Below are positions 1-64,000 of a stretch of DNA of 64,000 nt, piece after piece. A program made the position numbers and the translations under genes. Below the pieces are notes generated by a model that ran no database searches, was not told the DNA's origin, and saw only the letters and a program-made list of their open reading frames with translations. The stretch covers positions 4,518,501 through 4,582,500 of the forward strand of contig NZ_FNTF01000002.1 of assembly GCF_900105495.1 (NCBI RefSeq), read 5' to 3'. The first letter of the stretch is position 1; each line of letters starts with the position of its first letter. Origin of the DNA: Pseudomonas frederiksbergensis (lineage in GTDB: Bacteria > Pseudomonadota > Gammaproteobacteria > Pseudomonadales > Pseudomonadaceae).

Positions 1-2
1 TG

Positions 3-545
3 ATTCACGGTGCTCAGGATGAAGAAGGACTGAACACTGCACTGCTGAAATGGGTTTCTGATGTTTTAGCGCAACGTGCTGAGTTCGCGCCTTGGTATAT
101 GGAACCTGCCAACCTCATAGCCAAGCCAGACAATAAGGCCGTGATGCAGCGACAGGAAAGTCTTCGCCATTTGGCCGAGGCTGATGCATTCCTGATCATT
201 ACATCGGAACTGACCAATGTTTATCACTCCGAGCTGAAGGCATTCATTGACCAGGTTTCGATTCGCTGGCACGCAAAACCGGTGGCATTCGTCGGCTACG
301 GCGGGGCGTCGGGTGGACGTTACGCGATTGATCAGCTTCGCCAGGCACTGGCCGAGCAACACGCGGTACCCATCTGCAATTTCGTGTCCTTCCCTAATCC
401 TTGGGCGCTAATCGATGAGGCCGGGGTTATACGTCAGCCTGATCAAGCCAGGCTTCCAATGGCTCGAATGCTGGTACAGCTGAACTGGTGGGCGAGAGCC
501 CTGAAGGCTGCGCGACAACAGATGCCCTATGAACGGGTGAGCTAA
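3..545 (+). CDS. NAD(P)H-dependent FMN reductase-like flavoprotein (5' end outside window)
   Basis: The frame is open from the window edge, so the start is missing; 180 residues are visible. The fold is flavodoxin-like: the stretch around SELTNVYHSELKAFIDQV resembles the NADPH-dependent FMN reductase signature in which a Tyr/Asn-rich loop is followed by LKN-AID, and KPVAFVGYGGASGG is the usual glycine-rich loop at the flavin. Such proteins are soluble FMN-binding reductases (quinone, chromate or azo substrates). An SDR gene follows 130 bp downstream on the same strand, so the two may be cotranscribed. Family assignment is good; the substrate cannot be told. Confidence 0.8.
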   Translation: MHGAQDEEGLNTALLKWVSDVLAQRAEFAPWYMEPANLIAKPDNKAVMQRQESLRHLAEADAFLIITSELTNVYHSELKAFIDQVSIRWHAKPVAFVGYGGASGGRYAIDQLRQALAEQHAVPICNFVSFPNPWALIDEAGVIRQPDQARLPMARMLVQLNWWARALKAARQQMPYERVS

Positions 546-674
546 ACCTCAGTGCAAAGGCGTGCCGCAGAAATAGGCAAAGGTTACGGAGTATTCGACT
601 AACGGAAAGTTGTTGCCCGTCCTTAACCTTGTTTCCAGACCCGCTTCCTGGGCAAACAGAAGAGGAAACCAATC

Positions 675-1412
675 ATGTTGAACATCAAAGACAAAGTCAT
701 CGCAATCACCGGCGCAAGCAGCGGTATCGGTGAGGCTACCGCGCGACTGCTGGCTAGCCAAGGCGCGAAAGTAGTGCTCGGCGCCCGTCGTACTGACCGA
801 CTTGAAAGGATTGCTGGCGATATCAACGCCTCCTCCGGCAGCGCTGAATTCCGTGCTCTGGACGTCACGGACCGAAAGGATGTCCAAGACTTCATCGACT
901 TCGCCGTTACCCGGTTCGGTCGTGTTGATGTGTTGGTGAATAACGCTGGCGTGATGCCTCTTTCCAAACTTGAGGCACTCAAGGTGGATGAGTGGGACCG
1001 TATGATTGACGTGAACATTCGCGGAGTTCTGCACGGTATCGCTGCCACGTTGCCGCTGATGCAGCGCCAACGGGCTGGGCAGATCATCAATATTGCCTCT
1101 ATTGGTGCCTATGCCGTGAGTTCGACTGCGGCCGTTTACTGCGCCACCAAATACGCTGTCCGGGCCATTTCCGAAGGCCTTCGTCAAGAGGTTGGAGGCG
1201 ATATTCGGGTTACCGTCATCGCTCCTGGTGTTACTGAGTCCGAGCTGGCCGAGAGCATCTCTGATGAGGGCGGTCGCGCCGAGATGAAAGAGTTTCGCAA
1301 GATCGCGATTTCGGCCGACGCCATCGCACGAGCGATTGCCTATGCCGTGGAACAACCTGCGGACGTGGATGTAAGCGAGCTGATCGTTCGGCCCACGGCG
1401 AGCCCATTCTGA
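675..1412 (+). CDS. SDR family NAD(P)-dependent oxidoreductase
   Basis: A classical short-chain dehydrogenase of 245 aa, the usual length. The cofactor motif TGASSGIG is at residues 12-19, NNAGV lies near residue 90, the catalytic serine is in the NIASIGAY segment and the Tyr-Lys pair is in YCATKYA. The start is supported by AGAGGA eight bases upstream. An Arg after the second strand (GARRTDRL) suggests NADP(H) preference. It follows a flavin reductase-like gene on the same strand. The substrate is unknown; many close relatives are annotated only as SDR oxidoreductases. Confidence 0.9.
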   Translation: MLNIKDKVIAITGASSGIGEATARLLASQGAKVVLGARRTDRLERIAGDINASSGSAEFRALDVTDRKDVQDFIDFAVTRFGRVDVLVNNAGVMPLSKLEALKVDEWDRMIDVNIRGVLHGIAATLPLMQRQRAGQIINIASIGAYAVSSTAAVYCATKYAVRAISEGLRQEVGGDIRVTVIAPGVTESELAESISDEGGRAEMKEFRKIAISADAIARAIAYAVEQPADVDVSELIVRPTASPF

Positions 1413-1612
1413 CGGAGTGCGCAATGGCGACGCGGGCCTTCCTGCTGGCCTTTTTGTACTCGGAATGTAAGCCCCGCGTGCCCTGCCTCACCCTGATGCG
1501 ACGAGACATCGAGGGATCGCGGGCACAAGATTGCGCGGGGCCAACATTCAGGCACACGTTCAAAACGTTGTGCGTTTTCACACAACCTGAACCATCGCCA
1601 GATTCACCCGCT

Positions 1613-2707
1613 TCAGACTCGAGCAGGTGACACGATGATTTTCACGTTGTGCTCCTTGTTGTTGACCAGTTCCTCGAAGCCCTGCCCCACAATCTGCTCC
1701 AACTGAATGCGCCCGGTCACCAGAGGTGTGATGTCCAGCCGACCGTCAGCGATAAAAGCAATCACATCAGCGAACTCACCGTTATAGGCCAGCGCGCCCA
1801 GCACTTGTTTTTCAGTAGCCACCAACTCGAAGAAGTTGAACTCGCTGGGCTCCTCAAAGATCCCCACCAGTACGCACTTGCCGGCCTTTCGGATCAGATC
1901 GATCGCCAGTTTGGCCGTGTGTTTATTGCCGATGCATTCGAAGCTGACATCCGCCCCGAGCCCACCCGTCAGGCGCCGCACCTCAGCCAACGCATCGCAC
2001 TCATTGGGATCGAGCACGTGGTTCGCCCCCACTTCCAGGGCCTTGGCCTTGCGTGCTGCAGACATTTCCAGAGCGATCACCTGAGCCGCACCGGCAGCCT
2101 TGGCGCACATGATGGTGCACAGGCCAATGGTGCCTGCACCGACCACCACCACATTCTGCCCGAGCAGGCTCCCGGCTTTTTTCACCGCATGCATGCCCAC
2201 CGCCAGCGGCTCGATCAGTGCCCCGGCTTCGGCAGGAAAGTTTGCCGGCAATTTGTACAGCAGATTGGCCGGCACGTTGACCAGTTCGGCGAAGGCGCCA
2301 TTGTTCATCAGCCCGGTGAAGGCCAGGTTCTCGCAGATGTTGTACAGCCCATGGGTGCAGTAGTAGCAGGTGCCGCAATGTTGGCAGGCATCGGCCGCCA
2401 CCGGTTCGCCGACAGTGAAACCCTGGACATCGGCGCCGAGTTCGACGATCTCACCGCAAAACTCATGTCCGAGAATGCACTGGCCCTTGATCCCGGTCAG
2501 CGGGTGCGGCGCGTCGACCGGTATGAACACCGGCCCGGCCACGTACTCATGCAAATCGGAACCACAAATTCCGCACCATTGCACACGGATTTGCACCCAG
2601 CCGGCGGGCGGTGCTATTGGCAGCGGAACGTCTTCGACGCGGATATCGTTGCGGCCATGCCAGACCGCTGCACGCATGCTGCGTACCGGATTGATTGAAA
2701 GGCTCAT
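1613..2707 (-). CDS. bdh: 2,3-butanediol dehydrogenase (zinc alcohol dehydrogenase)
   Basis: Medium-chain zinc dehydrogenase of 364 aa. Catalytic zinc ligands are in WCGICGSDLHEY and the GHEFCGE segment; the structural-zinc cysteines are in CQHCGTCYYC and the following NIC; the Rossmann motif is VVVGAGTIGLC. The start at 2707 has AAGGAG just upstream; a longer frame to 2785 lacks a better site. It is the last gene of the acetoin operon, about 60 bp after acoC. It interconverts 2,3-butanediol and acetoin with NAD, so butanediol can feed the acetoin dehydrogenase complex. Family and context agree; stereospecificity is inferred from the (R,R)-BDH family. Confidence 0.9.
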   Translation of the reverse strand: MSLSINPVRSMRAAVWHGRNDIRVEDVPLPIAPPAGWVQIRVQWCGICGSDLHEYVAGPVFIPVDAPHPLTGIKGQCILGHEFCGEIVELGADVQGFTVGEPVAADACQHCGTCYYCTHGLYNICENLAFTGLMNNGAFAELVNVPANLLYKLPANFPAEAGALIEPLAVGMHAVKKAGSLLGQNVVVVGAGTIGLCTIMCAKAAGAAQVIALEMSAARKAKALEVGANHVLDPNECDALAEVRRLTGGLGADVSFECIGNKHTAKLAIDLIRKAGKCVLVGIFEEPSEFNFFELVATEKQVLGALAYNGEFADVIAFIADGRLDITPLVTGRIQLEQIVGQGFEELVNNKEHNVKIIVSPARV

Positions 2708-2768
2708 AGCAAAATCTCCTTGAAATCGTTGGTCCTGGCACCCCGTGAGAGGCTGCCAGGAGAAGGCA

Positions 2769-3881
2769 TCAGTGCTGTTGCACAAAGTCCAGGATCAATC
2801 GGTTGACCTGCTCGGCCGCTTCCATCTGCACCATGTGCGCCTGACCTGGCAGGACCTCGACCTGGGCCTTCAGCCCGGCGCTGTGGTTCATCGGAATAAT
2901 TGCATCGTCACTGCCCCAGATCAGCAATACCGGCTGCTGGCCTTCTTGCACCACATGGCGCAGATCCAGTTGTTGCCTGCCCTCGGTAAACAGGCCCGAA
3001 ACCAGCATTCTCAATGCCGCGTCCACCCCTTCCAGGCGCTTGTACTTGAGCATGTCTTCGAGCATCTGCCGGTTGACCAGCTCGGGGTTGGAGAACAGTT
3101 GCACCAACTGTGGCTTGAGGGCATTGCGGTTGCTAGCCTCGACAAAGCCTTGCAGGTAATCACCGTTGATGTCCTCGCCCAGACCGGCGCTGCCGATCAA
3201 GGTCAGGGACCGTACCCGCTGCGGAGCCAGACGCGCAGTGTTCAGCGACACCGCGCCGCCCATGGAGTGACCCACCAGATGCGCTGCGGGAATCTCCAGG
3301 TGATCGAGCAATGCCAGCACTACGCCGCTCAGCTCGTCCAGGTCTCCACGCTCCAGCTGTTTGGTCGACTCGCCATGGCCCGGCAGGTCCAGCGCAATCA
3401 CCCGGCGGCCGGCGGCTAATGCTTCGTGATTGAACATCCAGTTGTTCAGGTCACCGCCAAAGCCATGGACCAGCACCAACGGCACACCTCCATCGCCGCG
3501 CTCGAAGTAACGGATCAACCGCCCGTCCAGCTCGACCTTTTGCGGTTTCGGCCCGCTGTCTTCTTCGGCACCGTCACCGGGTACGAACGCGGCTTGAAAC
3601 TGCTCGACCACCGCATCGATCTCCGCCTCGCTGGCTTCGCCGTCGACCACGATGCCGAGCAACGCACCCACCGCGAGGGTTTCATCCTGGCGGGCGATCT
3701 GCCGGCGCAGCACCCCGGAAAACGGTGCCTCGACACTGCTGGAAATTTTGTCGGTTTCGACGTCCAGCACTTCGTCGCCCTTGGCGATAACCTGGCCCTC
3801 CTCCTTGAGCCAGACATCGACCCGTCCCTCGGTCATGGACAGGCCCCACTTGGGCATGGTCAGGGTATGGATCTGGCTCAT
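2769..3881 (-). CDS. acoC: acetoin dehydrogenase E2, dihydrolipoyl acetyltransferase
   Basis: A 370-aa protein with an N-terminal lipoyl domain (MPKWGLSMTEG near residue 10, lipoylated lysine in ETDKISS near residue 45), then a linker and an alpha/beta-hydrolase-fold domain with the nucleophile motif GHSMGG. This lipoyl plus hydrolase architecture is characteristic of AcoC and differs from classical E2 proteins. It accepts the acetyl group released from acetoin and passes it to CoA. The ATG overlaps the acoB stop (ATGA), indicating translational coupling, with GGAG nine bases upstream. No E3 gene is present, so a housekeeping lipoamide dehydrogenase must serve. Confidence 0.93.
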   Translation of the reverse strand: MSQIHTLTMPKWGLSMTEGRVDVWLKEEGQVIAKGDEVLDVETDKISSSVEAPFSGVLRRQIARQDETLAVGALLGIVVDGEASEAEIDAVVEQFQAAFVPGDGAEEDSGPKPQKVELDGRLIRYFERGDGGVPLVLVHGFGGDLNNWMFNHEALAAGRRVIALDLPGHGESTKQLERGDLDELSGVVLALLDHLEIPAAHLVGHSMGGAVSLNTARLAPQRVRSLTLIGSAGLGEDINGDYLQGFVEASNRNALKPQLVQLFSNPELVNRQMLEDMLKYKRLEGVDAALRMLVSGLFTEGRQQLDLRHVVQEGQQPVLLIWGSDDAIIPMNHSAGLKAQVEVLPGQAHMVQMEAAEQVNRLILDFVQQH

Positions 3882-4897
3882 GAACGCTTGCTCCACTCAA
3901 TCAGCTTGAGCACGGCGCTTTCGATCTTCGCCGCGTCGGGAATATAGAGGTCCTCCAAGGCATCAGAGAACGGCACCGGCGTGTGCGGCGCGGTTACCAT
4001 CTCGATCGGCGCCTTGAGCGAGGCGAAGGCTTTTTGCGCCACCAGGGCCGAGATGTCCGTGGCCATGGAACAGCGCGGGTTGGCTTCGTCGATCACCACC
4101 AGGCGCCCGGTCTTTTCCACGCTTTCGAGAATGCTGTCTTCGTCCAATGGGCTGGTGGTGCGCAGGTCGATCACCTCGCAGTCGATGCCGCGTGCGGCCA
4201 GATTGCGCGCGGCGTCCATCGCCGTGTTGACGGTGCGGCCATAGGAGACCAGCGTCACGTCCTTGCCATCACGCAAAAAGTTGGCTTCGCCGAAGGGAAT
4301 GGTATAGAGCTCTTCCGGTACTTCACCCTGCATGCTGTAGAGCATTTTGTGTTCACAGAAGATCACCGGGTCATTGTCGCGGATGGCCTGGATCAACAGG
4401 CCTTTGGCGTCATAAGGCGACGACGGGCAAACCACTTTCAGCCCCGGAATGTGGGTCCACAACGAGGTCAGCATCTGCGAGTGCTGGGCGGCGGCCCGCA
4501 ACCCGGCGCCGACCATCGTGCGGATCACCAGTGGCGTGGAGGCCTTGCCACCGAACATGTAGCGAAACTTGGCCGCCTGATTGAGGATCTGGTCCAGACA
4601 GCAACCGGCGAAGTCGACGAACATCAACTCACACACCGGGCGCACACCACAGGTCGCGGCGCCCACCGCAGCACCGACATAGCCCAATTCCGACAATGGT
4701 GTGTCCAGCACTCGCCCAGGGAATTGGTGATAGAGGCCCTTGGTCACGCCCAGCACCCCGCCCCAGGCGTCGTTTTCACCGGGGGCACCGGCACCGCCGG
4801 CGACGTCCTCACCCATGATGAACACGCTGGGGTCGCGGCGCATTTCCTGGGCCAGCGCTTCGTTGATTGCCTGCTGATAACTGATTTTTCTCGCCAT
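3878..4897 (-). CDS. acoB: acetoin dehydrogenase E1 component, beta subunit
   Basis: 339 aa, typical of transketolase-like beta subunits of 2-oxoacid/acetoin dehydrogenases. MGEDVAGGAGAPGEND near residue 28, the TPLSELGYVGAAVGAA segment and the C-terminal transketolase domain (VSYGRTVNTAMDAA, VIDLRTTSPLDED) are all recognisable. It pairs with AcoA to form the ThDP-dependent E1 that cleaves acetoin to acetaldehyde and an acetyl group. It sits between acoA (35 bp gap) and acoC (4-bp overlap) in the operon. Confidence 0.94.
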   Translation of the reverse strand: MARKISYQQAINEALAQEMRRDPSVFIMGEDVAGGAGAPGENDAWGGVLGVTKGLYHQFPGRVLDTPLSELGYVGAAVGAATCGVRPVCELMFVDFAGCCLDQILNQAAKFRYMFGGKASTPLVIRTMVGAGLRAAAQHSQMLTSLWTHIPGLKVVCPSSPYDAKGLLIQAIRDNDPVIFCEHKMLYSMQGEVPEELYTIPFGEANFLRDGKDVTLVSYGRTVNTAMDAARNLAARGIDCEVIDLRTTSPLDEDSILESVEKTGRLVVIDEANPRCSMATDISALVAQKAFASLKAPIEMVTAPHTPVPFSDALEDLYIPDAAKIESAVLKLIEWSKRS

Positions 4898-4932
4898 GAT
4901 GAAGGTCTCGATTCTTGTTATAGGGGGCGTGT

Positions 4933-5910
4933 TCAGGGATAGGAAACGTAGACGTCGGAGAGCAGATCGGCCGCGCTCGGTTTGGGGTCGGACTTGGCCT
5001 TGCGCACGGCGTTCTCGATCAGCAGGTCGACCTCGCTGTCGATCTGGTCCAACTGGCTGGCCTGCACCCGCCCGGCACGGAGAGTGCGCTCGCGAAACTG
5101 CATCAGGCAGTCGTTGTGCTCACGGAAATGCTTGACCTCGTCCGGCGCCCGATAGGTCTGGGCGTCGCCCTCAAAGTGACCGTAATAGCGAGTCAGCTTG
5201 ACCTCGATCAGTGACGGCCCCTCCCCGGCCCGGGCTCGCTCCACGGCGGCACCGGCGGCTTCGTGAACGGCGAAGAAGTCGAAGCCGTCCACCGTGACCC
5301 CGGGCATGCCGAAACCGGCAGCGCGGTCGGCGATGTGATCGCAGGCCACCGACCAGTTGGAGGCTGTGGCTTCGGCATAACCGTTGTTCTCGGCAATGAA
5401 CAGGCAGGGCAAATTCCACACCGAGGCCATGTTCATCGCTTCGAAGACCGCCCCTTCGTTGGAGCCGCCGTCACCGAAAAACACCACCGCAACGCTGTCA
5501 GTCCCCTTCAGTTTGGCGGCCAGGGCCGCGCCTACGATCAGCGGCGCACCGGCCCCCACTATGCCGTTGGCACCGAGCATGCCCTTCTCGAAATCGGCGA
5601 TGTGCATGGAGCCACCCTTGCCTTGGCAGACCCCGGTTTTCTTACCGTAAATCTCGGCCATCATCCCGTACACATCGACGCCTTTGGCGATGCAATGACC
5701 GTGACCACGGTGGTTGGAGGCAATGCAATCGTCATCACCCAAGTGGGCCATGACCCCGGCGGCTGAAGCTTCTTCGCCGGCATACAGATGGACGAAACCT
5801 GGAATCTCGCCGGTAGCGAATTCCACGTGCAAGCGTTCTTCAAAAACGCGGATGGTGCGCATCACCTGGTAGGCATGCAGCAATTGATCAGCGGTCAGCT
5901 GTGTCGACAT
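4933..5910 (-). CDS. acoA: acetoin dehydrogenase E1 component, alpha subunit
   Basis: 325 aa with the thiamine-diphosphate motif GDGGSNEG...NN (GDG near residue 160, ending in IAENN) and the HRGHGH/GKGGSMH segments of E1 alpha subunits. The ATG at 5910 follows a GAGAATAAAA sequence; an upstream in-frame extension to 5940 is not needed. With AcoB it forms the E1 heterotetramer. The gene begins 34 bp after acoX and is the first enzyme gene of the complex. Confidence 0.94.
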   Translation of the reverse strand: MSTQLTADQLLHAYQVMRTIRVFEERLHVEFATGEIPGFVHLYAGEEASAAGVMAHLGDDDCIASNHRGHGHCIAKGVDVYGMMAEIYGKKTGVCQGKGGSMHIADFEKGMLGANGIVGAGAPLIVGAALAAKLKGTDSVAVVFFGDGGSNEGAVFEAMNMASVWNLPCLFIAENNGYAEATASNWSVACDHIADRAAGFGMPGVTVDGFDFFAVHEAAGAAVERARAGEGPSLIEVKLTRYYGHFEGDAQTYRAPDEVKHFREHNDCLMQFRERTLRAGRVQASQLDQIDSEVDLLIENAVRKAKSDPKPSAADLLSDVYVSYP

Positions 5911-5943
5911 TTTTATTCTCCAGGGTGTCTTGAGGCTCAAGTT

Positions 5944-7002
5944 TCAAGGTGCAAGGTTCAAAGGGTGTTGCGGGTGTTCACGGCCGATGGCCAGAAGTCG
6001 CTGTTGCGCGGCATAGGCCAGGGCCGCATTGACGTCGATGCTCAGCGGACCGTCGGCATCGAGGGTGACCGTGGGCCGGTCATGGGCGTTGAATTCGATC
6101 TCGCGCTCGCCATCCAGCGCCAGGGTGCCGCTGGCCAGGCACAGGCCGTGGGCGACGCCGAGTTCAAGGCTCGCGGCAGCGAGTACGCCGCAGCCTTGCA
6201 GCAGGCCGGGAGCCAGAGGCACCAGCAGCGCTTCTGGTGATTGCGCATCGAGGCGCATCCAGGCCCCGCCCGGAGCCTGACGTGACACCGGAAACCACAA
6301 GCCGCAAAGGGCCGAGATGCCAATGGACTGCGGTTCAGCGAAGGTCACAAAGACCTCGGCCAGATCAGATCCGCGACTGATGGCCCGGGCGCCGACAAAG
6401 GGCAGCGAGGACACCGCCACGTCCACCAGGGCCATCTCGCACAGGCCACGACCCGGCTCGCGCACCAGCAAGCGTTTGTTGCGGCGCAAGGCGATCTCGG
6501 GCGGGATCCGCCCACTGACAAACAGCCCGCCGGCCAACCCGGCGCTGGTGGCTTCACGCAGTTCCGGAAAGGCGTTGTTGGTGCCGGTGGACAGGGTCAG
6601 CAGCGGAATGTCGCCGACTTCGGCGGCCACCGCCTTGTGAGTGCCGTCGCCGCCCAGCACGGCGATCAGGGCAACGCCGCGTTCGGCCATCCAGCGCGCC
6701 GCGTGACGGGTGTCCTCGACACTTTGGCGCAGGGTCAGGTCGAGGAACTCAAGGGCCGGCCAGTGACTGCTGCGAGCCTGGCGACCGTGGCTGTTTTTCA
6801 GCACGGCGGCGGCGATGCCGGTCATGTCGGTGGGCATCAGCACCCGTTCGATGCCAGTGGCGCCAAAGGCAGCCAGCAAGCGCTGGATCACCGAGACCTT
6901 GTCGGTGCTGGAAAATAGCCCGGCGCTGGCGGTCAGGCGCCGCACGTCCCGACCGGATGCCGGGTTGGCGATGATGCCTACGGTCAGCGGCGCACGACTC
7001 AT
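5944..7002 (-). CDS. acoX: AcoX, NAD-kinase-like protein of the acetoin operon
   Basis: 352 aa if started at the ATG at 7002 (weak GGTGG upstream); a GTG at 7053 is an alternative. The N-terminus VGIIANPASGRDVRRL and the later GGDGTHKAVAAE are the ATP-NAD kinase/diacylglycerol-kinase-fold signature (GGDGT). AcoX accompanies acoABC in many proteobacteria; its exact reaction in acetoin use is not established. As the first gene of the operon it lies directly downstream of the sigma-54-type promoter at 7101-7115. Confidence 0.88.
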   Translation of the reverse strand: MSRAPLTVGIIANPASGRDVRRLTASAGLFSSTDKVSVIQRLLAAFGATGIERVLMPTDMTGIAAAVLKNSHGRQARSSHWPALEFLDLTLRQSVEDTRHAARWMAERGVALIAVLGGDGTHKAVAAEVGDIPLLTLSTGTNNAFPELREATSAGLAGGLFVSGRIPPEIALRRNKRLLVREPGRGLCEMALVDVAVSSLPFVGARAISRGSDLAEVFVTFAEPQSIGISALCGLWFPVSRQAPGGAWMRLDAQSPEALLVPLAPGLLQGCGVLAAASLELGVAHGLCLASGTLALDGEREIEFNAHDRPTVTLDADGPLSIDVNAALAYAAQQRLLAIGREHPQHPLNLAP

Positions 7003-7100
7003 GACGCCACCGCGGGCAGAACAGGGAAAGGGGCTGGACAGGACATCGGGCACCTCTTTTTATTTTTGGGTTGCCAGTCGGGCTGGTTGCCAGAGCTAGA

Positions 7101-7115
7101 GCAAGGCCGATGCCA
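7101..7115 (-). promoter_or_regulatory. sigma-54 (RpoN) promoter of the aco operon
   Basis: On the minus strand the sequence reads TGGCATCGGCCTTGC. It has the invariant GG and GC dinucleotides separated by exactly 10 bases, as in the -24/-12 consensus TGGCAC-N5-TTGC. It lies about 100 bases upstream of the acoX start and faces the aco operon, opposite the gene for the sigma-54 activator AcoR. Strong match; seen directly. Confidence 0.88.
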
Positions 7116-7191
7116 GATCCGCCAAAATACCTGCACAAGCCCGTCGTAGAGCGGTCCGGCGAGAACCCGAGGGTGGTCGAATCAAGCCCGA

Positions 7192-7270
7192 ATGAGACGC
7201 GTCATGTCAGGCTGCACGAGGCGGCGGCGAGACCGTGAGACGTTGCGTCTCACCGCCAACCCTGTGAGAC
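7192..7270. promoter_or_regulatory. candidate AcoR upstream activator sites
   Basis: Three copies of a GTGAGAC-type element lie between acoX and acoR. The strongest, 7235-7253, is GTGAGACG-TTG-CGTCTCAC, a perfect 8-bp-arm palindrome. A second, ATGAGACGCGTCAT, is at 7192-7205 and a half-site GTGAGAC is at 7264-7270. They sit 80-155 bp upstream of the -24 element, the normal distance for an enhancer-binding activator. They also lie just upstream of acoR, so autoregulation is possible. Assignment to AcoR is inferred from position. Confidence 0.75.
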
Positions 7271-7344
7271 CCGGCCCTTGTCGGCGACCAATGAACGGCG
7301 CTTAATAGCCGCACAACTAAAAGAAGATGGAACCGGAGGCCTTA

Positions 7345-9240
7345 ATGCTTTCCGCACACTCGAAGGCGCATGTGGATTGCGTCAGCCGTGTTTTGAAAAA
7401 CGCCGAACACCTGCCGCAGTTGCCTGTGCCGGGCTTGATACTCGACTCCTGGCGCCGCTCCATGGAGCAACACCATCTGGACCCTGGCTCATTGCAAGGG
7501 CCACGGATCCTTTCGCAGAACGTGCTGCAGGAATGCCGCGAGCGTTCCGAGTTGTTCTTGCGCATCGCCAGCGAAGAAGTCGCCCGCCTCCACGGTCGCG
7601 TGCGTGACGCTAACTACTGCGTGCTGCTGACCGATGCCCAGGGTCAGACCATCGACTATCGCGTGGAAACCTCCATCCGCAATGACTGCCGTAAAGCCGG
7701 CCTGTACTTGGGCACTTGCTGGTCAGAAGGCGAAGAAGGCACCTGTGGCGTGGCTGCGGTGCTGACAGCGAGAACACCGATCACGGTGCACAAACGCGAT
7801 CACTTTCGCGCCGCGTTCATCGGCCTTACCTGCTCGGCCGCGCCGGTCTTCGACCCGCGAGGCGAATTGCTCGGAGTGCTCGACGTGTCCGCAGTGAGTT
7901 CCCCGGACGACCGCCGCTCCCAACATTTGATCCGGCAGATGGTGGTGCAAAGCGCACGGGAAATCGAACAGGCGTTTTTCATGAACAGTGCCCAGGGTTA
8001 CTGGGTGCTGCGAGCCCACAACAGCCCCGGCTACGTCGACAGCCAACCCGATTACTTGCTCGCCTGGGATGATGACGGCCGTTTGCAGGCACTGAACCCG
8101 GCAGCAAGGCAGCTGCTGCTGCAAAGCTTTGGCCATCTGCCGGAACACATCGGCCAGGTATTCGATCAGCAGTTGTTGCATCGGGCCAGCGATGAATCGC
8201 TCTGCGTGCTTCACGGCCAAGGAGGCCACCCTGCGCTGCATGGACGACTCCGCGGTCCACGTCGGGTGAAACGCACCCCATTGCGTCCTGTATTGACACC
8301 CGCCGAGTTCGATCCGCGACTGGAAGAAAGCCTGCGCCTTGCAGTGCGGGTCAAAGACCGCAACCTGCCGGTGCTGATCCAGGGCGAGACCGGCTCCGGC
8401 AAGGAAGTCTTCGCCCGTCAGTTACATCAGGCCAGCCAGCGCCGTGAGCGTCCGTTCGTTGCAGTGAACTGCGCGGCGATCCCGGAGAACCTGATCGAAA
8501 GCGAATTATTTGGTTATGTCGCCGGTGCTTTCACGGGCGCCTCGAGCAAGGGCATGCAAGGTCTGCTGGAGCAGGCCGACGGCGGCACGCTGTTTCTCGA
8601 TGAAATCGGCGACATGCCCCTGCCCTTGCAAACCCGCCTGCTGCGGGTTCTGGCCGAAGGTGAAGTGGCGCCACTGGGAGCTTCACGGCGCAAAGCGATC
8701 GACCTTCAGGTCATCTGCGCCAGTCACCGCGATCTGGAAGCACTGGTCGCCGCGGGCGAATTTCGCGAAGACCTGTACTTTCGTTTGAGTGGAGCCCGCT
8801 TCCAGTTACCGCCGCTGCGCGAACGCAGTGACCGCTTGGCGCTGATCAACAGGATTCTCGATGAAGAATCGACGCTTTGCGCAGACCCCATGCACCTGGG
8901 AGGCGCGGCGCTGGAATGCCTGCTTGGCTACCGCTGGCCAGGTAACGTTCGCCAGTTACGCCACGTGCTGCGTTATGCCTGTGCGGTGTGCGATTCAAAC
9001 CTGATTCAGGTCAGTCATTTGCCCGAGCAACTGCAAGGCCACAGGCTTAACGGCCCAAGTTTCAGCGACACCAACGATTGCGGCGCGAGCCCCGAACGCC
9101 AAGCACTGCTCGATGCCCTGGTGCGTCATCGCTGGAAACCCACCGCCGCCGCCAAGGCTTTGGGCATCTCTCGGGCAACGCTGTATCGGCGGGTGCATCA
9201 GCACGGTATAGAGATGCCGGGTAGAAGCCAGGTTGAATGA
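7345..9240 (+). CDS. acoR: sigma-54-dependent acetoin regulator AcoR
   Basis: 631 aa from the ATG at 7345, which has GGAGG five bases upstream (a start at 7327 has no such site). N-terminal GAF-like sensor region (about residues 60-200), central AAA+ domain with Walker A GETGSGKE near residue 347, the sigma-54 contact motif GAFTGA at 394-399 and Walker B LFLDEIGD, and a C-terminal Fis-type helix-turn-helix (AAAKALGISRATLYRRV). It is divergent from acoXABC-bdh, whose promoter is of the -24/-12 type. It activates acetoin catabolism, with acetoin as the likely inducer. Confidence 0.93.
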   Translation: MLSAHSKAHVDCVSRVLKNAEHLPQLPVPGLILDSWRRSMEQHHLDPGSLQGPRILSQNVLQECRERSELFLRIASEEVARLHGRVRDANYCVLLTDAQGQTIDYRVETSIRNDCRKAGLYLGTCWSEGEEGTCGVAAVLTARTPITVHKRDHFRAAFIGLTCSAAPVFDPRGELLGVLDVSAVSSPDDRRSQHLIRQMVVQSAREIEQAFFMNSAQGYWVLRAHNSPGYVDSQPDYLLAWDDDGRLQALNPAARQLLLQSFGHLPEHIGQVFDQQLLHRASDESLCVLHGQGGHPALHGRLRGPRRVKRTPLRPVLTPAEFDPRLEESLRLAVRVKDRNLPVLIQGETGSGKEVFARQLHQASQRRERPFVAVNCAAIPENLIESELFGYVAGAFTGASSKGMQGLLEQADGGTLFLDEIGDMPLPLQTRLLRVLAEGEVAPLGASRRKAIDLQVICASHRDLEALVAAGEFREDLYFRLSGARFQLPPLRERSDRLALINRILDEESTLCADPMHLGGAALECLLGYRWPGNVRQLRHVLRYACAVCDSNLIQVSHLPEQLQGHRLNGPSFSDTNDCGASPERQALLDALVRHRWKPTAAAKALGISRATLYRRVHQHGIEMPGRSQVE

Positions 9241-9332
9241 GCCTGAAAGCCAGCAGAAAGAACGATTAACTAACGTTTTTTGTGCTTTCTTCTAGCGATT
9301 TCCAAAGCCTTCTTTTCAACCCTTTTTTATGG

Positions 9333-10550
9333 TCAGTGCCCCGCAACCACAGGCCTTCCAGCCGCACGCGCGCCCGATTTGAAGCCATGAACCCGAGCCC
9401 CCCAGACAATCACGAACCCCACCCCGACCAACACCACCATTGCCCATGGAAAAGAGGCGGCGCCCCACCTGTCCAACAACACTCCGCCCACGACACCACT
9501 CGCGGCAATCGCACTATTCCAGGCCACTACATTCAGCGACAACGCCACATCTGCCCCATCCCCCGCGGCATCCGCCAGCGCCGTTTGCAGCAACGTCGCC
9601 GCTCCGCCGAAGCTCACCCCCCAAACCGCTGCGCCGACATAGATCATCTCCGGCACGCGGCCCAAAAGGCCAAACATTACACACACCGCCGCAAACGCTG
9701 CCAGGCTCACCAACACCGTTTTGCGCAACGATACCTCAACCCTTTTGGCAGTCAGCCAAATCCCCACCAACGCCGCAATACCAAACACCAACAACACCAC
9801 ATCCACCCGATCCGCCAACCCTGCTGGCGCCACGAAGGGTGCGATGTAGGTGTAGAGAATGTTGTGCGCCAGCATCCAGCTGATGACCACTGCCAGCACG
9901 GGTCGCACGCCTGGCGTGGTCATCACGGTACGCAATGACATGCGCTGGCTGGCGGCTTGAGGTGGGTAGTCCGGGACTTTCACCAGTACCCAGGCGATCA
10001 GCACCAGTGTGAGGACGGACATGATGCCGAAAGTGGTGCGCCAACCCACGAGGCCACCCAGCCAGGTGCCGAGTGGTACACCCAGTGAAAGCGCTATCGG
10101 TGTGCCGACCATGGCCAGCGCTAGCGCCTTGCCTTGCTGATGGGGCGCGACCATACGCCTGGCGTAGCCGGCCAGCAGGCTCCAGGCCAGGCCAGCCGCG
10201 ACGCCAGCAAAAAAGCGCGCCACCAGGATCACGCCGTAATGCGATGACAACGCGGTGATGGAGTTGAACAGCAAGAAACCGACGATAGTCAGCAACAGCA
10301 CATTACGGCGGCGCCAGCCGCGGGTGGCGATGGTCATGGGGATGACCGCCAGCACCGAGCCCAGCGCATAAGCGGTGACCATCTGGCCAGCCATCGAAGG
10401 GGAAATTGCCAGGCCTTCGCTGATCAGCGGCAACAGGCCGGCGGGCAATGTTTCGGTGACGATGCAGATGAAGCCGGTCATGGCCAGCGCGAGCAACGCA
10501 CCGATGGGCAGGCGGTCGGGCGCTGCCGATAATGTAATTGAGGGTGTCAT
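9333..10550 (-). CDS. MFS transporter, DHA1-type efflux protein
   Basis: 405 aa, 12 predicted hydrophobic segments. The first segment contains the ETLPAGLLP motif, common in the AraJ/YdhP/NepI-like drug:H+ antiporter group, and a signature A-type loop follows helix 2. The ATG at 10550 has GGAG six bases upstream. The gene is divergent from a TetR-type regulator gene, and matching operators lie near both starts, so it is probably the target efflux pump of that regulator. The substrate is unknown. Confidence 0.88.
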   Translation of the reverse strand: MTPSITLSAAPDRLPIGALLALAMTGFICIVTETLPAGLLPLISEGLAISPSMAGQMVTAYALGSVLAVIPMTIATRGWRRRNVLLLTIVGFLLFNSITALSSHYGVILVARFFAGVAAGLAWSLLAGYARRMVAPHQQGKALALAMVGTPIALSLGVPLGTWLGGLVGWRTTFGIMSVLTLVLIAWVLVKVPDYPPQAASQRMSLRTVMTTPGVRPVLAVVISWMLAHNILYTYIAPFVAPAGLADRVDVVLLVFGIAALVGIWLTAKRVEVSLRKTVLVSLAAFAAVCVMFGLLGRVPEMIYVGAAVWGVSFGGAATLLQTALADAAGDGADVALSLNVVAWNSAIAASGVVGGVLLDRWGAASFPWAMVVLVGVGFVIVWGARVHGFKSGARAAGRPVVAGH

Positions 10551-10579
10551 GGGAGGCTCCTGAGTGAGGATTCAGATTT

Positions 10580-10596
10580 AAATACTGATCGATACA
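10580..10596. promoter_or_regulatory. candidate TetR operator, copy 1 (MFS side)
   Basis: AAATACTGATCGATACA, 30 bp upstream of the MFS start. It matches the inverted copy at 10635-10651 at 15 of 17 positions. Paired inverted operators between a repressor gene and its efflux target are typical of TetR systems. Binding is inferred. Confidence 0.65.
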
Positions 10597-10634
10597 AATG
10601 TTGAGGGCTGCCCGTGTCCGTTGTCAACGACTTA

Positions 10635-10651
10635 TGTATCGACTAGTATTT
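10635..10651. promoter_or_regulatory. candidate TetR operator, copy 2 (regulator side)
   Basis: TGTATCGACTAGTATTT; its reverse complement AAATACTAGTCGATACA differs from copy 1 only in the two central bases. It lies 27 bp upstream of the regulator start, where it would overlap that gene's promoter. Confidence 0.65.
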
Positions 10652-10677
10652 ATCTCGTCATCCAGAGGAGCCTTGAA

Positions 10678-11292
10678 ATGGCGCAAATGGGCCGCCCCCG
10701 CACCTTCGACCGCGACCACGCTGTGGAACAGGCCATGCATTTGTTTTGGCAACACGGCTACGACGCGACCTCGCTCGCACAGTTGAAAGCCGGACTGGGC
10801 AGCGGGATTTCCGCGCCAAGTTTTTACGCAGCGTTCGGTTCCAAGGAAGCGTTGTTTGATGAGTGCGTGCAGCGTTACCTGGCGACCTTCGCTCAGGTCA
10901 CCGAATGTCTGTGGGACGAGAGTCTGCCGCCGCACCAGGCCATCGAGACTGCGCTACGCCAGTCGGCGCGCATGCAATGTGAGGACAGTCATCCCAAGGG
11001 CTGCATGGTGACCCTCGGTGTGATGAGCGCACCCAGCCCGGAGAATGCTCGGGTGGTCGATGCCCTGACCCAATCTCGCGCCCGGACGCGTGCGGGGATT
11101 TTGGCGTGTGTCGAGCGGGGAGTCAGTGCCGGTCAGTTGCCGGGCAATACTCACGCGCCCGCGATGGCTGCGGTGTTCGACAGTTTCTTGCAGGGCATTT
11201 CCATCCTCGCTCGTGATAACACGCCGCATGAGGTCATTGATGCGGCCATCACCCAGATAATGTTGACGTGGGACATTGCAGCCTCCTGCTAG
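10678..11292 (+). CDS. TetR/AcrR family transcriptional regulator
   Basis: 204 aa from the ATG at 10678 (GAGGAG upstream); the frame extends upstream but MAQMGRPRTFDRD is the natural TetR N-terminus. The N-terminal helix-turn-helix covers about residues 10-55 (ALHLFWQHGYDATSLAQL-like, SAPSFYAAFGSKEALF), with a C-terminal ligand domain containing the HPKGCMV segment found in the YezE/ComR-like subgroup. It probably represses the divergent MFS gene and itself. Confidence 0.9.
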   Translation: MAQMGRPRTFDRDHAVEQAMHLFWQHGYDATSLAQLKAGLGSGISAPSFYAAFGSKEALFDECVQRYLATFAQVTECLWDESLPPHQAIETALRQSARMQCEDSHPKGCMVTLGVMSAPSPENARVVDALTQSRARTRAGILACVERGVSAGQLPGNTHAPAMAAVFDSFLQGISILARDNTPHEVIDAAITQIMLTWDIAASC

Positions 11293-11342
11293 AAGCCAGC
11301 TGATGTAAACCATCATCAATACGACACAGCAGACGAAAAAAA

Positions 11343-11380
11343 GCCCCGCCACCGAATGCGGTGCGGGGCAAAAAACTGGT
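11343..11380. terminator. bidirectional rho-independent terminator
   Basis: GC-rich hairpin GCCCCGCCACCG-aat-GCGGTGCGGGGC with an A-run before and after it, so it provides a T-tract on each strand. It lies between the convergent TetR gene and the lipoprotein gene. Confidence 0.85.
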
Positions 11381-11429
11381 TGGTTGCGGCCAACCAAAGG
11401 AGCACGGTGAGAAGCGTTTACGGTCCAGG

Positions 11430-11768
11430 TCAGATGCAATCCTGCGCGGCGCGTTCAAAACTTGAAGGCAGGAAGTTCGAGGCCAGCAAATGCCGTTCGT
11501 AGATGAACACCTTGCCGCCGTTCCCGGTCTTGTAGGCTTCCAGCACGTTATCCGCCGAGACTTTGCTCGGCACGACGATCCGGTAGCTGCGCTGGGTCTG
11601 CGAGACAGTCGGGTTCAACGCACTGCCCTGCAATTTCGGCACGACGCAGTCGGCGTATTGGGCCGGGGTCTTGCTGGTCTGCAAGGTCAGGGTCGGATCG
11701 TTCGGCGTGGAGGCACAACCGGCGAGCAAAGCGGCAAACATCATGGCGGGCACGAATAAAGGGCGCAT
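11430..11768 (-). CDS. small conserved lipoprotein
   Basis: 112 aa from the ATG at 11768, chosen because AGGA lies eight bases upstream; an ATG at 11777 would place the same AGG against the start. A lipoprotein signal peptide ends in the lipobox LLAG-C at about residue 18, followed by ASTPNDP, so the mature protein would be outer-membrane or inner-membrane anchored. The rest (YRIVVPSKVSADNVLEAYK) is a compact soluble domain that I do not recognise with a function. It is monocistronic, flanked by a terminator on its 3' side. Confidence 0.8.
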   Translation of the reverse strand: MRPLFVPAMMFAALLAGCASTPNDPTLTLQTSKTPAQYADCVVPKLQGSALNPTVSQTQRSYRIVVPSKVSADNVLEAYKTGNGGKVFIYERHLLASNFLPSSFERAAQDCI

Positions 11769-11973
11769 CGGTCTCATCCTGAAAATAAAAGGTTCGGTAC
11801 AACAAGCAACGGGACTTCGTCACGAACGTCGTCATGGAGGCGATTTTCCGCCTGCTGCCGAGAAAGCAGAACTTGCGTTTCGTAATGTTCACTATTACTT
11901 CTAGCAATAGTTGCGCGCCGTGCCGACGGATGCACACTCAATCACAACCAGAAAGATTGATGAGGATCTCTCC

Positions 11974-12210
11974 TTGAGAACATTTGACCTGATACGCGAC
12001 GCCGTTTTGCCCGATTTCCGAGACCGGGTGGCCGAGTACCTGACCCAATACGAAACCGTACTGTTGTGCGAAAAAGCGCCCGACCGGGAGCTTGTACAGG
12101 CCACCGCCAATCAGTTACGCGGCTATTTGCGCGGGTTGAACACTACACGTGTATTGGGCATGGCGGATTGGGAGGAGCTGGATAGACGAGTGGTGAATAC
12201 GTGGCTTTAG
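11974..12210 (+). CDS. small hypothetical protein
   Basis: A 78-aa reading from a TTG at 11974 with GAGG eight bases upstream; the frame opens at 11911 (99 aa), so the start is uncertain. The sequence (RTFDLIRDAVLPDFRDRVAEYL, later ELDRRVVNTWL) is charged and helical with no signal peptide or membrane segment. I do not recognise a function. Its coding character is better than the opposite strand, but no operon partner supports it. Confidence 0.5.
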   Translation: MRTFDLIRDAVLPDFRDRVAEYLTQYETVLLCEKAPDRELVQATANQLRGYLRGLNTTRVLGMADWEELDRRVVNTWL

Positions 12211-12335
12211 CCTCTGCACGCGCTCTTTGGACTCGACATCCAGGGGATGAATCGGCAATCGCATGTGCAGCAGCATTCTTATCAGCGCGGCAGCGAACAG
12301 GCAGGCGAAAACGATGGCGTCGATAATGACGGCGC

Positions 12336-12677
12336 TCAATGCGTGACCTGCCTCGTCATTGCTCGTATCAAAAGTACCGTCATCACTGCATGCAAGATAA
12401 CCACTGGCCACAAGAGAATCCCGCTCGCGTCACCGGAGAAGCCAACGTAGGTGAGATACAACGCAACGGCTGCGTTATAGATCAACATGCCGAGCATGGG
12501 AGGGCCTGGCCAGCAGGTGACTGCCAGGGCAATGAGGGCAATGCCGGCCACGCGGACGATGACACCGGTCAGTTCGATGCCAAGCAGCAGATGCCCGACC
12601 AGAGACGGGACAAACAACAGCCCCACGCCAGTGGCGGCCTCGATAATCGCGGCGAAAACCAGCAGTCCTTTCATCAT
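12336..12677 (-). CDS. small four-helix inner-membrane protein
   Basis: 113 aa, almost entirely hydrophobic with four membrane spans (FAAIIEAATGVGLLFVP, VIVRVAGIALIALAVTC, MLIYNAAVALYLTYVGF, LLWPVVILHAVMTVLLI). The short MMKG N-terminus and the basic tail RAMTRQVTH suggest both termini are cytoplasmic. It is a conserved hypothetical type; no catalytic or binding motif is visible. Monocistronic. Confidence 0.65.
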   Translation of the reverse strand: MMKGLLVFAAIIEAATGVGLLFVPSLVGHLLLGIELTGVIVRVAGIALIALAVTCWPGPPMLGMLIYNAAVALYLTYVGFSGDASGILLWPVVILHAVMTVLLIRAMTRQVTH

Positions 12678-12855
12678 ACGGACGCTCCAGTCCGGGCTGC
12701 GCAGCCACGTAACTGCACTACCCGGTGAACAGGTTAATCCGATTGCGACTAACGCTTAGTGCCTATCGTGATTAACCTTGGTGGAAAGTTCCAATCCAGC
12801 AGCAATACTCCACTCTGCTTAGAAACTATCCGAGTATAGCGTGGGGCAATAAGTC

Positions 12856-13764
12856 ATGAACTTAACCGTCTCCGAACTTAAAGCATCTCGACTTTCGTCA
12901 TTCAAACGATGCCTTCGCCAGCCATTACTGCACTTTTTAATCGCCGGTTTTGCACTCTTTGTGTTGTACGGAGGTTTGCACCGTTCCCCCGTCGATCAAA
13001 ATCCCCAACGCATCGAAATCACGCCTGAAGTTGTCCAACGGATCGCGATCTCGTGGCTGGCGCGATGGCAAAGACCGGCATCGGAGCAACAGTTGCAGGG
13101 CCTGATAGATGACTATGTGAAAGAGGAAATCCTCTATCGCGAAGCGCTGAAACTTGGCCTGGATAAAGACGACACCATCATTCGCCGCCGACTGGCGCAA
13201 AAGATGGATTTCCTCGCCGAAGATGTCGCGTCACTTCGCGAGCCTGCACCCGGTGAACTTGAGGCTTGGTATAACCAGCGTCAGGACGCGTATGCCCTGC
13301 CACCATTGGCGACTTTCCGTCATTTATTTTTCGCCCCGGACAAACGCGGTGCTGATGCACAAACGCAGGCTCAAGCTGCGCTAAGTGGCCTGACTGATCA
13401 GAACAGTGGAGAAGGCGATGCCTTCATGTTTAAAAACACCTACTCCGAACAATCCCAGACTCAGGTGGCGCGAGTCTTTGGTTCAAAGTTTGCCATTTCA
13501 TTGTTCAAGCAAACGCCCGGAAGTTGGGTAGGCCCTGTGGAGTCCGGTTTTGGCTGGCACCTGGTGTGGATTGATTCGCTGGCCAAACCACCACCACCGC
13601 CCTTCGAAACCGTGGCCCGGCAGCTCAAGTCCGATTGGTTGTCCGAGCAACGCAGCGCATCGAAACGCGCGAGTTTCGATGCACTGAAAGCACGCTATGA
13701 CGTCGTGGTGATGATGCCGACGTCCACCAGCGGGATTGTCGCTGCTCAAACGGAGCGGCCGTGA
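12856..13764 (+). CDS. membrane-anchored PpiC-type peptidyl-prolyl isomerase
   Basis: 302 aa. One N-terminal membrane anchor (LLHFLIAGFALFVLYGGL, about residues 26-43) places the rest in the periplasm. A SurA/PrsA-like helical region (ITPEVVQRIAISWL, DDYVKEEILYREALKLGL) precedes a divergent parvulin domain that ends in VGPVESGFGWHLVWID, a typical parvulin closing strand. It would fold or chaperone exported proteins. Its stop overlaps the start of the HupE/UreJ gene and a large exported DUF3604 protein follows, so the isomerase may serve that product. Function is inferred from domain order. Confidence 0.8.
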   Translation: MNLTVSELKASRLSSFKRCLRQPLLHFLIAGFALFVLYGGLHRSPVDQNPQRIEITPEVVQRIAISWLARWQRPASEQQLQGLIDDYVKEEILYREALKLGLDKDDTIIRRRLAQKMDFLAEDVASLREPAPGELEAWYNQRQDAYALPPLATFRHLFFAPDKRGADAQTQAQAALSGLTDQNSGEGDAFMFKNTYSEQSQTQVARVFGSKFAISLFKQTPGSWVGPVESGFGWHLVWIDSLAKPPPPPFETVARQLKSDWLSEQRSASKRASFDALKARYDVVVMMPTSTSGIVAAQTERP

Positions 13765-14759
13765 TGAAACACATGGTCTGGCTGTTGTTGCTCTGGTTCA
13801 TGGGGCTGACGGCCATGGCCCATGAGTCCCGCCCTGCTTACCTGGAAATCAACGAAACGACCACCGGGCGCTATGACGTCATGTGGCGCACCCCGGTGCT
13901 TTCAGGCATGCGCTTGCCGATTGCGCTGAAGTTTGCCGACGGTGTGCGCACTGTCGTTGAGCCGGTTGAAAGCGAACTGAACGATTCACTGATCGAGCGC
14001 CGAATCATTGATGCGGGTCCCACGGGACTGGTTGGGCAACGCATTGAATTTATCGGCCTGCAAGCGAGCATCACCGATGTGCTGGTGCGTGTCTCGCGCC
14101 TGGACGGCAGCCTGACGACCACCCTCGTCCACCCCGCACAACCCTGGATAGACATCACTGGCACGCCGGGAATGCTCTCGGTGGCCGGTGCGTTTCTGGT
14201 CCATGGCATCCAGCACATCCTCGGGGGGGTCGATCACCTGTTGTTCGTCTTCGGCCTTCTGCTGCTGGTGAGTAACGGGTGGATGCTGGTGAAGACCATC
14301 ACCGCGTTTACCCTCGCCCACTCCATCACGCTGGTGCTTGCTGCACTGGGCGCAGTGCGGCTTCCCGGCCCGCCTGTGGAAGCGACGATTGCACTGAGCA
14401 TTCTGTTGCTAGCGGTGGAAATCGCCCGCAAGAATCGTGGTGAAACCAGCTTCACCATTCAATGGCCCTGGGTCGTGGCGTTCTTTTTTGGTCTGTTGCA
14501 CGGCTTTGGTTTTGCGGGGGCGCTGGCGCAAATCGGCTTGCCCCGGCACGACCTGCCTTTGGCGCTGTTCACCTTCAACGTCGGCGTCGAGATCGGCCAA
14601 CTGATGTTTGTCGCCGCCGCGCTGAGCCTTCGCGCACTGTTGCTGCATTGTCGATTGCCACGGTCCGCGCTTCTGTATGCCCAACCGGTTGCGTCCTACG
14701 GGTTGGGCACGCTGGCTGCCTTCTGGTTTTTCGAGAGAGTTTGGAGTTTCTGGACCTGA
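13764..14759 (+). CDS. HupE/UreJ family membrane protein
   Basis: 331 aa from the ATG at 13764, eight bases after GGAG and overlapping the preceding stop (TGATG). A signal peptide ending near AMAHESRPAYLE is followed by a 120-residue periplasmic domain and then a HupE/UreJ domain with about six helices, containing HGIQHILGGVDHLLFVFGLLLL, AFTLAHSITLVLAALG and FGLLHGFGFAGAL. The conserved His/Asp residues (HxxxGxDHLLF) suggest metal handling, as in Ni/Co-related HupE, but this long-N-terminus subgroup is uncharacterised. Middle gene of a three-gene unit. Confidence 0.85.
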   Translation: MKHMVWLLLLWFMGLTAMAHESRPAYLEINETTTGRYDVMWRTPVLSGMRLPIALKFADGVRTVVEPVESELNDSLIERRIIDAGPTGLVGQRIEFIGLQASITDVLVRVSRLDGSLTTTLVHPAQPWIDITGTPGMLSVAGAFLVHGIQHILGGVDHLLFVFGLLLLVSNGWMLVKTITAFTLAHSITLVLAALGAVRLPGPPVEATIALSILLLAVEIARKNRGETSFTIQWPWVVAFFFGLLHGFGFAGALAQIGLPRHDLPLALFTFNVGVEIGQLMFVAAALSLRALLLHCRLPRSALLYAQPVASYGLGTLAAFWFFERVWSFWT

Positions 14760-14798
14760 GTTGCCCCCTATCACTGCCGTATTCCCAAGAGGTGGAAT

Positions 14799-17015
14799 AT
14801 GAAACCCCATACACCCATCATCGTGCCGTCACTGTTAAGTAGCGCCGTGCTTGCTTTCAGCACACTAGCCTTGGCAGAGGGAATCCCTGATCGCGAGGTT
14901 TACTTTGGCCAGACGCACTCGCATACCTCCTGGTCGATTGATGCCTACCTGATCGGCAACCATCAGGTCGATCCCGAGCAGACATACCAATACTCACTTG
15001 GGATGCCGGTCAAGCATCCGATGGGGGTTGAAGTGCAGCTCAAAGGCCGACCGCTGGATTTCCATGGCGTGACCGACCACTCGGAATACGTGGGCGTGAT
15101 CGCCCTGGCCAATGATCCGAAGTCGGACTTCAGCAAGCAGCCCATCGCGCAAAAGCTGATTGCCAAGACCCCGGAAGATTTCAACCGAGTGTTCAAATGG
15201 ATCGCCGGCAGCTTGAGCCACCCGATCAAGGAGCTGATTGATCCGAAGGTGGCCGGCAACATCTGGCAGCAGAACATCGCCATCGCCGACAAGTACTACA
15301 AGCCCGGCAAGTTCACCACGTTCGTCGCCTATGAATGGACCTCGGCACCGAACAATCAAAACATGCACCGCAATATATTTTTCCGCGATTCGAAGAAGGT
15401 GCCGGACCTGCCCTTCACGGCCCTCGACTCGGACAAACCGGAGGATTTGTGGGGCTGGATGGACGATCAACGCAAAAAGGGCAATGAGGTGCTGGCGATC
15501 TCCCACAACGGCAACCTCAGCAACGGCCTGATGTTTCCGGTGGATGTTGATGATCGTGGTCGCCCCATCGATGCCGCCTGGGCCGAAACGCGGATGCGCA
15601 ATGAATCCCTCACCGAAATTCATCAGGTCAAGGGCACCTCCGAAACCCACCCCGAACTGTCGCCGACCGACGAATTTGCCAATTATGAAATCATGAGTTT
15701 CCTGCTTGGTATCGACAACAGCACGTCGAAACTCAATGGCAGTTACATCAGGCAAGCCTGGCAGAACGGCATGGCCTTGCAGGAAGCCCGCGGATACAAC
15801 CCCTACAAAATGGGCGTGGTCGGTGCCAGCGACTCGCACAACGGGGTGATTCCCTATTCGCAGAGCAACAACTTCGGCTCCCACGGGTTTACCGACAGCA
15901 CCCCGGCGGCGCGTATTTCCGGCAAGGAAAACTCCGGCATGGTGGCCTTGCAAACCAGCACGTCGGGATTGGCCGGTGTCTGGGCGGAAGAAAACACCCG
16001 TGAATCGATCTTCGATGCCATGAAACGCAAGGAAGTCTATGGCACCAGCGGCGTGCGCATCCCCGTGCGCCTGTTTGGTGGCTGGGGTTTCGACAGCAGT
16101 GTCTGGAACGAAAAAGACTGGGTTCAAACTGCTTACGCCAAGGGCGTGCCTATGGGCGGCGACTTGCCGGCAAAACCGGGTAAAGCGGCGCCGTCCTTTG
16201 TAGTGTGGGCGGTCAAGGATGCAGACGACGGCAACCTCGACCGCATCCAGATCATCAAGGGTTGGACCAAAAACGGTCAGACCTTCGAGAAGATCTATGA
16301 CGTCGTCTGGTCCGGGGATCGCCAACCGGACCAGGCGACCGGCAACGTGCCGTCGGTGGGCTCGACAGTTGACGTTTCCAAGGCGACTTACACCAACACC
16401 ATTGGTGCCACCGAGCTGAAAAAAGTCTGGGTCGATCCGGATTTCGATCCGGCGCAGCACGCGTTCTACTACGCCCGCGTGCTACAGATCCCGACACCGC
16501 GCTGGAGCACCTATGACGCGGCCAAGCTGCAAGTACCGCCGCCGGCGGATGTCTCGGCCACCGTCCAGGAACGTGCCTGGACCTCGCCGATCTGGTACAC
16601 GCCGAATGCTGAGGACAGCAAGTCCATCGCCGGCGGTAAAACCATCGATCAACTGAAAACCGAAGGGGCCAAAGCACTCACCAACGAGCAACTGCAAACC
16701 TATGTGGTGGGCAAAACCATCAAGGTGCGCAATACCGTCACCGGCCAGACGTTTGAGATCGTCTATGGCACCGACGGCCAACGTCTGGTCACCAGCGTCG
16801 ACGGCAAGCCGCCTGCACAAGGGGAATACCTGAACATGCTGCATGCCGGCCAGTTTGGCGTTCCGGCCAAGTATGAAATCAAGGACGGCCATCTGCTGAC
16901 AACACTCGGCGGCACGCCCTTCGAGGCCACGGTGTTCGAGCAAAACGGCAAATACGTGGCGGCTCGCAGCAACGAGTTTGGCTATGCGAATTATGAGGTC
17001 GAGGTGGTCAAGTAG
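14799..17015 (+). CDS. exported DUF3604 protein, PHP-like metal-dependent hydrolase fold
   Basis: 738 aa with a Sec signal peptide ending near ALAEG (about residue 26) and a strong start (GAGGT before the ATG). Motifs spread over the first two thirds resemble PHP/amidohydrolase metal ligands: GQTHSHTSWSID near residue 38, DFHGVTDHSEYVGV near 88, ISHNGNLSNG near 236 and VGASDSHNG near 343. This suggests a periplasmic metal-dependent phosphoesterase-like enzyme. The C-terminal part is specific to DUF3604. The family's substrate is not known to me. It closes the PpiC-HupE/UreJ-DUF3604 unit after a 39-bp gap. Confidence 0.85.
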   Translation: MKPHTPIIVPSLLSSAVLAFSTLALAEGIPDREVYFGQTHSHTSWSIDAYLIGNHQVDPEQTYQYSLGMPVKHPMGVEVQLKGRPLDFHGVTDHSEYVGVIALANDPKSDFSKQPIAQKLIAKTPEDFNRVFKWIAGSLSHPIKELIDPKVAGNIWQQNIAIADKYYKPGKFTTFVAYEWTSAPNNQNMHRNIFFRDSKKVPDLPFTALDSDKPEDLWGWMDDQRKKGNEVLAISHNGNLSNGLMFPVDVDDRGRPIDAAWAETRMRNESLTEIHQVKGTSETHPELSPTDEFANYEIMSFLLGIDNSTSKLNGSYIRQAWQNGMALQEARGYNPYKMGVVGASDSHNGVIPYSQSNNFGSHGFTDSTPAARISGKENSGMVALQTSTSGLAGVWAEENTRESIFDAMKRKEVYGTSGVRIPVRLFGGWGFDSSVWNEKDWVQTAYAKGVPMGGDLPAKPGKAAPSFVVWAVKDADDGNLDRIQIIKGWTKNGQTFEKIYDVVWSGDRQPDQATGNVPSVGSTVDVSKATYTNTIGATELKKVWVDPDFDPAQHAFYYARVLQIPTPRWSTYDAAKLQVPPPADVSATVQERAWTSPIWYTPNAEDSKSIAGGKTIDQLKTEGAKALTNEQLQTYVVGKTIKVRNTVTGQTFEIVYGTDGQRLVTSVDGKPPAQGEYLNMLHAGQFGVPAKYEIKDGHLLTTLGGTPFEATVFEQNGKYVAARSNEFGYANYEVEVVK

Positions 17016-17021
17016 TGTCGA

Positions 17022-17058
17022 GGCCAGCATCGATGCGCTGCATTCATCGATGCTGGCC
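17022..17058 (+). terminator. strong hairpin after the DUF3604 gene
   Basis: GGCCAGCATCGATG and CATCGATGCTGGCC form a perfect 14-bp stem around a 9-base loop, seven bases after the stop. There is no T-tract, so it may act as an mRNA 3'-end stabiliser or a rho-assisted terminator rather than a classical one. Confidence 0.6.
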
Positions 17059-17133
17059 GATTGACGAGCAATAGCAGTTGTTGCCCACAGGAACTACTGG
17101 TCCGCAGTGGATGCAACTGAAGATCGCCAAGCC

Positions 17134-18000
17134 TCAGCCCATTGCCTGCAGCCATTTAAGTAAATCCATTTCCAGGCTGCCTGGCTTAGGAGCTGTGGGA
17201 GATAACAGGCAGTAGCGGGAGCCGTCTTCAACAAATCCTAATGGCGCGGCCAACACACCGCTCTGGATATCGTCGCGCACCAAGTGCCACGGGCCAATGG
17301 CTACTCCGAGGCCTGCGACAGCCGCCTGGATGCTGAAATAAAAGTGCTCAAAAGATTGCATGTCCATCTCAGGAATGGGCAGTCCTTTTGCGCCAGCCCA
17401 CTCCTGCCAAGCATTAGGCCGGCTAGTTGTCTGAAGCAATGGAGCCGAGGAGCGCAGATCTTTCCTGCTTTTGCCGAACCACTGATCTGCCTTTTCTGGC
17501 CTGCATACAGGGCCGACCTTCTCTGTGAATAGAGTCTCGGCATGATATCCGGGGGGGCGAGGAAAATCGTCCCGTCGAATGGCCAAATCTATGCCATGGT
17601 CGAATGAAAAGATGCCGCCGCCAGCCACTAAATGGATTTCTAACCCTCGATGATGTGTTTTGAAGTCGCTCCAACGAGGGATCAACCATCGCATTAAAAG
17701 CGTTGGCTCACAGGACAGGACAAGCTGACGAGCACGACGGGCATCGGTGCGTATCTCGCCAACTGCCTGGTTCATCAACCCAAGCCCTTCACTAACCGCT
17801 TTCGCCAGGTGTCTTCCGGCATCCGTCAAAAAAACCCTTCGGCTACGCCGCTCGAACAGGTCAACGCCCAAATCCTCTTCAAGCAAGCGCACTGCGCGGC
17901 TAATGGCACCCGGGGTCAGATGCAGTTCGTCAGCCGCTCGGGCGAAGTTTTCGAGCCGTGCGGCTGATTCGAAGCAACGCAACGCAAGTAGAGAAGGCAT
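17134..18000 (-). CDS. LysR family regulator (GcvA-like)
   Basis: 288 aa from the ATG at 18000, where AAGG lies five bases upstream and MPSLLALRCFESAARL is the standard N-terminus; the frame extends to 18063 without a ribosome site. Winged helix near residues 5-62 (AADELHLTPGAISRAVRLLEEDLGVDLFER) and a substrate-binding domain of the GcvA type (SRPNAWQEW, YFSIQAAVAGLGVAIGP). It is divergent from a LysE-type exporter gene, which it probably controls in response to an amino acid. Confidence 0.9.
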   Translation of the reverse strand: MPSLLALRCFESAARLENFARAADELHLTPGAISRAVRLLEEDLGVDLFERRSRRVFLTDAGRHLAKAVSEGLGLMNQAVGEIRTDARRARQLVLSCEPTLLMRWLIPRWSDFKTHHRGLEIHLVAGGGIFSFDHGIDLAIRRDDFPRPPGYHAETLFTEKVGPVCRPEKADQWFGKSRKDLRSSAPLLQTTSRPNAWQEWAGAKGLPIPEMDMQSFEHFYFSIQAAVAGLGVAIGPWHLVRDDIQSGVLAAPLGFVEDGSRYCLLSPTAPKPGSLEMDLLKWLQAMG

Positions 18001-18015
18001 GCGAGCCTTAGAAAT

Positions 18016-18048
18016 TAGTGAGTCGTAGTCACTATTTCCTTCAGAAAT
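18016..18048. promoter_or_regulatory. candidate LysR operators between regulator and exporter
   Basis: Two adjacent inverted repeats: TAGTGA-N7-TCACTA at 18016-18034 and ATTTC-N5-GAAAT at 18034-18048. They lie between the divergent LysR and LysE genes, where LysR proteins bind dyads of this size. The role is inferred. Confidence 0.5.
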
Positions 18049-18116
18049 CATCGTTAGTACCAAGGTAAATCATCTGTAAATATCGCTCTCTATCACCACA
18101 ATTAGAAGGGTACAGC

Positions 18117-18734
18117 ATGAGCGAATGGATAGCCGTAATCACCATTACAATACTCGCATGCATCAGTCCAGGACCGGATTTCGCCATGGTTTGCCGCAAC
18201 GGATTGCTATTGTCTCGACGAGCAGGCGTCCTCACAGCGGTGGGAATTGGTATGGGGGTGCTTGTCCACGTGTGCTATACGCTGCTCGGACTAGGGTTAG
18301 TGCTTCAACAAACGCCTTGGTTGTTCAATGCGCTGAAGCTGGCTGGAGCGGCGTATCTCGTCTACCTAGGCATCAAAATGCTTCGTTCCAAACCGGCTAT
18401 TGAACAGCTAGACGCACCGCCACCCGCCATGTCAGATCTGGCAGCTCTGCGTACGGGATTTCTCACGAACGCGTTGAATCCTAAAACATCGATCTTCATC
18501 GTTAGTGTGTTCATTGGTGTAGTACGGCCGGACACCGCCTTGACAGTGCAAATTGCATATGGACTGTTCATCGCTGGGGCGCACGCGGTGTGGTTCAGCC
18601 TCATCGCGCTGTGCTTCTCAGCCGGGAGGGTGCGCGAGAAATTGATGGCCGCACGACAATGGATTGACCGGATTTTTGGCGGCCTACTCGTGAGCTTCGC
18701 AATATTACTGACAATCGCTCAGCGTTCAGCTTGA
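18117..18734 (+). CDS. LysE/RhtB family amino-acid exporter
   Basis: 205 aa with six hydrophobic segments. The N-terminal SPGPDFAMVCRNGLLLSRRAGV motif and the later GFLTNALNPKTSIFIVSVF motif are the LysE/RhtB signatures. It exports an amino acid or derivative across the inner membrane. It starts 116 bp from the divergent LysR gene, its likely regulator. Confidence 0.9.
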   Translation: MSEWIAVITITILACISPGPDFAMVCRNGLLLSRRAGVLTAVGIGMGVLVHVCYTLLGLGLVLQQTPWLFNALKLAGAAYLVYLGIKMLRSKPAIEQLDAPPPAMSDLAALRTGFLTNALNPKTSIFIVSVFIGVVRPDTALTVQIAYGLFIAGAHAVWFSLIALCFSAGRVREKLMAARQWIDRIFGGLLVSFAILLTIAQRSA

Positions 18735-19158
18735 GTTGAATGGGCCTTTGCGCAGGGATGGCGGGATGTGATTGTTATCGACGGCCGTCACGCGACACTC
18801 CAATGGCCCAGGCTGGCATTGCTCATGCGGATTGAGTACGCGCATCCACATCACTTGCAGACTCAGCTCTGATCTTGAACCAGAGGGAGTACATCGCTGG
18901 CAGGGTTCTCATCATGGGACTAGCCGCCAAGACCTCGCGCACCTGCGCGGCAATAGCGCGCAACCCTGTCCGCTCCGCGCCCATAACCCGAAAGGCCACC
19001 GGGTATGGCGCCCAAGCAACATCACGCAGAGCGCGAGCATCTCGCAGGTTAATTTTAGCCAGTGTGACCGGCAGTACTCCGGGCAACGGGCAATACCTCC
19101 CTCCCTTTTATCGCCTTTGAACCAGAAACTCATTTCAAGGACTTGTGCTTCCGATATT
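18735..19158. other. 424-bp gap with no supported gene
   Basis: Several overlapping open frames occur on both strands (for example minus 18823-19086 and plus 18772 onwards) but none has a ribosome site, recognisable domain or consistent codon use. The sequence is GC-rich enough to give chance frames. It may contain a decayed gene; I see no repeat or RNA gene. The 3' end carries the promoter and GntR-type operator of the following operon. Confidence 0.5.
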
Positions 19159-19170
19159 ATGGTATACCAT
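19159..19170. promoter_or_regulatory. GntR-type operator A (AA_synth operon)
   Basis: ATGGTATACCAT, a perfect 12-bp palindrome, 39 bp upstream of the AA_synth gene. The same motif precedes four other transcription units between 26 and 35 kb. The TGGT-AT-ACCA core is of the kind bound by FCD-type GntR regulators such as the one encoded at 24746-25498. Confidence 0.8.
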
Positions 19171-19208
19171 CATACGCACAGACACTCTTATCCCCAACGG
19201 AGCAGCCC

Positions 19209-19799
19209 ATGAGTTTCGAAATTCGCAAGATCGTCAGCTATGTCGAAGAAACCTTTATCGAAGGCGGCAAGGCTACGGACAAGCCTGTGACCATGGTCGG
19301 GCTGGCCGTGGTGATGAAAAACCCTTGGTTGGGTCGCGGCTTTGTCGAAGACCTGAAGCCGGAAATTCGCGCCAACTGCTCTGACCTCGGTGCGCTGATG
19401 GTCGAGCGCCTGGTGGGCATCATCGGCGGCGCCGAGAAGATCGAGGCTTATGGCAAGGCCGCCGTAGTGGGCGCCGACGGTGAAATCGAGCACGCCTCCG
19501 CCGTGATCCATACCCTGCGCTTCGGCAACCATTACCGCGAAGCGGTGAAAGCCAAGAGTTACCTGAGCTTCACCAACAAGCGCGGCGGCCCGGGCACCTC
19601 GATTCAGATCCCGATGATGCACAAGGACGACGAAGGCCTGCGTTCGCACTACATCACCCTGGAAATGCAGATCGAAGACGCGCCGCGCGCCGATGAAATC
19701 GTCGTGGTTCTGGGTTGCGCCGATGGCGGCCGCCTGCACCCACGTATCGGCAACCGTTACATCGATCTCGAAGAGCTGGCCGCTGAAAACGCCCAGTAA
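19209..19799 (+). CDS. amino acid synthesis (AA_synth, PF06684) family protein
   Basis: 196 aa, full length for the AA_synth (former DUF1185) family. GGAG precedes the ATG at 19209. Characteristic segments include VTMVGLAVVMKNPWLGRGF near residue 28 and KAAVVGADGEIEHASAVIHT. The family has known folds but, as far as I know, no proven reaction. First gene of a long catabolic operon under a TGGTATACCA operator; it may act on a ring-opened nitrogenous intermediate, which is inference from neighbours only. Confidence 0.85.
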   Translation: MSFEIRKIVSYVEETFIEGGKATDKPVTMVGLAVVMKNPWLGRGFVEDLKPEIRANCSDLGALMVERLVGIIGGAEKIEAYGKAAVVGADGEIEHASAVIHTLRFGNHYREAVKAKSYLSFTNKRGGPGTSIQIPMMHKDDEGLRSHYITLEMQIEDAPRADEIVVVLGCADGGRLHPRIGNRYIDLEELAAENAQ

Positions 19800-19842
19800 T
19801 CAAGGTCGGTAAGAACAACAAAAAGGCATGCAGGAGCGCTCC

Positions 19843-20676
19843 ATGATTCGGCTCACCGCTGAACGCACCCCGGCTGGCACCAGTTACCTGGCGACCGGCC
19901 AAGGCCAGCCCGTGGTTTTGATCCACGGCGTGGGCCTGAACAAAGAAATGTGGGGCGGCCAGGTCGTTGGCCTGGCCACGAAGTACCGTGTGATTGCCTA
20001 CGACATGCTGGGTCATGGCGCCAGCCCGCGCCCGGAAAGCGGCACGCCCCTGCTCGGCTATGCCGACCAGTTGCTTGAACTGCTCGACCACCTGCAACTG
20101 CCTCAGGCGACGGTGATCGGCTTTTCCATGGGCGGGCTGGTGGCGCGGGCCTTTGCTTTGCATTACCCGCAACGCCTGCAAGGCCTGGTGGTGCTCAACA
20201 GCGTGTTCAATCGCAGCCCCGAACAGCGTGCTGGCGTTATCGCCCGCACCGCTCAAGCGGCCGAGCACGGACCGGACGCCAACGCCGAAGCCGCGCTATC
20301 GCGCTGGTTCAGCCGTGAATATCAGGCGGCCAACCCGGCGCAGATTGCGGCCTTGCGCCAAACCCTGGCAGACAATGACCCGCAGGGATACCTGACCACC
20401 TATGAGCTGTTTGCGACCCAGGACATGTACCGCGCTGACGATCTGGGCTGCATCCAAGTGCCGACGCTGATCGCCACCGGTGAACTGGACCCAGGTTCCA
20501 CACCGGAAATGGCCGAGCAATTGGCCGCACGCATTCCCGGCGCGACAGTTGCCGTGCTCGCCGAGCAGCGGCATATGATGCCCGTAGAATCACCGCGCCT
20601 GGTCAACCAGCTGCTGTTGGAGTTTCTCGACACGGTGCACTCCCGACAAAATCAAATAAAGGGGATCGTTGCATGA
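19843..20676 (+). CDS. alpha/beta hydrolase of the ring-degradation operon
   Basis: 277 aa from the ATG at 19843 (GGAG six bases upstream; an ATG at 19828 lacks one). Oxyanion-loop HGVG, nucleophile motif GFSMGG, acid in ATGELDPGSTPE and the C-terminal catalytic histidine in EQRHMMPVE complete the triad. By position with a flavin monooxygenase system and a succinate-semialdehyde dehydrogenase it is a candidate for the amide-cleaving step, analogous to TgnD of the Acinetobacter trigonelline pathway. It overlaps the next gene by 4 bp. Confidence 0.85.
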   Translation: MIRLTAERTPAGTSYLATGQGQPVVLIHGVGLNKEMWGGQVVGLATKYRVIAYDMLGHGASPRPESGTPLLGYADQLLELLDHLQLPQATVIGFSMGGLVARAFALHYPQRLQGLVVLNSVFNRSPEQRAGVIARTAQAAEHGPDANAEAALSRWFSREYQAANPAQIAALRQTLADNDPQGYLTTYELFATQDMYRADDLGCIQVPTLIATGELDPGSTPEMAEQLAARIPGATVAVLAEQRHMMPVESPRLVNQLLLEFLDTVHSRQNQIKGIVA

Positions 20677-22154
20677 CACTCGCACGCTTCCAGATGTGCA
20701 TCGGCGGTGAATGGGTCGATGCCCTCTCCGGCAAGACTTTTGAAAGTTTGAACCCCGCCCTGGCTCAAGCCTGGGCTGAATTACCCGATGCCGACGAAGC
20801 CGATGTCGAGCGCGCCGTGCAGGCTGCGCAGACGGCTTTCGACAGCCCGGCCTGGCGCGGTCTGACCGCCACCGCTCGCGGCAAACTGTTGCGCCGCCTC
20901 GGTGACCTGATCGCTGAAAACAAGGAGCATCTTGCGCAGCTGGAAAGCCGCGACAACGGCAAGCTGATTCGCGAAACCCGTGGTCAGGTCAGCTACTTGC
21001 CGGAGTTCTTCCACTACACCGCAGGCCTGGCGGACAAACTCGAAGGCGGCACCCTGCCCCTCGACAAGCCGGACCTGTTTGCCTACACCGTGCACGAAGC
21101 CATGGGCGTGGTTGCCGCGATCATTCCCTGGAACAGTCCGCTGTACCTGACCGCGATCAAGCTCGCCCCGGCCCTGGCGGCGGGCAACACCATCGTGATC
21201 AAACCATCGGAGCACGCCTCCGCCACCATTCTCGAACTGGCCCGTCTGGCGCTGGAAGCCGGCATCCCGCCGGGCGTGGTCAACGTCGTTACCGGCTACG
21301 GCCCAAACACCGGCGCCGCCCTCACCCGCCATCCGCTGGTGCGCAAAATCGCCTTCACCGGCGGTGCTGCCACTGCCCGGCATGTGGTGCGTAGCAGCGC
21401 TGAAAACTTCGCCAAGTTGTCGCTGGAACTGGGCGGCAAATCACCCAACATTATCTTTGCCGATGCCGACCTCGACAGCGCGATCAACGGTGCGATTGCC
21501 GGGATCTATGCAGCATCAGGCCAGAGCTGCGTTTCCGGCTCGCGGTTGTTGGTGCAGGACGAAATCTACGATGAGTTCGTCGATCGTCTGGTCGAACGTG
21601 CCAAGCGCATCCGCATCGGTAACCCGCAGGAAGACAGCAGCGAAATGGGCCCCATGGCCACCGCACAGCAACTGGCTGTGGTCGAAGGCCTGGTCGCCGA
21701 TGCCATCGCCGAAGGTGCGCGCCTGCGCCTGGGCGGCAAGCGTCCGCAAAATCTGGGCGATGGCTGGTTCTACGAGCCGACCCTTTTTGAATGCGACCGC
21801 AACTCCATGAAGATCATGCAGGAAGAAGTCTTCGGTCCGGTGGCCTCGGTCATCCGGTTCAAAGATGAAGCCGAAGCCCTGGCGATTGCCAACGACTCGC
21901 AGTTCGGCCTCGCCGCCGGTATCTGGACCCGCGACCTGGGCCGTGCCCATCGCCTGGCCCGGGACGTGCGCTCGGGGATTATCTGGGTCAATACCTACCG
22001 AGCCGTCTCGGCCATGGCGCCGATCGGCGGCTTCAAGAACAGCGGCTATGGACGCGAGAGCGGCATCGATTCGGTGCTGGCCTACACCGAGTTGAAAACG
22101 GTGTGGATCAACCTCTCTCAGGCACCCATGCCTGACCCCTTCGTGATGCGCTAG
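20673..22154 (+). CDS. NAD(P)-dependent aldehyde dehydrogenase
   Basis: 493 aa, normal length. Cofactor and catalytic motifs: IIPWNSPLYL near residue 150, FTGGAATARHV, LELGGKSPN with the active-site Glu near residue 255, and GQSCVSGSRLLV with the catalytic Cys near residue 289. Its ATG overlaps the hydrolase stop (ATGA). In the proposed pathway it would oxidise the aldehyde or hydroxylactone formed by ring opening, like TgnC. The exact substrate is unproven. Confidence 0.9.
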   Translation: MTLARFQMCIGGEWVDALSGKTFESLNPALAQAWAELPDADEADVERAVQAAQTAFDSPAWRGLTATARGKLLRRLGDLIAENKEHLAQLESRDNGKLIRETRGQVSYLPEFFHYTAGLADKLEGGTLPLDKPDLFAYTVHEAMGVVAAIIPWNSPLYLTAIKLAPALAAGNTIVIKPSEHASATILELARLALEAGIPPGVVNVVTGYGPNTGAALTRHPLVRKIAFTGGAATARHVVRSSAENFAKLSLELGGKSPNIIFADADLDSAINGAIAGIYAASGQSCVSGSRLLVQDEIYDEFVDRLVERAKRIRIGNPQEDSSEMGPMATAQQLAVVEGLVADAIAEGARLRLGGKRPQNLGDGWFYEPTLFECDRNSMKIMQEEVFGPVASVIRFKDEAEALAIANDSQFGLAAGIWTRDLGRAHRLARDVRSGIIWVNTYRAVSAMAPIGGFKNSGYGRESGIDSVLAYTELKTVWINLSQAPMPDPFVMR

Positions 22155-22166
22155 GAGACCGCCGAC

Positions 22167-22652
22167 ATGATCGAACCCGGCATTTACAAAGACGTCATGA
22201 GCTCGTTCCCATCCGGGGTCACGGTGGTCACCACCCTGGACCCGGACGGTGGCATCGTCGGCATCACCGCCAGCGCCTTCAGCGCCCTGTCGATTGATCC
22301 GGCACTGGTGCTGTTCTGCCCCAACTACGCCTCGGACACGTACCCGATCCTGCGTGACAGCAAGCAGTTCGCGATTCACCTGCTATCGGCCGACCAGACT
22401 GCCGAAGCGTATGCGTTTGCGGGCAAAGGCAAGGACAAGGCCAAAGGCATCGACTGGCACCTCAGCGAGCTGGGCAACCCGCTGTTGCGCAAAGCCACGG
22501 CGATCATCGAGTGCGAACTGTGGCGTGAATACGACGGCGGCGATCACGCGATCATTGTCGGCGCGGTGAAGAACCTGATTCTGCCCGAGCAACCGGTCAC
22601 GCCGATGATCTATCACAAAGGCAAGCTGGGCCCGCTGCCCACCCTGGCCTGA
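22167..22652 (+). CDS. flavin reductase, copy 1
   Basis: 161 aa of the non-flavoprotein flavin reductase family (HpaC/FRED type): FPSGVTVVTTLDPDGGIVGITASAFSALS near residue 12 and the C-terminal GGDHAIIVGAV. It reduces FMN or FAD with NAD(P)H for a partner monooxygenase. AGGAG lies upstream of the ATG. A close paralogue of equal length, with the same start MI-AIYK-VM-SFPSGVTV, lies at 34756-35241 beside the LLM monooxygenase. It is in an operon that contains no monooxygenase of its own. Confidence 0.92.
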   Translation: MIEPGIYKDVMSSFPSGVTVVTTLDPDGGIVGITASAFSALSIDPALVLFCPNYASDTYPILRDSKQFAIHLLSADQTAEAYAFAGKGKDKAKGIDWHLSELGNPLLRKATAIIECELWREYDGGDHAIIVGAVKNLILPEQPVTPMIYHKGKLGPLPTLA

Positions 22653-22678
22653 TGTTTATCTTCAGGGCGCAGGTCCAT

Positions 22679-22766
22679 GTGGGAGCGAGCCTGCTCGCGA
22701 TGACGGCAGCACATTCAACATCAATGTGAGTGACACACCGCTATCGCGAGCAGGCTCACTCCCACA
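22679..22766. repeat. Pseudomonas REP doublet (REPIN), type 1
   Basis: TGTGGGAGCGAGCCTGCTCGCGAT and its near inverse ATCGCGAGCAGGCTCACTCCCACA flank about 40 bases of unrelated sequence. This is the usual inverted pair of Pseudomonas REP elements. It sits between two genes of the same operon and could form a long stem in the mRNA. Confidence 0.88.
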
Positions 22767-22796
22767 TAGAGCGCCTCCACTTTCTTGGGAGCCGGC

Positions 22797-24272
22797 ATGA
22801 ACCCAGCAACCTCGCAACTGTTCCGCCAGCAAGCCTACATCGACGGCCAATGGCTGGATGCGCCCGATGGCGCCTGTCAGGACATTTTCAACCCGGCCAC
22901 CGGCGAAAAGATCGGCCAAGTGCCGAACCTTGGCGCCGCAGAAGCTCGTCAAGCCATCGCCGCCGCCAACAAAGCCTGGCCGACCTGGCGTGCTCTGACC
23001 GCCAAGGAACGCAGCCAGACTCTGAAACGCTGGCACGCGCTGATGATTGAAAATGCCGATGCGCTGGCAGAAATCCTCACCCTCGAACAAGGCAAGCCAC
23101 TGGCCGAAGCCAAGGGCGAAATCCTCTACGCGGCGAGTTTCATCGAGTGGTTCGCCGAAGAAGCCAAGCGCATCTACGGCGACACCATTCCCAGCCACAA
23201 AGGCGATGCACGCATTGTGGTCAGCAAGGAACCGATCGGCGTGGTTGCGGCCATCACCCCGTGGAATTTTCCGGCGGCGATGATCACCCGCAAGGCCGGC
23301 CCGGCGCTGGCGGCCGGTTGCCCGTGCATCGTCAAACCGGCACCGGAAACCCCGTTTTCGGCGCTGGCCATGGCCGCGTTGGCGGAACAGGCCGGGATTC
23401 CACCGGGCATTTTCAATGTGATCACCGGCGACGCCGTGGCCATCGGTGGCGAGCTGACCGCCAGCCCGCTGGTGCGCAAACTGTCGTTCACCGGTTCCAC
23501 CGCCATAGGCAAGTTGCTGATGGCGCAGTGCGCGCCAACCCTGAAAAAAGTCTCACTGGAACTGGGAGGCAACGCGCCCTTCATCGTGTTCGACGATGCT
23601 GATCTGGAGCGTGCCGTAGAAGGTGCGCTGATCGCCAAGTTCCGCAATGCCGGGCAAACCTGTGTCTGTGCCAATCGCTTCCTGGTGCAGAGCGGCATTC
23701 ATGATGCTTTTGCCACGCGACTGGCCGAGCGCGTGGCGCAACTGAACGTCGGCAGTGGCTTCGAGGCAGGTGTCACTCAAGGTCCGCTGATTAACGAACG
23801 CGCGGTGGCCAAAGTCGAAGACCACGTTCAGGACGCCCTCTTCCAAGGCGCCCGACTGCTTTGCGGCGGCGAACGCCATGCACTGGGGCACGGATTCTTC
23901 CAGCCAACCGTGCTGGCCGGCGTGACCGGTGACATGAAAGTCGCTCAAGAAGAAACCTTCGGCCCGCTGGCTGCCGTGTTCCGCTTCGACACCGAAGCCG
24001 AAGCTGTGCAGTTGGCCAACGACACCGAATTCGGCCTCGCGGCTTACTGCTACACCCGCGATCTGGGCCGCGCCTGGCGCATGAGTGAAGCGCTGGAATA
24101 CGGCATGGTCGGGATCAACGAAGGGCTGATTTCCACCGAAGTCGCGCCCTTTGGCGGGATCAAATCCTCGGGTCTCGGTCGTGAAGGATCCAAGTACGGC
24201 ATCGAAGATTATCTGGAGCTCAAATACACCTTGATGGGCGGGCTCGACGATTTTGGGAGCACACCGCGATGA
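22797..24272 (+). CDS. NAD(P)-dependent succinate-semialdehyde dehydrogenase
   Basis: 491 aa, start at 22797 with GGGAG six bases upstream. It has the SSADH-type motifs ITPWNFPAAMITRKAGPALAAG, FTGSTAIGKLLM, LELGGNAPFIVFDDADL and the active site GQTCVCANRFLVQ with adjacent cysteines, as in GabD. It converts succinate semialdehyde to succinate, the exit to the TCA cycle, and corresponds to TgnE in the trigonelline scheme. It is separated from the flavin reductase gene only by a REP doublet. Confidence 0.92.
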   Translation: MNPATSQLFRQQAYIDGQWLDAPDGACQDIFNPATGEKIGQVPNLGAAEARQAIAAANKAWPTWRALTAKERSQTLKRWHALMIENADALAEILTLEQGKPLAEAKGEILYAASFIEWFAEEAKRIYGDTIPSHKGDARIVVSKEPIGVVAAITPWNFPAAMITRKAGPALAAGCPCIVKPAPETPFSALAMAALAEQAGIPPGIFNVITGDAVAIGGELTASPLVRKLSFTGSTAIGKLLMAQCAPTLKKVSLELGGNAPFIVFDDADLERAVEGALIAKFRNAGQTCVCANRFLVQSGIHDAFATRLAERVAQLNVGSGFEAGVTQGPLINERAVAKVEDHVQDALFQGARLLCGGERHALGHGFFQPTVLAGVTGDMKVAQEETFGPLAAVFRFDTEAEAVQLANDTEFGLAAYCYTRDLGRAWRMSEALEYGMVGINEGLISTEVAPFGGIKSSGLGREGSKYGIEDYLELKYTLMGGLDDFGSTPR

Positions 24273-24658
24273 GCAATGAAAAGTACGAAAAAGGCCTGAA
24301 AATCCGCACCCAGGTGCTGGGCGAAGCCTACGTGAACCGCTCCATCGAAAACGCCGACGACTTCACCCGGCCTCTTCAGGAGATGGTCACCGAGTACTGC
24401 TGGGGCCACGTCTGGGGCCGTGAGGGCTTGTCGCTTAAAGAACGCAGCATGATAAACTTGGCAATGATTTCGGCCCTCAACCGGCCTCACGAACTCAAGC
24501 TGCATGTACGCGGTGCCTTGCGTAACGGGCTGAGTCGTGAACAAATACGCGAAATTTTGCTTCAAGTCGGTATTTATTGCGGTGTCCCCGCTGCCGTAGA
24601 CAGTTTCCGGCTCGCCCGTGAAGCCTTCGCCGAAGCCGATGCCGAGGCCTCCAGTTAA
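24269..24658 (+). CDS. carboxymuconolactone decarboxylase family protein
   Basis: 129 aa, full-length single-domain CMD/AhpD-like protein: KYEKGLKIRTQVLGEAYVNRS at the N-terminus, then LSLKERSMINLAMISALNRPHELKLHVRGALRNG and EILLQVGIYCGVPAAVDSF. It lacks the CxxC of AhpD, so a decarboxylase/isomerase-like role is more likely than peroxidase. Its ATG overlaps the SSADH stop. Its place in the pathway is unknown. Confidence 0.9.
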   Translation: MSNEKYEKGLKIRTQVLGEAYVNRSIENADDFTRPLQEMVTEYCWGHVWGREGLSLKERSMINLAMISALNRPHELKLHVRGALRNGLSREQIREILLQVGIYCGVPAAVDSFRLAREAFAEADAEASS

Positions 24659-24745
24659 CCCTTGGCTGTTTTTGATGACCTGAGCACGATGATCCTGGAT
24701 CGAAGTGCTCTTTTTGCATGGACAGCCACACTCAGAGCGGACCCC

Positions 24746-26064
<1,319 letters not shown>

Positions 26065-26070
26065 CATCTC

Positions 26071-26364
26071 CTAGGGCGCCACGCCCTCGACAATGATCAC
26101 CTCGGCCCGGGCCACGCCCGCGCGGTGCCGTTTCGCCTCTTGATATTGCTCACTGTGATAACAGGCCAGCGCCTGCTCGTAAGAATCGAACTCGATGACC
26201 ACGCTGCGTTGTGGGGTCGGCCGACCTTCCATCGCTTCGCTGCGCCCGCCGCGTGCCAACAGCTTCCCGCCATATAAAGCGAACGCCGCCGGGGCGCGTT
26301 GGGTGTATTGGCTGTATTGATCGGGGTCGGTGACATCCACGTGAGCAATCCAGTACGCCTTCAT
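26071..26364 (-). CDS. DUF1330 family protein
   Basis: 97 aa, full length for DUF1330, a dimeric alpha-beta barrel fold: AYWIAHVDVTDPDQYSQYT at the start and EGRPTPQRSVVIEFDSYEQALACYHS at the centre. AGAGGT precedes the ATG. The family has no established reaction. It is convergent with the Nudix gene and divergent from ribBA; operator B at 26391-26402 lies in the shared 71-bp promoter region, so it is probably part of the same regulon. Confidence 0.85.
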   Translation of the reverse strand: MKAYWIAHVDVTDPDQYSQYTQRAPAAFALYGGKLLARGGRSEAMEGRPTPQRSVVIEFDSYEQALACYHSEQYQEAKRHRAGVARAEVIIVEGVAP

Positions 26365-26390
26365 AGTGACCTCTTGGCTCAGTTTGTATT

Positions 26391-26402
26391 ATGGTATACC
26401 AA
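26391..26402. promoter_or_regulatory. GntR-type operator B (DUF1330 / ribBA)
   Basis: ATGGTATACCAA, within the longer TATTATGGTATACCAATAAA. It is located between the divergent DUF1330 and ribBA genes and identical to operator A in ten central bases. Confidence 0.8.
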
Positions 26403-26435
26403 TAAATATACCCACCCAACACTGAGAGTTCCAGC

Positions 26436-27545
26436 ATGGCCTTCAACAGCATCGAAGAAATCATCGAAGATTACCGACTAGGCAAGATGGTGCTTCTAGT
26501 CGATGACGAGGACCGGGAAAACGAAGGCGATCTGCTGCTCGCCGCCGACCGTTGCACCGCCGAGGCCATCAGCTTCATGGCCCGCGAAGCCCGGGGCCTG
26601 ATCTGCCTGACCCTGACCGACGCGCACTGCCAGCGCCTCGGTCTGGAGCAGATGGTGCCGAGCAATGGCAGTGTGTTCAGCACTGCGTTCACCGTGTCCA
26701 TCGAGGCCGCCGTGGGCGTGACCACCGGTATTTCCGCCGCCGATCGGGCGCGTACGGTGGCCGCCGCCGTCGCTGCCGATGCTGGTCCCACGGACATAGT
26801 GCAGCCCGGCCATATCTTCCCGCTTCGCGCCAAGGAAGGCGGCGTGCTGACCCGCGCCGGACACACCGAAGCCGGTTGCGACCTCGCGCGCCTGGCCGGC
26901 TTCACTCCCGCATCGGTGATCGTCGAGGTAATGAACGACGACGGCACCATGGCCCGCCGCCCTGACCTGGAAGTCTTCGCGCGCAAGCATGGGATCAAGA
27001 TCGGCACCATCGCCGACCTGATCCACTATCGCCTGAGCACCGAGCACACCGTGGTGCGCATCGGTGAACGCGAATTGCCCACGGTGCACGGGACGTTCCG
27101 GCTGATCACCTTTGAGGATCGCATTGAAGGTGGCGTCCACATGGCGATGGTCATGGGGGACATTCGTCGGGAAGAACCGACCTTGGTGCGGGTGCACGTG
27201 ATCGACCCGCTGCGGGACCTGGTGGGCGCCGAATACAACGGCCCGTCCAACTGGACATTGTGGGCGGCGCTGCAACGAATCGCTGAAGAAGGCTGCGGCG
27301 TGGTGGTCGTACTGGCCAATCATGAGTCATCGCAAGCGTTGCTGGAACGCGTGCCCCAACTCACACAGCCGCCACGGCAATTCAACCGATCGCAATCGCG
27401 CATCTATTCTGAAGTAGGGACCGGTGCGCAGATTCTGCAAGATCTGGGCGTGGGCAAGTTGCGTCATCTCGGCCCACCGCTGAAATACGCAGGCTTGACC
27501 GGTTACGACCTGGAAGTGGTCGAGAGCATCCCGTTCACCGGATGA
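26436..27545 (+). CDS. ribBA: RibBA-like 3,4-dihydroxy-2-butanone-4-phosphate synthase
   Basis: 369 aa. The N-terminal RibB domain is intact (DDEDRENEGDLLLAADR near residue 25, the HTEAGCDLARLAGF segment near 140) and makes the four-carbon riboflavin precursor. The C-terminal GTP-cyclohydrolase-II-like domain lacks the zinc cysteine cluster (GD--GSxxCDC) and is probably inactive, as is common in Pseudomonas RibBA proteins. The gene is unlinked from other rib genes and lies behind operator B, which suggests extra flavin supply for the flavin-dependent monooxygenase system of the same regulon. Confidence 0.9.
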   Translation: MAFNSIEEIIEDYRLGKMVLLVDDEDRENEGDLLLAADRCTAEAISFMAREARGLICLTLTDAHCQRLGLEQMVPSNGSVFSTAFTVSIEAAVGVTTGISAADRARTVAAAVAADAGPTDIVQPGHIFPLRAKEGGVLTRAGHTEAGCDLARLAGFTPASVIVEVMNDDGTMARRPDLEVFARKHGIKIGTIADLIHYRLSTEHTVVRIGERELPTVHGTFRLITFEDRIEGGVHMAMVMGDIRREEPTLVRVHVIDPLRDLVGAEYNGPSNWTLWAALQRIAEEGCGVVVVLANHESSQALLERVPQLTQPPRQFNRSQSRIYSEVGTGAQILQDLGVGKLRHLGPPLKYAGLTGYDLEVVESIPFTG

Positions 27546-27568
27546 ATCCGGAGCTTTCGGAGGGCTTT

Positions 27569-27662
27569 TGTGGCGAGGGAGCTTGCTCCCGTTGTAGCTG
27601 CGCAGCAGTCCTATTTTTTGGGGCCGCTTCGCAGCCCAGCGGGAGCAAGGTCCCTCGCCACA
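27569..27662. repeat. Pseudomonas REP doublet (REPIN), type 2
   Basis: TGTGGCGAGGGAGCTTGCTC and its near inverse GAGCAAGGTCCCTCGCCACA flank about 50 bases. The sequence family differs from the doublet at 22.7 kb. It lies just after ribBA and could act as a transcript end. Confidence 0.88.
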
Positions 27663-27732
27663 GGGCAAGCCCCTCCACCACAAAAAACCGCTTTTGGCTG
27701 ATAGCCGGTAAGGCAAAGTGCTTGCACAAAGT

Positions 27733-27759
27733 TTGGAATACCATAATATGATATTCCAT
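27733..27759. promoter_or_regulatory. GntR-type operator C, double site (ABC importer)
   Basis: Two overlapping-type copies in tandem: TTGGAATACCAT at 27733-27744 (reverse complement ATGGTATTCCAA, identical to operator D) and ATGATATTCCAT at 27748-27759. About 95 bp upstream of the ABC substrate-binding protein gene. Confidence 0.78.
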
Positions 27760-27854
27760 AGACCGGACGATCATAATCGACCAGATGGACCTACTGCTCC
27801 CGATAGGCGGGCATCAACAGCCCGCTCACAAACACAACAAATGAGGGCGTAAAA

Positions 27855-28880
27855 ATGGTGTTGAACAAAGGTGTAACCGCAATGCTTTTTGCGGGTTTGT
27901 TGAGCATGACCAGTCAGGCGCTGATGGCGGCTGAAAGCGTCAACTTCGTCAGCTGGGGCGGCAGCACCCAGGATGCACAGAAGCAGGCCTGGGCCGATCC
28001 GTTCAGCAAGGCCAGCGGCATCACCGTGGTCCAGGATGGTCCTACCGACTACGGCAAACTCAAAGCCATGGTCGAAAGCGGCAACGTGCAATGGGACGTG
28101 GTCGACGTCGAAGCTGATTTCGCCCTGCGCGCGGCGGCTGAAGGCTTGCTCGAACCCCTCGATTTTTCGGTGATCCAGCGCGACAAAATCGACCCGCGTT
28201 TCGTCTCTGACCATGGCGTCGGCTCGTTCTACTTCTCCTTCGTCCTCGGTTACAACGAAGGCAAGCTCGGTGCCGGCAAACCTCAGGATTGGTCCGCGCT
28301 GTTCGACACCAAGACCTATCCCGGCAAACGCGCCCTCTACAAATGGCCAAGCCCCGGCGTACTCGAACTGGCTTTGCTGGCCGACGGCGTTGCCGCCGAC
28401 AAGCTGTATCCGCTGGATCTGGATCGCGCCTTCAAGAAACTCGACACCATCAAGAAAGACATCGTCTGGTGGGGCGGCGGCGCGCAGTCCCAGCAGTTGC
28501 TGGCCTCGGGTGAAGCGAGCCTGGGGCAGTTCTGGAACGGCCGCATCTACGCCCTGCAACAGGATGGCGCGCCGGTGGGCGTGAGCTGGAAACAGAACCT
28601 GGTCATGGCCGACATTCTGGTCATCCCAAAAGGCTCGAAAAACAAGGCCGCAGCCATGAAGTTTTTGGCCCATGCCAGCAGCGCCAAAGGACAAGCTGAC
28701 TTCTCCAACCTGACCGCCTATGCGCCGGTCAACGTCGACAGCGTAGCGCGCCTGGATAAGGTGCTCGCCCCCAACCTGCCGACTGCCTACGCAAAGGATC
28801 AAATCACTCTTGATTTCGCGTACTGGGCCAAAAACGGTCCGGCCATCGCGACACGGTGGAACGAATGGCTGGTCAAATGA
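27855..28880 (+). CDS. ABC transporter substrate-binding protein, spermidine/putrescine (PotD) type
   Basis: 341 aa with a Sec signal peptide (cleavage near MAAES, about residue 25). The mature part begins VNFVSWGGSTQDAQKQAW, typical of the PotD/PotF-like group, with DWSALFDTKTYPGKRALYKWP in the middle. GAGGGCG precedes the ATG. It captures a cationic or amine-type solute in the periplasm. Together with the two permeases and the ATPase it forms a complete importer behind operator C. A quaternary amine or pyridinium compound would suit the family and the regulon, but that is inference. Confidence 0.9.
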   Translation: MVLNKGVTAMLFAGLLSMTSQALMAAESVNFVSWGGSTQDAQKQAWADPFSKASGITVVQDGPTDYGKLKAMVESGNVQWDVVDVEADFALRAAAEGLLEPLDFSVIQRDKIDPRFVSDHGVGSFYFSFVLGYNEGKLGAGKPQDWSALFDTKTYPGKRALYKWPSPGVLELALLADGVAADKLYPLDLDRAFKKLDTIKKDIVWWGGGAQSQQLLASGEASLGQFWNGRIYALQQDGAPVGVSWKQNLVMADILVIPKGSKNKAAAMKFLAHASSAKGQADFSNLTAYAPVNVDSVARLDKVLAPNLPTAYAKDQITLDFAYWAKNGPAIATRWNEWLVK

Positions 28881-29821
28881 AAATGACGGCAACAGCGTCC
28901 CGTCAACCTACTCCGACCGGGAGCGCCGCTGGCGCTACCGGGTCGGTTACCGGCAAGGCGGCTGTGATGAACCAATCCCCTTCCCTGGCACAGCGCTGGC
29001 GCGGTTCAAGCAACCTGATCCCCGCCCTGCTGTTTCTCGGCCTGTTCTTTCTGGCGCCGCTGATTGGTCTGCTGCTGCGGGGCGTACTGGAGCCGGTTCC
29101 GGGCCTGGGTAACTACGAACAACTGTTCGCCAACTCGGCTTACGCGCGGGTCTTGCTCAACACCTTCTCGGTGGCCGGGTTGGTGACGCTGTTCAGTCTG
29201 CTGCTGGGCTTTCCGCTGGCGTGGGCAATCACGCTGGTGCCTCGTGGCTGGGGCCGGTGGGTCCTCAATATTGTGCTGCTGTCGATGTGGACCAGCCTGC
29301 TGGCGCGGACCTACTCCTGGCTGGTGCTGTTGCAGGCGTCCGGTGTAATCAACAAAGCGCTGATGGCCATGGGCATCATCGATCAACCACTGGAAATGGT
29401 GCACAACCTGACCGGCGTGGTGATCGGCATGAGTTACATCATGATCCCGTTCATCGTGCTGCCGTTGCAGGCAACCATGCAGGCCATCGACCCGATGATT
29501 CTGCAGGCCGGTTCGATTTGCGGCGCCAGCCCCTGGACCAACTTCTTCCGGGTGTTCCTGCCGCTGTGCCGGCCGGGGCTGTTCTCCGGTGGCTTGATGG
29601 TGTTCGTGATGTCCCTCGGTTACTACGTGACCCCGGCGCTGCTGGGCGGCGCGCAGAACATGATGCTGCCCGAATTCATCATTCAGCAGGTGCAGTCGTT
29701 CCTCAATTGGGGACTGGCCAGCGCCGGCGCAGCCTTGCTGATCGTGATCACGCTGGTGTTGTTCTACTTCTACCTGAAGCTCCAGCCGGAATCCCCGGTT
29801 GGTGCCAGCAACGCGAGGTAA
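28877..29821 (+). CDS. ABC transporter permease, PotB type
   Basis: 314 aa, with an ATG overlapping the stop of the binding-protein gene. A 35-residue Ser/Thr/Gly-rich cytoplasmic leader (with an alternative start MNQSPSLAQRW about 30 residues in) precedes six hydrophobic segments and the EAA loop (LQAGSICGASPWTNFFRVFLP). First of two membrane subunits of the importer. Confidence 0.9.
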   Translation: MKMTATASRQPTPTGSAAGATGSVTGKAAVMNQSPSLAQRWRGSSNLIPALLFLGLFFLAPLIGLLLRGVLEPVPGLGNYEQLFANSAYARVLLNTFSVAGLVTLFSLLLGFPLAWAITLVPRGWGRWVLNIVLLSMWTSLLARTYSWLVLLQASGVINKALMAMGIIDQPLEMVHNLTGVVIGMSYIMIPFIVLPLQATMQAIDPMILQAGSICGASPWTNFFRVFLPLCRPGLFSGGLMVFVMSLGYYVTPALLGGAQNMMLPEFIIQQVQSFLNWGLASAGAALLIVITLVLFYFYLKLQPESPVGASNAR

Positions 29822-29827
29822 ACCGTC

Positions 29828-30637
29828 ATGCTCCTGACCCCCAATGCCATGAGCCGGCGCATGCGTTTCGGCCTGTATTTCACGACCGGTTTGATCGCGC
29901 TGTTCCTGCTGCTGCCGATCGTGTTCATCGTGCTGCTGTCCTTCGGCTCCTCCCAGTGGCTGGTGTTTCCACCGCCGGGCTGGACGCTGAAATGGTACGG
30001 CCAGTTCTTCTCCAATCCCGATTGGATGAACGCCGCCATGGCCAGCCTCAAGGTAGCGGTGCTGACCACGATCTGCGCTGTCGCCCTGGGTTTGCCAACT
30101 GCTTTTGCCTTGGTGCGCGGGCGCTTTCCGGGACGGGAAATGCTCTACGGTCTGTTCACCCTGCCGATGATCGTGCCGCTGGTGATCATCGCCGTGGCGG
30201 TGTACGCGCTGTTTCTCAAACTCGGCTACACCGGGACGATGTTCGCTTTCGTGGTCAGCCACGTCATCGTGGCGCTGCCGTTCACCATCATCTCGATCAT
30301 CAACTCGCTGAAGCTGTTCGATCAGTCGATCGAGGATGCCGCGGTGATCTGCGGCGCTTCGCGACTGCAAGCGGTGTTCAAGGTGACCTTCCCGGCGATT
30401 CGCCCGGGCATGGTCGCCGGTGCGCTGTTCGCGTTCCTGGTGTCGTGGGATGAAGTGGTACTGAGCGTGATGATGGCCAGCCCGACCCTGCAAACCCTTC
30501 CCGTGAAAATGTGGACCACCTTGCGCCAGGACCTGACGCCCGTGATCGCCGTCGCCTCGACGCTGCTGATCGGCCTCTCGGTATTGGTCATGGTCATCGC
30601 CGCCGCCGTTCGCCGGCGCAATCAAATCAGCGCCTGA
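29828..30637 (+). CDS. ABC transporter permease, PotC type
   Basis: 269 aa, six predicted membrane segments with the EAA motif EDAAVICGASRLQAVFKVTFP in the cytoplasmic loop. GAGGT lies upstream of the ATG and the gene starts 7 bp after the first permease gene. Second membrane subunit of the importer. Confidence 0.92.
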   Translation: MLLTPNAMSRRMRFGLYFTTGLIALFLLLPIVFIVLLSFGSSQWLVFPPPGWTLKWYGQFFSNPDWMNAAMASLKVAVLTTICAVALGLPTAFALVRGRFPGREMLYGLFTLPMIVPLVIIAVAVYALFLKLGYTGTMFAFVVSHVIVALPFTIISIINSLKLFDQSIEDAAVICGASRLQAVFKVTFPAIRPGMVAGALFAFLVSWDEVVLSVMMASPTLQTLPVKMWTTLRQDLTPVIAVASTLLIGLSVLVMVIAAAVRRRNQISA

Positions 30638-30654
30638 GCGCACAGGAGTACGAC

Positions 30655-31809
30655 ATGAGTGCCGTCATCAAAGATTCCGCGCAGCAGAACGACAAACCGC
30701 TGGTCAGCCTGCGCAACCTGAACAAGTACTACGGCGACTTCGCTGCCGTGGACGACATCTCGCTGGACATCAAGGACGGTGAATTCCTGACCTTCCTCGG
30801 CTCCAGCGGCTCTGGCAAAAGCACTACCCTGTCGATGCTCGCCGGCTTCGAAACCCCGAGCAGCGGCGAGATCCAGGTCAATGGCCAATCACTGGTCAAC
30901 GTACCGCCGCACAAGCGCGACATCGGCATGGTGTTCCAGCGTTATTCGCTGTTCCCACATTTGTCGGTGCGCGAGAACATCGCGTTCCCCCTGGCCATCC
31001 GCAAACTGGCCGCCAGCGAGCGTGAGCGCCGGGTCGACGCCATGCTCAAACTGGTACAGCTTGAGCAATTTGCGCATCGCCGCCCTTCACAACTTTCCGG
31101 TGGTCAGCAGCAACGGGTGGCGATCGCTCGGGCGCTGGTTTATGAGCCACGCATTCTGTTGATGGACGAACCCCTCGGTGCCTTGGACAAAAAGCTGCGC
31201 GAAGACTTGCAAGATGAACTGCGCCAGCTGCATCGGCGTCTGGGCATCACCATCATCTACGTGACCCACGACCAGGAAGAAGCCATGCGTCTGTCTCAGC
31301 GCATCGCGATTTTCAGCCACGGCAAGATCGTTGGATTGGGCAGTGGTTTTGACCTTTATCAGAATCCGCCGAATGCTTTCGTTGCTTCGTTTCTGGGCAA
31401 CTCCAACTTCCTCAAACTCAAGGCTCAGGGTAATGCGGTGGCTTCGTTTGAAGGTCAGCCTCTGTCGATTCGCCTGACCGCAGGGTTGCAGACCGATCAG
31501 GATGTTTTGCTGATGGTGCGGCCGGAGAAAGCGTTGGCCTTGAGCGTCGAGCAAGCCGCCCTGGAACCTTTGGCGGCGGGCTGGAATGAAGTGTCGGCCA
31601 CGGTCGTTGAAGTGCTGTTTCTTGGCGAAAGCCAGACTTGCAGTGTGGTGACCTCGGGCGGCACATCGATGACCGTCAAGGCCCTCTCTGCCGCCGGTAT
31701 GCCGCTCAAGGCTGGCGACCCGGTGCGAGTGCGCTGGGCGACGGCGGATGCGTGCGTGTACACCGAATGGGCGGAAAGCGATCTGAACAAGGCCGCTGGC
31801 GCGCATTAA
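30655..31809 (+). CDS. ABC transporter ATP-binding protein, PotA type
   Basis: 384 aa from the ATG at 30655 with AGGAG upstream. Walker A GSSGSGKST near residue 60, Q-loop MVFQRYSLFPHLSV, signature [15 protein letters not shown], Walker B ILLMDEPLGALD and the H-loop VTHDQEEAM, followed by a C-terminal TOBE regulatory domain (VLLMVRPEKALAL, VEVLFLGESQTCSVV). Energises the importer; last gene before a strong terminator. Confidence 0.94.
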   Translation: MSAVIKDSAQQNDKPLVSLRNLNKYYGDFAAVDDISLDIKDGEFLTFLGSSGSGKSTTLSMLAGFETPSSGEIQVNGQSLVNVPPHKRDIGMVFQRYSLFPHLSVRENIAFPLAIRKLAASERERRVDAMLKLVQLEQFAHRRPSQLSGGQQQRVAIARALVYEPRILLMDEPLGALDKKLREDLQDELRQLHRRLGITIIYVTHDQEEAMRLSQRIAIFSHGKIVGLGSGFDLYQNPPNAFVASFLGNSNFLKLKAQGNAVASFEGQPLSIRLTAGLQTDQDVLLMVRPEKALALSVEQAALEPLAAGWNEVSATVVEVLFLGESQTCSVVTSGGTSMTVKALSAAGMPLKAGDPVRVRWATADACVYTEWAESDLNKAAGAH

Positions 31810-31854
31810 TGCAAAAGCCCACCCCGGTGGGTCCGGATTCGCGTATCACCCTCG

Positions 31855-31891
31855 GGTCACCACAGCGTCGGGCTGTGGTGACCTTTTTTTT
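31855..31891 (+). terminator. rho-independent terminator of the ABC operon
   Basis: GGTCACCACAG and CTGTGGTGACC form a perfect 11-bp stem with a 7-base loop, followed by eight T residues. Forty-six bases after the ATPase stop. Confidence 0.95.
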
Positions 31892-32050
31892 GCCGAGCAT
31901 TTTGGATCAAAGGAAGCTCACCTAAAATTCCCCGGCGACACTTCGTAAATAACGAATCATTGATAAGGAATAATCGATTTTTCTAAACCCTCATCCTCTC
32001 GCTAGCATGGCCCTGTCGGCTCCAGAATACGTCCAGCCAAGGAGAGCGAC

Positions 32051-33022
32051 ATGCAGCCCATAAGCATCGGCGAACCCTGGATGTGGGTCGCCTTCATCGT
32101 CTTCGTCGTCGCCATGCTGGCTTTGGATCTGTTTGTCTTCGGCGGGCGCAAGGCGCATCGGGTATCGTCGCGCGAGGCGACATGCTGGGTAATTGCCTGG
32201 TGCGCGCTGGCGCTGGTCTTTGCAGGATTGCTGCGCTGGTACTTGAATGATGAGCTCGGTCCCGAAATCGCCCAGCGCAAAATGCTGGAGTTCCTCACCG
32301 GTTACCTGATCGAACAGTCGCTGTCGATCGACAACATGTTCGTCTTCGTGATGATTTCCGGCTACTTCGCCGCGCCGCCGGAGTTGCAGCGCCGGATGTT
32401 GCTGTACGGTGTGCTCGGGGCAATCGTGATGCGGGGGGCGATGATTTTCGCCGGCGTGTGGCTGGTGTCGCAGTTCGCGTGGTTGCTGTATGTGTTCGGT
32501 GTGTTATTGATCATCACCGGGATCAAGATGCTGGCATTCGCGCATCAGCGGCCTGATCTCGAAAAAAACCCTATATTGCGCTGGATACGCGGCCATCTGC
32601 GTGTCACTGGTGAGTTTCATGGCGAACGTTTTTTTGTGGTGCAAGACGGTCGACTCTGGGCGACGCCATTGTTTCTGGTACTTGTGCTGATCGAAGCCAG
32701 CGACCTGATGTTCGCGATCGACAGCATCCCGGCGATCTTCGCTATCACCACCGATCCGTTCATTGTGTTCACATCGAACATCTTCGCAATCATGGGCTTG
32801 CGGGCGCTGTACTTCCTGCTGGCCGACATGGCTGACCGCTTTCACTTGCTCAAATATGGTTTGGCGATCGTACTGGTGTTCATCGGCACCAAGATGACGC
32901 TGATGCCGTGGTTTCACCTGCCAGTTGAATGGTCGCTGGCGATTGTCGGCGGGATCATTCTGACTTCGGTGCTGTTGAGCCTTATCTTGCCCCCCAAGGA
33001 AGATCGAATGCGATCCCTGTAG
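32051..33022 (+). CDS. TerC family integral membrane protein
   Basis: 323 aa with about nine hydrophobic segments and the TerC hallmarks: LTGYLIEQSLSIDNMFVFVMI near residue 78 and VLVLIEASDLMFAIDSIPAIFAI near 213, with conserved acidic residues in the membrane. The family includes Alx/MntX-type Mn(II) exporters and tellurite-resistance-associated TerC. AAGGAG precedes the ATG. It has its own promoter region after a terminator, and no GntR-type operator, so it is probably unrelated to the flanking regulon. No yybP-ykoY riboswitch is visible upstream. Confidence 0.9.
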   Translation: MQPISIGEPWMWVAFIVFVVAMLALDLFVFGGRKAHRVSSREATCWVIAWCALALVFAGLLRWYLNDELGPEIAQRKMLEFLTGYLIEQSLSIDNMFVFVMISGYFAAPPELQRRMLLYGVLGAIVMRGAMIFAGVWLVSQFAWLLYVFGVLLIITGIKMLAFAHQRPDLEKNPILRWIRGHLRVTGEFHGERFFVVQDGRLWATPLFLVLVLIEASDLMFAIDSIPAIFAITTDPFIVFTSNIFAIMGLRALYFLLADMADRFHLLKYGLAIVLVFIGTKMTLMPWFHLPVEWSLAIVGGIILTSVLLSLILPPKEDRMRSL

Positions 33023-33024
33023 GG

Positions 33025-34437
33025 TCAGTCCGTGTATCCCCACCGCGCAGCTCTGCTCTGCCGGGTTTGCCCGCGTGTAGCCAGGCAGTAATACAACGGA
33101 CACGTCACCACCAGCCCCACCAGCCACGAAAGATCCGCACCCTCGACCAGGTTGGCGTAGGGCCCGACATACAACGAAGTATTGGCAAACGGCAACTGCA
33201 CAAGGATGCCGATGAAGTACGCAACGATTGCATGCGGATTGAAACGCCCATAAATCCCGCCATCCGCCCGAAAGATCGATGCGATGTCGTAGCTGCCGCG
33301 CTTGATCACATAAAAGTCGATCAGGTTGATCGAAGCCCATGGCACCAGTACCAGCAACAGCGCCAGGATCAAGCCGATGAACTGCGTGATGAAATCCGCC
33401 GAAGCCCCCAACGCCACCAGGCAGCAGCCCACCAACACCACGCTGGACAACACCACCCGCAGCTTGATGCTCGGCGTCCATTGGCTGGCGAAGGTTTGGA
33501 TCGAGGTAATAATCGACAGCACCGCGCCATACAGATTCAAGGCGTTGTGGCTGATGATATTGAGCAAAAACAGCACCATCAGAATCGGCCCCAGCCAACC
33601 GGTGGACTGTTTCACTGCATCCATCGCTTCAGTGCCTTCCGGCGTCGCCAGTACCGCCACCGCACCGAAGGTGAACGACAGAATGGTGCCCAGGGTCGCG
33701 CCCAGATAAGTGGCCCAGAACGGCTTGGCAATGCCGATATCCGCCGGCAGGTAACGGGAGTAATCCGAGACATATGGCGAGAAACTGATCTGCCAGATGA
33801 CCCCCAGCGACACCGTGGCCAGCCAGCCCGACAGGTTAAAACCGCCGCGACTGTAAAAGTCCGCCGGCAATTCATGGGCGAAGATGTAAAAAAAACCGGC
33901 GAGCAAGGCGCTGCCCATGACCCAGGTGCCGATGCGATTGAGGGTATGAATGAAGCGGTAACCGATCACTCCGATCGCGGTAGCACTGAGGGCGCCGATG
34001 ATGATGCTCGCCGGCACCGGAACCGAAGGCACGATGCCGACAATCGATTTGCCGGCCAGCACGATGTTGGAGATGAAAAAACCGATGTAGATCAGCGCAG
34101 CGAAGAACACGATCAGCAGCGCACCATAACGGCCGAACTGACCACGGCTCTGCACCATTTGCGGAATTCCCATGCGCGGCCCCTGGGCCGATGCGAGGGC
34201 AATCACCAAACCGCCGACCATATGCCCGAGGACAATCGCCAGCAGCCCCCAGAACAGGTCAAGGTGAAATACCTGAACCACCATCGCGCCGGTGACGATC
34301 GGCAACGGCGCAATATTGGTGCTGAACCATAGAGTGAACAGATCGCGGGCCTTCCCATGGCGTTCCGCGAGAGGGACGTAATCGACCGTGTGATTCTCGA
34401 TCAACGGGTCTTGCCGGGACATCTGGGACATGTGCAT
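33025..34437 (-). CDS. NCS1 family permease (cytosine/purine/related compounds)
   Basis: 470 aa with about 12 hydrophobic segments. The N-terminal region WFSTNIAPLPIVTGAMV and the LGHMVGGLVIALASAQGPRMGIPQM segment are typical of CodB-type NCS1 symporters, which take up nucleobases, hydantoins or vitamin-like N-heterocycles with Na+ or H+. Start at 34437 (ATG at 34431 is an alternative). The promoter region carries GntR-type operator D, which links this permease to the monooxygenase regulon. An N-heterocyclic substrate is a reasonable inference. Confidence 0.9.
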   Translation of the reverse strand: MHMSQMSRQDPLIENHTVDYVPLAERHGKARDLFTLWFSTNIAPLPIVTGAMVVQVFHLDLFWGLLAIVLGHMVGGLVIALASAQGPRMGIPQMVQSRGQFGRYGALLIVFFAALIYIGFFISNIVLAGKSIVGIVPSVPVPASIIIGALSATAIGVIGYRFIHTLNRIGTWVMGSALLAGFFYIFAHELPADFYSRGGFNLSGWLATVSLGVIWQISFSPYVSDYSRYLPADIGIAKPFWATYLGATLGTILSFTFGAVAVLATPEGTEAMDAVKQSTGWLGPILMVLFLLNIISHNALNLYGAVLSIITSIQTFASQWTPSIKLRVVLSSVVLVGCCLVALGASADFITQFIGLILALLLVLVPWASINLIDFYVIKRGSYDIASIFRADGGIYGRFNPHAIVAYFIGILVQLPFANTSLYVGPYANLVEGADLSWLVGLVVTCPLYYCLATRGQTRQSRAARWGYTD

Positions 34438-34520
34438 GAACTCGAGTTTGTCTGATCTTATATTTGTATGAAGCCAAACCGGGGGCGCTCTTTGGTAACC
34501 CCTCAGAAGCGCACCATATT

Positions 34521-34532
34521 ATGGTATTCCAA
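34521..34532. promoter_or_regulatory. GntR-type operator D (NCS1 permease)
   Basis: ATGGTATTCCAA, preceded by ATATT; the same 12 bases, inverted, form the first half of operator C. Eighty-four bases upstream of the permease start. Confidence 0.78.
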
Positions 34533-34693
34533 CATTTTCACAAGACTGATCCGTTGCTTGAAAGGCAAACTGATCCGCTTTTCCAAGGGCTTCCGGCTCT
34601 CAACCTTGCGTTAAAAGCCCCGTAAACATTAAGCCTTATCGCCGCAGGACGCGTTTATCGGCAAAGATAAAAAGCCCTTGCAAACTATGTATT

Positions 34694-34705
34694 ACGGTAT
34701 ACCAT
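34694..34705. promoter_or_regulatory. GntR-type operator E (flavin reductase 2 / LLM operon)
   Basis: ACGGTATACCAT inside TATTACGGTATACCATCAGA, one base from operator A. Fifty bases upstream of the flavin reductase 2 start. Confidence 0.8.
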
Positions 34706-34755
34706 CAGACCTATAAATTCATAAAAACCATGCCGCAGCGCCCGAGGACCCTCCA

Positions 34756-35241
34756 ATGATCGATGCCGCCATCTACAAACAAGTCATGGGCTCGTTCCCG
34801 TCCGGGGTGACGGTGATCACCACGCTGGATGATGAGGGTCAAATTGTCGGCCTCACCGCCAGCGCGTTCAGCTCGCTGTCCATGGACCCGGCCCTGGTGC
34901 TGTTCTGCCCCAACTACAGCTCCGATTCCTATCCGGTACTGATCAAGAACAAACGCTTTGCCATTCACGTGCTTTCTGGCGGCCAGCAAAGCGAAGCCTA
35001 TGCCTTCGCCCGTAAAGGCAAAGACAAAGCTCAAGGAATCGAATGGACGTTGAGCGAGCTGGGCAATCCGATTCTGGCCAATGCCACGGCCGTCATCGAA
35101 TGTGAGCTATGGCGTGAATATGAAGGTGGCGACCACGCGATCATGGTTGGCGCCGTGAAGAACCTGATAGTGCCGCAGCACACCGCCGGTCCGCTGGTGT
35201 ACTGCCACGGCAAAATGGGCGCCCTGCCCGTCCTCGCCTGA
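34756..35241 (+). CDS. flavin reductase, copy 2 (partner of LLM monooxygenase)
   Basis: 161 aa, clearly paralogous to the reductase at 22167-22652: both begin MI-(E/D)..IYK-VM-SFPSGVTV and end in (K)GALPVLA or GPLPTLA. Non-flavoprotein flavin reductase family; supplies reduced FMN. Located 36 bp before the LLM monooxygenase gene, as tgnA is paired with tgnB in Acinetobacter. Confidence 0.93.
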   Translation: MIDAAIYKQVMGSFPSGVTVITTLDDEGQIVGLTASAFSSLSMDPALVLFCPNYSSDSYPVLIKNKRFAIHVLSGGQQSEAYAFARKGKDKAQGIEWTLSELGNPILANATAVIECELWREYEGGDHAIMVGAVKNLIVPQHTAGPLVYCHGKMGALPVLA

Positions 35242-35277
35242 ACCGACAGTCAATAACAAAGATCCGAGGTAAGCGTC

Positions 35278-36321
35278 ATGAAGTTTTCCCTGTTCGTGCA
35301 CATGGAACGTTGGGACGAAAGTGTCAGCCACCGCCAGTTGTTCGAAGACCTGACCGAACTGACCCTGATGGCCGAAGCCGGTGGTTTCAGCACCGTCTGG
35401 ATCGGCGAACACCACGCCATGGAATACACCATCTCGCCAAGCCCGATGCCATTGCTGGCCTATCTGGCCGCCAAGACCACCACCATTCACCTTGGCGCCG
35501 GCACCATCATCGCGCCGTTCTGGCATCCGTTGCGGGTAGCTGGCGAGTGCGCGTTGCTGGACGTGATCAGTAACGGTCGCATGGAAGTCGGCCTGGCCCG
35601 TGGCGCCTACCAAGTGGAATTCGACCGTATGGCCGGCGGCATGCCCGCTTCCTCAGGCGGTCAAGCCCTGCGGGAAATGGTTCCGGTAGTGCGCGCCCTG
35701 TGGCAAGGCGACTATGCCCACGACGGTGATATCTGGAAGTTCCCTACCTCCACCAGCGTGCCCAAACCGATCCAGAAGCCCAACCCGCCGATGTGGATCG
35801 CCGCCCGCGACCCGGACTCGCACAACTTCGCCGTGGCCAACGGCTGCAACGTGATGGTCACGCCACTGATGAAGGGCGACGAAGAAGTCCTCGACCTGAA
35901 GAACAAGTTCCAGGCCGCCCTCGACAACAACCCGGACGTACCGCGTCCGCAATTGATGGTGCTGCGTCACACCCACGTGCATGCGGCCGATGACCCGGAA
36001 GGCTGGAAAGTCGGTGCCAAGGCGATCTCGAAGTTCTACCGCACCTTCGATGCCTGGTTCGGCAACAAGGAAGTGCCGGTCAACGGCTTCCTGGCGCCGA
36101 GCCCGGAAGAGAAATTCGCTGCTCGCCCGGAGTTCGAACTCGAAAGCCTGCACAAGACCGCCATGATCGGCACGGCAGAGGAAATCATCCCGCGCATCAA
36201 GTACTACCAGGAACTGGGCGTCGATGAGTTCAGCTTCTGGTGCGATAACAGCTTGCCTCACTCCGAGAAGAAAAAATCCCTGGAGCTGTTCATCAAGCAG
36301 GTGGTACCGGCGTTTCGCTAA
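35278..36321 (+). CDS. LLM-class flavin-dependent monooxygenase, TgnB-like
   Basis: 347 aa, full-length bacterial-luciferase-like oxygenase: MKFSLFVHMERWDES at the start, AEAGGFSTVWIGEHHAMEY near residue 36, and LGAGTIIAPFWHPLRVAGECALLDVISNGRMEVGLARG near 81, the standard FMNH2-binding TIM-barrel layout. It uses reduced flavin from the adjacent reductase and O2 to hydroxylate or open its substrate. With the alpha/beta hydrolase, two aldehyde dehydrogenases and SSADH of the same regulon it matches the enzyme classes of trigonelline (N-methylnicotinate) ring opening. Substrate is inferred, not shown. Confidence 0.9.
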   Translation: MKFSLFVHMERWDESVSHRQLFEDLTELTLMAEAGGFSTVWIGEHHAMEYTISPSPMPLLAYLAAKTTTIHLGAGTIIAPFWHPLRVAGECALLDVISNGRMEVGLARGAYQVEFDRMAGGMPASSGGQALREMVPVVRALWQGDYAHDGDIWKFPTSTSVPKPIQKPNPPMWIAARDPDSHNFAVANGCNVMVTPLMKGDEEVLDLKNKFQAALDNNPDVPRPQLMVLRHTHVHAADDPEGWKVGAKAISKFYRTFDAWFGNKEVPVNGFLAPSPEEKFAARPEFELESLHKTAMIGTAEEIIPRIKYYQELGVDEFSFWCDNSLPHSEKKKSLELFIKQVVPAFR

Positions 36322-36357
36322 GTTCGCCCGTCAGGCTTTGCGATAAAACCCAGTAAG

Positions 36358-36388
36358 CAAAACGCCGGCTCATGCCGGCGTTTTGTTG
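36358..36388 (+). terminator. rho-independent terminator after the LLM operon
   Basis: CAAAACGCCGGC-TCAT-GCCGGCGTTTTG, a perfect 12-bp stem; the A/T ends make it usable on either strand. Confidence 0.92.
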
Positions 36389-36515
36389 TCCGCACCAGAT
36401 CTTAATGGTTGTAGACACGCTAATAGTGTTCGGCCGGTGGTATCCGCTGGAACACGTTTTCTATTTTGTGATGGGCTGGAAACGAAGGCAGCAATCGGCC
36501 TGCGTTGAAATGGCA

Positions 36516-37430
36516 TCAGTAATTGAAGTCATGTCCTAACTCATTCTGCATCCACTCCAGAAATCTTCTCACCCGAGGGAAATTTGCATGGGCTCTGGGG
36601 AAAACCAAGTGGTGTGCAGTGATTGGGGCGCTCAACTCTTGCGCTACCTCGACTAACGTTCCACACGCTAGATAGTCCTGCGCCAGCAGCGTGCTTTCCA
36701 AGGCAAATCCAAGACCGTGGCTGGCTGCCTCCAGCGTCATGTAGGAGCGGTCAAAGCTAAGCGTGTAGGGTTTTTCCGGACGAGACAGCCCATGTTGGGC
36801 AAACAGCTGCGGCCACTTTATCAGCGTGGCCTCCGACAGGATCAGATTGCAGTCCAGTAAATCCGCGACCGCCAGGATGGGGCGTTTTTCCAAGAGTTTC
36901 GGGGACGCCAGCACGGCAATCTTTTCATTGCGGATCGTCCGTACTTCGTAGCTGGGCCAGTTGGGCATGCCGTGGCGAATGTCCACATCGATCTTGTCGC
37001 GACTGAAGTGCAGCGACTCGTAGGAGCACGAGAGGTTGAGCTGGATATCGGGATGGCTCTGGCGAAATTGCTCCAGGCGCGGCATCAGCCACAACAGGCC
37101 GAAACTGGGTGACGAGTGCAGTCGCAGGCAATCGAGGCTGACATCGCTGGTGGCCCGTTCGGTGGCCACCGCCAGACTGTGCAGAATGCCGGAAACCTCA
37201 GTGAGATATTGCTCGCCGACCGGGGTCAATGTCACTCCCCTGGCCGTTCTGATAAACAACTGCCGCCCGATCATTGCCTCGAGTTTGGCCAACTGATGAC
37301 TGACTGCCGAGGGCGTCAGGTCGAGCAGTTCGGCGGCGCGGGCAACGTTGCCAAAGCGTGCCGTCTGTTCAAAGGCCTGAATGGCTTTCAGTGGTGGAAG
37401 GATCGGAGGTGCATCGCCAGGTGAACTCAT
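36516..37430 (-). CDS. LysR family regulator (GcvA-like)
   Basis: 304 aa. N-terminal winged helix (FGNVARAAELLDLTPSAVSHQLAKLEAMIG, about residues 26-55) with a GcvA-type effector domain (SFGLLWLMPRLEQF, AASHGLGFALESTLLA). Divergent from the SDR-MFS-transketolase operon starting at 37629, which it probably controls. The 198-bp divergent region between them is the expected operator site, though I cannot single out a clear dyad. Confidence 0.9.
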   Translation of the reverse strand: MSSPGDAPPILPPLKAIQAFEQTARFGNVARAAELLDLTPSAVSHQLAKLEAMIGRQLFIRTARGVTLTPVGEQYLTEVSGILHSLAVATERATSDVSLDCLRLHSSPSFGLLWLMPRLEQFRQSHPDIQLNLSCSYESLHFSRDKIDVDIRHGMPNWPSYEVRTIRNEKIAVLASPKLLEKRPILAVADLLDCNLILSEATLIKWPQLFAQHGLSRPEKPYTLSFDRSYMTLEAASHGLGFALESTLLAQDYLACGTLVEVAQELSAPITAHHLVFPRAHANFPRVRRFLEWMQNELGHDFNY

Positions 37431-37628
37431 GATTATTGCTATTCCGCTGCAGGTGGCTTGTGCCGGGCGTTCAGCTATTCAAACATTGGAAGAGTTGGTT
37501 GGCGAGTGCTGAATTTTTTTCAGCATCGAGTGACATTCGCGTTATTGCTCAGGGTCAGCGTGGAGAACAAGCTGAGTCATCGGTTCTTCGAGGATCGACC
37601 CAATAAAAACAATCAGAGGTACTCTTCC

Positions 37629-38378
37629 ATGCTTCTTCAAGGCAAAGTCGCGATCATCACCGGTGCAGCTTCCGCACGTGGTATCGGCCGCGCTACAGCG
37701 ACCACCTTCGCGCAACAAGGCGCACGTGTGGTGATCCTCGATCTGGACGAATCCGCCGCACGGGATGCCGCCGCCTCCCTGGGTGAAGGTCATCTCGGCC
37801 TCGCCGCCAACGTCGCAGACGAATCCCAAGTGCAGCAGGCTGTCGCGAAAATCATCGAGCACTTCGGTCGCATCGACATCCTCGTCAATAACGCCGGCAT
37901 CACCCAACCCCTCAAGACTCTGGACATTCGCCCTTCGGATTACGACAAGGTGTTGGACGTCAGCCTGCGCGGAACCTTGCTCATGTCCCAGGCGGTGATT
38001 CCGCTCATGCGCCAGCAGTCCGGCGGCAGCATCGTGTGCATGTCGTCGGTTTCCGCTCAACGCGGCGGCGGCATTTTCGGTGGCCCTCATTACAGCGCCG
38101 CCAAGGCCGGTGTGCTGGGCCTGGCCAAGGCCATGGCTCGGGAACTGGGGCCGGACAAGGTGCGCGTCAACTCCATCGCCCCCGGCCTGATTCACACCGA
38201 CATCACCGGCGGCCTGATGCAGGATGAACGCCGCCACGCGATCATCGACGGCATCCCGCTGGGTCGTCTCGGCGAAGCACAGGATGTGGCCAATGCGGCG
38301 CTATTCCTGGCCAGCGACCTATCCTCATACCTGACCGGCATCACTCTGGATGTGAACGGCGGCATGCTGATTCACTGA
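37629..38378 (+). CDS. SDR family oxidoreductase (transketolase operon)
   Basis: 249 aa from the ATG at 37629 (AGAGGT nearby); the open frame to 37458 is upstream promoter. Cofactor motif TGAASARGIG near residue 10, NNAGI near 88, serine in VCMSSVSAQRG and the YSAAKAGV Tyr-Lys pair near 154. Probably NAD-dependent (acidic residue after beta-2, LDLDESA). First gene of an operon with an MFS transporter and a two-subunit transketolase, so a polyol, sugar or sugar-acid substrate is plausible. Confidence 0.92.
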   Translation: MLLQGKVAIITGAASARGIGRATATTFAQQGARVVILDLDESAARDAAASLGEGHLGLAANVADESQVQQAVAKIIEHFGRIDILVNNAGITQPLKTLDIRPSDYDKVLDVSLRGTLLMSQAVIPLMRQQSGGSIVCMSSVSAQRGGGIFGGPHYSAAKAGVLGLAKAMARELGPDKVRVNSIAPGLIHTDITGGLMQDERRHAIIDGIPLGRLGEAQDVANAALFLASDLSSYLTGITLDVNGGMLIH

Positions 38379-38478
38379 GTACACCTGGGCGGGCCTGCAA
38401 GGCCCGTGCGGTTCTGGATCGATGACACAGCCAGCCTTGATTGCCTGGCGGTCAATAAAAACAAGAGATCAGACCATC

Positions 38479-39777
38479 ATGACTACCCTGTCGCTCGAAG
38501 CGGTTTCGACCGTGCGCTCCAACGCCTACCGTAAAACCGCGTGGCGCCTGATGCCGTTCCTGATGCTGTGCTACCTGTGTGCCTATCTCGATCGCGTTAA
38601 CGTCGGCTTTGCCAAACTGCAAATGATGAACGACCTGGCGCTCAGCGAAACGGTCTACGGGCTGGGCGCGGGCATGTTCTTCATCGGCTACTTTCTCTGC
38701 GAAGTCCCCAGCAACATCATCCTGCATAAGGTCGGGGCGCGAGTCTGGATCGCGCGCATCATGATCACCTGGGGCATCGTCTCCGCCCTGTTCGCCTTCG
38801 TCGAAACCGCGTGGCAATTCTATGTGTTGCGCTTTCTGCTCGGGATTGCCGAAGCCGGCCTGGCACCGGGTCTGCTGTTGTACCTGACCTATTGGTTCCC
38901 GTCTTACCGTCGTGCCCGCATGACTGTACTGTGGTTCATCGCGATTCCGTTGTCGGGGATGGTGGGCGGCCCGATCTCTGGTTGGATCATGACTCACTTC
39001 GCCGGTGTACACGGCTGGGCCGGGTGGCAGTGGATGTTCGTGCTGGAGGCTGTGCCCACCGTTGTGGTTGGACTGCTGGTGTTGAGCTATCTCAAGGATG
39101 GCGTGCATCAAGCCAGCTGGCTCAACGACGACGAAAAAGCGTTGATCACCCGCGAGCTGGCCGAGGATGACCAGAAGAAAGTAACGCATGCCTCTATTGG
39201 CGAATTCATCCGCGACCGTCGACTCTGGTTACTGGCCGCCATCTACTTCTGTGTCGTGATGGGTCAGTACGCAATCACCTTTTGGCTACCTACCTTGGTG
39301 CGCAACGCAGGGGTGTCCGACCCGATGAAAATCGGCCTGCTGACCAGCCTGCCCTACCTCTGTGCGATTGCCGCCATGCTGTATGCCGGACGCAGTGGCG
39401 ACAAACACCGCGAGCGCCGCTGGCACCTGATTGTTCCGATGATTGCCGGGGCCATCGGCCTGAGCCTCGCGGCCATGATGGGGGGCAATGTGATGCTCTC
39501 CATCCTGAGTCTTTGCCTGGCCGCTTCAGGAATCCTGTCCGCGACGTCGATGTTCTGGATGCTGCCCACCACGCTGCTCGGTGGGGTATCCGCTGCCGCC
39601 GGCATTGCGGCGGTCAACAGCTTCGCCAACCTCGCCGGCTTCTGCTCGCCCTACCTGATTGGCTGGATAACCACACTGACCGGTTCCAGCGCTATCGGCA
39701 TGTATCTGATCACTGGCGTACTGCTCGCCGGAGCCACCCTGGTGCTGCGCATTCCCGCCGCCTTGGTCAATCGTTGA
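38479..39777 (+). CDS. MFS transporter, ACS (anion:cation symporter) family
   Basis: 432 aa from the ATG at 38479; 12 hydrophobic segments. The segments CAYLDRVNVGFAKLQM near residue 38, FFIGYFLCEVPSNIILHKVG and GIAEAGLAPGLLLYLTYWFP are the ACS/PhtH-like signature, transporters of organic anions such as sugar acids, tartrate or phthalate. Second gene of the operon. Confidence 0.9.
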   Translation: MTTLSLEAVSTVRSNAYRKTAWRLMPFLMLCYLCAYLDRVNVGFAKLQMMNDLALSETVYGLGAGMFFIGYFLCEVPSNIILHKVGARVWIARIMITWGIVSALFAFVETAWQFYVLRFLLGIAEAGLAPGLLLYLTYWFPSYRRARMTVLWFIAIPLSGMVGGPISGWIMTHFAGVHGWAGWQWMFVLEAVPTVVVGLLVLSYLKDGVHQASWLNDDEKALITRELAEDDQKKVTHASIGEFIRDRRLWLLAAIYFCVVMGQYAITFWLPTLVRNAGVSDPMKIGLLTSLPYLCAIAAMLYAGRSGDKHRERRWHLIVPMIAGAIGLSLAAMMGGNVMLSILSLCLAASGILSATSMFWMLPTTLLGGVSAAAGIAAVNSFANLAGFCSPYLIGWITTLTGSSAIGMYLITGVLLAGATLVLRIPAALVNR

Positions 39778-39794
39778 TTTACGGAGTTTTCACC

Positions 39795-40643
39795 ATGACG
39801 ACTAATCCTTCATACGTTTCATCCAAGACCCTAGTGGAGCGCGCTCATAACATTCGCCACCACGCGCTGCGAATGGGGAAAGTTCAGGGACAAGGCTACG
39901 TCGGCCAGGCCCTCGGTGCCGCCGACCTGTTGGCAGTAACCTACTTCCATGCCCTGAGCTATCGGCCCGAAGATCCTGAATGGGAAGAGCGCGATCGCTT
40001 TTACCTGTCGATCGGTCACTACGCCATTGCGTTGTACGCGGCCTTGATCGAAGCCGAAATCATCCCGCTCGACGAGCTGGAAACCTACGGTGCGGACGAC
40101 AGCCGCCTGCCGATGTCGGGCATGGCCGCCTACACGCCGGGCATGGAAATCACCGGTGGTTCACTGGGTCAGGGTCTTGGCATCGCGGTCGGTGCCTGCC
40201 TGGGCCTCAAGCGCAAAAGGTCGCCCTCCTTCGTCTACAACTTGCTGTCGGACGGCGAACTGAATGAAGGCTCAACCTGGGAAGCCGTGATGTCGGCGTC
40301 ACACTGGAAGCTCGACAACCTGATCGCCATCGTCGACGTCAACAACCAGCAAGCCGACGGTTACTCCAGTGAAATCCTGTCCTTTGAACCCATCGTCGAT
40401 CGCTGGCAAGCGTTCGGCTGGTTCACCCAGCGCATTGACGGCAATGATCTGGAGGCGCTGGTCAGCGCGTTCGATGCCGCCCGCAATCATCCTGGCACTC
40501 AGCCTCGGGTGATCATCTGCGACACCAAAATGGGCAAAGGCGTGCCCTTCCTCGAAACCCGGGAGAAGACCCACTTCATCCGCGTGGAAGAACACGAATG
40601 GGATCTGGCACTGAACAATCTTGAAGAAGGAAAAAACCAATGA
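39795..40643 (+). CDS. transketolase, N-terminal (ThDP-binding) subunit
   Basis: 282 aa from the ATG at 39795 (GGAG upstream); an open frame upstream overlaps the MFS gene in another frame. It contains the N-terminal transketolase half: HHALRMGKVQGQGYVGQALGAAD, HGY-type DRFYLSIGHYAIALYAAL, TGGSLGQGLGIAVGACLG and the ThDP motif SDGELNEGSTWEAVMSASH...IVDVNNQQ. Split transketolases act as N/C pairs; the partner starts at 40640 with a 4-bp overlap. Confidence 0.93.
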   Translation: MTTNPSYVSSKTLVERAHNIRHHALRMGKVQGQGYVGQALGAADLLAVTYFHALSYRPEDPEWEERDRFYLSIGHYAIALYAALIEAEIIPLDELETYGADDSRLPMSGMAAYTPGMEITGGSLGQGLGIAVGACLGLKRKRSPSFVYNLLSDGELNEGSTWEAVMSASHWKLDNLIAIVDVNNQQADGYSSEILSFEPIVDRWQAFGWFTQRIDGNDLEALVSAFDAARNHPGTQPRVIICDTKMGKGVPFLETREKTHFIRVEEHEWDLALNNLEEGKNQ

Positions 40644-41662
40644 GCAACGCCGCCAACACTCCGACTTCGGTTGCCGAACCGACCAAGAAACGCCTGACCA
40701 CATCAGCGATGATCGCTTCGATTGCCTCGGAAGGCCAAGCCACGAAATCCGCGCCTTTCGGTCATGCGCTCGCGGCGCTGGCAGAACAGCGTTCAGACAT
40801 CGTCGGCCTGTCCGCCGACCTGTCCAAATACACCGACCTGCATATCTTCGCCAAAGCACATCCCGACCGTTTCTATCAAATGGGCATGGCCGAACAGTTG
40901 CTGATGAGTGCGGCCGCGGGTATGGCCCGCGAAGGCTTCGTGCCTTTCGCCACCACCTACGCGGTGTTCGCTTCGCGCCGCGCCTATGACTTCATCTGCA
41001 TGGCGATTGCCGAAGAAAACCTCAACGTCAAAATCGTTTGTGGGTTGCCCGGCCTTACTACCGGTTACGGCCCAAGCCACCAGGCCACCGATGACCTGGC
41101 AATCTTCCGCGCCATGCCTAATCTGATGATCGTCGACCCGTGCGATGCCCTGGAAATTGAACAAGCCGTGCCCGCCATCGCCGCGCATCAGGGGCCGGTG
41201 TACATGCGCTTGCTGCGCGGCAATGTACCGCTGGTGCTGGACGAGTACGGCTATAAATTTGAGATCGGCAAGGCCAAGACCCTGCGCACCGGTAACGATG
41301 TGCTGATCATCTCCACCGGTCTGATGACCATGCGTGCACTGGAAGCAGCCAAAGAACTGCAAGCGGACGGCGTCGATGTCGCCGTATTGCACGTACCGAC
41401 GATCAAACCACTGGATGAACAAACCATTCTTGCCGAGGCTAGGAAGTCAGGTCGACTGGTGGTCACCGCAGAAAACAGTTCGATAATTGGCGGTCTCGGT
41501 GAGGCCGTTGCCGGAGTGCTGCTGCGCAACGGAGTGACGCCAACCTTCAGGCAGATCGCCTTGCCCGATGCGTTCCTCGATGCCGGGGCGCTGCCGACGC
41601 TGCATGATCGTTACGGCATTTCAACTCAAGCCGTTTGTGCGCAAATCAAAGCCTGGCTTTAA
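40640..41662 (+). CDS. transketolase, C-terminal subunit
   Basis: 340 aa, longer at its N-terminus than many split C-halves, with a 40-residue leader before the pyrimidine-binding domain (SADLSKYTDLHIFAKAHPDRFYQMGMAEQLLM near residue 56, ATTYAVFASRRAYDFI) and a C-terminal domain (VAVLHVPTIKPLDEQTI, VVTAENSSIIGGLGEAV). Together with the preceding subunit it transfers two-carbon ketol units or acts in a related lyase reaction on a special sugar. ATGA overlap shows translational coupling. Confidence 0.93.
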   Translation: MSNAANTPTSVAEPTKKRLTTSAMIASIASEGQATKSAPFGHALAALAEQRSDIVGLSADLSKYTDLHIFAKAHPDRFYQMGMAEQLLMSAAAGMAREGFVPFATTYAVFASRRAYDFICMAIAEENLNVKIVCGLPGLTTGYGPSHQATDDLAIFRAMPNLMIVDPCDALEIEQAVPAIAAHQGPVYMRLLRGNVPLVLDEYGYKFEIGKAKTLRTGNDVLIISTGLMTMRALEAAKELQADGVDVAVLHVPTIKPLDEQTILAEARKSGRLVVTAENSSIIGGLGEAVAGVLLRNGVTPTFRQIALPDAFLDAGALPTLHDRYGISTQAVCAQIKAWL

Positions 41663-41973
41663 CGGGCGAGTACAAGGCACCTGGAAGCGGGTGCCATTCA
41701 ACCTATAGGGCTCAGCAAAACAGCGCATAGGAAGAGCGATGGATAACGGTAGATGAAGAGCTTCTGCGCCTGTGTCTTTACTGACTGGAGGTAATCGCAA
41801 ACAGATTTTTGCAAAAATAGGCATCTTCTCTTGGGATGACAGTCTGTCGAACTACATCCGCTCCCTGAAGCTGGGGAAAATGATGAAGTACGAATATGTG
41901 CCTGAGTTCCAGAGCACGCTCTATGCGCCAAAACCGCTTGCCACCCTGGTTGGCGAGCGCTGAAACCTGTTGC
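41663..41973. other. 311-bp stretch without a confident gene
   Basis: The gap after the transketolase operon holds a short plus-strand frame (41772-41963, listed separately) and little else. It ends in the terminator at 41974-42012. Confidence 0.5.
41772..41963 (+). CDS. possible short protein or gene remnant
   Basis: A 63-aa frame from a GTG. It reads like a natural protein end (KIGIFSWDDSLSNYIRSLKL, MMKYEYVPEFQSTLYAPKPL) and a plus-strand terminator begins 10 bases after its stop. No good ribosome site precedes the GTG, so it may be the 3' remnant of a lost gene. I recognise no family. Confidence 0.25.
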   Translation: MSLLTGGNRKQIFAKIGIFSWDDSLSNYIRSLKLGKMMKYEYVPEFQSTLYAPKPLATLVGER

Positions 41974-42012
41974 GCCTGTCAGGCCCCGGAAGCCTGACGG
42001 GCTGTTTTTTTC
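41974..42012 (+). terminator. plus-strand terminator inside the 3' end of a MerR gene
   Basis: GCCTGTCAGGC-N7-GCCTGACGGGC forms an 11-bp stem (one G-T pair) followed by TG and eight T residues. It serves plus-strand transcripts from the transketolase side and overlaps the last codons of the convergent MerR gene. Confidence 0.85.
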
Positions 42013-42458
42013 CTGGAAGACGCTGCATCACGGCGGCCTGAAGTGCCTGCCACCCCCTCATCGCGCAGACGATGCAACAGCAATTGCGCATTGTCTGCAC
42101 ACGCCATGCCCTCGGGCTTACCCTCGATGCCTTTGATGACCAGCAGAAGTTGCGCTTTGTTCTGGGCCAACCGCTGCTGCAGGACTTCGATTTCCTCAAC
42201 CTTTTGCTTGAGGCCACTGAGCAACTCTTCGTGCTGCCAGCCACTCGCATTCATCGGCATCAATTGCCGAATTTCTTCCAATGAAAAGCCCGCCGCCTGC
42301 GCGCCGGTGATGATCTCCAGAACCCACTGGATGTCAGGCGCATAATCCCGATAACCATTGGCTTTACGCTCGACCGACTTGATCAGGCCGCTCGCTTCGT
42401 AGAAGCGAATGCGTGAAGGCGCCAACCCGCTGATTTTCGCCAGTTCGCCTATTCTCAT
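41979..42458 (-). CDS. MerR family transcriptional regulator
   Basis: 159 aa from the ATG at 42458 (GAGGTGG upstream; longer frame to 42566 is promoter). N-terminal MerR winged helix MRIGELAKISGLAPSRIRFYEASGLI, wing GYRDY, a coiled coil of about residues 80-115 (KQKVEEIEVLQQRLAQNKAQL) and a basic tail KKTARQASGA. It lacks the paired cysteines of metal sensors. It is divergent from an alpha/beta hydrolase whose promoter has the MerR-type 19-bp spacer. Confidence 0.9.
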   Translation of the reverse strand: MRIGELAKISGLAPSRIRFYEASGLIKSVERKANGYRDYAPDIQWVLEIITGAQAAGFSLEEIRQLMPMNASGWQHEELLSGLKQKVEEIEVLQQRLAQNKAQLLLVIKGIEGKPEGMACADNAQLLLHRLRDEGVAGTSGRRDAASSRKKTARQASGA

Positions 42459-42478
42459 ATTCCACCTCAAGAAGTCTA

Positions 42479-42509
42479 TTGACCTTAAAGTTGACTTTAA
42501 ACCTAAAGT
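42479..42509 (+). promoter_or_regulatory. MerR-type promoter with 19-bp spacer
   Basis: -35 TTGACC (42479-42484), a 19-bp spacer, then -10 TAAAGT (42504-42509). The spacer contains the palindrome TTAAAGT-TG-ACTTTAA at 42485-42500. An overlong spacer with a dyad in it is the classic target of MerR activators. It faces the alpha/beta hydrolase gene about 185 bp downstream. Confidence 0.82.
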
Positions 42510-42693
42510 CTTCGGGTGGCCAAGCGGCTCGAGTGCCACGTGTTGCTCAGCCGTCATGGAAATCATGGGGCAGACAGATCCAGAAACACGCGCCCTCTGA
42601 ACCGCCTATTGGATGAGCTGCACTTTGTTCATTCAGGGCCTTGATCGAAACACGATTCGGTTTAGGCCTTCACTTCATTCAGGAGATGCGAAC

Positions 42694-43524
42694 ATGGGGT
42701 ATGTCACTACGCGAGACGGTGTTGAGATCTTTTACAAAGACTGGGGGCCGCACGATGCCCAGGTAATCTTTTTCCATCATGGATGGCCACTGAGCGCGGA
42801 CGATTGGGACGCGCAAATGCTCTTTTTCCTGGCCAACGGTTACCGGGTTGTTGCACACGACCGACGTGGTCACGGGCGCTCCAGTCAGGTGTGGGACGGA
42901 CACGACATGGATCACTATGCTGACGACGTCGCGGCCGTGGTTGATCACCTCGGCGTACAAGGAGCAGTCCATGTCGGCCACTCCACCGGCGGGGGTGAAG
43001 TCGTTCATTACATCGCGCGACACGGCGAAGACCGAGTGTCGAAGGCCGCCATCATCAGTGCCGTCCCACCGCTGATGGTCCAGACCCCGAGTAATTCTGG
43101 CGGCCTGCCTAAGTCAGTTTTCGACGACTTGCAGGCACAACTGAAGGCCAACCGCGCACAGTTCTACCACGACGTTCCAGCGGGACCTTTTTACGGCTAC
43201 AACCGGCCAGGTGCAAAATCCTCTGAGGGCATCATCCGGAACTGGTGGCGGCAAGGCATGATGGGCTGTGCAAAGGCACACTATGACGGGATCGTGGCTT
43301 TTTCTCAGACCGACTTCACCGATGATTTGAAGAGCATCAAGATCCCCGTTCTGGTGATGCATGGTGATGATGACCAGATCGTGCCTTATGAAAATTCCGG
43401 GGTTCTGTCAGCCAAACTTCTGCAAAACAGTACGCTGAAAATTTACCCTGGCTTCCCGCATGGAATGCCTACAACCAACGCCGATACGATTAACGCCGAT
43501 CTGCTCGCTTTCATTCGGAGCTAA
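42694..43524 (+). CDS. alpha/beta hydrolase, non-heme chloroperoxidase-like
   Basis: 276 aa from the ATG at 42694 with AGGAG upstream. Motifs: FFHHGWPLSADDWD near residue 28, DRRGHGRSS near 61, nucleophile GHSTGGGEV near 100, acid in VMHGDDDQIVPYEN and His in PGFPHGMPTTNAD. This is the pattern of cofactor-free haloperoxidases/arylesterases. Physiological role unclear; the MerR-type promoter suggests induction by a stress compound. A terminator follows. Confidence 0.9.
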   Translation: MGYVTTRDGVEIFYKDWGPHDAQVIFFHHGWPLSADDWDAQMLFFLANGYRVVAHDRRGHGRSSQVWDGHDMDHYADDVAAVVDHLGVQGAVHVGHSTGGGEVVHYIARHGEDRVSKAAIISAVPPLMVQTPSNSGGLPKSVFDDLQAQLKANRAQFYHDVPAGPFYGYNRPGAKSSEGIIRNWWRQGMMGCAKAHYDGIVAFSQTDFTDDLKSIKIPVLVMHGDDDQIVPYENSGVLSAKLLQNSTLKIYPGFPHGMPTTNADTINADLLAFIRS

Positions 43525-43531
43525 ACAATGG

Positions 43532-43560
43532 AGGGCGGGGAAAAACCCGCCCTTACCCTT
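43532..43560 (+). terminator. rho-independent terminator after the hydrolase gene
   Basis: AGGGCGGG-gaaaaa-CCCGCCCT hairpin followed by TACCCTTTTC; begins seven bases after the stop codon. Confidence 0.85.
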
Positions 43561-43711
43561 TTCAAGGCCACTAGATCGACAGCGATTAAGCAATCGCTAC
43601 AAACTTTCCATTACTGATATTTTTCAAGAACTGCATCCAGTTTGTCCTCCAATGGGTAGTACAGGTAGTAGCCAACGCTGCTGAACTGATCACCTTTCTG
43701 GAGAGACTTGT

Positions 43712-44254
43712 ATGAACGCTAAACGATTTCTGGGCATTGTCAGTACTACGCTTGCTGCCTCCTGCTTGTTAGTCACATTGCCAGCTGCCTACGCCCAGTC
43801 AGATCTGCCCGACAGCATCAAGGTTCCTGACGGTCATAAGGTCGCGCTGGAAACCGTGGGCGTAGGCGAAATCACGTATGAGTGTCGCTCCAAAACAAAC
43901 GCCACCGGCCAGACTGAATGGGCTTTCGTCGGGCCCAAAGCAGTACTAAATGATCGCAGCGGCAAACAGGTCGGCACCTACTTCGGACCGCCTGCCACCT
44001 GGCAAGCTAATGACGGGTCTAAAATTACCGGGACCCAACTGGCGGTTGCACCCTCAGGTACTGGCGACCTCCCTTATCAGTTGGTCAAGGCCACCCCTGC
44101 GGAAGGCAATGGCGCGATGAGCGGTGTCAGTTTTATCCAGCGGGTGGCCGTAAAAGGCGGCGTTGCGCCCACGACTGAATGCTCCACCGCTGACAAAGGC
44201 AAACGTGAGGTAGTGAAATATCAGGCTGACTATATTTTTTGGGCAGCCAATTAA
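43712..44254 (+). CDS. exported DUF3455 protein
   Basis: 180 aa with a Sec signal peptide (cleavage after about residue 28, PAAYAQ). The rest matches DUF3455: IKVPDGHKVALETVGVGEITYECR, WAFVGPKAVLNDRSGKQVGTYFGPPATW and the C-terminal TTECSTADKGKREVVKYQADYIFW. Two cysteines may form a disulfide. Function unknown. It lies directly upstream of an ECF sigma/anti-sigma pair, as such proteins often do, and is a likely target of that sigma factor. Confidence 0.88.
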   Translation: MNAKRFLGIVSTTLAASCLLVTLPAAYAQSDLPDSIKVPDGHKVALETVGVGEITYECRSKTNATGQTEWAFVGPKAVLNDRSGKQVGTYFGPPATWQANDGSKITGTQLAVAPSGTGDLPYQLVKATPAEGNGAMSGVSFIQRVAVKGGVAPTTECSTADKGKREVVKYQADYIFWAAN

Positions 44255-44306
44255 GCCAACTACCTGGAACAGGTTGTTAGCGCACAAAGTCGTCTACTCT
44301 GCTCCG

Positions 44307-44927
44307 ATGGAACTCCAGCCCAATGGCTGGGAAATTTCTACCAGCTGGCGGCTGAAAACTTTGTCCCTACCTGAGCCCTGTTTTGACTATGAAGCCTGTC
44401 TGGCTGCTTGCTCCCGGGGCGAGCAGCAGGCACTGCGAGACTTGTATGAGCAGGAAAGTGCTCGACTTTTGGGGGTTGCCAAGCGAATCGCTCGCAATAA
44501 CTCCTTGGCGGAAGACATTGTGCACGATGCCTTCATCAAAATATGGACCCGTGCCGCCAGTTTTGATCCGGCACGAGGCTCTGCCCGTGGCTGGATCTTC
44601 AGCGTGACGCGACATCTGGCGCTCAATTTCATGCGAGATAACGCCAGAGAGGTACAAGTCAGCGAGCAAAGTGAAATGGCACTGCAAGCTTTGTCATCCA
44701 TGGAGACATCGTCAGAGAGTGTGGAGGCCTTCGATTTTCGAACCCGTTCAGGACGTATTTATTTATGTCTTGAACAACTGGAGCCGGTACGTCGCAACTG
44801 CATCCTTCATGCATATGTAGACGGCTATTCGCATTCTGAAATATCGCAGAAACTGGACGCACCGCTGGGGACCGTCAAAGCCTGGATCAAACGCAGTCTG
44901 GTTGTATTGCGGGAGTGCATGGGATGA
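44307..44927 (+). CDS. ECF RNA polymerase sigma factor (SigK/RskA-type)
   Basis: 206 aa from the ATG at 44307; a TTG at 44274 is an alternative. Region 2 (DFDYEACLAACSRGEQQALRDLYEQ, LAEDIVHDAFIKIW, ARGWIFSVTRHLALNFMRD) and region 4 (CILHAYVDGYSHSEISQKLDAPLGTVKAWIKRSLVVLRE) are complete. The next gene, overlapping by 4 bp, encodes its anti-sigma factor. Likely controls its own operon and the upstream DUF3455 gene. Confidence 0.92.
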   Translation: MELQPNGWEISTSWRLKTLSLPEPCFDYEACLAACSRGEQQALRDLYEQESARLLGVAKRIARNNSLAEDIVHDAFIKIWTRAASFDPARGSARGWIFSVTRHLALNFMRDNAREVQVSEQSEMALQALSSMETSSESVEAFDFRTRSGRIYLCLEQLEPVRRNCILHAYVDGYSHSEISQKLDAPLGTVKAWIKRSLVVLRECMG

Positions 44928-45649
44928 CCATAAGCCCAGAGGATGACCATCCCGAGAACATTGACGAACTGGCGAGTGAGTATGTATTAGGCACGTTGCC
45001 GGCTGAGCAGCGCATCGAGATACAAAAGCGTCTCGCTCATGAATTCGATTTGCGATCTGCTGTAGATGCGTGGGAACAGCGCTTGCTTACGTTGACCGAA
45101 TTGGCTGAACCGCAGAATCCTACCCCGCTGCTCTGGAGGCGAATCGAGCGTAGCTTGAATAACCGGCGAGCATCAGGAGTGGCAGCCGCCGCGAAGCCAA
45201 CTTCATGGTGGAACCTTCTTCCCCTATGGCGTGGGCTCGCGGGATCAGGTCTTGTCGCGACGCTCTTGCTCGGATCAGTACTACTGACACGAACAGCTCC
45301 GGTAAATCCGACCACCTACCTGGTCGTTCTGGTGGCTCCACAAAGCCAGGCGCCCGGCTGGGTCATTCAGGCGAGCAACCCAAGAGAAATCCAACTGATA
45401 CCCTTGGTGGTAGCGCAAGTCCCAACCGATAAAGCACTTGAGTTCTGGACCAAAGCGGACGGCTGGCAAGGACCGGTATCTCTTGGATTGGTCAAACCAG
45501 GGCAAACGCTTTCAGTCCCTCTGGATAAATTACCCCCGCTGGAACCCAACCAGCTCTTCGAATTGACCCTGGAAAATCCAAATGGATCGCAGACCGGCAA
45601 ACCCACGGGTCCGGTGCAGTTCATTGGCCGGGCCATTAAAGTGATCTGA
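44924..45649 (+). CDS. RskA-type anti-sigma factor
   Basis: 241 aa. The N-terminal cytoplasmic domain (DELASEYVLGTLPAEQRIEIQKRL) binds the sigma factor, then one membrane span (WRGLAGSGLVATLLLGSVLL, about residues 102-121) and a periplasmic RskA domain with the typical SLGLVKPGQTLSVPLDKLPPL. Start is the ATG overlapping the sigma stop (ATGA). It would hold the sigma factor at the membrane until a signal triggers release. Confidence 0.9.
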   Translation: MTISPEDDHPENIDELASEYVLGTLPAEQRIEIQKRLAHEFDLRSAVDAWEQRLLTLTELAEPQNPTPLLWRRIERSLNNRRASGVAAAAKPTSWWNLLPLWRGLAGSGLVATLLLGSVLLTRTAPVNPTTYLVVLVAPQSQAPGWVIQASNPREIQLIPLVVAQVPTDKALEFWTKADGWQGPVSLGLVKPGQTLSVPLDKLPPLEPNQLFELTLENPNGSQTGKPTGPVQFIGRAIKVI

Positions 45650-45781
45650 CCATGAGCGCCTTGAAGGAAAAGGCCGCATAGGCGGCATTCCCCTTCCCTC
45701 ACCTCTCTACCTGAGTTCCCAATGAAGTCCTCTCTTTCCCCTAAACGGCCGTAGATGATCCCTTTGTCCGTCGTCCCTTGC

Positions 45782-45833
45782 ATAGGTATAGGGGGTATAC
45801 CTATCATGTGCGCAACATAGGTAGGGGGTATCC
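45782..45833. promoter_or_regulatory. candidate RcnR/DmeR G-tract operators
   Basis: Two copies of an ATAGGT-(AT)-AGGGGGTAT element: 45782-45804 (with TATACCTAT at its 3' end) and 45817-45833. RcnR- and DmeR-type repressors bind short G-tracts flanked by AT-rich inverted repeats. The second copy abuts the ribosome site of the repressor gene. Assignment is inferred. Confidence 0.7.
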
Positions 45834-45834
45834 A

Positions 45835-46110
45835 ATGGGCCATATCGCTGCAAACAAAGACGATCTTCTCAAGCGTGTTAAACGCATCGCCGGACAAATA
45901 CAGGCCGTTGAACGGGCACTGGAGTCGGACCTCGATTGCGCAAAGACACTGCACCTTGTTGCTGCCACTCGCGGAGCCATCAACGGCTTGATGGAGGAAA
46001 TCATCGAGGATCACGCGCGTGAGCATGTTGCGAACCCTGGACTCAGTGAAGAGGAGCGCAATACGGGCGTCGAAGAGCTTCTTGAAGCCATTCGCCGTTA
46101 CTCCAAGTGA
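45835..46110 (+). CDS. dmeR: Ni/Co-responsive repressor of the CsoR/RcnR family
   Basis: 91 aa from the ATG at 45835. The residues at positions His3, Cys35, His60 and His64 are exactly the RcnR metal-ligand pattern (FrmR formaldehyde sensors lack the last histidine), and the core TRGAINGLMEEIIEDHAREH is the family signature. It should derepress in Ni(II)/Co(II). Its partner is the DmeF-type exporter that follows; G-tract operators precede it. The name follows the DmeRF systems of rhizobia. Confidence 0.9.
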   Translation: MGHIAANKDDLLKRVKRIAGQIQAVERALESDLDCAKTLHLVAATRGAINGLMEEIIEDHAREHVANPGLSEEERNTGVEELLEAIRRYSK

Positions 46111-46130
46111 ACACATCCCGGCACACACTC

Positions 46131-47054
46131 ATGAACAGCAAGAACATCAACTACACGCATGACCACGTGTTCCTTGGCTCAGCGCATGACGAAAACGCAA
46201 AGCGTACGCTTTGGGTAGTGGCTCTAACTGTTGTGATGATGGTTGGTGAAATCACCACCGGGTATATCACAGGCTCGATGGCGTTATTGGCCGATGGGTT
46301 TCACATGGCAACTCATGCCGGCGCATTGGGCATCGCGGCAGCCGCGTACGGATATGCTAAACGCCACGCCTCCAGCCAGCGTTACAGTTTCGGTACCGGA
46401 AAGGTTGGAGATTTGGGCGGGTTCGCTTCGGCGTTGATTCTCGGTATGGTTTCCCTGGGCATTGGCGTTGAGTCCGTCATGCGCCTCTTGCAGCCAACGA
46501 ACGTTCAGTTCGGCATCGCTACGCTCATCGCAATTGCCGGTTTGATCGTCAACATCGTCAGTGCCCTGCTGCTGGGCCGCGGGCACAGTCATGGGCACGA
46601 TCATGATGATCATGGCCATACCCATGCTCATCATGGAAACGACAACAACCTGAAATCGGCCTATGCCCACGTCATCGCAGACGCGCTGACTTCGGTTCTG
46701 GCCATCGCTGCACTGCTCGCCGGTCGGTATCTGGGTTGGGTATGGCTGGACCCGGTCATGGGCATCGTCGGCGCCATCGTTATCGCGCGGTGGGCATGGA
46801 CCTTGATGGGGGCCACCGCAGGTGTATTGCTGGATCAAACAGACGCCCATGTTGCCGAGGAAATCCGCGAACTGGTTGAAAAACCGGGGGATGCCACCAT
46901 CACGGACTTGCACGTCTGGCGGGTTGGACCGCAAGCCCATGCCGCCATCGTCAGCGTCCTTGGTGAAGCCACTGCGAACGCCGACAGCATTCGTGAACGT
47001 CTCAAGCCGGTTCACGAGGTCAGCCATCTGACGGTCGAATTTCGACCTGCCTGA
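46131..47054 (+). CDS. dmeF: DmeF-type cation diffusion facilitator (Co/Ni exporter)
   Basis: 307 aa from the ATG at 46131, giving MNSKNINYTHDHVFLG, the usual DmeF N-terminus; a GTG at 46107 overlaps the repressor stop and is an alternative (neither has a clear ribosome site). Six membrane helices carry the CDF metal residues (LLADGFHMATH near residue 55, VIADALTSVLAI near 180) with a His-rich cytoplasmic loop (HSHGHDHDDHGHTHAHH) between helices 4 and 5, and a C-terminal cytoplasmic domain ending TDLHVWRVGPQAHAAIV. Exports Co/Ni from the cytoplasm. Confidence 0.92.
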   Translation: MNSKNINYTHDHVFLGSAHDENAKRTLWVVALTVVMMVGEITTGYITGSMALLADGFHMATHAGALGIAAAAYGYAKRHASSQRYSFGTGKVGDLGGFASALILGMVSLGIGVESVMRLLQPTNVQFGIATLIAIAGLIVNIVSALLLGRGHSHGHDHDDHGHTHAHHGNDNNLKSAYAHVIADALTSVLAIAALLAGRYLGWVWLDPVMGIVGAIVIARWAWTLMGATAGVLLDQTDAHVAEEIRELVEKPGDATITDLHVWRVGPQAHAAIVSVLGEATANADSIRERLKPVHEVSHLTVEFRPA

Positions 47055-47090
47055 TCAGGACCTCCCCCATTAACTCCAAAGGAAATTGCG

Positions 47091-47447
47091 ATGCCTCCAG
47101 GGAAACGTGAACTGGCGCGAATTGAACGCCGGTTGATAACCGCGCTGACCGAAGCGTGCGAAACAGCAAAAGGTAAAATCAAAGGCTTTATCTGGCTCAC
47201 CCACATTGCTGACCTGAACGCGTTGGCTGAAACCCTGAAGGTAATCTGGGTGTTCGAAACCCTGGCTGACAGAAAGCTCGCCCAAGTTGACGCGAAGGCT
47301 CACATCTTTGAGCTGACGGCCATCGCGTTGAATGAGGCCGGCATCGATCTGAACCTTTCAGATCGCAATGTCTGCCTTGACTCTGAAGAAGAATGCCAGC
47401 GTATCCATGGTGGTGATTGGCAGAAGCGCCTGGCTAAAGGTTATTGA
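47091..47447 (+). CDS. conserved hypothetical protein after dmeF
   Basis: 118 aa, start ATG with AGGAAA upstream. Sequence MPPGKRELARIERRLITALTEACETAKGK, then IKGFIWLTHIADLNALAETLKVIWVF, ends DSEEECQRIHGGDWQKRLAKGY. No signal peptide or membrane segment. I recognise no reaction; it lies 36 bp after dmeF and two bases before a DUF1289 gene, so it is probably cotranscribed with the metal-efflux genes or with the small protein. Confidence 0.75.
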   Translation: MPPGKRELARIERRLITALTEACETAKGKIKGFIWLTHIADLNALAETLKVIWVFETLADRKLAQVDAKAHIFELTAIALNEAGIDLNLSDRNVCLDSEEECQRIHGGDWQKRLAKGY

Positions 47448-47449
47448 CG

Positions 47450-47620
47450 ATGGCTAAAGAAATCGAAAATCCCTGCGTCTCGGTGTGCCAACTTAGGGGG
47501 GATCTGTGTGTGAGTTGTGGGCGGAGCAAGGAAGACATTAGAAAGTGGAAACGCATGAAGCGGCCTGAAAAAATGGCCGCGGTGCAAAGGGCGAATGTAC
47601 GTATGAAAGGGCTGAACTAA
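47450..47620 (+). CDS. DUF1289 small zinc-binding-type protein
   Basis: 56 aa: MAKEIENPCVSVCQLRGD, then CVSCGRSKEDIRKWKRM. The four cysteines (9, 13, 20 and 23) match the DUF1289 pattern CxxxC...CxxC, suggesting a metal-bound knuckle; function unknown. It begins two bases after the preceding stop and is short enough to be missed in automatic annotation. Confidence 0.85.
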   Translation: MAKEIENPCVSVCQLRGDLCVSCGRSKEDIRKWKRMKRPEKMAAVQRANVRMKGLN

Positions 47621-47805
47621 GCAGACCTCGGATCTAATTACACCGAAAGCCAGAAGAAGCTGATGTGGGATTAACTGGCAGGAAGGCGACTCTCACAGCC
47701 CATATCCCAGTGTTCCAGGTCAGGCTCTGTACCAACTCTTGGCAGGATCTGGATGAAGTTTGCAATGCAGTTTGAGATAACCCTCCTTAGCTGGAATGAC
47801 TGGAT

Positions 47806-48738
47806 TCAAATTTGCAGTGTTCCCCTTACCAAGGCTTCCAGCCTGGGCAAAATACTCGCTTCGTCATTGCCCAAAATGGCAATCGAAGAACCCCGCAACC
47901 CTGCCGACGAAGCGGCAGCTGCGTCGCCGGCCAAGGCCACTGGGCACGTAACGCCCATTTGAACGGCGCGCAGTCGCTTGAGCGCATCTTCCTGCAGTGG
48001 CGCCTGGACCAATAGCACCAGCGCGGCGGGCTGAATTGCTTCACATAGCAACGGCAGTTCTTCCAGAGGCTGGCCTGTGCCCAACACCTCGATGCGAAGC
48101 TGGTCGCTGCTCATCAACAAACCAGCACACAACAGCTCCAATTCGCGCGCATGGCCCGAGCCGTCTGCCAGCAGCACGCAAGCACCGTTGCTCTGGTTCA
48201 TCTGCAGTCGCAATAACATCCGCGCACGCAAGAAGGCGTCAAGGAACAACCACTGGCTGCGTCGACCGAAATTATTACCGGATGCCAGGCTGCGCCAAAC
48301 CGGCAGCAGAATAGCCTCCAGTGCAGTTGCTTTCGGATAGATCGTAAATAGTTGCCCGTGCAGGCGCTCCAGCTCAGCGCCGTCAAAAGCCTGAGTGGCA
48401 CGATGAACTGCCTCTTGCCACTGGACCAGGGGAGCTTCGGCCGAGCCAGATACAGTGACATCGGGTGTGTCCTGCTGCCGGACGAGCAAAGCGCCTATCT
48501 TGCTGATGGGCAGGCCCCGGCTGGTCCAGAGCATGATGCTACGAATATGTTCGATGTCCTGTTGCGAATACAGGCGATGCCCTCCCACAGTGCGTACGGG
48601 TCGGATCAGCCCGTGGCGGCGCTCCCATGCCCGCAAGGTGATCGGGTTGACGCCAGTCAGGCTGGCGACTTCCCGCATTGGGAGCAATGCGTCGTCGGAG
48701 GTGGATTCGATGGGCTCGGTCATTGAAAGTCGTTGCAT
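47806..48738 (-). CDS. litR: class II LitR-type MerR regulator
   Basis: 310 aa (start at 48738; an ATG five codons in is an alternative). N-terminal MerR winged helix (LLPMREVASLTGVNPITLRAWERRHGLIRPVRTVGGHRLYSQ, residues 19-60) and a C-terminal part resembling the B12-sensor fold of CarH/LitR but without a visible DxHxxG cobalamin motif, as in class II LitR. In P. putida such LitR proteins act with a short LOV protein to switch light-induced genes. Here the LOV gene is divergent 149 bp away and a lipid-modification operon follows it. Confidence 0.88.
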   Translation of the reverse strand: MQRLSMTEPIESTSDDALLPMREVASLTGVNPITLRAWERRHGLIRPVRTVGGHRLYSQQDIEHIRSIMLWTSRGLPISKIGALLVRQQDTPDVTVSGSAEAPLVQWQEAVHRATQAFDGAELERLHGQLFTIYPKATALEAILLPVWRSLASGNNFGRRSQWLFLDAFLRARMLLRLQMNQSNGACVLLADGSGHARELELLCAGLLMSSDQLRIEVLGTGQPLEELPLLCEAIQPAALVLLVQAPLQEDALKRLRAVQMGVTCPVALAGDAAAASSAGLRGSSIAILGNDEASILPRLEALVRGTLQI

Positions 48739-48887
48739 CCTGAGTGTGTCGGCATTCTAAACCAGGCATGACGCTTTTTAACCAGCACCAATCGATGTCC
48801 GACGGTCCTGCGTCCTGCCATCTAGGCATGGCTGTCGCTGGCGACTACGCTGTGGGGCAACCCCATGAATCACAATGAGCCCAGATC

Positions 48888-49334
48888 ATGATTGACGCCA
48901 AACTCCTGCAACTTATGGTCGAAGCCTCCAATGACGGCATCGTCGTGGCCGAGCAGGAAGGCAATGACAGCATCCTCATCTATGCCAACCCTGCCTTCGA
49001 GCGCCTGACCGGCTACAGTTCAGACGAAATTCTCTACCAGGATTGCCGCTTCCTGCAGGCAGACGATCATGCCCAGGCCGGCCTGGAGGCAATCCGTGAC
49101 GCCATCCGCCTCGGTCAGCCCTGCCGTCAGGTGCTGCGCAACTATCGCAAGGATGGCAGCCCGTTCTGGAACGAGCTGTCTATCACTCCCGTGCACAATG
49201 ATGCCGACCAGTTGACCTACTACATTGGCATACAGCACGACGTCAGCGACAAGATTGCCGCTCTGGAAAGGATACAGTCACTTGAGACCGAAGTGGCCGA
49301 GCTTCGCAGTAAACTGGCAAGGCTTGGTGGCTAA
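48888..49334 (+). CDS. short LOV blue-light photoreceptor
   Basis: 148 aa, close in length and sequence to PpSB1-LOV of P. putida. It is a single PAS/LOV domain with the adduct-forming cysteine at residue 53 in the motif YQDCRFLQ, preceded by PAFERLTGYSSDEILYQD, and with NELSITPVHN and a C-terminal coiled coil (LERIQSLETEVAELRSKLA) that serves as dimer helix. It has no output domain, so it must act by protein contact, likely with the divergent LitR regulator. Confidence 0.93.
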   Translation: MIDAKLLQLMVEASNDGIVVAEQEGNDSILIYANPAFERLTGYSSDEILYQDCRFLQADDHAQAGLEAIRDAIRLGQPCRQVLRNYRKDGSPFWNELSITPVHNDADQLTYYIGIQHDVSDKIAALERIQSLETEVAELRSKLARLGG

Positions 49335-49366
49335 CGACGAGTAGCACTAAAACCTACACAAAAAGT

Positions 49367-49441
49367 GTACAAGAATATTGACTTGTACAATTTTCCCCGT
49401 AGGCTTCAGATAAATCTGTACAGTTTTCTCGAATTGTACAA
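49367..49441. promoter_or_regulatory. four TGTACA boxes, candidate LitR operators
   Basis: TGTACA occurs at 49367, 49385, 49418 and 49436, that is two pairs with 18-bp spacing separated by 33 bp, directly before the lipid-modification operon. The third-party match to LitR-type sites in light-regulated operons is known from related regulators. Seen directly; regulator inferred. Confidence 0.75.
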
Positions 49442-49459
49442 CTTTACCTGGAGCCTGCC

Positions 49460-49882
49460 ATGTCTGCATATCTCCACCATTTCGCGGATACGTTCGCAAC
49501 GCTGAACGCTGATTGCCTGGACCGCCTGGGCGAGCTATATAGCAACGACGTTCAGTTTCGTGACCCGTTGCATCAGCTGGATGGCTTGCCCGCACTGCGC
49601 ACGTACTTTGAAAAGCTGTACACCAACGTACAGGATATCCGCTACGACCTCCTTGACGCGGATGAAACCGCCCCCGGCCAGGGTTATCTGCGCTGGATCC
49701 TGCATTTCCGTCATCCGCGCCTGTCCCGCGGTCAGCCAATCAGTCTGCATGGCTGCAGCCACCTGCGCTGGACGACACATGTCTACCTGCACCACGACTA
49801 CTTCGATGCCGGCGCCCTGCTCTACGAGCACGTTCCCGTACTGGGCGGAGTGATTGGCTGGATCAAGGGCAGGCTCGCATGA
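49460..49882 (+). CDS. NTF2/SnoaL-like protein
   Basis: 140 aa, cone-shaped NTF2-like fold: HHFADTFATLNADCLDRLGELYSNDVQFRDPLHQLDG at the start and YFDAGALLYEHVPVLGGVIGWIK at the end. First gene of a six-gene light-type operon with tight or overlapping joins. Similar proteins head the same operon in other proteobacteria; its role is unknown. Confidence 0.88.
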   Translation: MSAYLHHFADTFATLNADCLDRLGELYSNDVQFRDPLHQLDGLPALRTYFEKLYTNVQDIRYDLLDADETAPGQGYLRWILHFRHPRLSRGQPISLHGCSHLRWTTHVYLHHDYFDAGALLYEHVPVLGGVIGWIKGRLA

Positions 49883-50628
49883 GCCGCTGCTGGCTGACAG
49901 GCGCCAGCAGCGGCCTCGGTGCTGCCCTGGCTGAACGGCTGCTGGAGCAAGGCCATGAGGTGGCCTTGGGTGGCCGGCGGGCGGAGGCACTGATGCCGCT
50001 GGTGCTGCGCTACCCTGGGGCCCTGCTCACTACCGGCGACGTGACTGACCCACGACACGTCTCGGCTATCTGCGAAAACATCGAGCATGCCTGGGGCGCA
50101 CTCGACCTGGTGATCCTGAACGCCGGTACCTGCGAATACCTTGTGCCGGGCAGGTTCGAAGCCGAGACCGTCGAGCGGATGATGCGCACCAACCTGCTGG
50201 GGGTCAGCTACTGCCTGCAGGCGGCCCTTCCACTGCTGCGCCGGGGGCATAGACCACATCTGGTAGTGATCGGCAGCTCGGTAACCTGGCTGGCGCTACC
50301 CCGGGCTGGAGCCTATGGCGCGTCCAAGGCGGCTCTGCGTTATCTGATCGAATCCCTGCGCCTGGATCTACATGCCGAAGGCATCGATGTAACGCTGGTC
50401 AGCCCCGGCTTCATCGACACCCCCCTGACTCAGCGCAACACCTTTGCCATGCCCCAACTCTGGACAGCCGACCGCGCCGCGCGGCATGTCGTCGCGCGCC
50501 TGACGCGACGACCGTTGGAGATCAACTTTCCACGCTTCTTCATTCTCATCCTGCGCTTGCTTGGCGCCCTGCCAGCGCGTTGGCGCCTGGCCCTGGGCCG
50601 TCGACTGGCGCGAACCGAAAAGGAATAG
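49879..50628 (+). CDS. SDR family oxidoreductase (lipid-modification operon)
   Basis: 249 aa, ATG overlapping the previous stop. Motifs TGASSGLG near residue 8, NAG near 83 (ILNAGTCEY), serine in VIGSSVTWLAL and Tyr-Lys in YGASKAALRY. Part of the conserved FAD-oxidoreductase/DUF1365/CFA-synthase gene set. Confidence 0.9.
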   Translation: MSRCWLTGASSGLGAALAERLLEQGHEVALGGRRAEALMPLVLRYPGALLTTGDVTDPRHVSAICENIEHAWGALDLVILNAGTCEYLVPGRFEAETVERMMRTNLLGVSYCLQAALPLLRRGHRPHLVVIGSSVTWLALPRAGAYGASKAALRYLIESLRLDLHAEGIDVTLVSPGFIDTPLTQRNTFAMPQLWTADRAARHVVARLTRRPLEINFPRFFILILRLLGALPARWRLALGRRLARTEKE

Positions 50629-50634
50629 CGTCAT

Positions 50635-51882
50635 ATGCGTATCGCCATTATCGGCAGCGGGATCTCTGGGCTGACCTGTGCCTATCTGTTGTCACGTCGC
50701 AATGAGGTGACCGTGTTCGAAGCGGCTGACTGGATCGGCGGTCATACCCATACTGTCGACATAGAATGGCAGGGCCAGCGTTATGCAGTAGACACCGGTT
50801 TCATCGTATTCAACGACTGGACCTATCCCAACTTCATCCGCTTGATGGATCGCCTTGGAGTCGTCTCACGCCCCACCGAGATGAGCTTTTCCGTGAACGA
50901 TCCGGAGAGCGGCCTCGAATACAACGGCAACAACCTGGACACCCTCTTCGCCCAGCGCGGCAATCTGCTGTCGCCGGGCTTCTGGGGTATGTTGCGCGAT
51001 ATCGTGCGCTTCAACCGCCAGGCGGTGGCCGACCTTGACGGCCACCGCATTGAGCCGGGCATGAGCCTTGGCGATTACCTGCACACGCGACGCTACGGGC
51101 AGCGTTTCATCCATCACTACATCGTCCCCATGGGCTCGGCCATCTGGTCGGTATCACGGGCCGATATGCTGCGCTTCCCGTTGCACTTCTTCGTCCGCTT
51201 TTTCCGTAACCATGGACTGCTCTCGATCAGCCAGCGACCACAATGGCGAGTGATCGAGGGTGGCTCGCACAGCTATGTGGAGCCGTTGTGCAAGACCTTC
51301 AGCGAACGCATTCGGCTCAGCTGCCCGGTGATGAGCGTCCGCCGGGACGACAACGGCGTGGTGATCACTAGTGCGGCAGGCCAGGAGCGTTTCGACAAGG
51401 TCGTATTCGCCTGCCATAGCGACCAGGCTTTGGCGCTGCTGGAGAAACCGACCGCCACCGAGCACGAGGTGCTAGGCGCCCTCGACTATGCCGCCAACGA
51501 AGTATTGCTTCACACCGACACCCGCCTGCTGCCCAGCCGGCGCAAGGCTTGGGCCAGCTGGAACTATCGCCTCGGTGGACCCGCGCACGCCCCGGCGGCC
51601 GTGACCTACAACATGAACATACTGCAAGGCCTCGACGCCCCGGTAACCTTCTGCATAAGCCTCAATCAGGGCGATTGCGTGGACCCGTCGCAGGTGCTGG
51701 CTCGCTTCGAATATGCACATCCTCAATACAGCCTTGCCGCCATGGCGGCCCAAGCGCGCCAGGGCGAGCTACAGGGAAACCAGCACAGCTACTTCTGCGG
51801 CGCTTATTGGGCAAACGGCTTCCATGAGGATGGCGTGGTCAGCGCACTGGACGTCGCCCAAAGATTCGGGGAGCGCCTGTGA
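50635..51882 (+). CDS. FAD-dependent oxidoreductase (amine-oxidase fold)
   Basis: 415 aa. N-terminal FAD-binding Rossmann motif GSGISGLTCAYLLSRRNEVTVFEA, then GGHTHTVDIEWQGQRYAVDTGF, and a C-terminal GAYWANGFHEDGVVSALDVAQR. This is the oxidoreductase that always accompanies DUF1365 and a CFA-synthase-like protein. In Rhodobacter, genes of this set (ufa) are needed to make furan fatty acids from methylated or desaturated fatty acids. The same chemistry here is inferred. Confidence 0.9.
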   Translation: MRIAIIGSGISGLTCAYLLSRRNEVTVFEAADWIGGHTHTVDIEWQGQRYAVDTGFIVFNDWTYPNFIRLMDRLGVVSRPTEMSFSVNDPESGLEYNGNNLDTLFAQRGNLLSPGFWGMLRDIVRFNRQAVADLDGHRIEPGMSLGDYLHTRRYGQRFIHHYIVPMGSAIWSVSRADMLRFPLHFFVRFFRNHGLLSISQRPQWRVIEGGSHSYVEPLCKTFSERIRLSCPVMSVRRDDNGVVITSAAGQERFDKVVFACHSDQALALLEKPTATEHEVLGALDYAANEVLLHTDTRLLPSRRKAWASWNYRLGGPAHAPAAVTYNMNILQGLDAPVTFCISLNQGDCVDPSQVLARFEYAHPQYSLAAMAAQARQGELQGNQHSYFCGAYWANGFHEDGVVSALDVAQRFGERL

Positions 51883-52691
51883 ACAGCAGCCTTTGCTACG
51901 GTTGGGTCATCCACCGGCGTCTGGCGCCGCGATTCCATGGGTTCCGTTATCGCATTGGCATGCTTTATCTGGATCTGGACGAACAGGATCTGCTGCTGGG
52001 CCTGTCTCCGTTACTCGGTGCTTCTCGCCTGGCGCCGTTGTGCTGGCGGGAAACCGATTACCTGCCAGCCTGGACTCGTCGCGGTATCCCCTTGAAGGAA
52101 GCGGTGCGCGAAGTGGTGGCCAAGGCCTTGGGCCAGGCGCCCTGCGGCACCATTCATTTGCTGACCCAGCCGCGCAGTTGGGGGATTTCATTCAATCCGG
52201 TCAGTTTCTATTTTTGCCACGACAGTGACGGTCTCCTGGCGGCGATTGTGCTGGAGGTACGCAACACCCCTTGGCGAGAACGTTTTCATTACGTGTTGCC
52301 TGTGCTGCCCGGGCAGCCCCGTCAGTTCTCGGTCACGAAGGCATTCCATGTCTCGCCATTCCTGCCAATGGATATGCAGTACCACATGCGCTTTTCCATT
52401 GATGAGGCGCACATGCGCATCCACATGGAAAACCGCCGCGAAGGACAAAAAGTGTTCGTGGCCGACCTGTCCCTGCACCGACAGCCGCTGGATGCCGCCG
52501 CACTACAGCGTCACGTACTGGCCTTCCCCTGGATGAGCCTGCGCACCCTCGGTGCGATTTATTGGCAAGCCATGCGCCTGTTACTCAGACGCACCCCGCT
52601 CTATGCCCACAAGACCAGTCAGAGCAGCCAAAACCTTCGCCATCACATCCACGAGGAGCCCAAGCATGTCCGATCCAACTCTGAGCGTTAG
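51879..52691 (+). CDS. DUF1365 family protein
   Basis: 270 aa, GTG start overlapping the preceding stop. Characteristic segments: HRRLAPRFHGFRYRIGMLYLDLDE near residue 13, SWGISFNPVSFYFCHD and MPFLPMDMQYHMRFSIDE-like motif later. DUF1365 proteins are always linked to CFA-synthase-like and FAD oxidoreductase genes; function not established. It overlaps the next gene by 26 bp. Confidence 0.9.
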   Translation: MNSSLCYGWVIHRRLAPRFHGFRYRIGMLYLDLDEQDLLLGLSPLLGASRLAPLCWRETDYLPAWTRRGIPLKEAVREVVAKALGQAPCGTIHLLTQPRSWGISFNPVSFYFCHDSDGLLAAIVLEVRNTPWRERFHYVLPVLPGQPRQFSVTKAFHVSPFLPMDMQYHMRFSIDEAHMRIHMENRREGQKVFVADLSLHRQPLDAAALQRHVLAFPWMSLRTLGAIYWQAMRLLLRRTPLYAHKTSQSSQNLRHHIHEEPKHVRSNSER

Positions 52692-53925
52692 CAAATCGTG
52701 GGGCCTGGCGCCGTTATTCGGCGGCCTGGCCAGGAGCGCCGTGCTCACTCAGCTTCGCAACTTGCGCCAAGGCCGGCTGCGCCTGATCTACCAAGACCGG
52801 CAGTGGCTGTTTGGCGACGTCGGCAGCGCGCTGCACGCTGAGGTTGAGATCTTCGACGAGGCAGCTTGGGGGATGGTGGCTGCCAACGGCTCTATCGGTG
52901 CCGGCGAAGCTTACATCCATGGCTACTGGCGCAGTCCGGACCTGGCCGCGGTCACTCGCCTCTTCGTCGCCAATCTGGAAGTGCTCGACGCCCTTGAAGG
53001 CGGGTTGGCGCGCCTGGGCCGTCCGATCCTACGCCTGCTGCACTGGGTAAACCGCAACAGCCGGCGCGGCGCGCGACGCAACATTCTCGCCCATTACGAT
53101 CTGGGCAATGCCTTGTTCGAGCGGCTGCTGGACCCGACCATGATGTACTCGGCAGCCATGTTCGACAGTCTGGAGCAGAGTCTGGAGCAGGCCCAACTGA
53201 ACAAGCTCGAGCGTATCTGCGCCAAACTTGCGCTGCGCCCCGATGACCATCTGCTCGAGATCGGTAGCGGATGGGGTAGCCTGGCGATCCATGCCGCTAC
53301 CCACCACGGGTGCCGGGTGACCACCACCACGTTGTCCGAGGCGCAGTACGCCCATACCCTGCAGCGCGTCCAGGATCTTGGTCTGCAACACCGCATTACC
53401 GTCCTGCGCGAGGACTACCGTGATCTTGGCGGACGCTTTGACAAGCTGGTCTCTATCGAGATGATCGAAGCGGTCGGGCACCGCTATCTGCCTGTTTACT
53501 TTCAGCGCTGCGCGTCGCTGCTCAAGGATGACGGCTTGATGCTGCTGCAGGCCATCACCATCCGTGACCAGCGTTATGAACAGGCCCGGCGGTCGGTAGA
53601 TTTCATTCAGCGCTATATCTTTCCCGGTGGTGCCCTGCCCTCCCTGAGCGTCATGCTGCAGACCGCCAGTAGCCATACCGCGTTGAACCTGGTGCACATG
53701 GAGGACTTCGGCCTGGACTATGCGCGGACTCTGCAGCACTGGCGGGACAACTTGCGTCAGTCGCGCACCGCCTTGACCGAGCTGGGCTATGACGACACCT
53801 TTCAACGCCTCTGGGAGTTCTACCTTTGTTACTGCCAGGGTGGTTTCGAGGAGCGTACTATCGGCGTCGCGCAACTGCTCTGGGCAGCTCCGGCCGCACG
53901 CCGCGCAGCGCTGCCGGGCGCCTGA
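52666..53925 (+). CDS. cyclopropane-fatty-acid synthase-like methyltransferase
   Basis: 419 aa from the ATG at 52666 (an in-frame extension to 52552 overlaps DUF1365). An N-terminal lipid-binding region (MVAANGSIGAGEAYIHGYW) precedes the methyltransferase domain with SAM motif LLEIGSGWGSLAIHAA, QYAHTLQR, and SIEMIEAVGHRYLPVYF, matching CFA synthases. It transfers a methyl group to unsaturated acyl chains of phospholipids. Within this operon it may make a branched or furan-precursor fatty acid instead of a cyclopropane. Confidence 0.92.
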   Translation: MSDPTLSVSKSWGLAPLFGGLARSAVLTQLRNLRQGRLRLIYQDRQWLFGDVGSALHAEVEIFDEAAWGMVAANGSIGAGEAYIHGYWRSPDLAAVTRLFVANLEVLDALEGGLARLGRPILRLLHWVNRNSRRGARRNILAHYDLGNALFERLLDPTMMYSAAMFDSLEQSLEQAQLNKLERICAKLALRPDDHLLEIGSGWGSLAIHAATHHGCRVTTTTLSEAQYAHTLQRVQDLGLQHRITVLREDYRDLGGRFDKLVSIEMIEAVGHRYLPVYFQRCASLLKDDGLMLLQAITIRDQRYEQARRSVDFIQRYIFPGGALPSLSVMLQTASSHTALNLVHMEDFGLDYARTLQHWRDNLRQSRTALTELGYDDTFQRLWEFYLCYCQGGFEERTIGVAQLLWAAPAARRAALPGA

Positions 53926-53926
53926 T

Positions 53927-54415
53927 TTGAGCCGGGCCTGGTTGATCGGCAACGCGCTATGGATGCAGGCCGCCTGGTGGGCTTGCGTACTGAGCGAGCG
54001 GCATCCTTGGCTGCTACTCCCCGTGGCGGCAGGCCTGTTGGTGCATGTGGCTGCTTGCCCACGACCAGGCGACGAAGCAATCACTCTGGCCTGTGTGGGG
54101 ATGGCAGGCTGTTTACTGGATGCCAGCCTGGGTGCATTGGGAGTCTTCGATTTTGCCCAGAAACCCCTTCCCTTGTGGCTTGCCATGCTGTGGCTGGTAC
54201 TGGCGAGTGGGCTTCGCCACAGCCTGGCGTGGGCTCGACGTCCCATCTGGTACGGGGCGCTACTGGGTCTGTTCGGTGGACCTCTGGCTTACATCGCCGG
54301 CGCAACGCAGGCCGGTGTAGGCCTGCCCTTGGGCACCCTTTGCACGGCCCTGCTACTTGCAGCGCTGTGGGCTGTATGGATGCCAATCATCCTGCGACTG
54401 GCTGCGTCCCGCTGA
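53927..54415 (+). CDS. DUF2878 inner-membrane protein
   Basis: 162 aa from the TTG at 53927 (SRAWLIGNALWMQAAWWACVL), one base after the preceding stop; no better start is seen. About five hydrophobic helices. DUF2878 proteins accompany the CFA/DUF1365 operon; role unknown. The frame upstream belongs to a shadow of the methyltransferase gene. Confidence 0.75.
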   Translation: MSRAWLIGNALWMQAAWWACVLSERHPWLLLPVAAGLLVHVAACPRPGDEAITLACVGMAGCLLDASLGALGVFDFAQKPLPLWLAMLWLVLASGLRHSLAWARRPIWYGALLGLFGGPLAYIAGATQAGVGLPLGTLCTALLLAALWAVWMPIILRLAASR

Positions 54416-54464
54416 TAAGCAACGGCCTGCGTGAATATCGCCTGCTTTGCCGGTTATTGTGGGT

Positions 54465-55001
54465 TTACGGAAGCGACTCCGGCTGACGGCGGAAGAACAG
54501 GATCACTTCTCCCAACTCGACTCCAAGCTTGCTCATACTCGAGCGATTTATCATCGTGTCTTCGTCCATCAGGTACATCCAGTCGTCCAGATCCACTTCC
54601 CAATGCCTGCCGTCAACCGGCAGGTCAAGGCGATAGCGCCAGCGCAGCGCGTTGCCAGCGACCTCGCCGCTAGCCTCACCGACTACATCGTCCGCACGAC
54701 CACGCCAACGCCCGGCGCCGACCGGTTGCAGCGTCCAGACGCGCCGCTGACGCGTGCCATCGCTGTAGAGAAATCGCTCGTCGAGGATCAATTGCTGGCC
54801 CTCGACGCGGCTTTCAATCTGGACATGGAAACGCTTGACCACCTCGCCCGAGCGATTCTGGAACAGGCCCCAAGCCTGTACCGGCCGAGAGAAGAACGCC
54901 ACGAGATCCAGCGTGGGTCGCTCCTTTGCGTAGTGCTCCACGCCAACGTTGTTACAGCTGACCAGCAACAGGCTAACGAGCACTACCAGTATTTGACGCA
55001 T
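54465..55001 (-). CDS. DUF3833 lipoprotein
   Basis: 178 aa, start ATG at 55001. A lipoprotein signal ends in LLLVSCNN (lipobox LLVS-C near residue 16). The mature part (PTLDLVAFFSRPVQAWGLFQNRSGEVVKRFHVQIE, WRGRADDVVGEASGEV, LDDWMYLMDEDTMINRSSMSKLGVELGEVILFFRR) matches DUF3833, found with chalcone-isomerase-like proteins in light- and stress-inducible lipid operons. Probably membrane-anchored in the periplasm. Confidence 0.88.
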   Translation of the reverse strand: MRQILVVLVSLLLVSCNNVGVEHYAKERPTLDLVAFFSRPVQAWGLFQNRSGEVVKRFHVQIESRVEGQQLILDERFLYSDGTRQRRVWTLQPVGAGRWRGRADDVVGEASGEVAGNALRWRYRLDLPVDGRHWEVDLDDWMYLMDEDTMINRSSMSKLGVELGEVILFFRRQPESLP

Positions 55002-55011
55002 CCCAACCTCC

Positions 55012-55569
55012 TCACTCCACCGGCCCGGCCATCCCCAGCAGTCGTTGACGCAGTTGCTTGTCCCGAGTGCGCGGATCAAGCCAGATATTGAAGAAGGCGC
55101 GGGCGAATGCAGGGTCGTCGACCCGATGGTGCAACTGGCCGTCGACGAAGAACGTGCAGCCTTTGCCGGGATGGTAGACCCCGGTGATGCGCATTCCGGG
55201 CCGAACATCGACGAAGGCTTCACGCATTTCATTGGACCAGCGCTGGAGGGTGGACTCCTCTAGACGAGCCTCTGCCATGCGCGCCATTTCAGTGAGGCTG
55301 GCCTCCACCAGCGTGTCCCGGGAAAAGACACGGTGATAAGTCAGTTCGAGGGCAAAGGGCTGATCCCAGGTCAGCGGCAACCCAGAGCTCCACAACCGCG
55401 CGGTGTATAGACTCACGCCGAACCAGGTAAAGTCGCCGCTGCCCACCAAACGCCTATCGGGCAGCGCGGGATGCCAATCCGCCCAGGCAGGTACGGCGAG
55501 TAACATCGCGAATAGCCAGCCTATCGACAGGCGATGTACGAGAAAGCGTCTGGACTCAGCCACGTTCAT
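55012..55569 (-). CDS. exported chalcone-isomerase-like protein
   Basis: 185 aa from the ATG at 55569, with AAGG upstream. The signal peptide runs to about AWADWHPA. The rest fits the chalcone isomerase-like family (GSGDFTWFGVSLYTARLWSSG, then ALELTYHRVFSRDTLVEASLTEMARM, and FFNIWLDPRTRD). It probably binds a fatty-acid-type ligand in the periplasm rather than isomerising flavonoids. Cotranscribed with DUF3833 10 bp after it, and preceded by a TATACA/TGTATA pair like the operon boxes at 49.4 kb. Confidence 0.88.
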   Translation of the reverse strand: MNVAESRRFLVHRLSIGWLFAMLLAVPAWADWHPALPDRRLVGSGDFTWFGVSLYTARLWSSGLPLTWDQPFALELTYHRVFSRDTLVEASLTEMARMAEARLEESTLQRWSNEMREAFVDVRPGMRITGVYHPGKGCTFFVDGQLHHRVDDPAFARAFFNIWLDPRTRDKQLRQRLLGMAGPVE

Positions 55570-55595
55570 CAACGTCTCGGCCTTTTTTAAAATTC

Positions 55596-55650
55596 TATAC
55601 AAGATTAGCTCAATGTATAGTTTTTACGCCATCAGAGCAGATCGCGTACA
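55596..55650. promoter_or_regulatory. candidate LitR boxes of the chalcone-isomerase/DUF3833 unit
   Basis: TATACA at 55596 and TGTATA at 55614 are spaced 18 bp, the same as the TGTACA pairs at 49.4 kb; a further CGTACA lies at 55645. They sit 27 to 80 bp upstream of the minus-strand start. The assignment to LitR is inferred. Confidence 0.6.
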
Positions 55651-55776
55651 ACTTTTTACCCCAAAGGGACGCGGTTGAGAACGCAGGCCCCGTTGGCAAC
55701 CCACTGGAGGTCTCCAACTTTATGCGCTAGAGGTTTCTTTGATGATCGTCTTTATTGGGTCGTTTTAAGCCGGTCA

Positions 55777-55866
55777 CGACAAGTAGAAATCGGTCATTTG
55801 CAGTCGTCAAAAGGCTGCAATAAGGCGTTCAATTCCGTTTGCGACAGATAGCAATCGGCCAGAAGC
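55777..55866. repeat. two copies of a CGACA-N-AGAAATCGG-type intergenic repeat
   Basis: CGACAAGTAGAAATCGGTCA (55777-55796) and GCGACAGATAGCAATCGGCC (55841-55860) are imperfect copies of the same motif. A third is at 62785-62813. The origin is unclear; such AATCGGCC-type remnants are common between Pseudomonas genes. Confidence 0.6.
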
Positions 55867-55891
55867 ACTGGGTCAGCAAATCACCACCAAT

Positions 55892-55911
55892 CGTGACAGC
55901 TATCTGTCACG
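55892..55911. promoter_or_regulatory. candidate RpiR operator
   Basis: CGTGACAG-CTAT-CTGTCACG, perfect 8-bp arms, 66 bp upstream of the RpiR-type regulator and followed by a TTGACT -35-like sequence. Autoregulation is a likely role; inferred from position. Confidence 0.6.
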
Positions 55912-55977
55912 TATTGACTTAATGCCAGAAAACACGCATTTTCTTTCGTAAGCGCTGAAAAACAACAGGAAGCAGCC

Positions 55978-56853
55978 TTGAGCCAGCCCATCAAACAACG
56001 CCTTGAAAGCAGTCTTTCAACCGCCGCCGCCTCTGGCCGGGCGATTGCTAACTATATGCTGGCCAACCTCTATGAACTGCCGTTCCAGACCGCCGCTGAT
56101 ATTGCCGCGAAATTGAACGTCAGTGAATCCAGTGTGGGGCGCTTCTGTCGCTCACTCGGATACAGCCACTTCAAAGACCTGAAAAACGACCTCAAGGTCG
56201 ACCTGGGCGATGGCCCATGGCTGGTGGGCGATCGCTTGCAGGAGTTTCGCCATCAAGCCAGCCAGGGCCCGCAAGGCCTACCGCGCAGTTTCGAGTTGGA
56301 AGTCGCGGCCCTGGTTAAGGTTTACGAATATAGCCTCACCCCGACCTGGCACAACGTCAGCCAGCGCCTGGCCACCCGGCGCAAGGTGTTCGTCGCCGGG
56401 TTCCAGACAGAGCGTGGCATCGCGGCATCCATGGTGCATCTGCTGCAGTACCTGCGCGATGACACGCACTGGGTCGACGGTGCCGCCGGGCATTACGCCG
56501 ACGTGTTACTCAGTGCTCCTGATGACAGTGCGCTGGTGGTGTTCGAAGCCCGCCGCTATTCCCGCCACGCCCTGACCCTGTGCCGCAAGGCCCGTGATGC
56601 CGGAATCCCTGTGACGCTGATTACCGACACCTTTTGCGACTGGGCCGAACAGAACGCCGATGAAGTGTTCCGCGTGCCCACCGAGTTCAACCTGTTCTGG
56701 GAATCGACAGCGGCGATGCTGTCGCTGGTCCACCTGCTGGTCAACGACGTCTGCAAACAGCTGGGTCCCGAGGTCGAAAAGCGTCTTGAAGCCATCGCGA
56801 CCTTACACAACGAGTTCGTTGGATACACATCATCACCAAACTCAAAACAATAA
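55978..56853 (+). CDS. MurR/RpiR family regulator
   Basis: 291 aa from a TTG start (AGGAAG upstream). N-terminal RpiR helix-turn-helix (QTAADIAAKLNVSESSVGRFCRSLGYSHFKDLK, about residues 38-70) and a C-terminal SIS domain (VFVAGFQTERGIAASMVHLL, LVVFEARRYSRHALTLCRKARDAG), which normally binds a phosphosugar but in this context may sense an amino-acid-related compound. First gene before an ABC importer and two amino-acid enzymes, which it probably controls. Confidence 0.9.
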   Translation: MSQPIKQRLESSLSTAAASGRAIANYMLANLYELPFQTAADIAAKLNVSESSVGRFCRSLGYSHFKDLKNDLKVDLGDGPWLVGDRLQEFRHQASQGPQGLPRSFELEVAALVKVYEYSLTPTWHNVSQRLATRRKVFVAGFQTERGIAASMVHLLQYLRDDTHWVDGAAGHYADVLLSAPDDSALVVFEARRYSRHALTLCRKARDAGIPVTLITDTFCDWAEQNADEVFRVPTEFNLFWESTAAMLSLVHLLVNDVCKQLGPEVEKRLEAIATLHNEFVGYTSSPNSKQ

Positions 56854-56866
56854 AACGAGGTGCTAG

Positions 56867-57622
56867 ATGAAACACGTCATTCGATTTGCCGGTGTATGCG
56901 CAATGGTCCTGGCCGGGGCCACCAGCGCGCAGGCTGAAGTACTGAAGATCGCTACCGAAGGCGCTTATCCGCCGTTCAACTATGTTGACTCGGACAACAA
57001 GCTGCACGGTTTCGATGTGGATATTGCCAACGCGCTGTGCGAACGGATGAACGTGAAGTGCAGCATCGTCGCCCAGGACTGGGAAGGGATTATCCCGGCG
57101 CTGATGGCGAAGAAATACGATGCGGTCGTGGCTTCGATGATCGCCACCGATGAACGCAAGCAGAAAATCGATTTCACCCACCACTACTACCGCACCCCCC
57201 TGTCCGTGGCGGTATCCAAAGATTCGAACATCACCGACGCCCAGACGAACTTCAAGGGCCGCACGGTCGGTGCCCAGGCCTCCTCGACCCAGGCCATCTA
57301 TGCCGAAGATCATTACGGCCCAGCCGGCGCCGACGTGAAGTTCTACCCTACCCTCGATGAAGCCAACAGTGACTTGGCAACTGGCCGGATCGACGGGGTG
57401 ATTGCCGACAAATTCCCGCTGCTGGCCTGGGTCGAAAGCGCTGGCAAGGAGTGCTGCAAGATCATCGGCGACGTCAACGGCACCACCGCCGATGCCTCGA
57501 TCGCCGTGCGCAAGGGTGACGATGTTCTGCGCGAACGCTTCAACAAGGCCCTGGATGAGATCATTGCCGACGGCACCTATAAGAAGATCTCCAGTCGCTA
57601 CTTCGCCTTCGATATCTATTGA
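56867..57622 (+). CDS. ABC transporter substrate-binding protein, polar/basic amino acid type
   Basis: 251 aa with a Sec signal peptide (cleavage near AQAEV, residue 24). The mature start VLKIATEGAYPPFNYVDSDNKLHGFDVDIANAL is the HisJ/ArgT family motif; a cysteine pair (ALCERMNVKCS) as in HisJ lies nearby. Captures an amino acid in the periplasm. It starts 13 bp after the regulator. A hairpin follows the stop. Confidence 0.92.
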   Translation: MKHVIRFAGVCAMVLAGATSAQAEVLKIATEGAYPPFNYVDSDNKLHGFDVDIANALCERMNVKCSIVAQDWEGIIPALMAKKYDAVVASMIATDERKQKIDFTHHYYRTPLSVAVSKDSNITDAQTNFKGRTVGAQASSTQAIYAEDHYGPAGADVKFYPTLDEANSDLATGRIDGVIADKFPLLAWVESAGKECCKIIGDVNGTTADASIAVRKGDDVLRERFNKALDEIIADGTYKKISSRYFAFDIY

Positions 57623-57630
57623 TCCCCTGG

Positions 57631-57650
57631 CCCTCAGCCGCGCCTGAGGG
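57631..57650 (+). terminator. hairpin after the binding-protein gene
   Basis: CCCTCAG-CCGCGC-CTGAGGG with no long T-tract. Likely a transcript-stabilising stem that gives more binding protein than permease, typical in such operons. Confidence 0.6.
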
Positions 57651-57734
57651 TCATTCCTTGCCGACATGTTGCACCGCACCCACACACGGGCGCGGTGAGA
57701 GCGTGCGAGCGTAATTGACCGAGAGGGTTCGAGC

Positions 57735-58454
57735 ATGTTCGAAAACCTGTCATTGCTATCCTTCGCCAGCGGCGGCTGGGGTTCAGCCTTGCTGGCCGGC
57801 GCTCTGGTGACCATTGTCCTGGCCCTGAGCTGCCTGCCGATTGGCCTGCCGCTAGGCCTGGGCCTGGCCTTGGCCGCCCGTTCCCGACGACGCTCGTTGC
57901 GCTCCATGAGCACGGTGTTTGCCACCGTGTTCCGCGGGCTACCCGAGCTGCTGACGCTGTTGATAATCTATTACGGCTGCCAGATCGGTGCGCAAAAACT
58001 GTTGGCCGCGATGGGCTACGAGGCCGAAGTCGCGATCAACCCCTTCGTCGCCGCTATGATCGCCTTCAGCCTGGTGTTCGCCGCGTTTTCCAGCCAGATC
58101 TGGCTGGGCGCTTTCAAAACCGTGCCCAAGGGCCAGTTCGAAGCTGCAGCCGCCCTGGGCCTGTCTCGACGCACAACCTTTACCAAGGTGGTACTGCCGC
58201 AATTGGTACGCATTGCTTTGCCGGGCCTGTCGAATAACTGGCTGTCGCTGCTCAAGGACACCTCGCTGGTGTCAACCATCTCCCTGGTCGACCTGATGCG
58301 CCAGACCAACCTGGCAGTCAGCGTCACCAAGGAACCAATGCTGTTCTACACAGTGGCCTGCTTTGGCTACCTGTTTTTCTCGGCCATTTCCGGCCGCCTG
58401 TTCCAGTTCCTGGAGAAGTATTTCAGCCGCCATCAACGGAGCGTTCGCCCATGA
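57735..58454 (+). CDS. ABC transporter permease, HisQ type
   Basis: 239 aa, five predicted membrane helices and the EAA loop EAAAALGLSRRTTFTKVVLPQ. Near the N-terminus TVFATVFRGLPELLTLLIIYYG is the typical HisQ motif. First permease of the amino-acid importer; overlaps the second by 4 bp. Confidence 0.93.
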   Translation: MFENLSLLSFASGGWGSALLAGALVTIVLALSCLPIGLPLGLGLALAARSRRRSLRSMSTVFATVFRGLPELLTLLIIYYGCQIGAQKLLAAMGYEAEVAINPFVAAMIAFSLVFAAFSSQIWLGAFKTVPKGQFEAAAALGLSRRTTFTKVVLPQLVRIALPGLSNNWLSLLKDTSLVSTISLVDLMRQTNLAVSVTKEPMLFYTVACFGYLFFSAISGRLFQFLEKYFSRHQRSVRP

Positions 58455-59161
58455 GCTTCGATGATTTGCAAAATCTGTTCCTCAGCCCTGACTTGTTGGA
58501 GCGTTACGGTCCCCGCTTCATCGAAGGTCTGTTGGTGACTGCCAAGCTGGTGGCCATTTCCTTCACCCTTGGCGCTCTGCTCGGCCTGGTGATCGCCTTG
58601 GGCCGGTTGTCGAGTAACCGCTTTATCAGCCGTTTTACCGGCGTCTATGTGTATTTCTTCCGCGGCTCGCCGCTGCTGGCACAGCTGTTCATGCTCTATT
58701 ACGGCCTGGGCTCGTTCAAAGGCTTCTGGCAGGACGTGGGTTTGTGGTGGTTCTTCCGTGACGCTTGGTTCTGCACGCTGCTGGCCTTCACCCTGAACAC
58801 CGCGGCCTATCAGGCCGAGATTTTGCGCGGCAGCATCCTGGCCGTGACCCAAGGCCAGCGCGAGGCCTCGAAAGCCCTCAGCCTGTCGCGCTGGACCACC
58901 TTTCGCAAAGTCATCTTGCCGCAATCCCTGCTGGTCGCCATTGGCCCGCTGGGCAATGAACTGATCCTGATGATCAAGGCCAGCGCCATTGCCTCGCTGG
59001 TGACCATCTACGACTTGATGGGAGTGACGAAGTTGGCCTTCTCGCGCAGTTTCGACTTCCAGATCTACCTCTGGGCCGCCGTGCTCTATCTGCTGATTGT
59101 GGAAGTCGTGCGGCGCAGCCTGAACGCGCTCGAGGGCCGCCTCGGCCGTCACCTTCAGTAA
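58451..59161 (+). CDS. ABC transporter permease, HisM type
   Basis: 236 aa with the motif FTGVYVYFFRGSPLLAQLFMLYYGLG and the EAA loop EASKALSLSRWTTFRKVILPQ. ATGA overlap with the HisQ gene. Second membrane subunit of the importer. Confidence 0.93.
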   Translation: MSFDDLQNLFLSPDLLERYGPRFIEGLLVTAKLVAISFTLGALLGLVIALGRLSSNRFISRFTGVYVYFFRGSPLLAQLFMLYYGLGSFKGFWQDVGLWWFFRDAWFCTLLAFTLNTAAYQAEILRGSILAVTQGQREASKALSLSRWTTFRKVILPQSLLVAIGPLGNELILMIKASAIASLVTIYDLMGVTKLAFSRSFDFQIYLWAAVLYLLIVEVVRRSLNALEGRLGRHLQ

Positions 59162-59209
59162 ACCAATTTTCTCGGGCTGCCATGCGCGCCCCAGCATCAG
59201 GGATACACC

Positions 59210-60451
59210 ATGCATTGCGAAACCATCGTTCTGGGCGCAGGGATTGTCGGCGTCAGTACCGCGCTCCAGTTACAGGCCCGTGGCCGTAAGGTCGTGCTCA
59301 TCGACCGCCAGCAGCCGGGTAACGGTACCAGCCACGGCAACGCCGGGCTGATCGAGCGCGCCAGCGTAATTCCGTACGCGTTCCCGCGCCAACTGTCGAC
59401 CCTGTTGCGCTATGCGGGCAACCAGCAGTCGGACGTGCGCTACAGCCTGAAATACCTGCCCAAGGCCAGTCCATGGCTGCTGCAGTACTGGCGGCACTCC
59501 GGGACCAAAGGCTTGGCCGCCGCAACCCGGGCCATGCTGCCGTTGGTGGAGCACTGCGTCAGCGAACACGACCTGCTCTCTGCACCGGCCGGCATGGATC
59601 ACTTGATCCAGGCCAGTGGCTGGGTCGAGGCCTACAATTCTCCACTGGCGTTTGCCAAGGCCCAACGCGACGCTGCTGCGCTCATGGACTATGGCCTCAA
59701 TTACGAAGTGCTCGACCACGACCAAATGCATGCCCGTCAACCGGGCTTGCACAGTTGCGTGGTCGGCGGCATTCACTGGCTTGACCCCAAGACCGTCAGC
59801 GACCCCGGCGGCCTGACACGCGGTTATGCCGAACTGTTCGTCAAACGCGGCGGCGTGTTCGTCCTTGGTGACGCCCTATCCTTGCGCCAGCGCGTGGGTA
59901 AATGGGAAGTGCAGAGCGAACAAGGCCTGGTGATTGCAGACGAAGCCGTGGTCGCCCTCGGCCCGCAAGCCCGGGGCATTTTCGAGCCACTAGGGTATGA
60001 CATTCCACTGGCGATCAAGCGCGGTTATCACATGCACTATGCCGCCCTGCCTGGTACGCGCTTGCAACGACCGCTGCTTGACCCGGTGGGCGGTTATGTC
60101 CTGGCACCGATGGTCGGCGGCATTCGCCTGACCACCGGGATTGAGTTCGCCGACAGCCAGGACCCGGTCAACGAAATCCAGCTACGTCGCTGCGAAGAGC
60201 TGGCGCGCGCCTTTTACCCGCTGGGCGAACGCTTGGATGCCGTGCCTTGGCTGGGACGCCGTCCATGCTTGCCCGACATGTGCCCGGTGATCGGTCCGGC
60301 GCCACGACACAAAGGTTTATGGTTCAACTTCGGGCATGCCCACCATGGCCTGACCCTCGGCCCGGTCTGCGGCCGTCTGCTGGCCGAGTTGATGACCGGT
60401 GCCACCCCCTTTACCAACCCAGCCCCGTACAGCGCCGAGCGCTTTCACTGA
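59210..60451 (+). CDS. FAD-dependent oxidoreductase, DadA-like D-amino-acid dehydrogenase
   Basis: 413 aa. FAD-binding motif [26 protein letters not shown] at the N-terminus, then the DAO motif [13 protein letters not shown], and C-terminal [29 protein letters not shown]. This is the DadA-type membrane-linked deaminase family, acting on D-amino acids and passing electrons to the respiratory chain. Embedded between the permease and ATPase genes of the same importer, so its substrate is probably the imported amino acid or a derivative. Confidence 0.9.
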
Positions 60452-60468
60452 TTGCCGGAGACAAGACC

Positions 60469-61257
60469 ATGCATGCCCTCTCTGCCCTTCTAAACACGCC
60501 GCTCGCCGCAAGCCCGGACACCCGTAAGGTGGTGGTTGATATCGCCGGCCTGAATAAGTTCTATGGCGCCTTCCATGTGCTGCAAAACATCGATCTGAAA
60601 GTGCGCGAAGGCGAGCGCATCGTGCTCTGTGGGCCTTCCGGCTCTGGAAAATCGACGCTGATCCGCTGCATCAACCGCCTGGAAATCGCCGAAAAAGGCC
60701 GCATTCTGGTCAACGACACCGACTTGGCCCAGACCAGCCGCGAGGCCGCCAAGGTCCGCAGTGAAATTGGCATGGTGTTCCAGCATTTCAATCTGTTCCC
60801 GCACATGAGCGTGCTCGATAACTGCACCCTGGCCCCGATTTCGGTGCGTGGTCTGAGCCGCAAGAAGGCCGAGGAACTGGCCCAGCACTTCCTGCAAAAA
60901 GTTGGTATCGCCAGCCAGGCCAGCAAGTACCCCAGCCAGCTCTCGGGGGGACAGCAACAGCGCGTGGCCATCGCCCGGGCGTTGTGCATGGAACCCAAAA
61001 TCATGCTGTTTGACGAACCCACCTCGGCGCTTGATCCGGAGATGGTAAGCGAAGTGCTGGATGTGATGGTCAACCTGGCCGGCAGCGGTATGACCATGCT
61101 CTGCGTGACCCACGAAATGGGCTTTGCCCGGCAAGTGGCCGAGCGCGTGCTGTTTCTCGATGGCGGCCAGATCATTGAGGACGCGCCGCCTCAGGACTTC
61201 TTCAGCGCACCGAACAGCGCGCGGGCCAAGGCCTTTCTTGCGCAAATTTTACACTGA
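60469..61257 (+). CDS. ABC transporter ATP-binding protein, polar amino acid type
   Basis: 262 aa from the ATG at 60469; a longer upstream frame overlaps the DadA gene. Walker [10 protein letters not shown] near residue 56, Q-loop [14 protein letters not shown], signature [15 protein letters not shown], Walker [14 protein letters not shown]-loop [10 protein letters not shown]. GlnQ/HisP type. Completes the importer with the two HisQM permeases. Confidence 0.93.
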
Positions 61258-61394
61258 GGACACATAAGAGCACGGCTTGCCTTCGCTGGCTGTGCCGTCC
61301 CTACGCCAGGCGTAGGCGTTTATCAACACACTTGCGCGCACAGCAGTTTCTTTTAGACATCCGCCACTACTGATATCAGCAAAAGGAATATTCA

Positions 61395-62342
61395 ATGACT
61401 AATATGCTGGCGAATAATGCCGCCCCGAAAACCTCTTCGGTTACCGTCTGTGATCAAGCGCAGACAGCGGCACTGCTAGATTTCAAAAAACTCGTTGACG
61501 CTATTGCCCAAGCCGCAACCGAGCTCGAAGCAGGTTCAATTCTCAGCCCTGAGCGCATGGTTGTACCCTTGGGTGACGGCGGTGTTTTGCTGAGCATGCC
61601 CGCCACCGCCAAGGACATCGGCATCCACAAGCTGGTTAACGTCCAGCCGGGGAATGTGCAGCGTCAGCTTCCCACGATCAACGGCATGGTAACTGTATGT
61701 GATGCCGTGACCGGACAAATAAAGTGCTTGCTCGACGGCCCAGAGGTCACGGGGCGTCGTACTGCGGCAGTAACCCTTTTAGCGATTCGGACGCTGTTGC
61801 AGCGTGAACCGGAACAGATCTTACTGTTCGGGACCGGCGCACAAGCACGTCATCACGTACAAGCTATCAATGCCCTGCACCCACAGTGCAAGCTGTGGGT
61901 CCGAGGAATTGACGCGCAAGCGACGGCAGACTTCTGCAACAAAAATCGAGACCTGCACGAGCATTTGCAACCGTGCGGCGACAGCATTCCCGACGTGGAT
62001 GTGGTAATCACCGTAACCACCAGCACAGAACCGGTCTACAACGAGCCAGCCAAGCCTGGTCGATTGATTATTGGTGTAGGTGCATTCAAGCCAGAGATGG
62101 CGGAGCTTGGCAAAGTCACTTTAGACGGTAGCGTTCTCTATGCGGACGATACTGCCGGTGCGCAGCACGAAGCAGGCGACCTGCTGCGGGCAGGTGTGGA
62201 TTGGTCTCAAGTCAGATCGCTGGCCGCAGCCATTCGCGGTCCAATCGACTCGTCACGACCCCTAGTATTTAAAAGCGTTGGTACCGCGGCTTGGGACCTG
62301 GCCGCTTCGCGGGTCGCGCTCCACTCCCTTGCCAGCCAATAG
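61395..62342 (+). CDS. ornithine cyclodeaminase/mu-crystallin family imine reductase
   Basis: 315 aa, start with AAGGAA upstream. Substrate segment SPERMVVPLGDGGVLLSMPA near residue 51, nucleotide-binding loop LLFGTGAQARHHVQAI near 147, and VGAFKPEMAEL. Its length and sequence fit the delta1-pyrroline-2-carboxylate / delta1-piperideine-2-carboxylate reductases of the OCD family (LhpI-like), which reduce the cyclic imines formed by D-amino-acid dehydrogenation of proline- or lysine-related acids. That pairs logically with the DadA-like gene upstream. Confidence 0.88.
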   Translation: MTNMLANNAAPKTSSVTVCDQAQTAALLDFKKLVDAIAQAATELEAGSILSPERMVVPLGDGGVLLSMPATAKDIGIHKLVNVQPGNVQRQLPTINGMVTVCDAVTGQIKCLLDGPEVTGRRTAAVTLLAIRTLLQREPEQILLFGTGAQARHHVQAINALHPQCKLWVRGIDAQATADFCNKNRDLHEHLQPCGDSIPDVDVVITVTTSTEPVYNEPAKPGRLIIGVGAFKPEMAELGKVTLDGSVLYADDTAGAQHEAGDLLRAGVDWSQVRSLAAAIRGPIDSSRPLVFKSVGTAAWDLAASRVALHSLASQ

Positions 62343-62891
62343 CCCGATTCGGGCGGTGCGGTCGGCGGGACGATGCCCTTGTTCGCGCCCATCGGCGCGG
62401 CGCACCCAATCGTTCTCGGCCACGCCGCGCCAGCACGTCCATGTCCCAGAGGCTGTAATTTTTTACGAGTTTTTTTGCGTGGCCGATTGCAGCCAGTCGT
62501 GGATATCAGCTATCGGCCCGCAGGCCAGCAGTGATTATTACCCCATTCAAAACAATCTCACTAAGTGACCAAGGAGCATGAACGCAAGTGGGCACTCTCA
62601 CTTAGCTCTCCCACCTGGCATTAAACCGAATTCGGTTATCGCGGGTCACCGAACATGTTCGTGTCGATTGAAGCCTCAAACATTAGCGGGCGGTAGTCGT
62701 ATCCCGGACTGGATTTAACACCATCACTCCATCCAACTCTCAATGTTCAACTGGTCGCCAGCCCCAAGCCACATAACTAAGGGTCGCGACAGGCAGAAAT
62801 CGGCCAAAAGCAGCCCGTGGCGAGGTAGTGCAATCGAGACATCGCTGCGGGAAAGTTCCAGCCCCGATATCACTTCTCAGTAGCCGCTGCA
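62343..62891. other. 549-bp gap with no supported gene
   Basis: No open frame with coding features is seen. It includes the third copy of the AGAAATCGGCC-type repeat (62785-62813). The remainder appears to be non-coding or decayed sequence. Confidence 0.6.
62785..62813. repeat. third copy of the CGACA-N-AGAAATCGG intergenic repeat
   Basis: CGCGACAGGCAGAAATCGGC is followed by CAAAAGCAG. It is close to the copies at 55.8 kb in sequence. Confidence 0.6.
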
Positions 62892-63998
62892 TTACGTGCC
62901 AACAGGTCGCCACGTAGAGGCCTGAAGGAAAGGCCATTGCTTGAGCATTGCGGCGCGCACAGCTTCTACGCCTTGCAAGGTATCCGCGCAGTTGACCACC
63001 GCGGAAAAGCTTCGCATGGTCAGTAGGAAGTCTTCAGAACCCAGCGATTGGCATTGTTCAAAGGAACCGATGGGCTGGCAGAACATCGGTTGCATTTCCA
63101 CGTCATAGCCTTGGGACCGGGTGAATGCCTGGAATTCAGGCATAGCAAGACGAGCCGGTGTACCGCTGAGTGCCGGCCCCTGCCAGACGTTCGTAATGAG
63201 GCCCCTCGACGGATAATCGCTCAACCCTTGGTTTTGTCTGGCCTCGAACTGGGCGAAACAGAACGAACTGTTTGTCGCGCTGCTGACAGGGGTTGCATCG
63301 GGAGCGATCGCAGGTGTCCTCGACGTCGGTGCGACGGCGATCGGAAGCTGAGAAACTGCCCCTTGTGCCGTATCCGTTGAACCGCTGATTTCAACCAGCA
63401 CGTCGATGTTAGCCCGGTGACGCCACACCTTTAGCGGTGCCGTGAAGCCAGGTCGAATGCGACTGGCAACAGCAACCAGCTCGGCCGGGCTGTTAACCGG
63501 CGTACCGGCGATTTGCAAAACGATATCGCCAGCCAACATACCTGCCTTTTCACCGCCAGTTCCCGGCTTTGGCCCCAAGACCAATACGCCGCTGGCCGAG
63601 GGTAAGCCGAACTGCTTCGCCACCTTGGGTGTAACGGCGGTGATGTGTAAACCCAGGGTTCCCAACTGATTAGCTCCTTGTGCAGGAGTTTCCGACGACG
63701 GTACGGCAGCAGGTGGAACCGTAGCCGCAACTGAAGCAGAAGGGCTGCTGACAGAGCAACTGCGTTGTGTCGCTACCTGCTGAATCACCAGGTTAACGGG
63801 GTCGTTCGCCATGCTGGGATAAGTCTCCCACCCTCTCTTGGTAGCCAGGAAAGTTTCACAATCCATTGCGTAGTAGGTCGCAGGGTCTTTTGACTTTCGC
63901 AGGTATTCCGCTGTTTCAGCGCGCTCCGCAGCGCTGTACATGGGGTTGATGCACGATGCCAGAAGCGGGAGCAGAGCAAGCGTTAAGGCAAAGCGTTT
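62892..63998 (-). CDS. PDZ-domain lipoprotein (5' end outside window)
   Basis: 369 codons are visible. The frame stays open beyond the ATG at 63941 to the edge, and the upstream residues KRFALTLALLPLLASC are a lipoprotein signal with lipobox LLAS-C, so the true start lies just beyond the window. The centre has a PDZ domain (LGLHITAVTPKVAKQFGLPSASGVLVLG, EKAGMLAGDIVLQIAGTPVNSPAEL, about residues 115-185). The rest has no protease triad, so it is a PDZ adaptor-like envelope protein of unknown function. Confidence 0.82.
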   Translation of the reverse strand, partial: KRFALTLALLPLLASCINPMYSAAERAETAEYLRKSKDPATYYAMDCETFLATKRGWETYPSMANDPVNLVIQQVATQRSCSVSSPSASVAATVPPAAVPSSETPAQGANQLGTLGLHITAVTPKVAKQFGLPSASGVLVLGPKPGTGGEKAGMLAGDIVLQIAGTPVNSPAELVAVASRIRPGFTAPLKVWRHRANIDVLVEISGSTDTAQGAVSQLPIAVAPTSRTPAIAPDATPVSSATNSSFCFAQFEARQNQGLSDYPSRGLITNVWQGPALSGTPARLAMPEFQAFTRSQGYDVEMQPMFCQPIGSFEQCQSLGSEDFLLTMRSFSAVVNCADTLQGVEAVRAAMLKQWPFLQASTWRPVGT

Positions 63999-64000
63999 AG

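Follow-up and report, generated by a model that had tools for sequence, protein, structure and literature searches.

The locus at positions 19209 to 36321 of the window (the whole 64,000-nucleotide stretch of DNA that was analysed) probably breaks down a trigonelline-type substrate, that is an N-methylpyridinium carboxylate and most likely trigonelline itself, as the Tgn proteins of Acinetobacter baylyi do. The pathway of A. baylyi ADP1, comprising TgnA to TgnF, was reportedly described by Perchat et al. in 2018. By its protein sequences the locus looks like a sister version of that pathway, and we use this name because its oxygenase belongs to a clade of its own beside TgnB. The trigonelline reading had already been offered in an initial annotation of this DNA; homologues of TgnA-E and the fitting surroundings speak for it, while the position of the LLM oxygenase outside the TgnB clade and the low identity of the hydrolase (34%) speak against it.

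Gene content and arrangement of the locus

Every gene class of the initial annotation, DUF1330 included, was found in the locus with Pfam and NCBIfam profiles, which detected two aldehyde dehydrogenases, two flavin reductases, a CMD/PcaC-like protein, GntR, Nudix, RibBA, ABC, NCS1, LLM and AA_synth proteins and a hydrolase. The Nudix and RibBA genes were absent from the earlier gene list. The features are as follows.

19209..19799, plus strand: AA_synth protein (PF06684, DUF1185; Pfam 236 bits), counterpart of TgnF
19828..20676, plus strand: alpha/beta hydrolase in a TgnD-like position
20673..22154, plus strand: TgnC-like aldehyde dehydrogenase, 51.8% identical to TgnC and 36.8% to TgnE
22167..22652, plus strand: flavin reductase FR1, 161 aa (PF01613, 145 bits)
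22797..24272, plus strand: TgnE-like succinate-semialdehyde dehydrogenase (SSADH; TIGR01780, 739 bits, cut-off 646)
24269..24658, plus strand: carboxymuconolactone-decarboxylase-like protein (CMD; TIGR02425, 155.0 bits)
24662..25498, plus strand: GntR/FCD regulator, probably starting further into this ORF
25495..26064, plus strand: Zn-ribbon Nudix hydrolase, counterpart of the TgnA C-terminal domain
26071..26364, minus strand: DUF1330 protein (PF07045, 125.8 bits)
26436..27545, plus strand: RibBA, riboflavin precursor synthesis (NF009132, 812 bits, cut-off 693)
27855..28880, plus strand: ABC solute-binding protein (SBP) of the Pf622/Atu4243 family
28856..29821, plus strand: ABC permease 1 (PF00528), 58.7% identical to a permease of the Sinorhizobium meliloti cluster
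29828..30637, plus strand: ABC permease 2 (PF00528), 50.4% identical to a permease of the S. meliloti cluster
30655..31809, plus strand: ABC ATPase (PF00005 and TOBE_2), 48.2% identical to the S. meliloti cluster ATPase
31854..31884, plus strand: terminator-like hairpin, 13 pairs and a T run, pattern match only
33025..34437, minus strand: NCS1 permease (PF02133, 152 bits)
34756..35241, plus strand: flavin reductase FR2, 161 aa (PF01613, 148 bits)
35278..36321, plus strand: LLM flavin-dependent oxygenase, sister of TgnB by similarity and tree

Strands and gaps indicate more than one operon. The plus-strand genes from AA_synth to Nudix overlap or are separated by short gaps, the widest of which lies between FR1 and SSADH and contains a REP-like repeat. 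The DUF1330 and NCS1 genes are on the minus strand, and the RibBA and ABC genes come after the Nudix and DUF1330 genes. An apparently unrelated TerC gene is located 3' of the hairpin, with the FR2-LLM pair farther on. The hairpin pattern occurred at 19 sites in the stretch against 18.0 expected, and the site listed is the longest. The start of the SSADH gene was shifted from the TTG at 22785 to the ATG at 22797, and the ATPase gene, whose ORF opens at 30511, is taken to start at 30655. No porin match was found within 15001-40000, another difference from the A. baylyi locus.

Similarity to the Tgn proteins

The LLM protein of the window was 50.6% identical to A. baylyi TgnB over 346 residues (E 4e-130), a homology that exceeded the general LLM level in pairwise comparison; the best solved LLM structure scored only 99 bits against it. 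In a midpoint-rooted tree of 44 rows it did not group with TgnB, as the 20 rows including the window LLM and the 18 rows including TgnB formed separate sets, each at 100/99. The number of TgnB-invariant residues kept in the window clade set it apart no more than overall identity predicts, and the literature searched yielded no growth or enzyme data for LLMs of this clade. In the stretch flanking the LLM gene, AA_synth, hydrolase, reductase and aldehyde dehydrogenase genes were all matched in 80 of 82 TgnB-type loci.

The proposed correspondence of the gene classes with TgnA-E holds, and the similarity is clear for TgnB (51%), TgnC (52%) and TgnE (70%). Direct protein comparison placed the LLM above the level of its family, while the hydrolase, which matches TgnD in position and in 34.3% of 265 residues, was hardly above it. 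This hydrolase is PcaD/RutD-like with scores under both cut-offs, and shares 34.8 and 40.2% identity with the hydrolases of the S. meliloti and Arthrobacter clusters, respectively. Both dehydrogenases scored best with their expected homologues, the SSADH being 69.8% identical to TgnE. The CMD protein was 77.0% identical to the A. baylyi protein that follows TgnE, and the SSADH and CMD genes overlap by 4 bases in both loci. These high identities are less telling because both proteins are close to general models: the SSADH scored 815 bits against 828 for GabD, and CMD fell narrowly below the curated PcaC cut-off of TIGR02425 (155.0 versus 155.7 bits).

FR1 and FR2 were 70.8% identical to each other, and the N-terminal reductase domain of TgnA was 38.5 and 36.9% identical to them, respectively. 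The Nudix protein matched the C-terminal domain of TgnA (hhalign 99.9%, E 3e-35, compared with 0.2% for a reductase-domain control), which indicates that TgnA is split in the window and also gives a family to the hitherto unassigned C-terminal half of TgnA. The Nudix box of the window protein, read by eye, is intact. RibBA is the probable flavin supply of the locus.

The initial annotation regarded AA_synth, CMD, DUF1330 and the NCS1 permease as unexplained additions to the A. baylyi scheme. All four are present in the A. baylyi tgn locus, and only the second reductase and the PotD-type ABC importer hold as extras. The AA_synth protein (55.9% identical to the A. baylyi locus protein) is the same protein as TgnF, which an excerpt of PMC7913881 names as a DUF1185 homologue. 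The DUF1330 protein, the NCS1 permease and the GntR regulator were 49, 52.7, and 35.1% identical to their counterparts in that locus.

If the reactions follow those of the A. baylyi pathway, the zwitterion would be taken up by the NCS1 permease, the Pf622-type ABC importer or both, and FR1 and FR2 would reduce the flavin for the LLM oxygenase, which would open the ring without prior hydroxylation. The resulting aldehyde or lactone may be oxidised by the TgnC-like dehydrogenase, and the hydrolase in the TgnD position would release formate, methylamine and CO2, leaving succinate semialdehyde. Succinate would then be formed by the TgnE-like SSADH, aided by the TgnF-like AA_synth protein, while RibBA and the Nudix protein could plausibly supply FMN.

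Substrate and importer

N-methylglutamate-type (methylamine) genes near some related loci suggest that the substrate is N-methylated. Dehydrogenase genes of this type adjoin tgn in A. baylyi, and were within the examined stretch in only 4 of 16 Acinetobacter loci. They are also near some window-type loci; in genome G609 the N-methylglutamate-type genes end about 4 kb before the cluster (GmaS scored over the TIGR03105 cut-off, the other genes being called by weaker matches and gene order). Among 249 genomes of the window's genus, MgdC was present in 56, of which 51 had the LLM, compared with 88 of the 193 genomes without MgdC (Fisher 2e-10), and it lay within 30 kb of the LLM or SBP gene in 30 of the 56. 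The association was weak when phylogeny was allowed for (12 pairs; same 6.5, opposite 0.1, none 5.4; median p 0.03, range 0.002-0.25). The window's own genome had no close MgdC (best match 35%), which weakens the methylamine argument for it.

It is unlikely that the locus serves a different pyridine, either N-methylated (homarine, N-methylisonicotinate, 1-methylnicotinamide) or unmethylated, for example pyridine. Such a substrate would suit the separate LLM clade with its 51% identity to TgnB and the 34% identity of the hydrolase to TgnD. Some Burkholderiales have duplicated LLM modules, with two LLMs of about 60% identity in each of three loci (L044, L046, and L048), so LLM divergence of such size can accompany a second module, which weakens the case for trigonelline. 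Arthrobacter harbours a bacterial pyridine (Pyr) pathway with PyrA. In the Arthrobacter member of the family a tautomerase is present, no CMD is annotated and the permease is only 28% identical. On the other side, the SSADH and CMD identities of 70-77% to A. baylyi, near general family models as they are, point to a similar pathway end, and the methylamine-type neighbours favour an N-methyl substrate over pyridine itself. For homarine, we infer that opening of the same bond should give 2-oxoglutarate rather than succinate semialdehyde, and PMC8269262 likewise argues against homarine as a probable substrate of TgnAB. Far less probable still is that some other compound, such as a nucleobase-like molecule or a betaine, is the target of the LLM and its partner proteins, which would then have only the module architecture in common with Tgn. 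The module genes do accompany LLMs only 37-44% identical to that of the window, but the accessory set shared with the A. baylyi locus (GntR, NCS1, CMD, DUF1330, and SSADH) extends beyond the module.

We propose that the substrate of the pathway, probably trigonelline, enters the cell through the Pf622-type ABC importer. The chances seem about even that Pf622 itself is part of a trigonelline-pathway importer, with trigonelline or a close N-methylpyridinium carboxylate instead of GABA as its native ligand; GABA binding would then be a by-product, since trigonelline resembles cyclic analogues of GABA, for example nipecotic acid. We consider it doubtful, though possible, that the importer is an ordinary GABA importer, whose location beside these genes would reflect no more than that succinate semialdehyde is the end point of GABA breakdown as well. 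GABA is bound by Pf622 and Atu4243 according to portions of PMC12999171 and PMC6829864, and a review states that Pf622 interacts with GABA only. The window SBP shares 93.7% identity over 315 residues with the Pf622 moiety of 6DGV and keeps all eight GABA-site residues (W9, T13, F100, F102, W202, R205, D228, and Y264) listed in section 7 of PMC12999171, where Y102 in iGABASnFR2 arises by mutation. An SBP relative was also present in 8 Pseudomonas plasmid records, counted by this relative alone; among the plasmid records listed for both the SBP and the LLM, however, the SBP relatives were 2.5-12.5 kb from a family LLM in 18 of 18.

The distribution of the SBP follows the LLM rather than GABA transaminase. 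The transaminase was over the cut-off in 243 of the 249 genomes, whereas the SBP was present in 139 of 139 genomes with the LLM and in 2 of the 110 others (both 139, LLM only 0, SBP only 2, neither 108). LLM, AA_synth and SBP were all in the same state in 246 of 249 genomes, and when SBP and LLM were compared along a gyrB tree, about 14.5 of 16 independent pairs differed in the same direction, 0 in opposite directions and 1.5 showed no difference (median p 6e-5). Two genomes with both genes (G073 and G082) had no transaminase match at E 1e-150. The two genes are often unlinked in the genus, being more than 30 kb apart in 24 of 38 picked genomes with both on one contig, and in 9 genomes MgdC lay within 30 kb of the SBP gene and not of the LLM gene.

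Trigonelline is an abundant alkaloid of plants and coffee and occurs in marine plankton. Its marine occurrence is discussed in part of PMC8269262. If the trigonelline reading is true, the sister pathway in 139 of 249 genomes would make trigonelline use a common trait of the genus, and several "hypothetical" genes around such loci would be explained. Should Pf622 prove to be a subunit of a trigonelline importer, this alkaloid might also trigger iGABASnFR sensors, a point that would matter for work with dietary or culture-medium alkaloids, and the locus would offer a starting point for trigonelline biosensors.

Comparison with known systems

The A. baylyi tgn locus has the same gene classes as the window, including AA_synth/TgnF, the CMD-like and DUF1330 proteins, NCS1 and GntR. 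As judged from protein comparison, the real differences are the LLM, which is in its own clade, the split of TgnA into short reductases and a Nudix protein with an intact box, the second reductase copy, the added flavin gene RibBA and the Pf622-type ABC importer. The pSymA cluster of S. meliloti (L017) contains AA_synth, hydrolase, reductase, LLM, aldehyde dehydrogenase, NIPSNAP and ABC importer genes. Its importer, next to the module, is of the same family as that of the window (SBP 61%, permeases 59 and 50% identical), while its LLM falls with TgnB in the tree and is 72% identical to it, compared with 51% to the window LLM; NCS1 and CMD were not found in the stretch examined.

The LLM encoded on plasmid pDCT5 of Arthrobacter dokdonellae (L016) was 78.7% identical to that of the window, and this locus likewise has Nudix, GntR, AA_synth, hydrolase, aldehyde dehydrogenase and SSADH genes. 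It differs in that riboflavin kinase replaces RibBA, a tautomerase and two AA_synth genes are present, the reductase is fused to a SnoaL domain, and the NCS1-type permease is a different one. Pf622 is the scaffold of the iGABASnFR sensors used for GABA in the brain, and Atu4243 likewise binds GABA; compared with these, the window SBP is encoded together with, and co-occurs with, a probable pyridine ring-opening pathway.

Gene content of the locus and its core module

Every gene class named in the initial annotation was found within 19209–36321, and Nudix and RibBA genes were present in addition. The features were arranged as follows.

14799–17015: gene for a DUF3604 protein (720 bits), lying ahead of the locus
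19209–36321, first half, in order: AA_synth, alpha/beta hydrolase, aldehyde dehydrogenase (ALDH), flavin reductase FR1, succinate-semialdehyde dehydrogenase (SSADH), CMD/PcaC-like protein, GntR, Zn-ribbon Nudix
19209–36321, second half, in order: DUF1330 (minus), RibBA, four-gene ABC importer, TerC, NCS1 (minus), flavin reductase FR2, LLM oxygenase
22167–22652 (+): FR1
22677–22767: two REP-like sequences (GTGGGAGCGAGCCTGCTCGCGAT type) in inverted orientation in the FR1–SSADH gap, which we take to resemble a Pseudomonas REP doublet within the cluster
27855–28880 (+): solute-binding protein of the importer
34756–35241 (+): FR2
35278–36321 (+): LLM
37458–41662, past a LysR gene downstream: an SDR dehydrogenase and an MFS permease together with a split transketolase pair; this is probably a distinct locus for a sugar or polyol

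The stretch fetched for each locus held matches to all of AA_synth, the hydrolase, the reductase and the ALDH in 80 of 82 TgnB-type loci (with a small number of these matches, e.g., in L044, belonging to another module there), in 7/7 loci with LLMs 37–44% identical to the window's, and in 9/11 further loci. This core module is general. NCS1 was found in 43 of the 82 TgnB-type loci, a Pf622-type binding protein in 35, and at least one of the two in 64. The arms are often distant in Pseudomonas, where the 20-kb stretch fetched around the LLM also included AA_synth in just 6 of 22 cases. Genome-wide, in an even sample of 249 genomes from a larger group within the genus, AA_synth was found in 140, the LLM in 139 and the binding protein in 141, with a common state in 246. 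The exceptions were G236, which is 73% complete and gave no AA_synth match, and G089 and G225, which both lack the LLM. The contigs of the latter two hold further components of the locus (L290, L291); that of G089 ends directly after the binding protein, and the ABC genes of G225 are close to a contig end. Some rhizobial and related loci (Sinorhizobium meliloti pSymA, L017 12516–12842; L088; L171) carry a NIPSNAP gene and showed no DUF1330 match; the two could be dimeric alpha-beta-barrel proteins and are possibly interchangeable.

The oxygenase clade

The midpoint-rooted LLM tree (44 rows) separated a window set of 20 rows (Pseudomonas and relatives, Nitrincola, actinobacteria) from a TgnB set of 18 rows that included second LLMs of Burkholderiales, each with support 100/99. 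By its placement in this tree, the window oxygenase is a sister of TgnB, not TgnB itself. The 139 window-type LLMs were 80–100% identical to the window's, with a partial copy in G059 and a split one in G093 counted among them, and no TgnB-type copy was seen in the 249 genomes (no match listed at E 1e-60 between 43% and 80%). A 42% paralogue occurred alone in 2 genomes and together with the window-type LLM in 4. NCBI names Acinetobacter relatives of the A. baylyi oxygenase "flavin-dependent trigonelline monooxygenase." The same name at JGI, on 4 of the 120 listed hits of a protein search with 2021 hits in total, was taken as similarity-based naming and not as evidence. The named relatives of the window LLM suggest Pseudomonas as its source.

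Other LLM arrangements were also observed. Distant second LLMs (42–43% to the window's) were located in L166–L169 (G061, G245, G132, G142), all four with AA_synth, reductase, ALDH, hydrolase, CMD and SSADH matches, and in G057 and G221. The Caballeronia loci L044, L046 and L048 each hold two divergently oriented LLM modules, one TgnB-type (82–83% to TgnB) and the other at 57–60%, a natural pair in which to test substrate change. At G093:C1:1585072-1586107 the LLM is split into two open fragments, but the genome retains AA_synth and the binding protein, an apparent pathway decay.

The importer and its ligand

The importer is the most interesting point of the locus. The binding protein was present together with the LLM in 139 of the 249 genomes and alone in 2; the LLM was never alone, and 108 genomes had neither. 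On a gyrB tree of 80 genomes (40 with and 40 without the LLM, hand-picked from the listed genomes; the group without it includes both importer-only genomes), the LLM label required 22 changes. Of 16 independent pairs with support, about 14.5 had the binding protein changing in step with the LLM, 0 had it changing against the LLM, and 1.5 had no difference in it. In a hand-picked subset of 38 genomes with both genes on one contig, they were >30 kb apart in 24 and >100 kb in 17. The two genes are also paired on plasmids: the binding protein was found in 250 plasmid records and a TgnB-like LLM in 271, led by Rhizobium (135 and 133) and Sinorhizobium (72 and 72); in the 18 records listed in both searches the two lay 2.5–12.5 kb apart. 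Eight Pseudomonas plasmid records held a relative of the binding protein.

The window protein was 93.7% identical to the Pf622 part of 6DGV over 315 residues and kept all GABA-contact residues listed in section 7 of PMC12999171. The same residues were found in 54 binding proteins from fetched LLM loci, except at position 102 (F or Y) and in one truncated sequence. Evidence against trigonelline as the ligand is that Pf622 binds GABA, and GABA alone according to a review, and that its relative Atu4243 is described as GABA-specific. However, a GABA transaminase was over the cut-off in 243/249 genomes, so that GABA breakdown does not account for where the importer occurs, and G073 and G082 have the importer and the LLM with no transaminase match at E 1e-150. 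In favour of trigonelline over GABA, the F101L change gave a ten-fold affinity gain (PMC12999171) and a review table lists a sensor value of 9, read as micromolar, so that the unchanged sensor, a construct and not the free protein, would bind GABA near 90 micromolar; three GABA-binding proteins of P. aeruginosa have values of 0.29, 0.58 and 2.3 micromolar. The main text of PMC12999171 does not mention trigonelline, which was thus not tested in that study. Five of the eight GABA-contact residues are aromatic and would suit a pyridinium ring.

The iGABASnFR2 change F102Y (Pf622 numbering) is the natural residue in most binding proteins of TgnB-type loci. A second binding protein (62–67% to the window's) lies near the LLM in L157, L158, L159, L160, L161 and L287, and its binding-site residues were unchanged in the five examined.

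Comparison with the trigonelline locus of A. baylyi

In G609, a genome of the window's family, N-methylglutamate-type genes stop about 4 kb ahead of a window-type cluster: GmaS, three Mgs-like genes, MgdA, MgdC, MgdD, PurU and FolD (the last by eye; MgdB was outside the search set). The Mgs and Mgd names are ones we take from the gene order of known systems. With NCBIfam, TIGR03105 and PurU were over the cut-off, the glutamate-synthase-like and sarcosine-oxidase-like proteins were below it, and two proteins of the set had no match. The same dehydrogenase genes adjoin tgn in A. baylyi and L026, L027 and L030 (4 of 16 Acinetobacter loci fetched) and were absent from the fetched stretch in the other 12. 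In the genus, MgdC was found in 56/249 genomes, 51 of them with the LLM (Fisher 2e-10); after phylogeny correction this link was weak (median p 0.03). MgdC was ≤30 kb away from at least one of the LLM and the binding protein in 30 of the 56, and beside the binding protein but away from the LLM in 9 genomes. No close MgdC was found in the window's own genome.

At about 310 aa, TgnA and its relatives have a C-terminal domain for which neither of two scanned examples gave a Pfam match. The window's Nudix family aligned with this domain throughout (hhalign 99.9%, E 3e-35, 23% identity; reductase-domain control, 0.2%), and on these alignments TgnA is split in the window locus. As read by eye, the Nudix box is intact in the window Nudix and lost from the TgnA domain. 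Given this family link, RibBA in the window and a riboflavin kinase in the Arthrobacter cluster, the domain may have a flavin-supply or flavin-sensing role. In Arthrobacter dokdonellae (L016 6490–7428, minus), the cluster reductase carries a fused SnoaL domain at its N terminus in place of a Nudix-like one at the C terminus.

The four-step chemistry of the trigonelline pathway is reportedly that of Perchat 2018. The reference locus (L028), from the A. baylyi type-strain genome, was among the best 80 loci listed. Within the one-to-one correspondence with TgnA–E that had been proposed, similarity was clear for the LLM (50.6% to TgnB), ALDH (51.8% to TgnC) and SSADH (69.8% to TgnE), and identity was lower for FR1 (38.5% to the TgnA N-domain) and the hydrolase (34.3% to TgnD). 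AA_synth (55.9%), CMD (77.0%), NCS1 (52.7%) and GntR (35.1%) also had counterparts there. SSADH (815 bits vs 828) and CMD (155.0 vs 155.7) also score near the models for GabD and PcaC at large, which makes their high identity less telling than it seems. Six additions had been listed; four of them, AA_synth, CMD, NCS1 and DUF1330 (49%), belong to the A. baylyi locus, since homologues were found there. According to PMC7913881, the DUF1185 (AA_synth) protein is named TgnF and stimulates TgnE. The window locus is real and is a sister version of the trigonelline pathway, for which we consider a trigonelline-type substrate quite probable and trigonelline itself the most likely compound; the known locus explains most of its "extra" genes.
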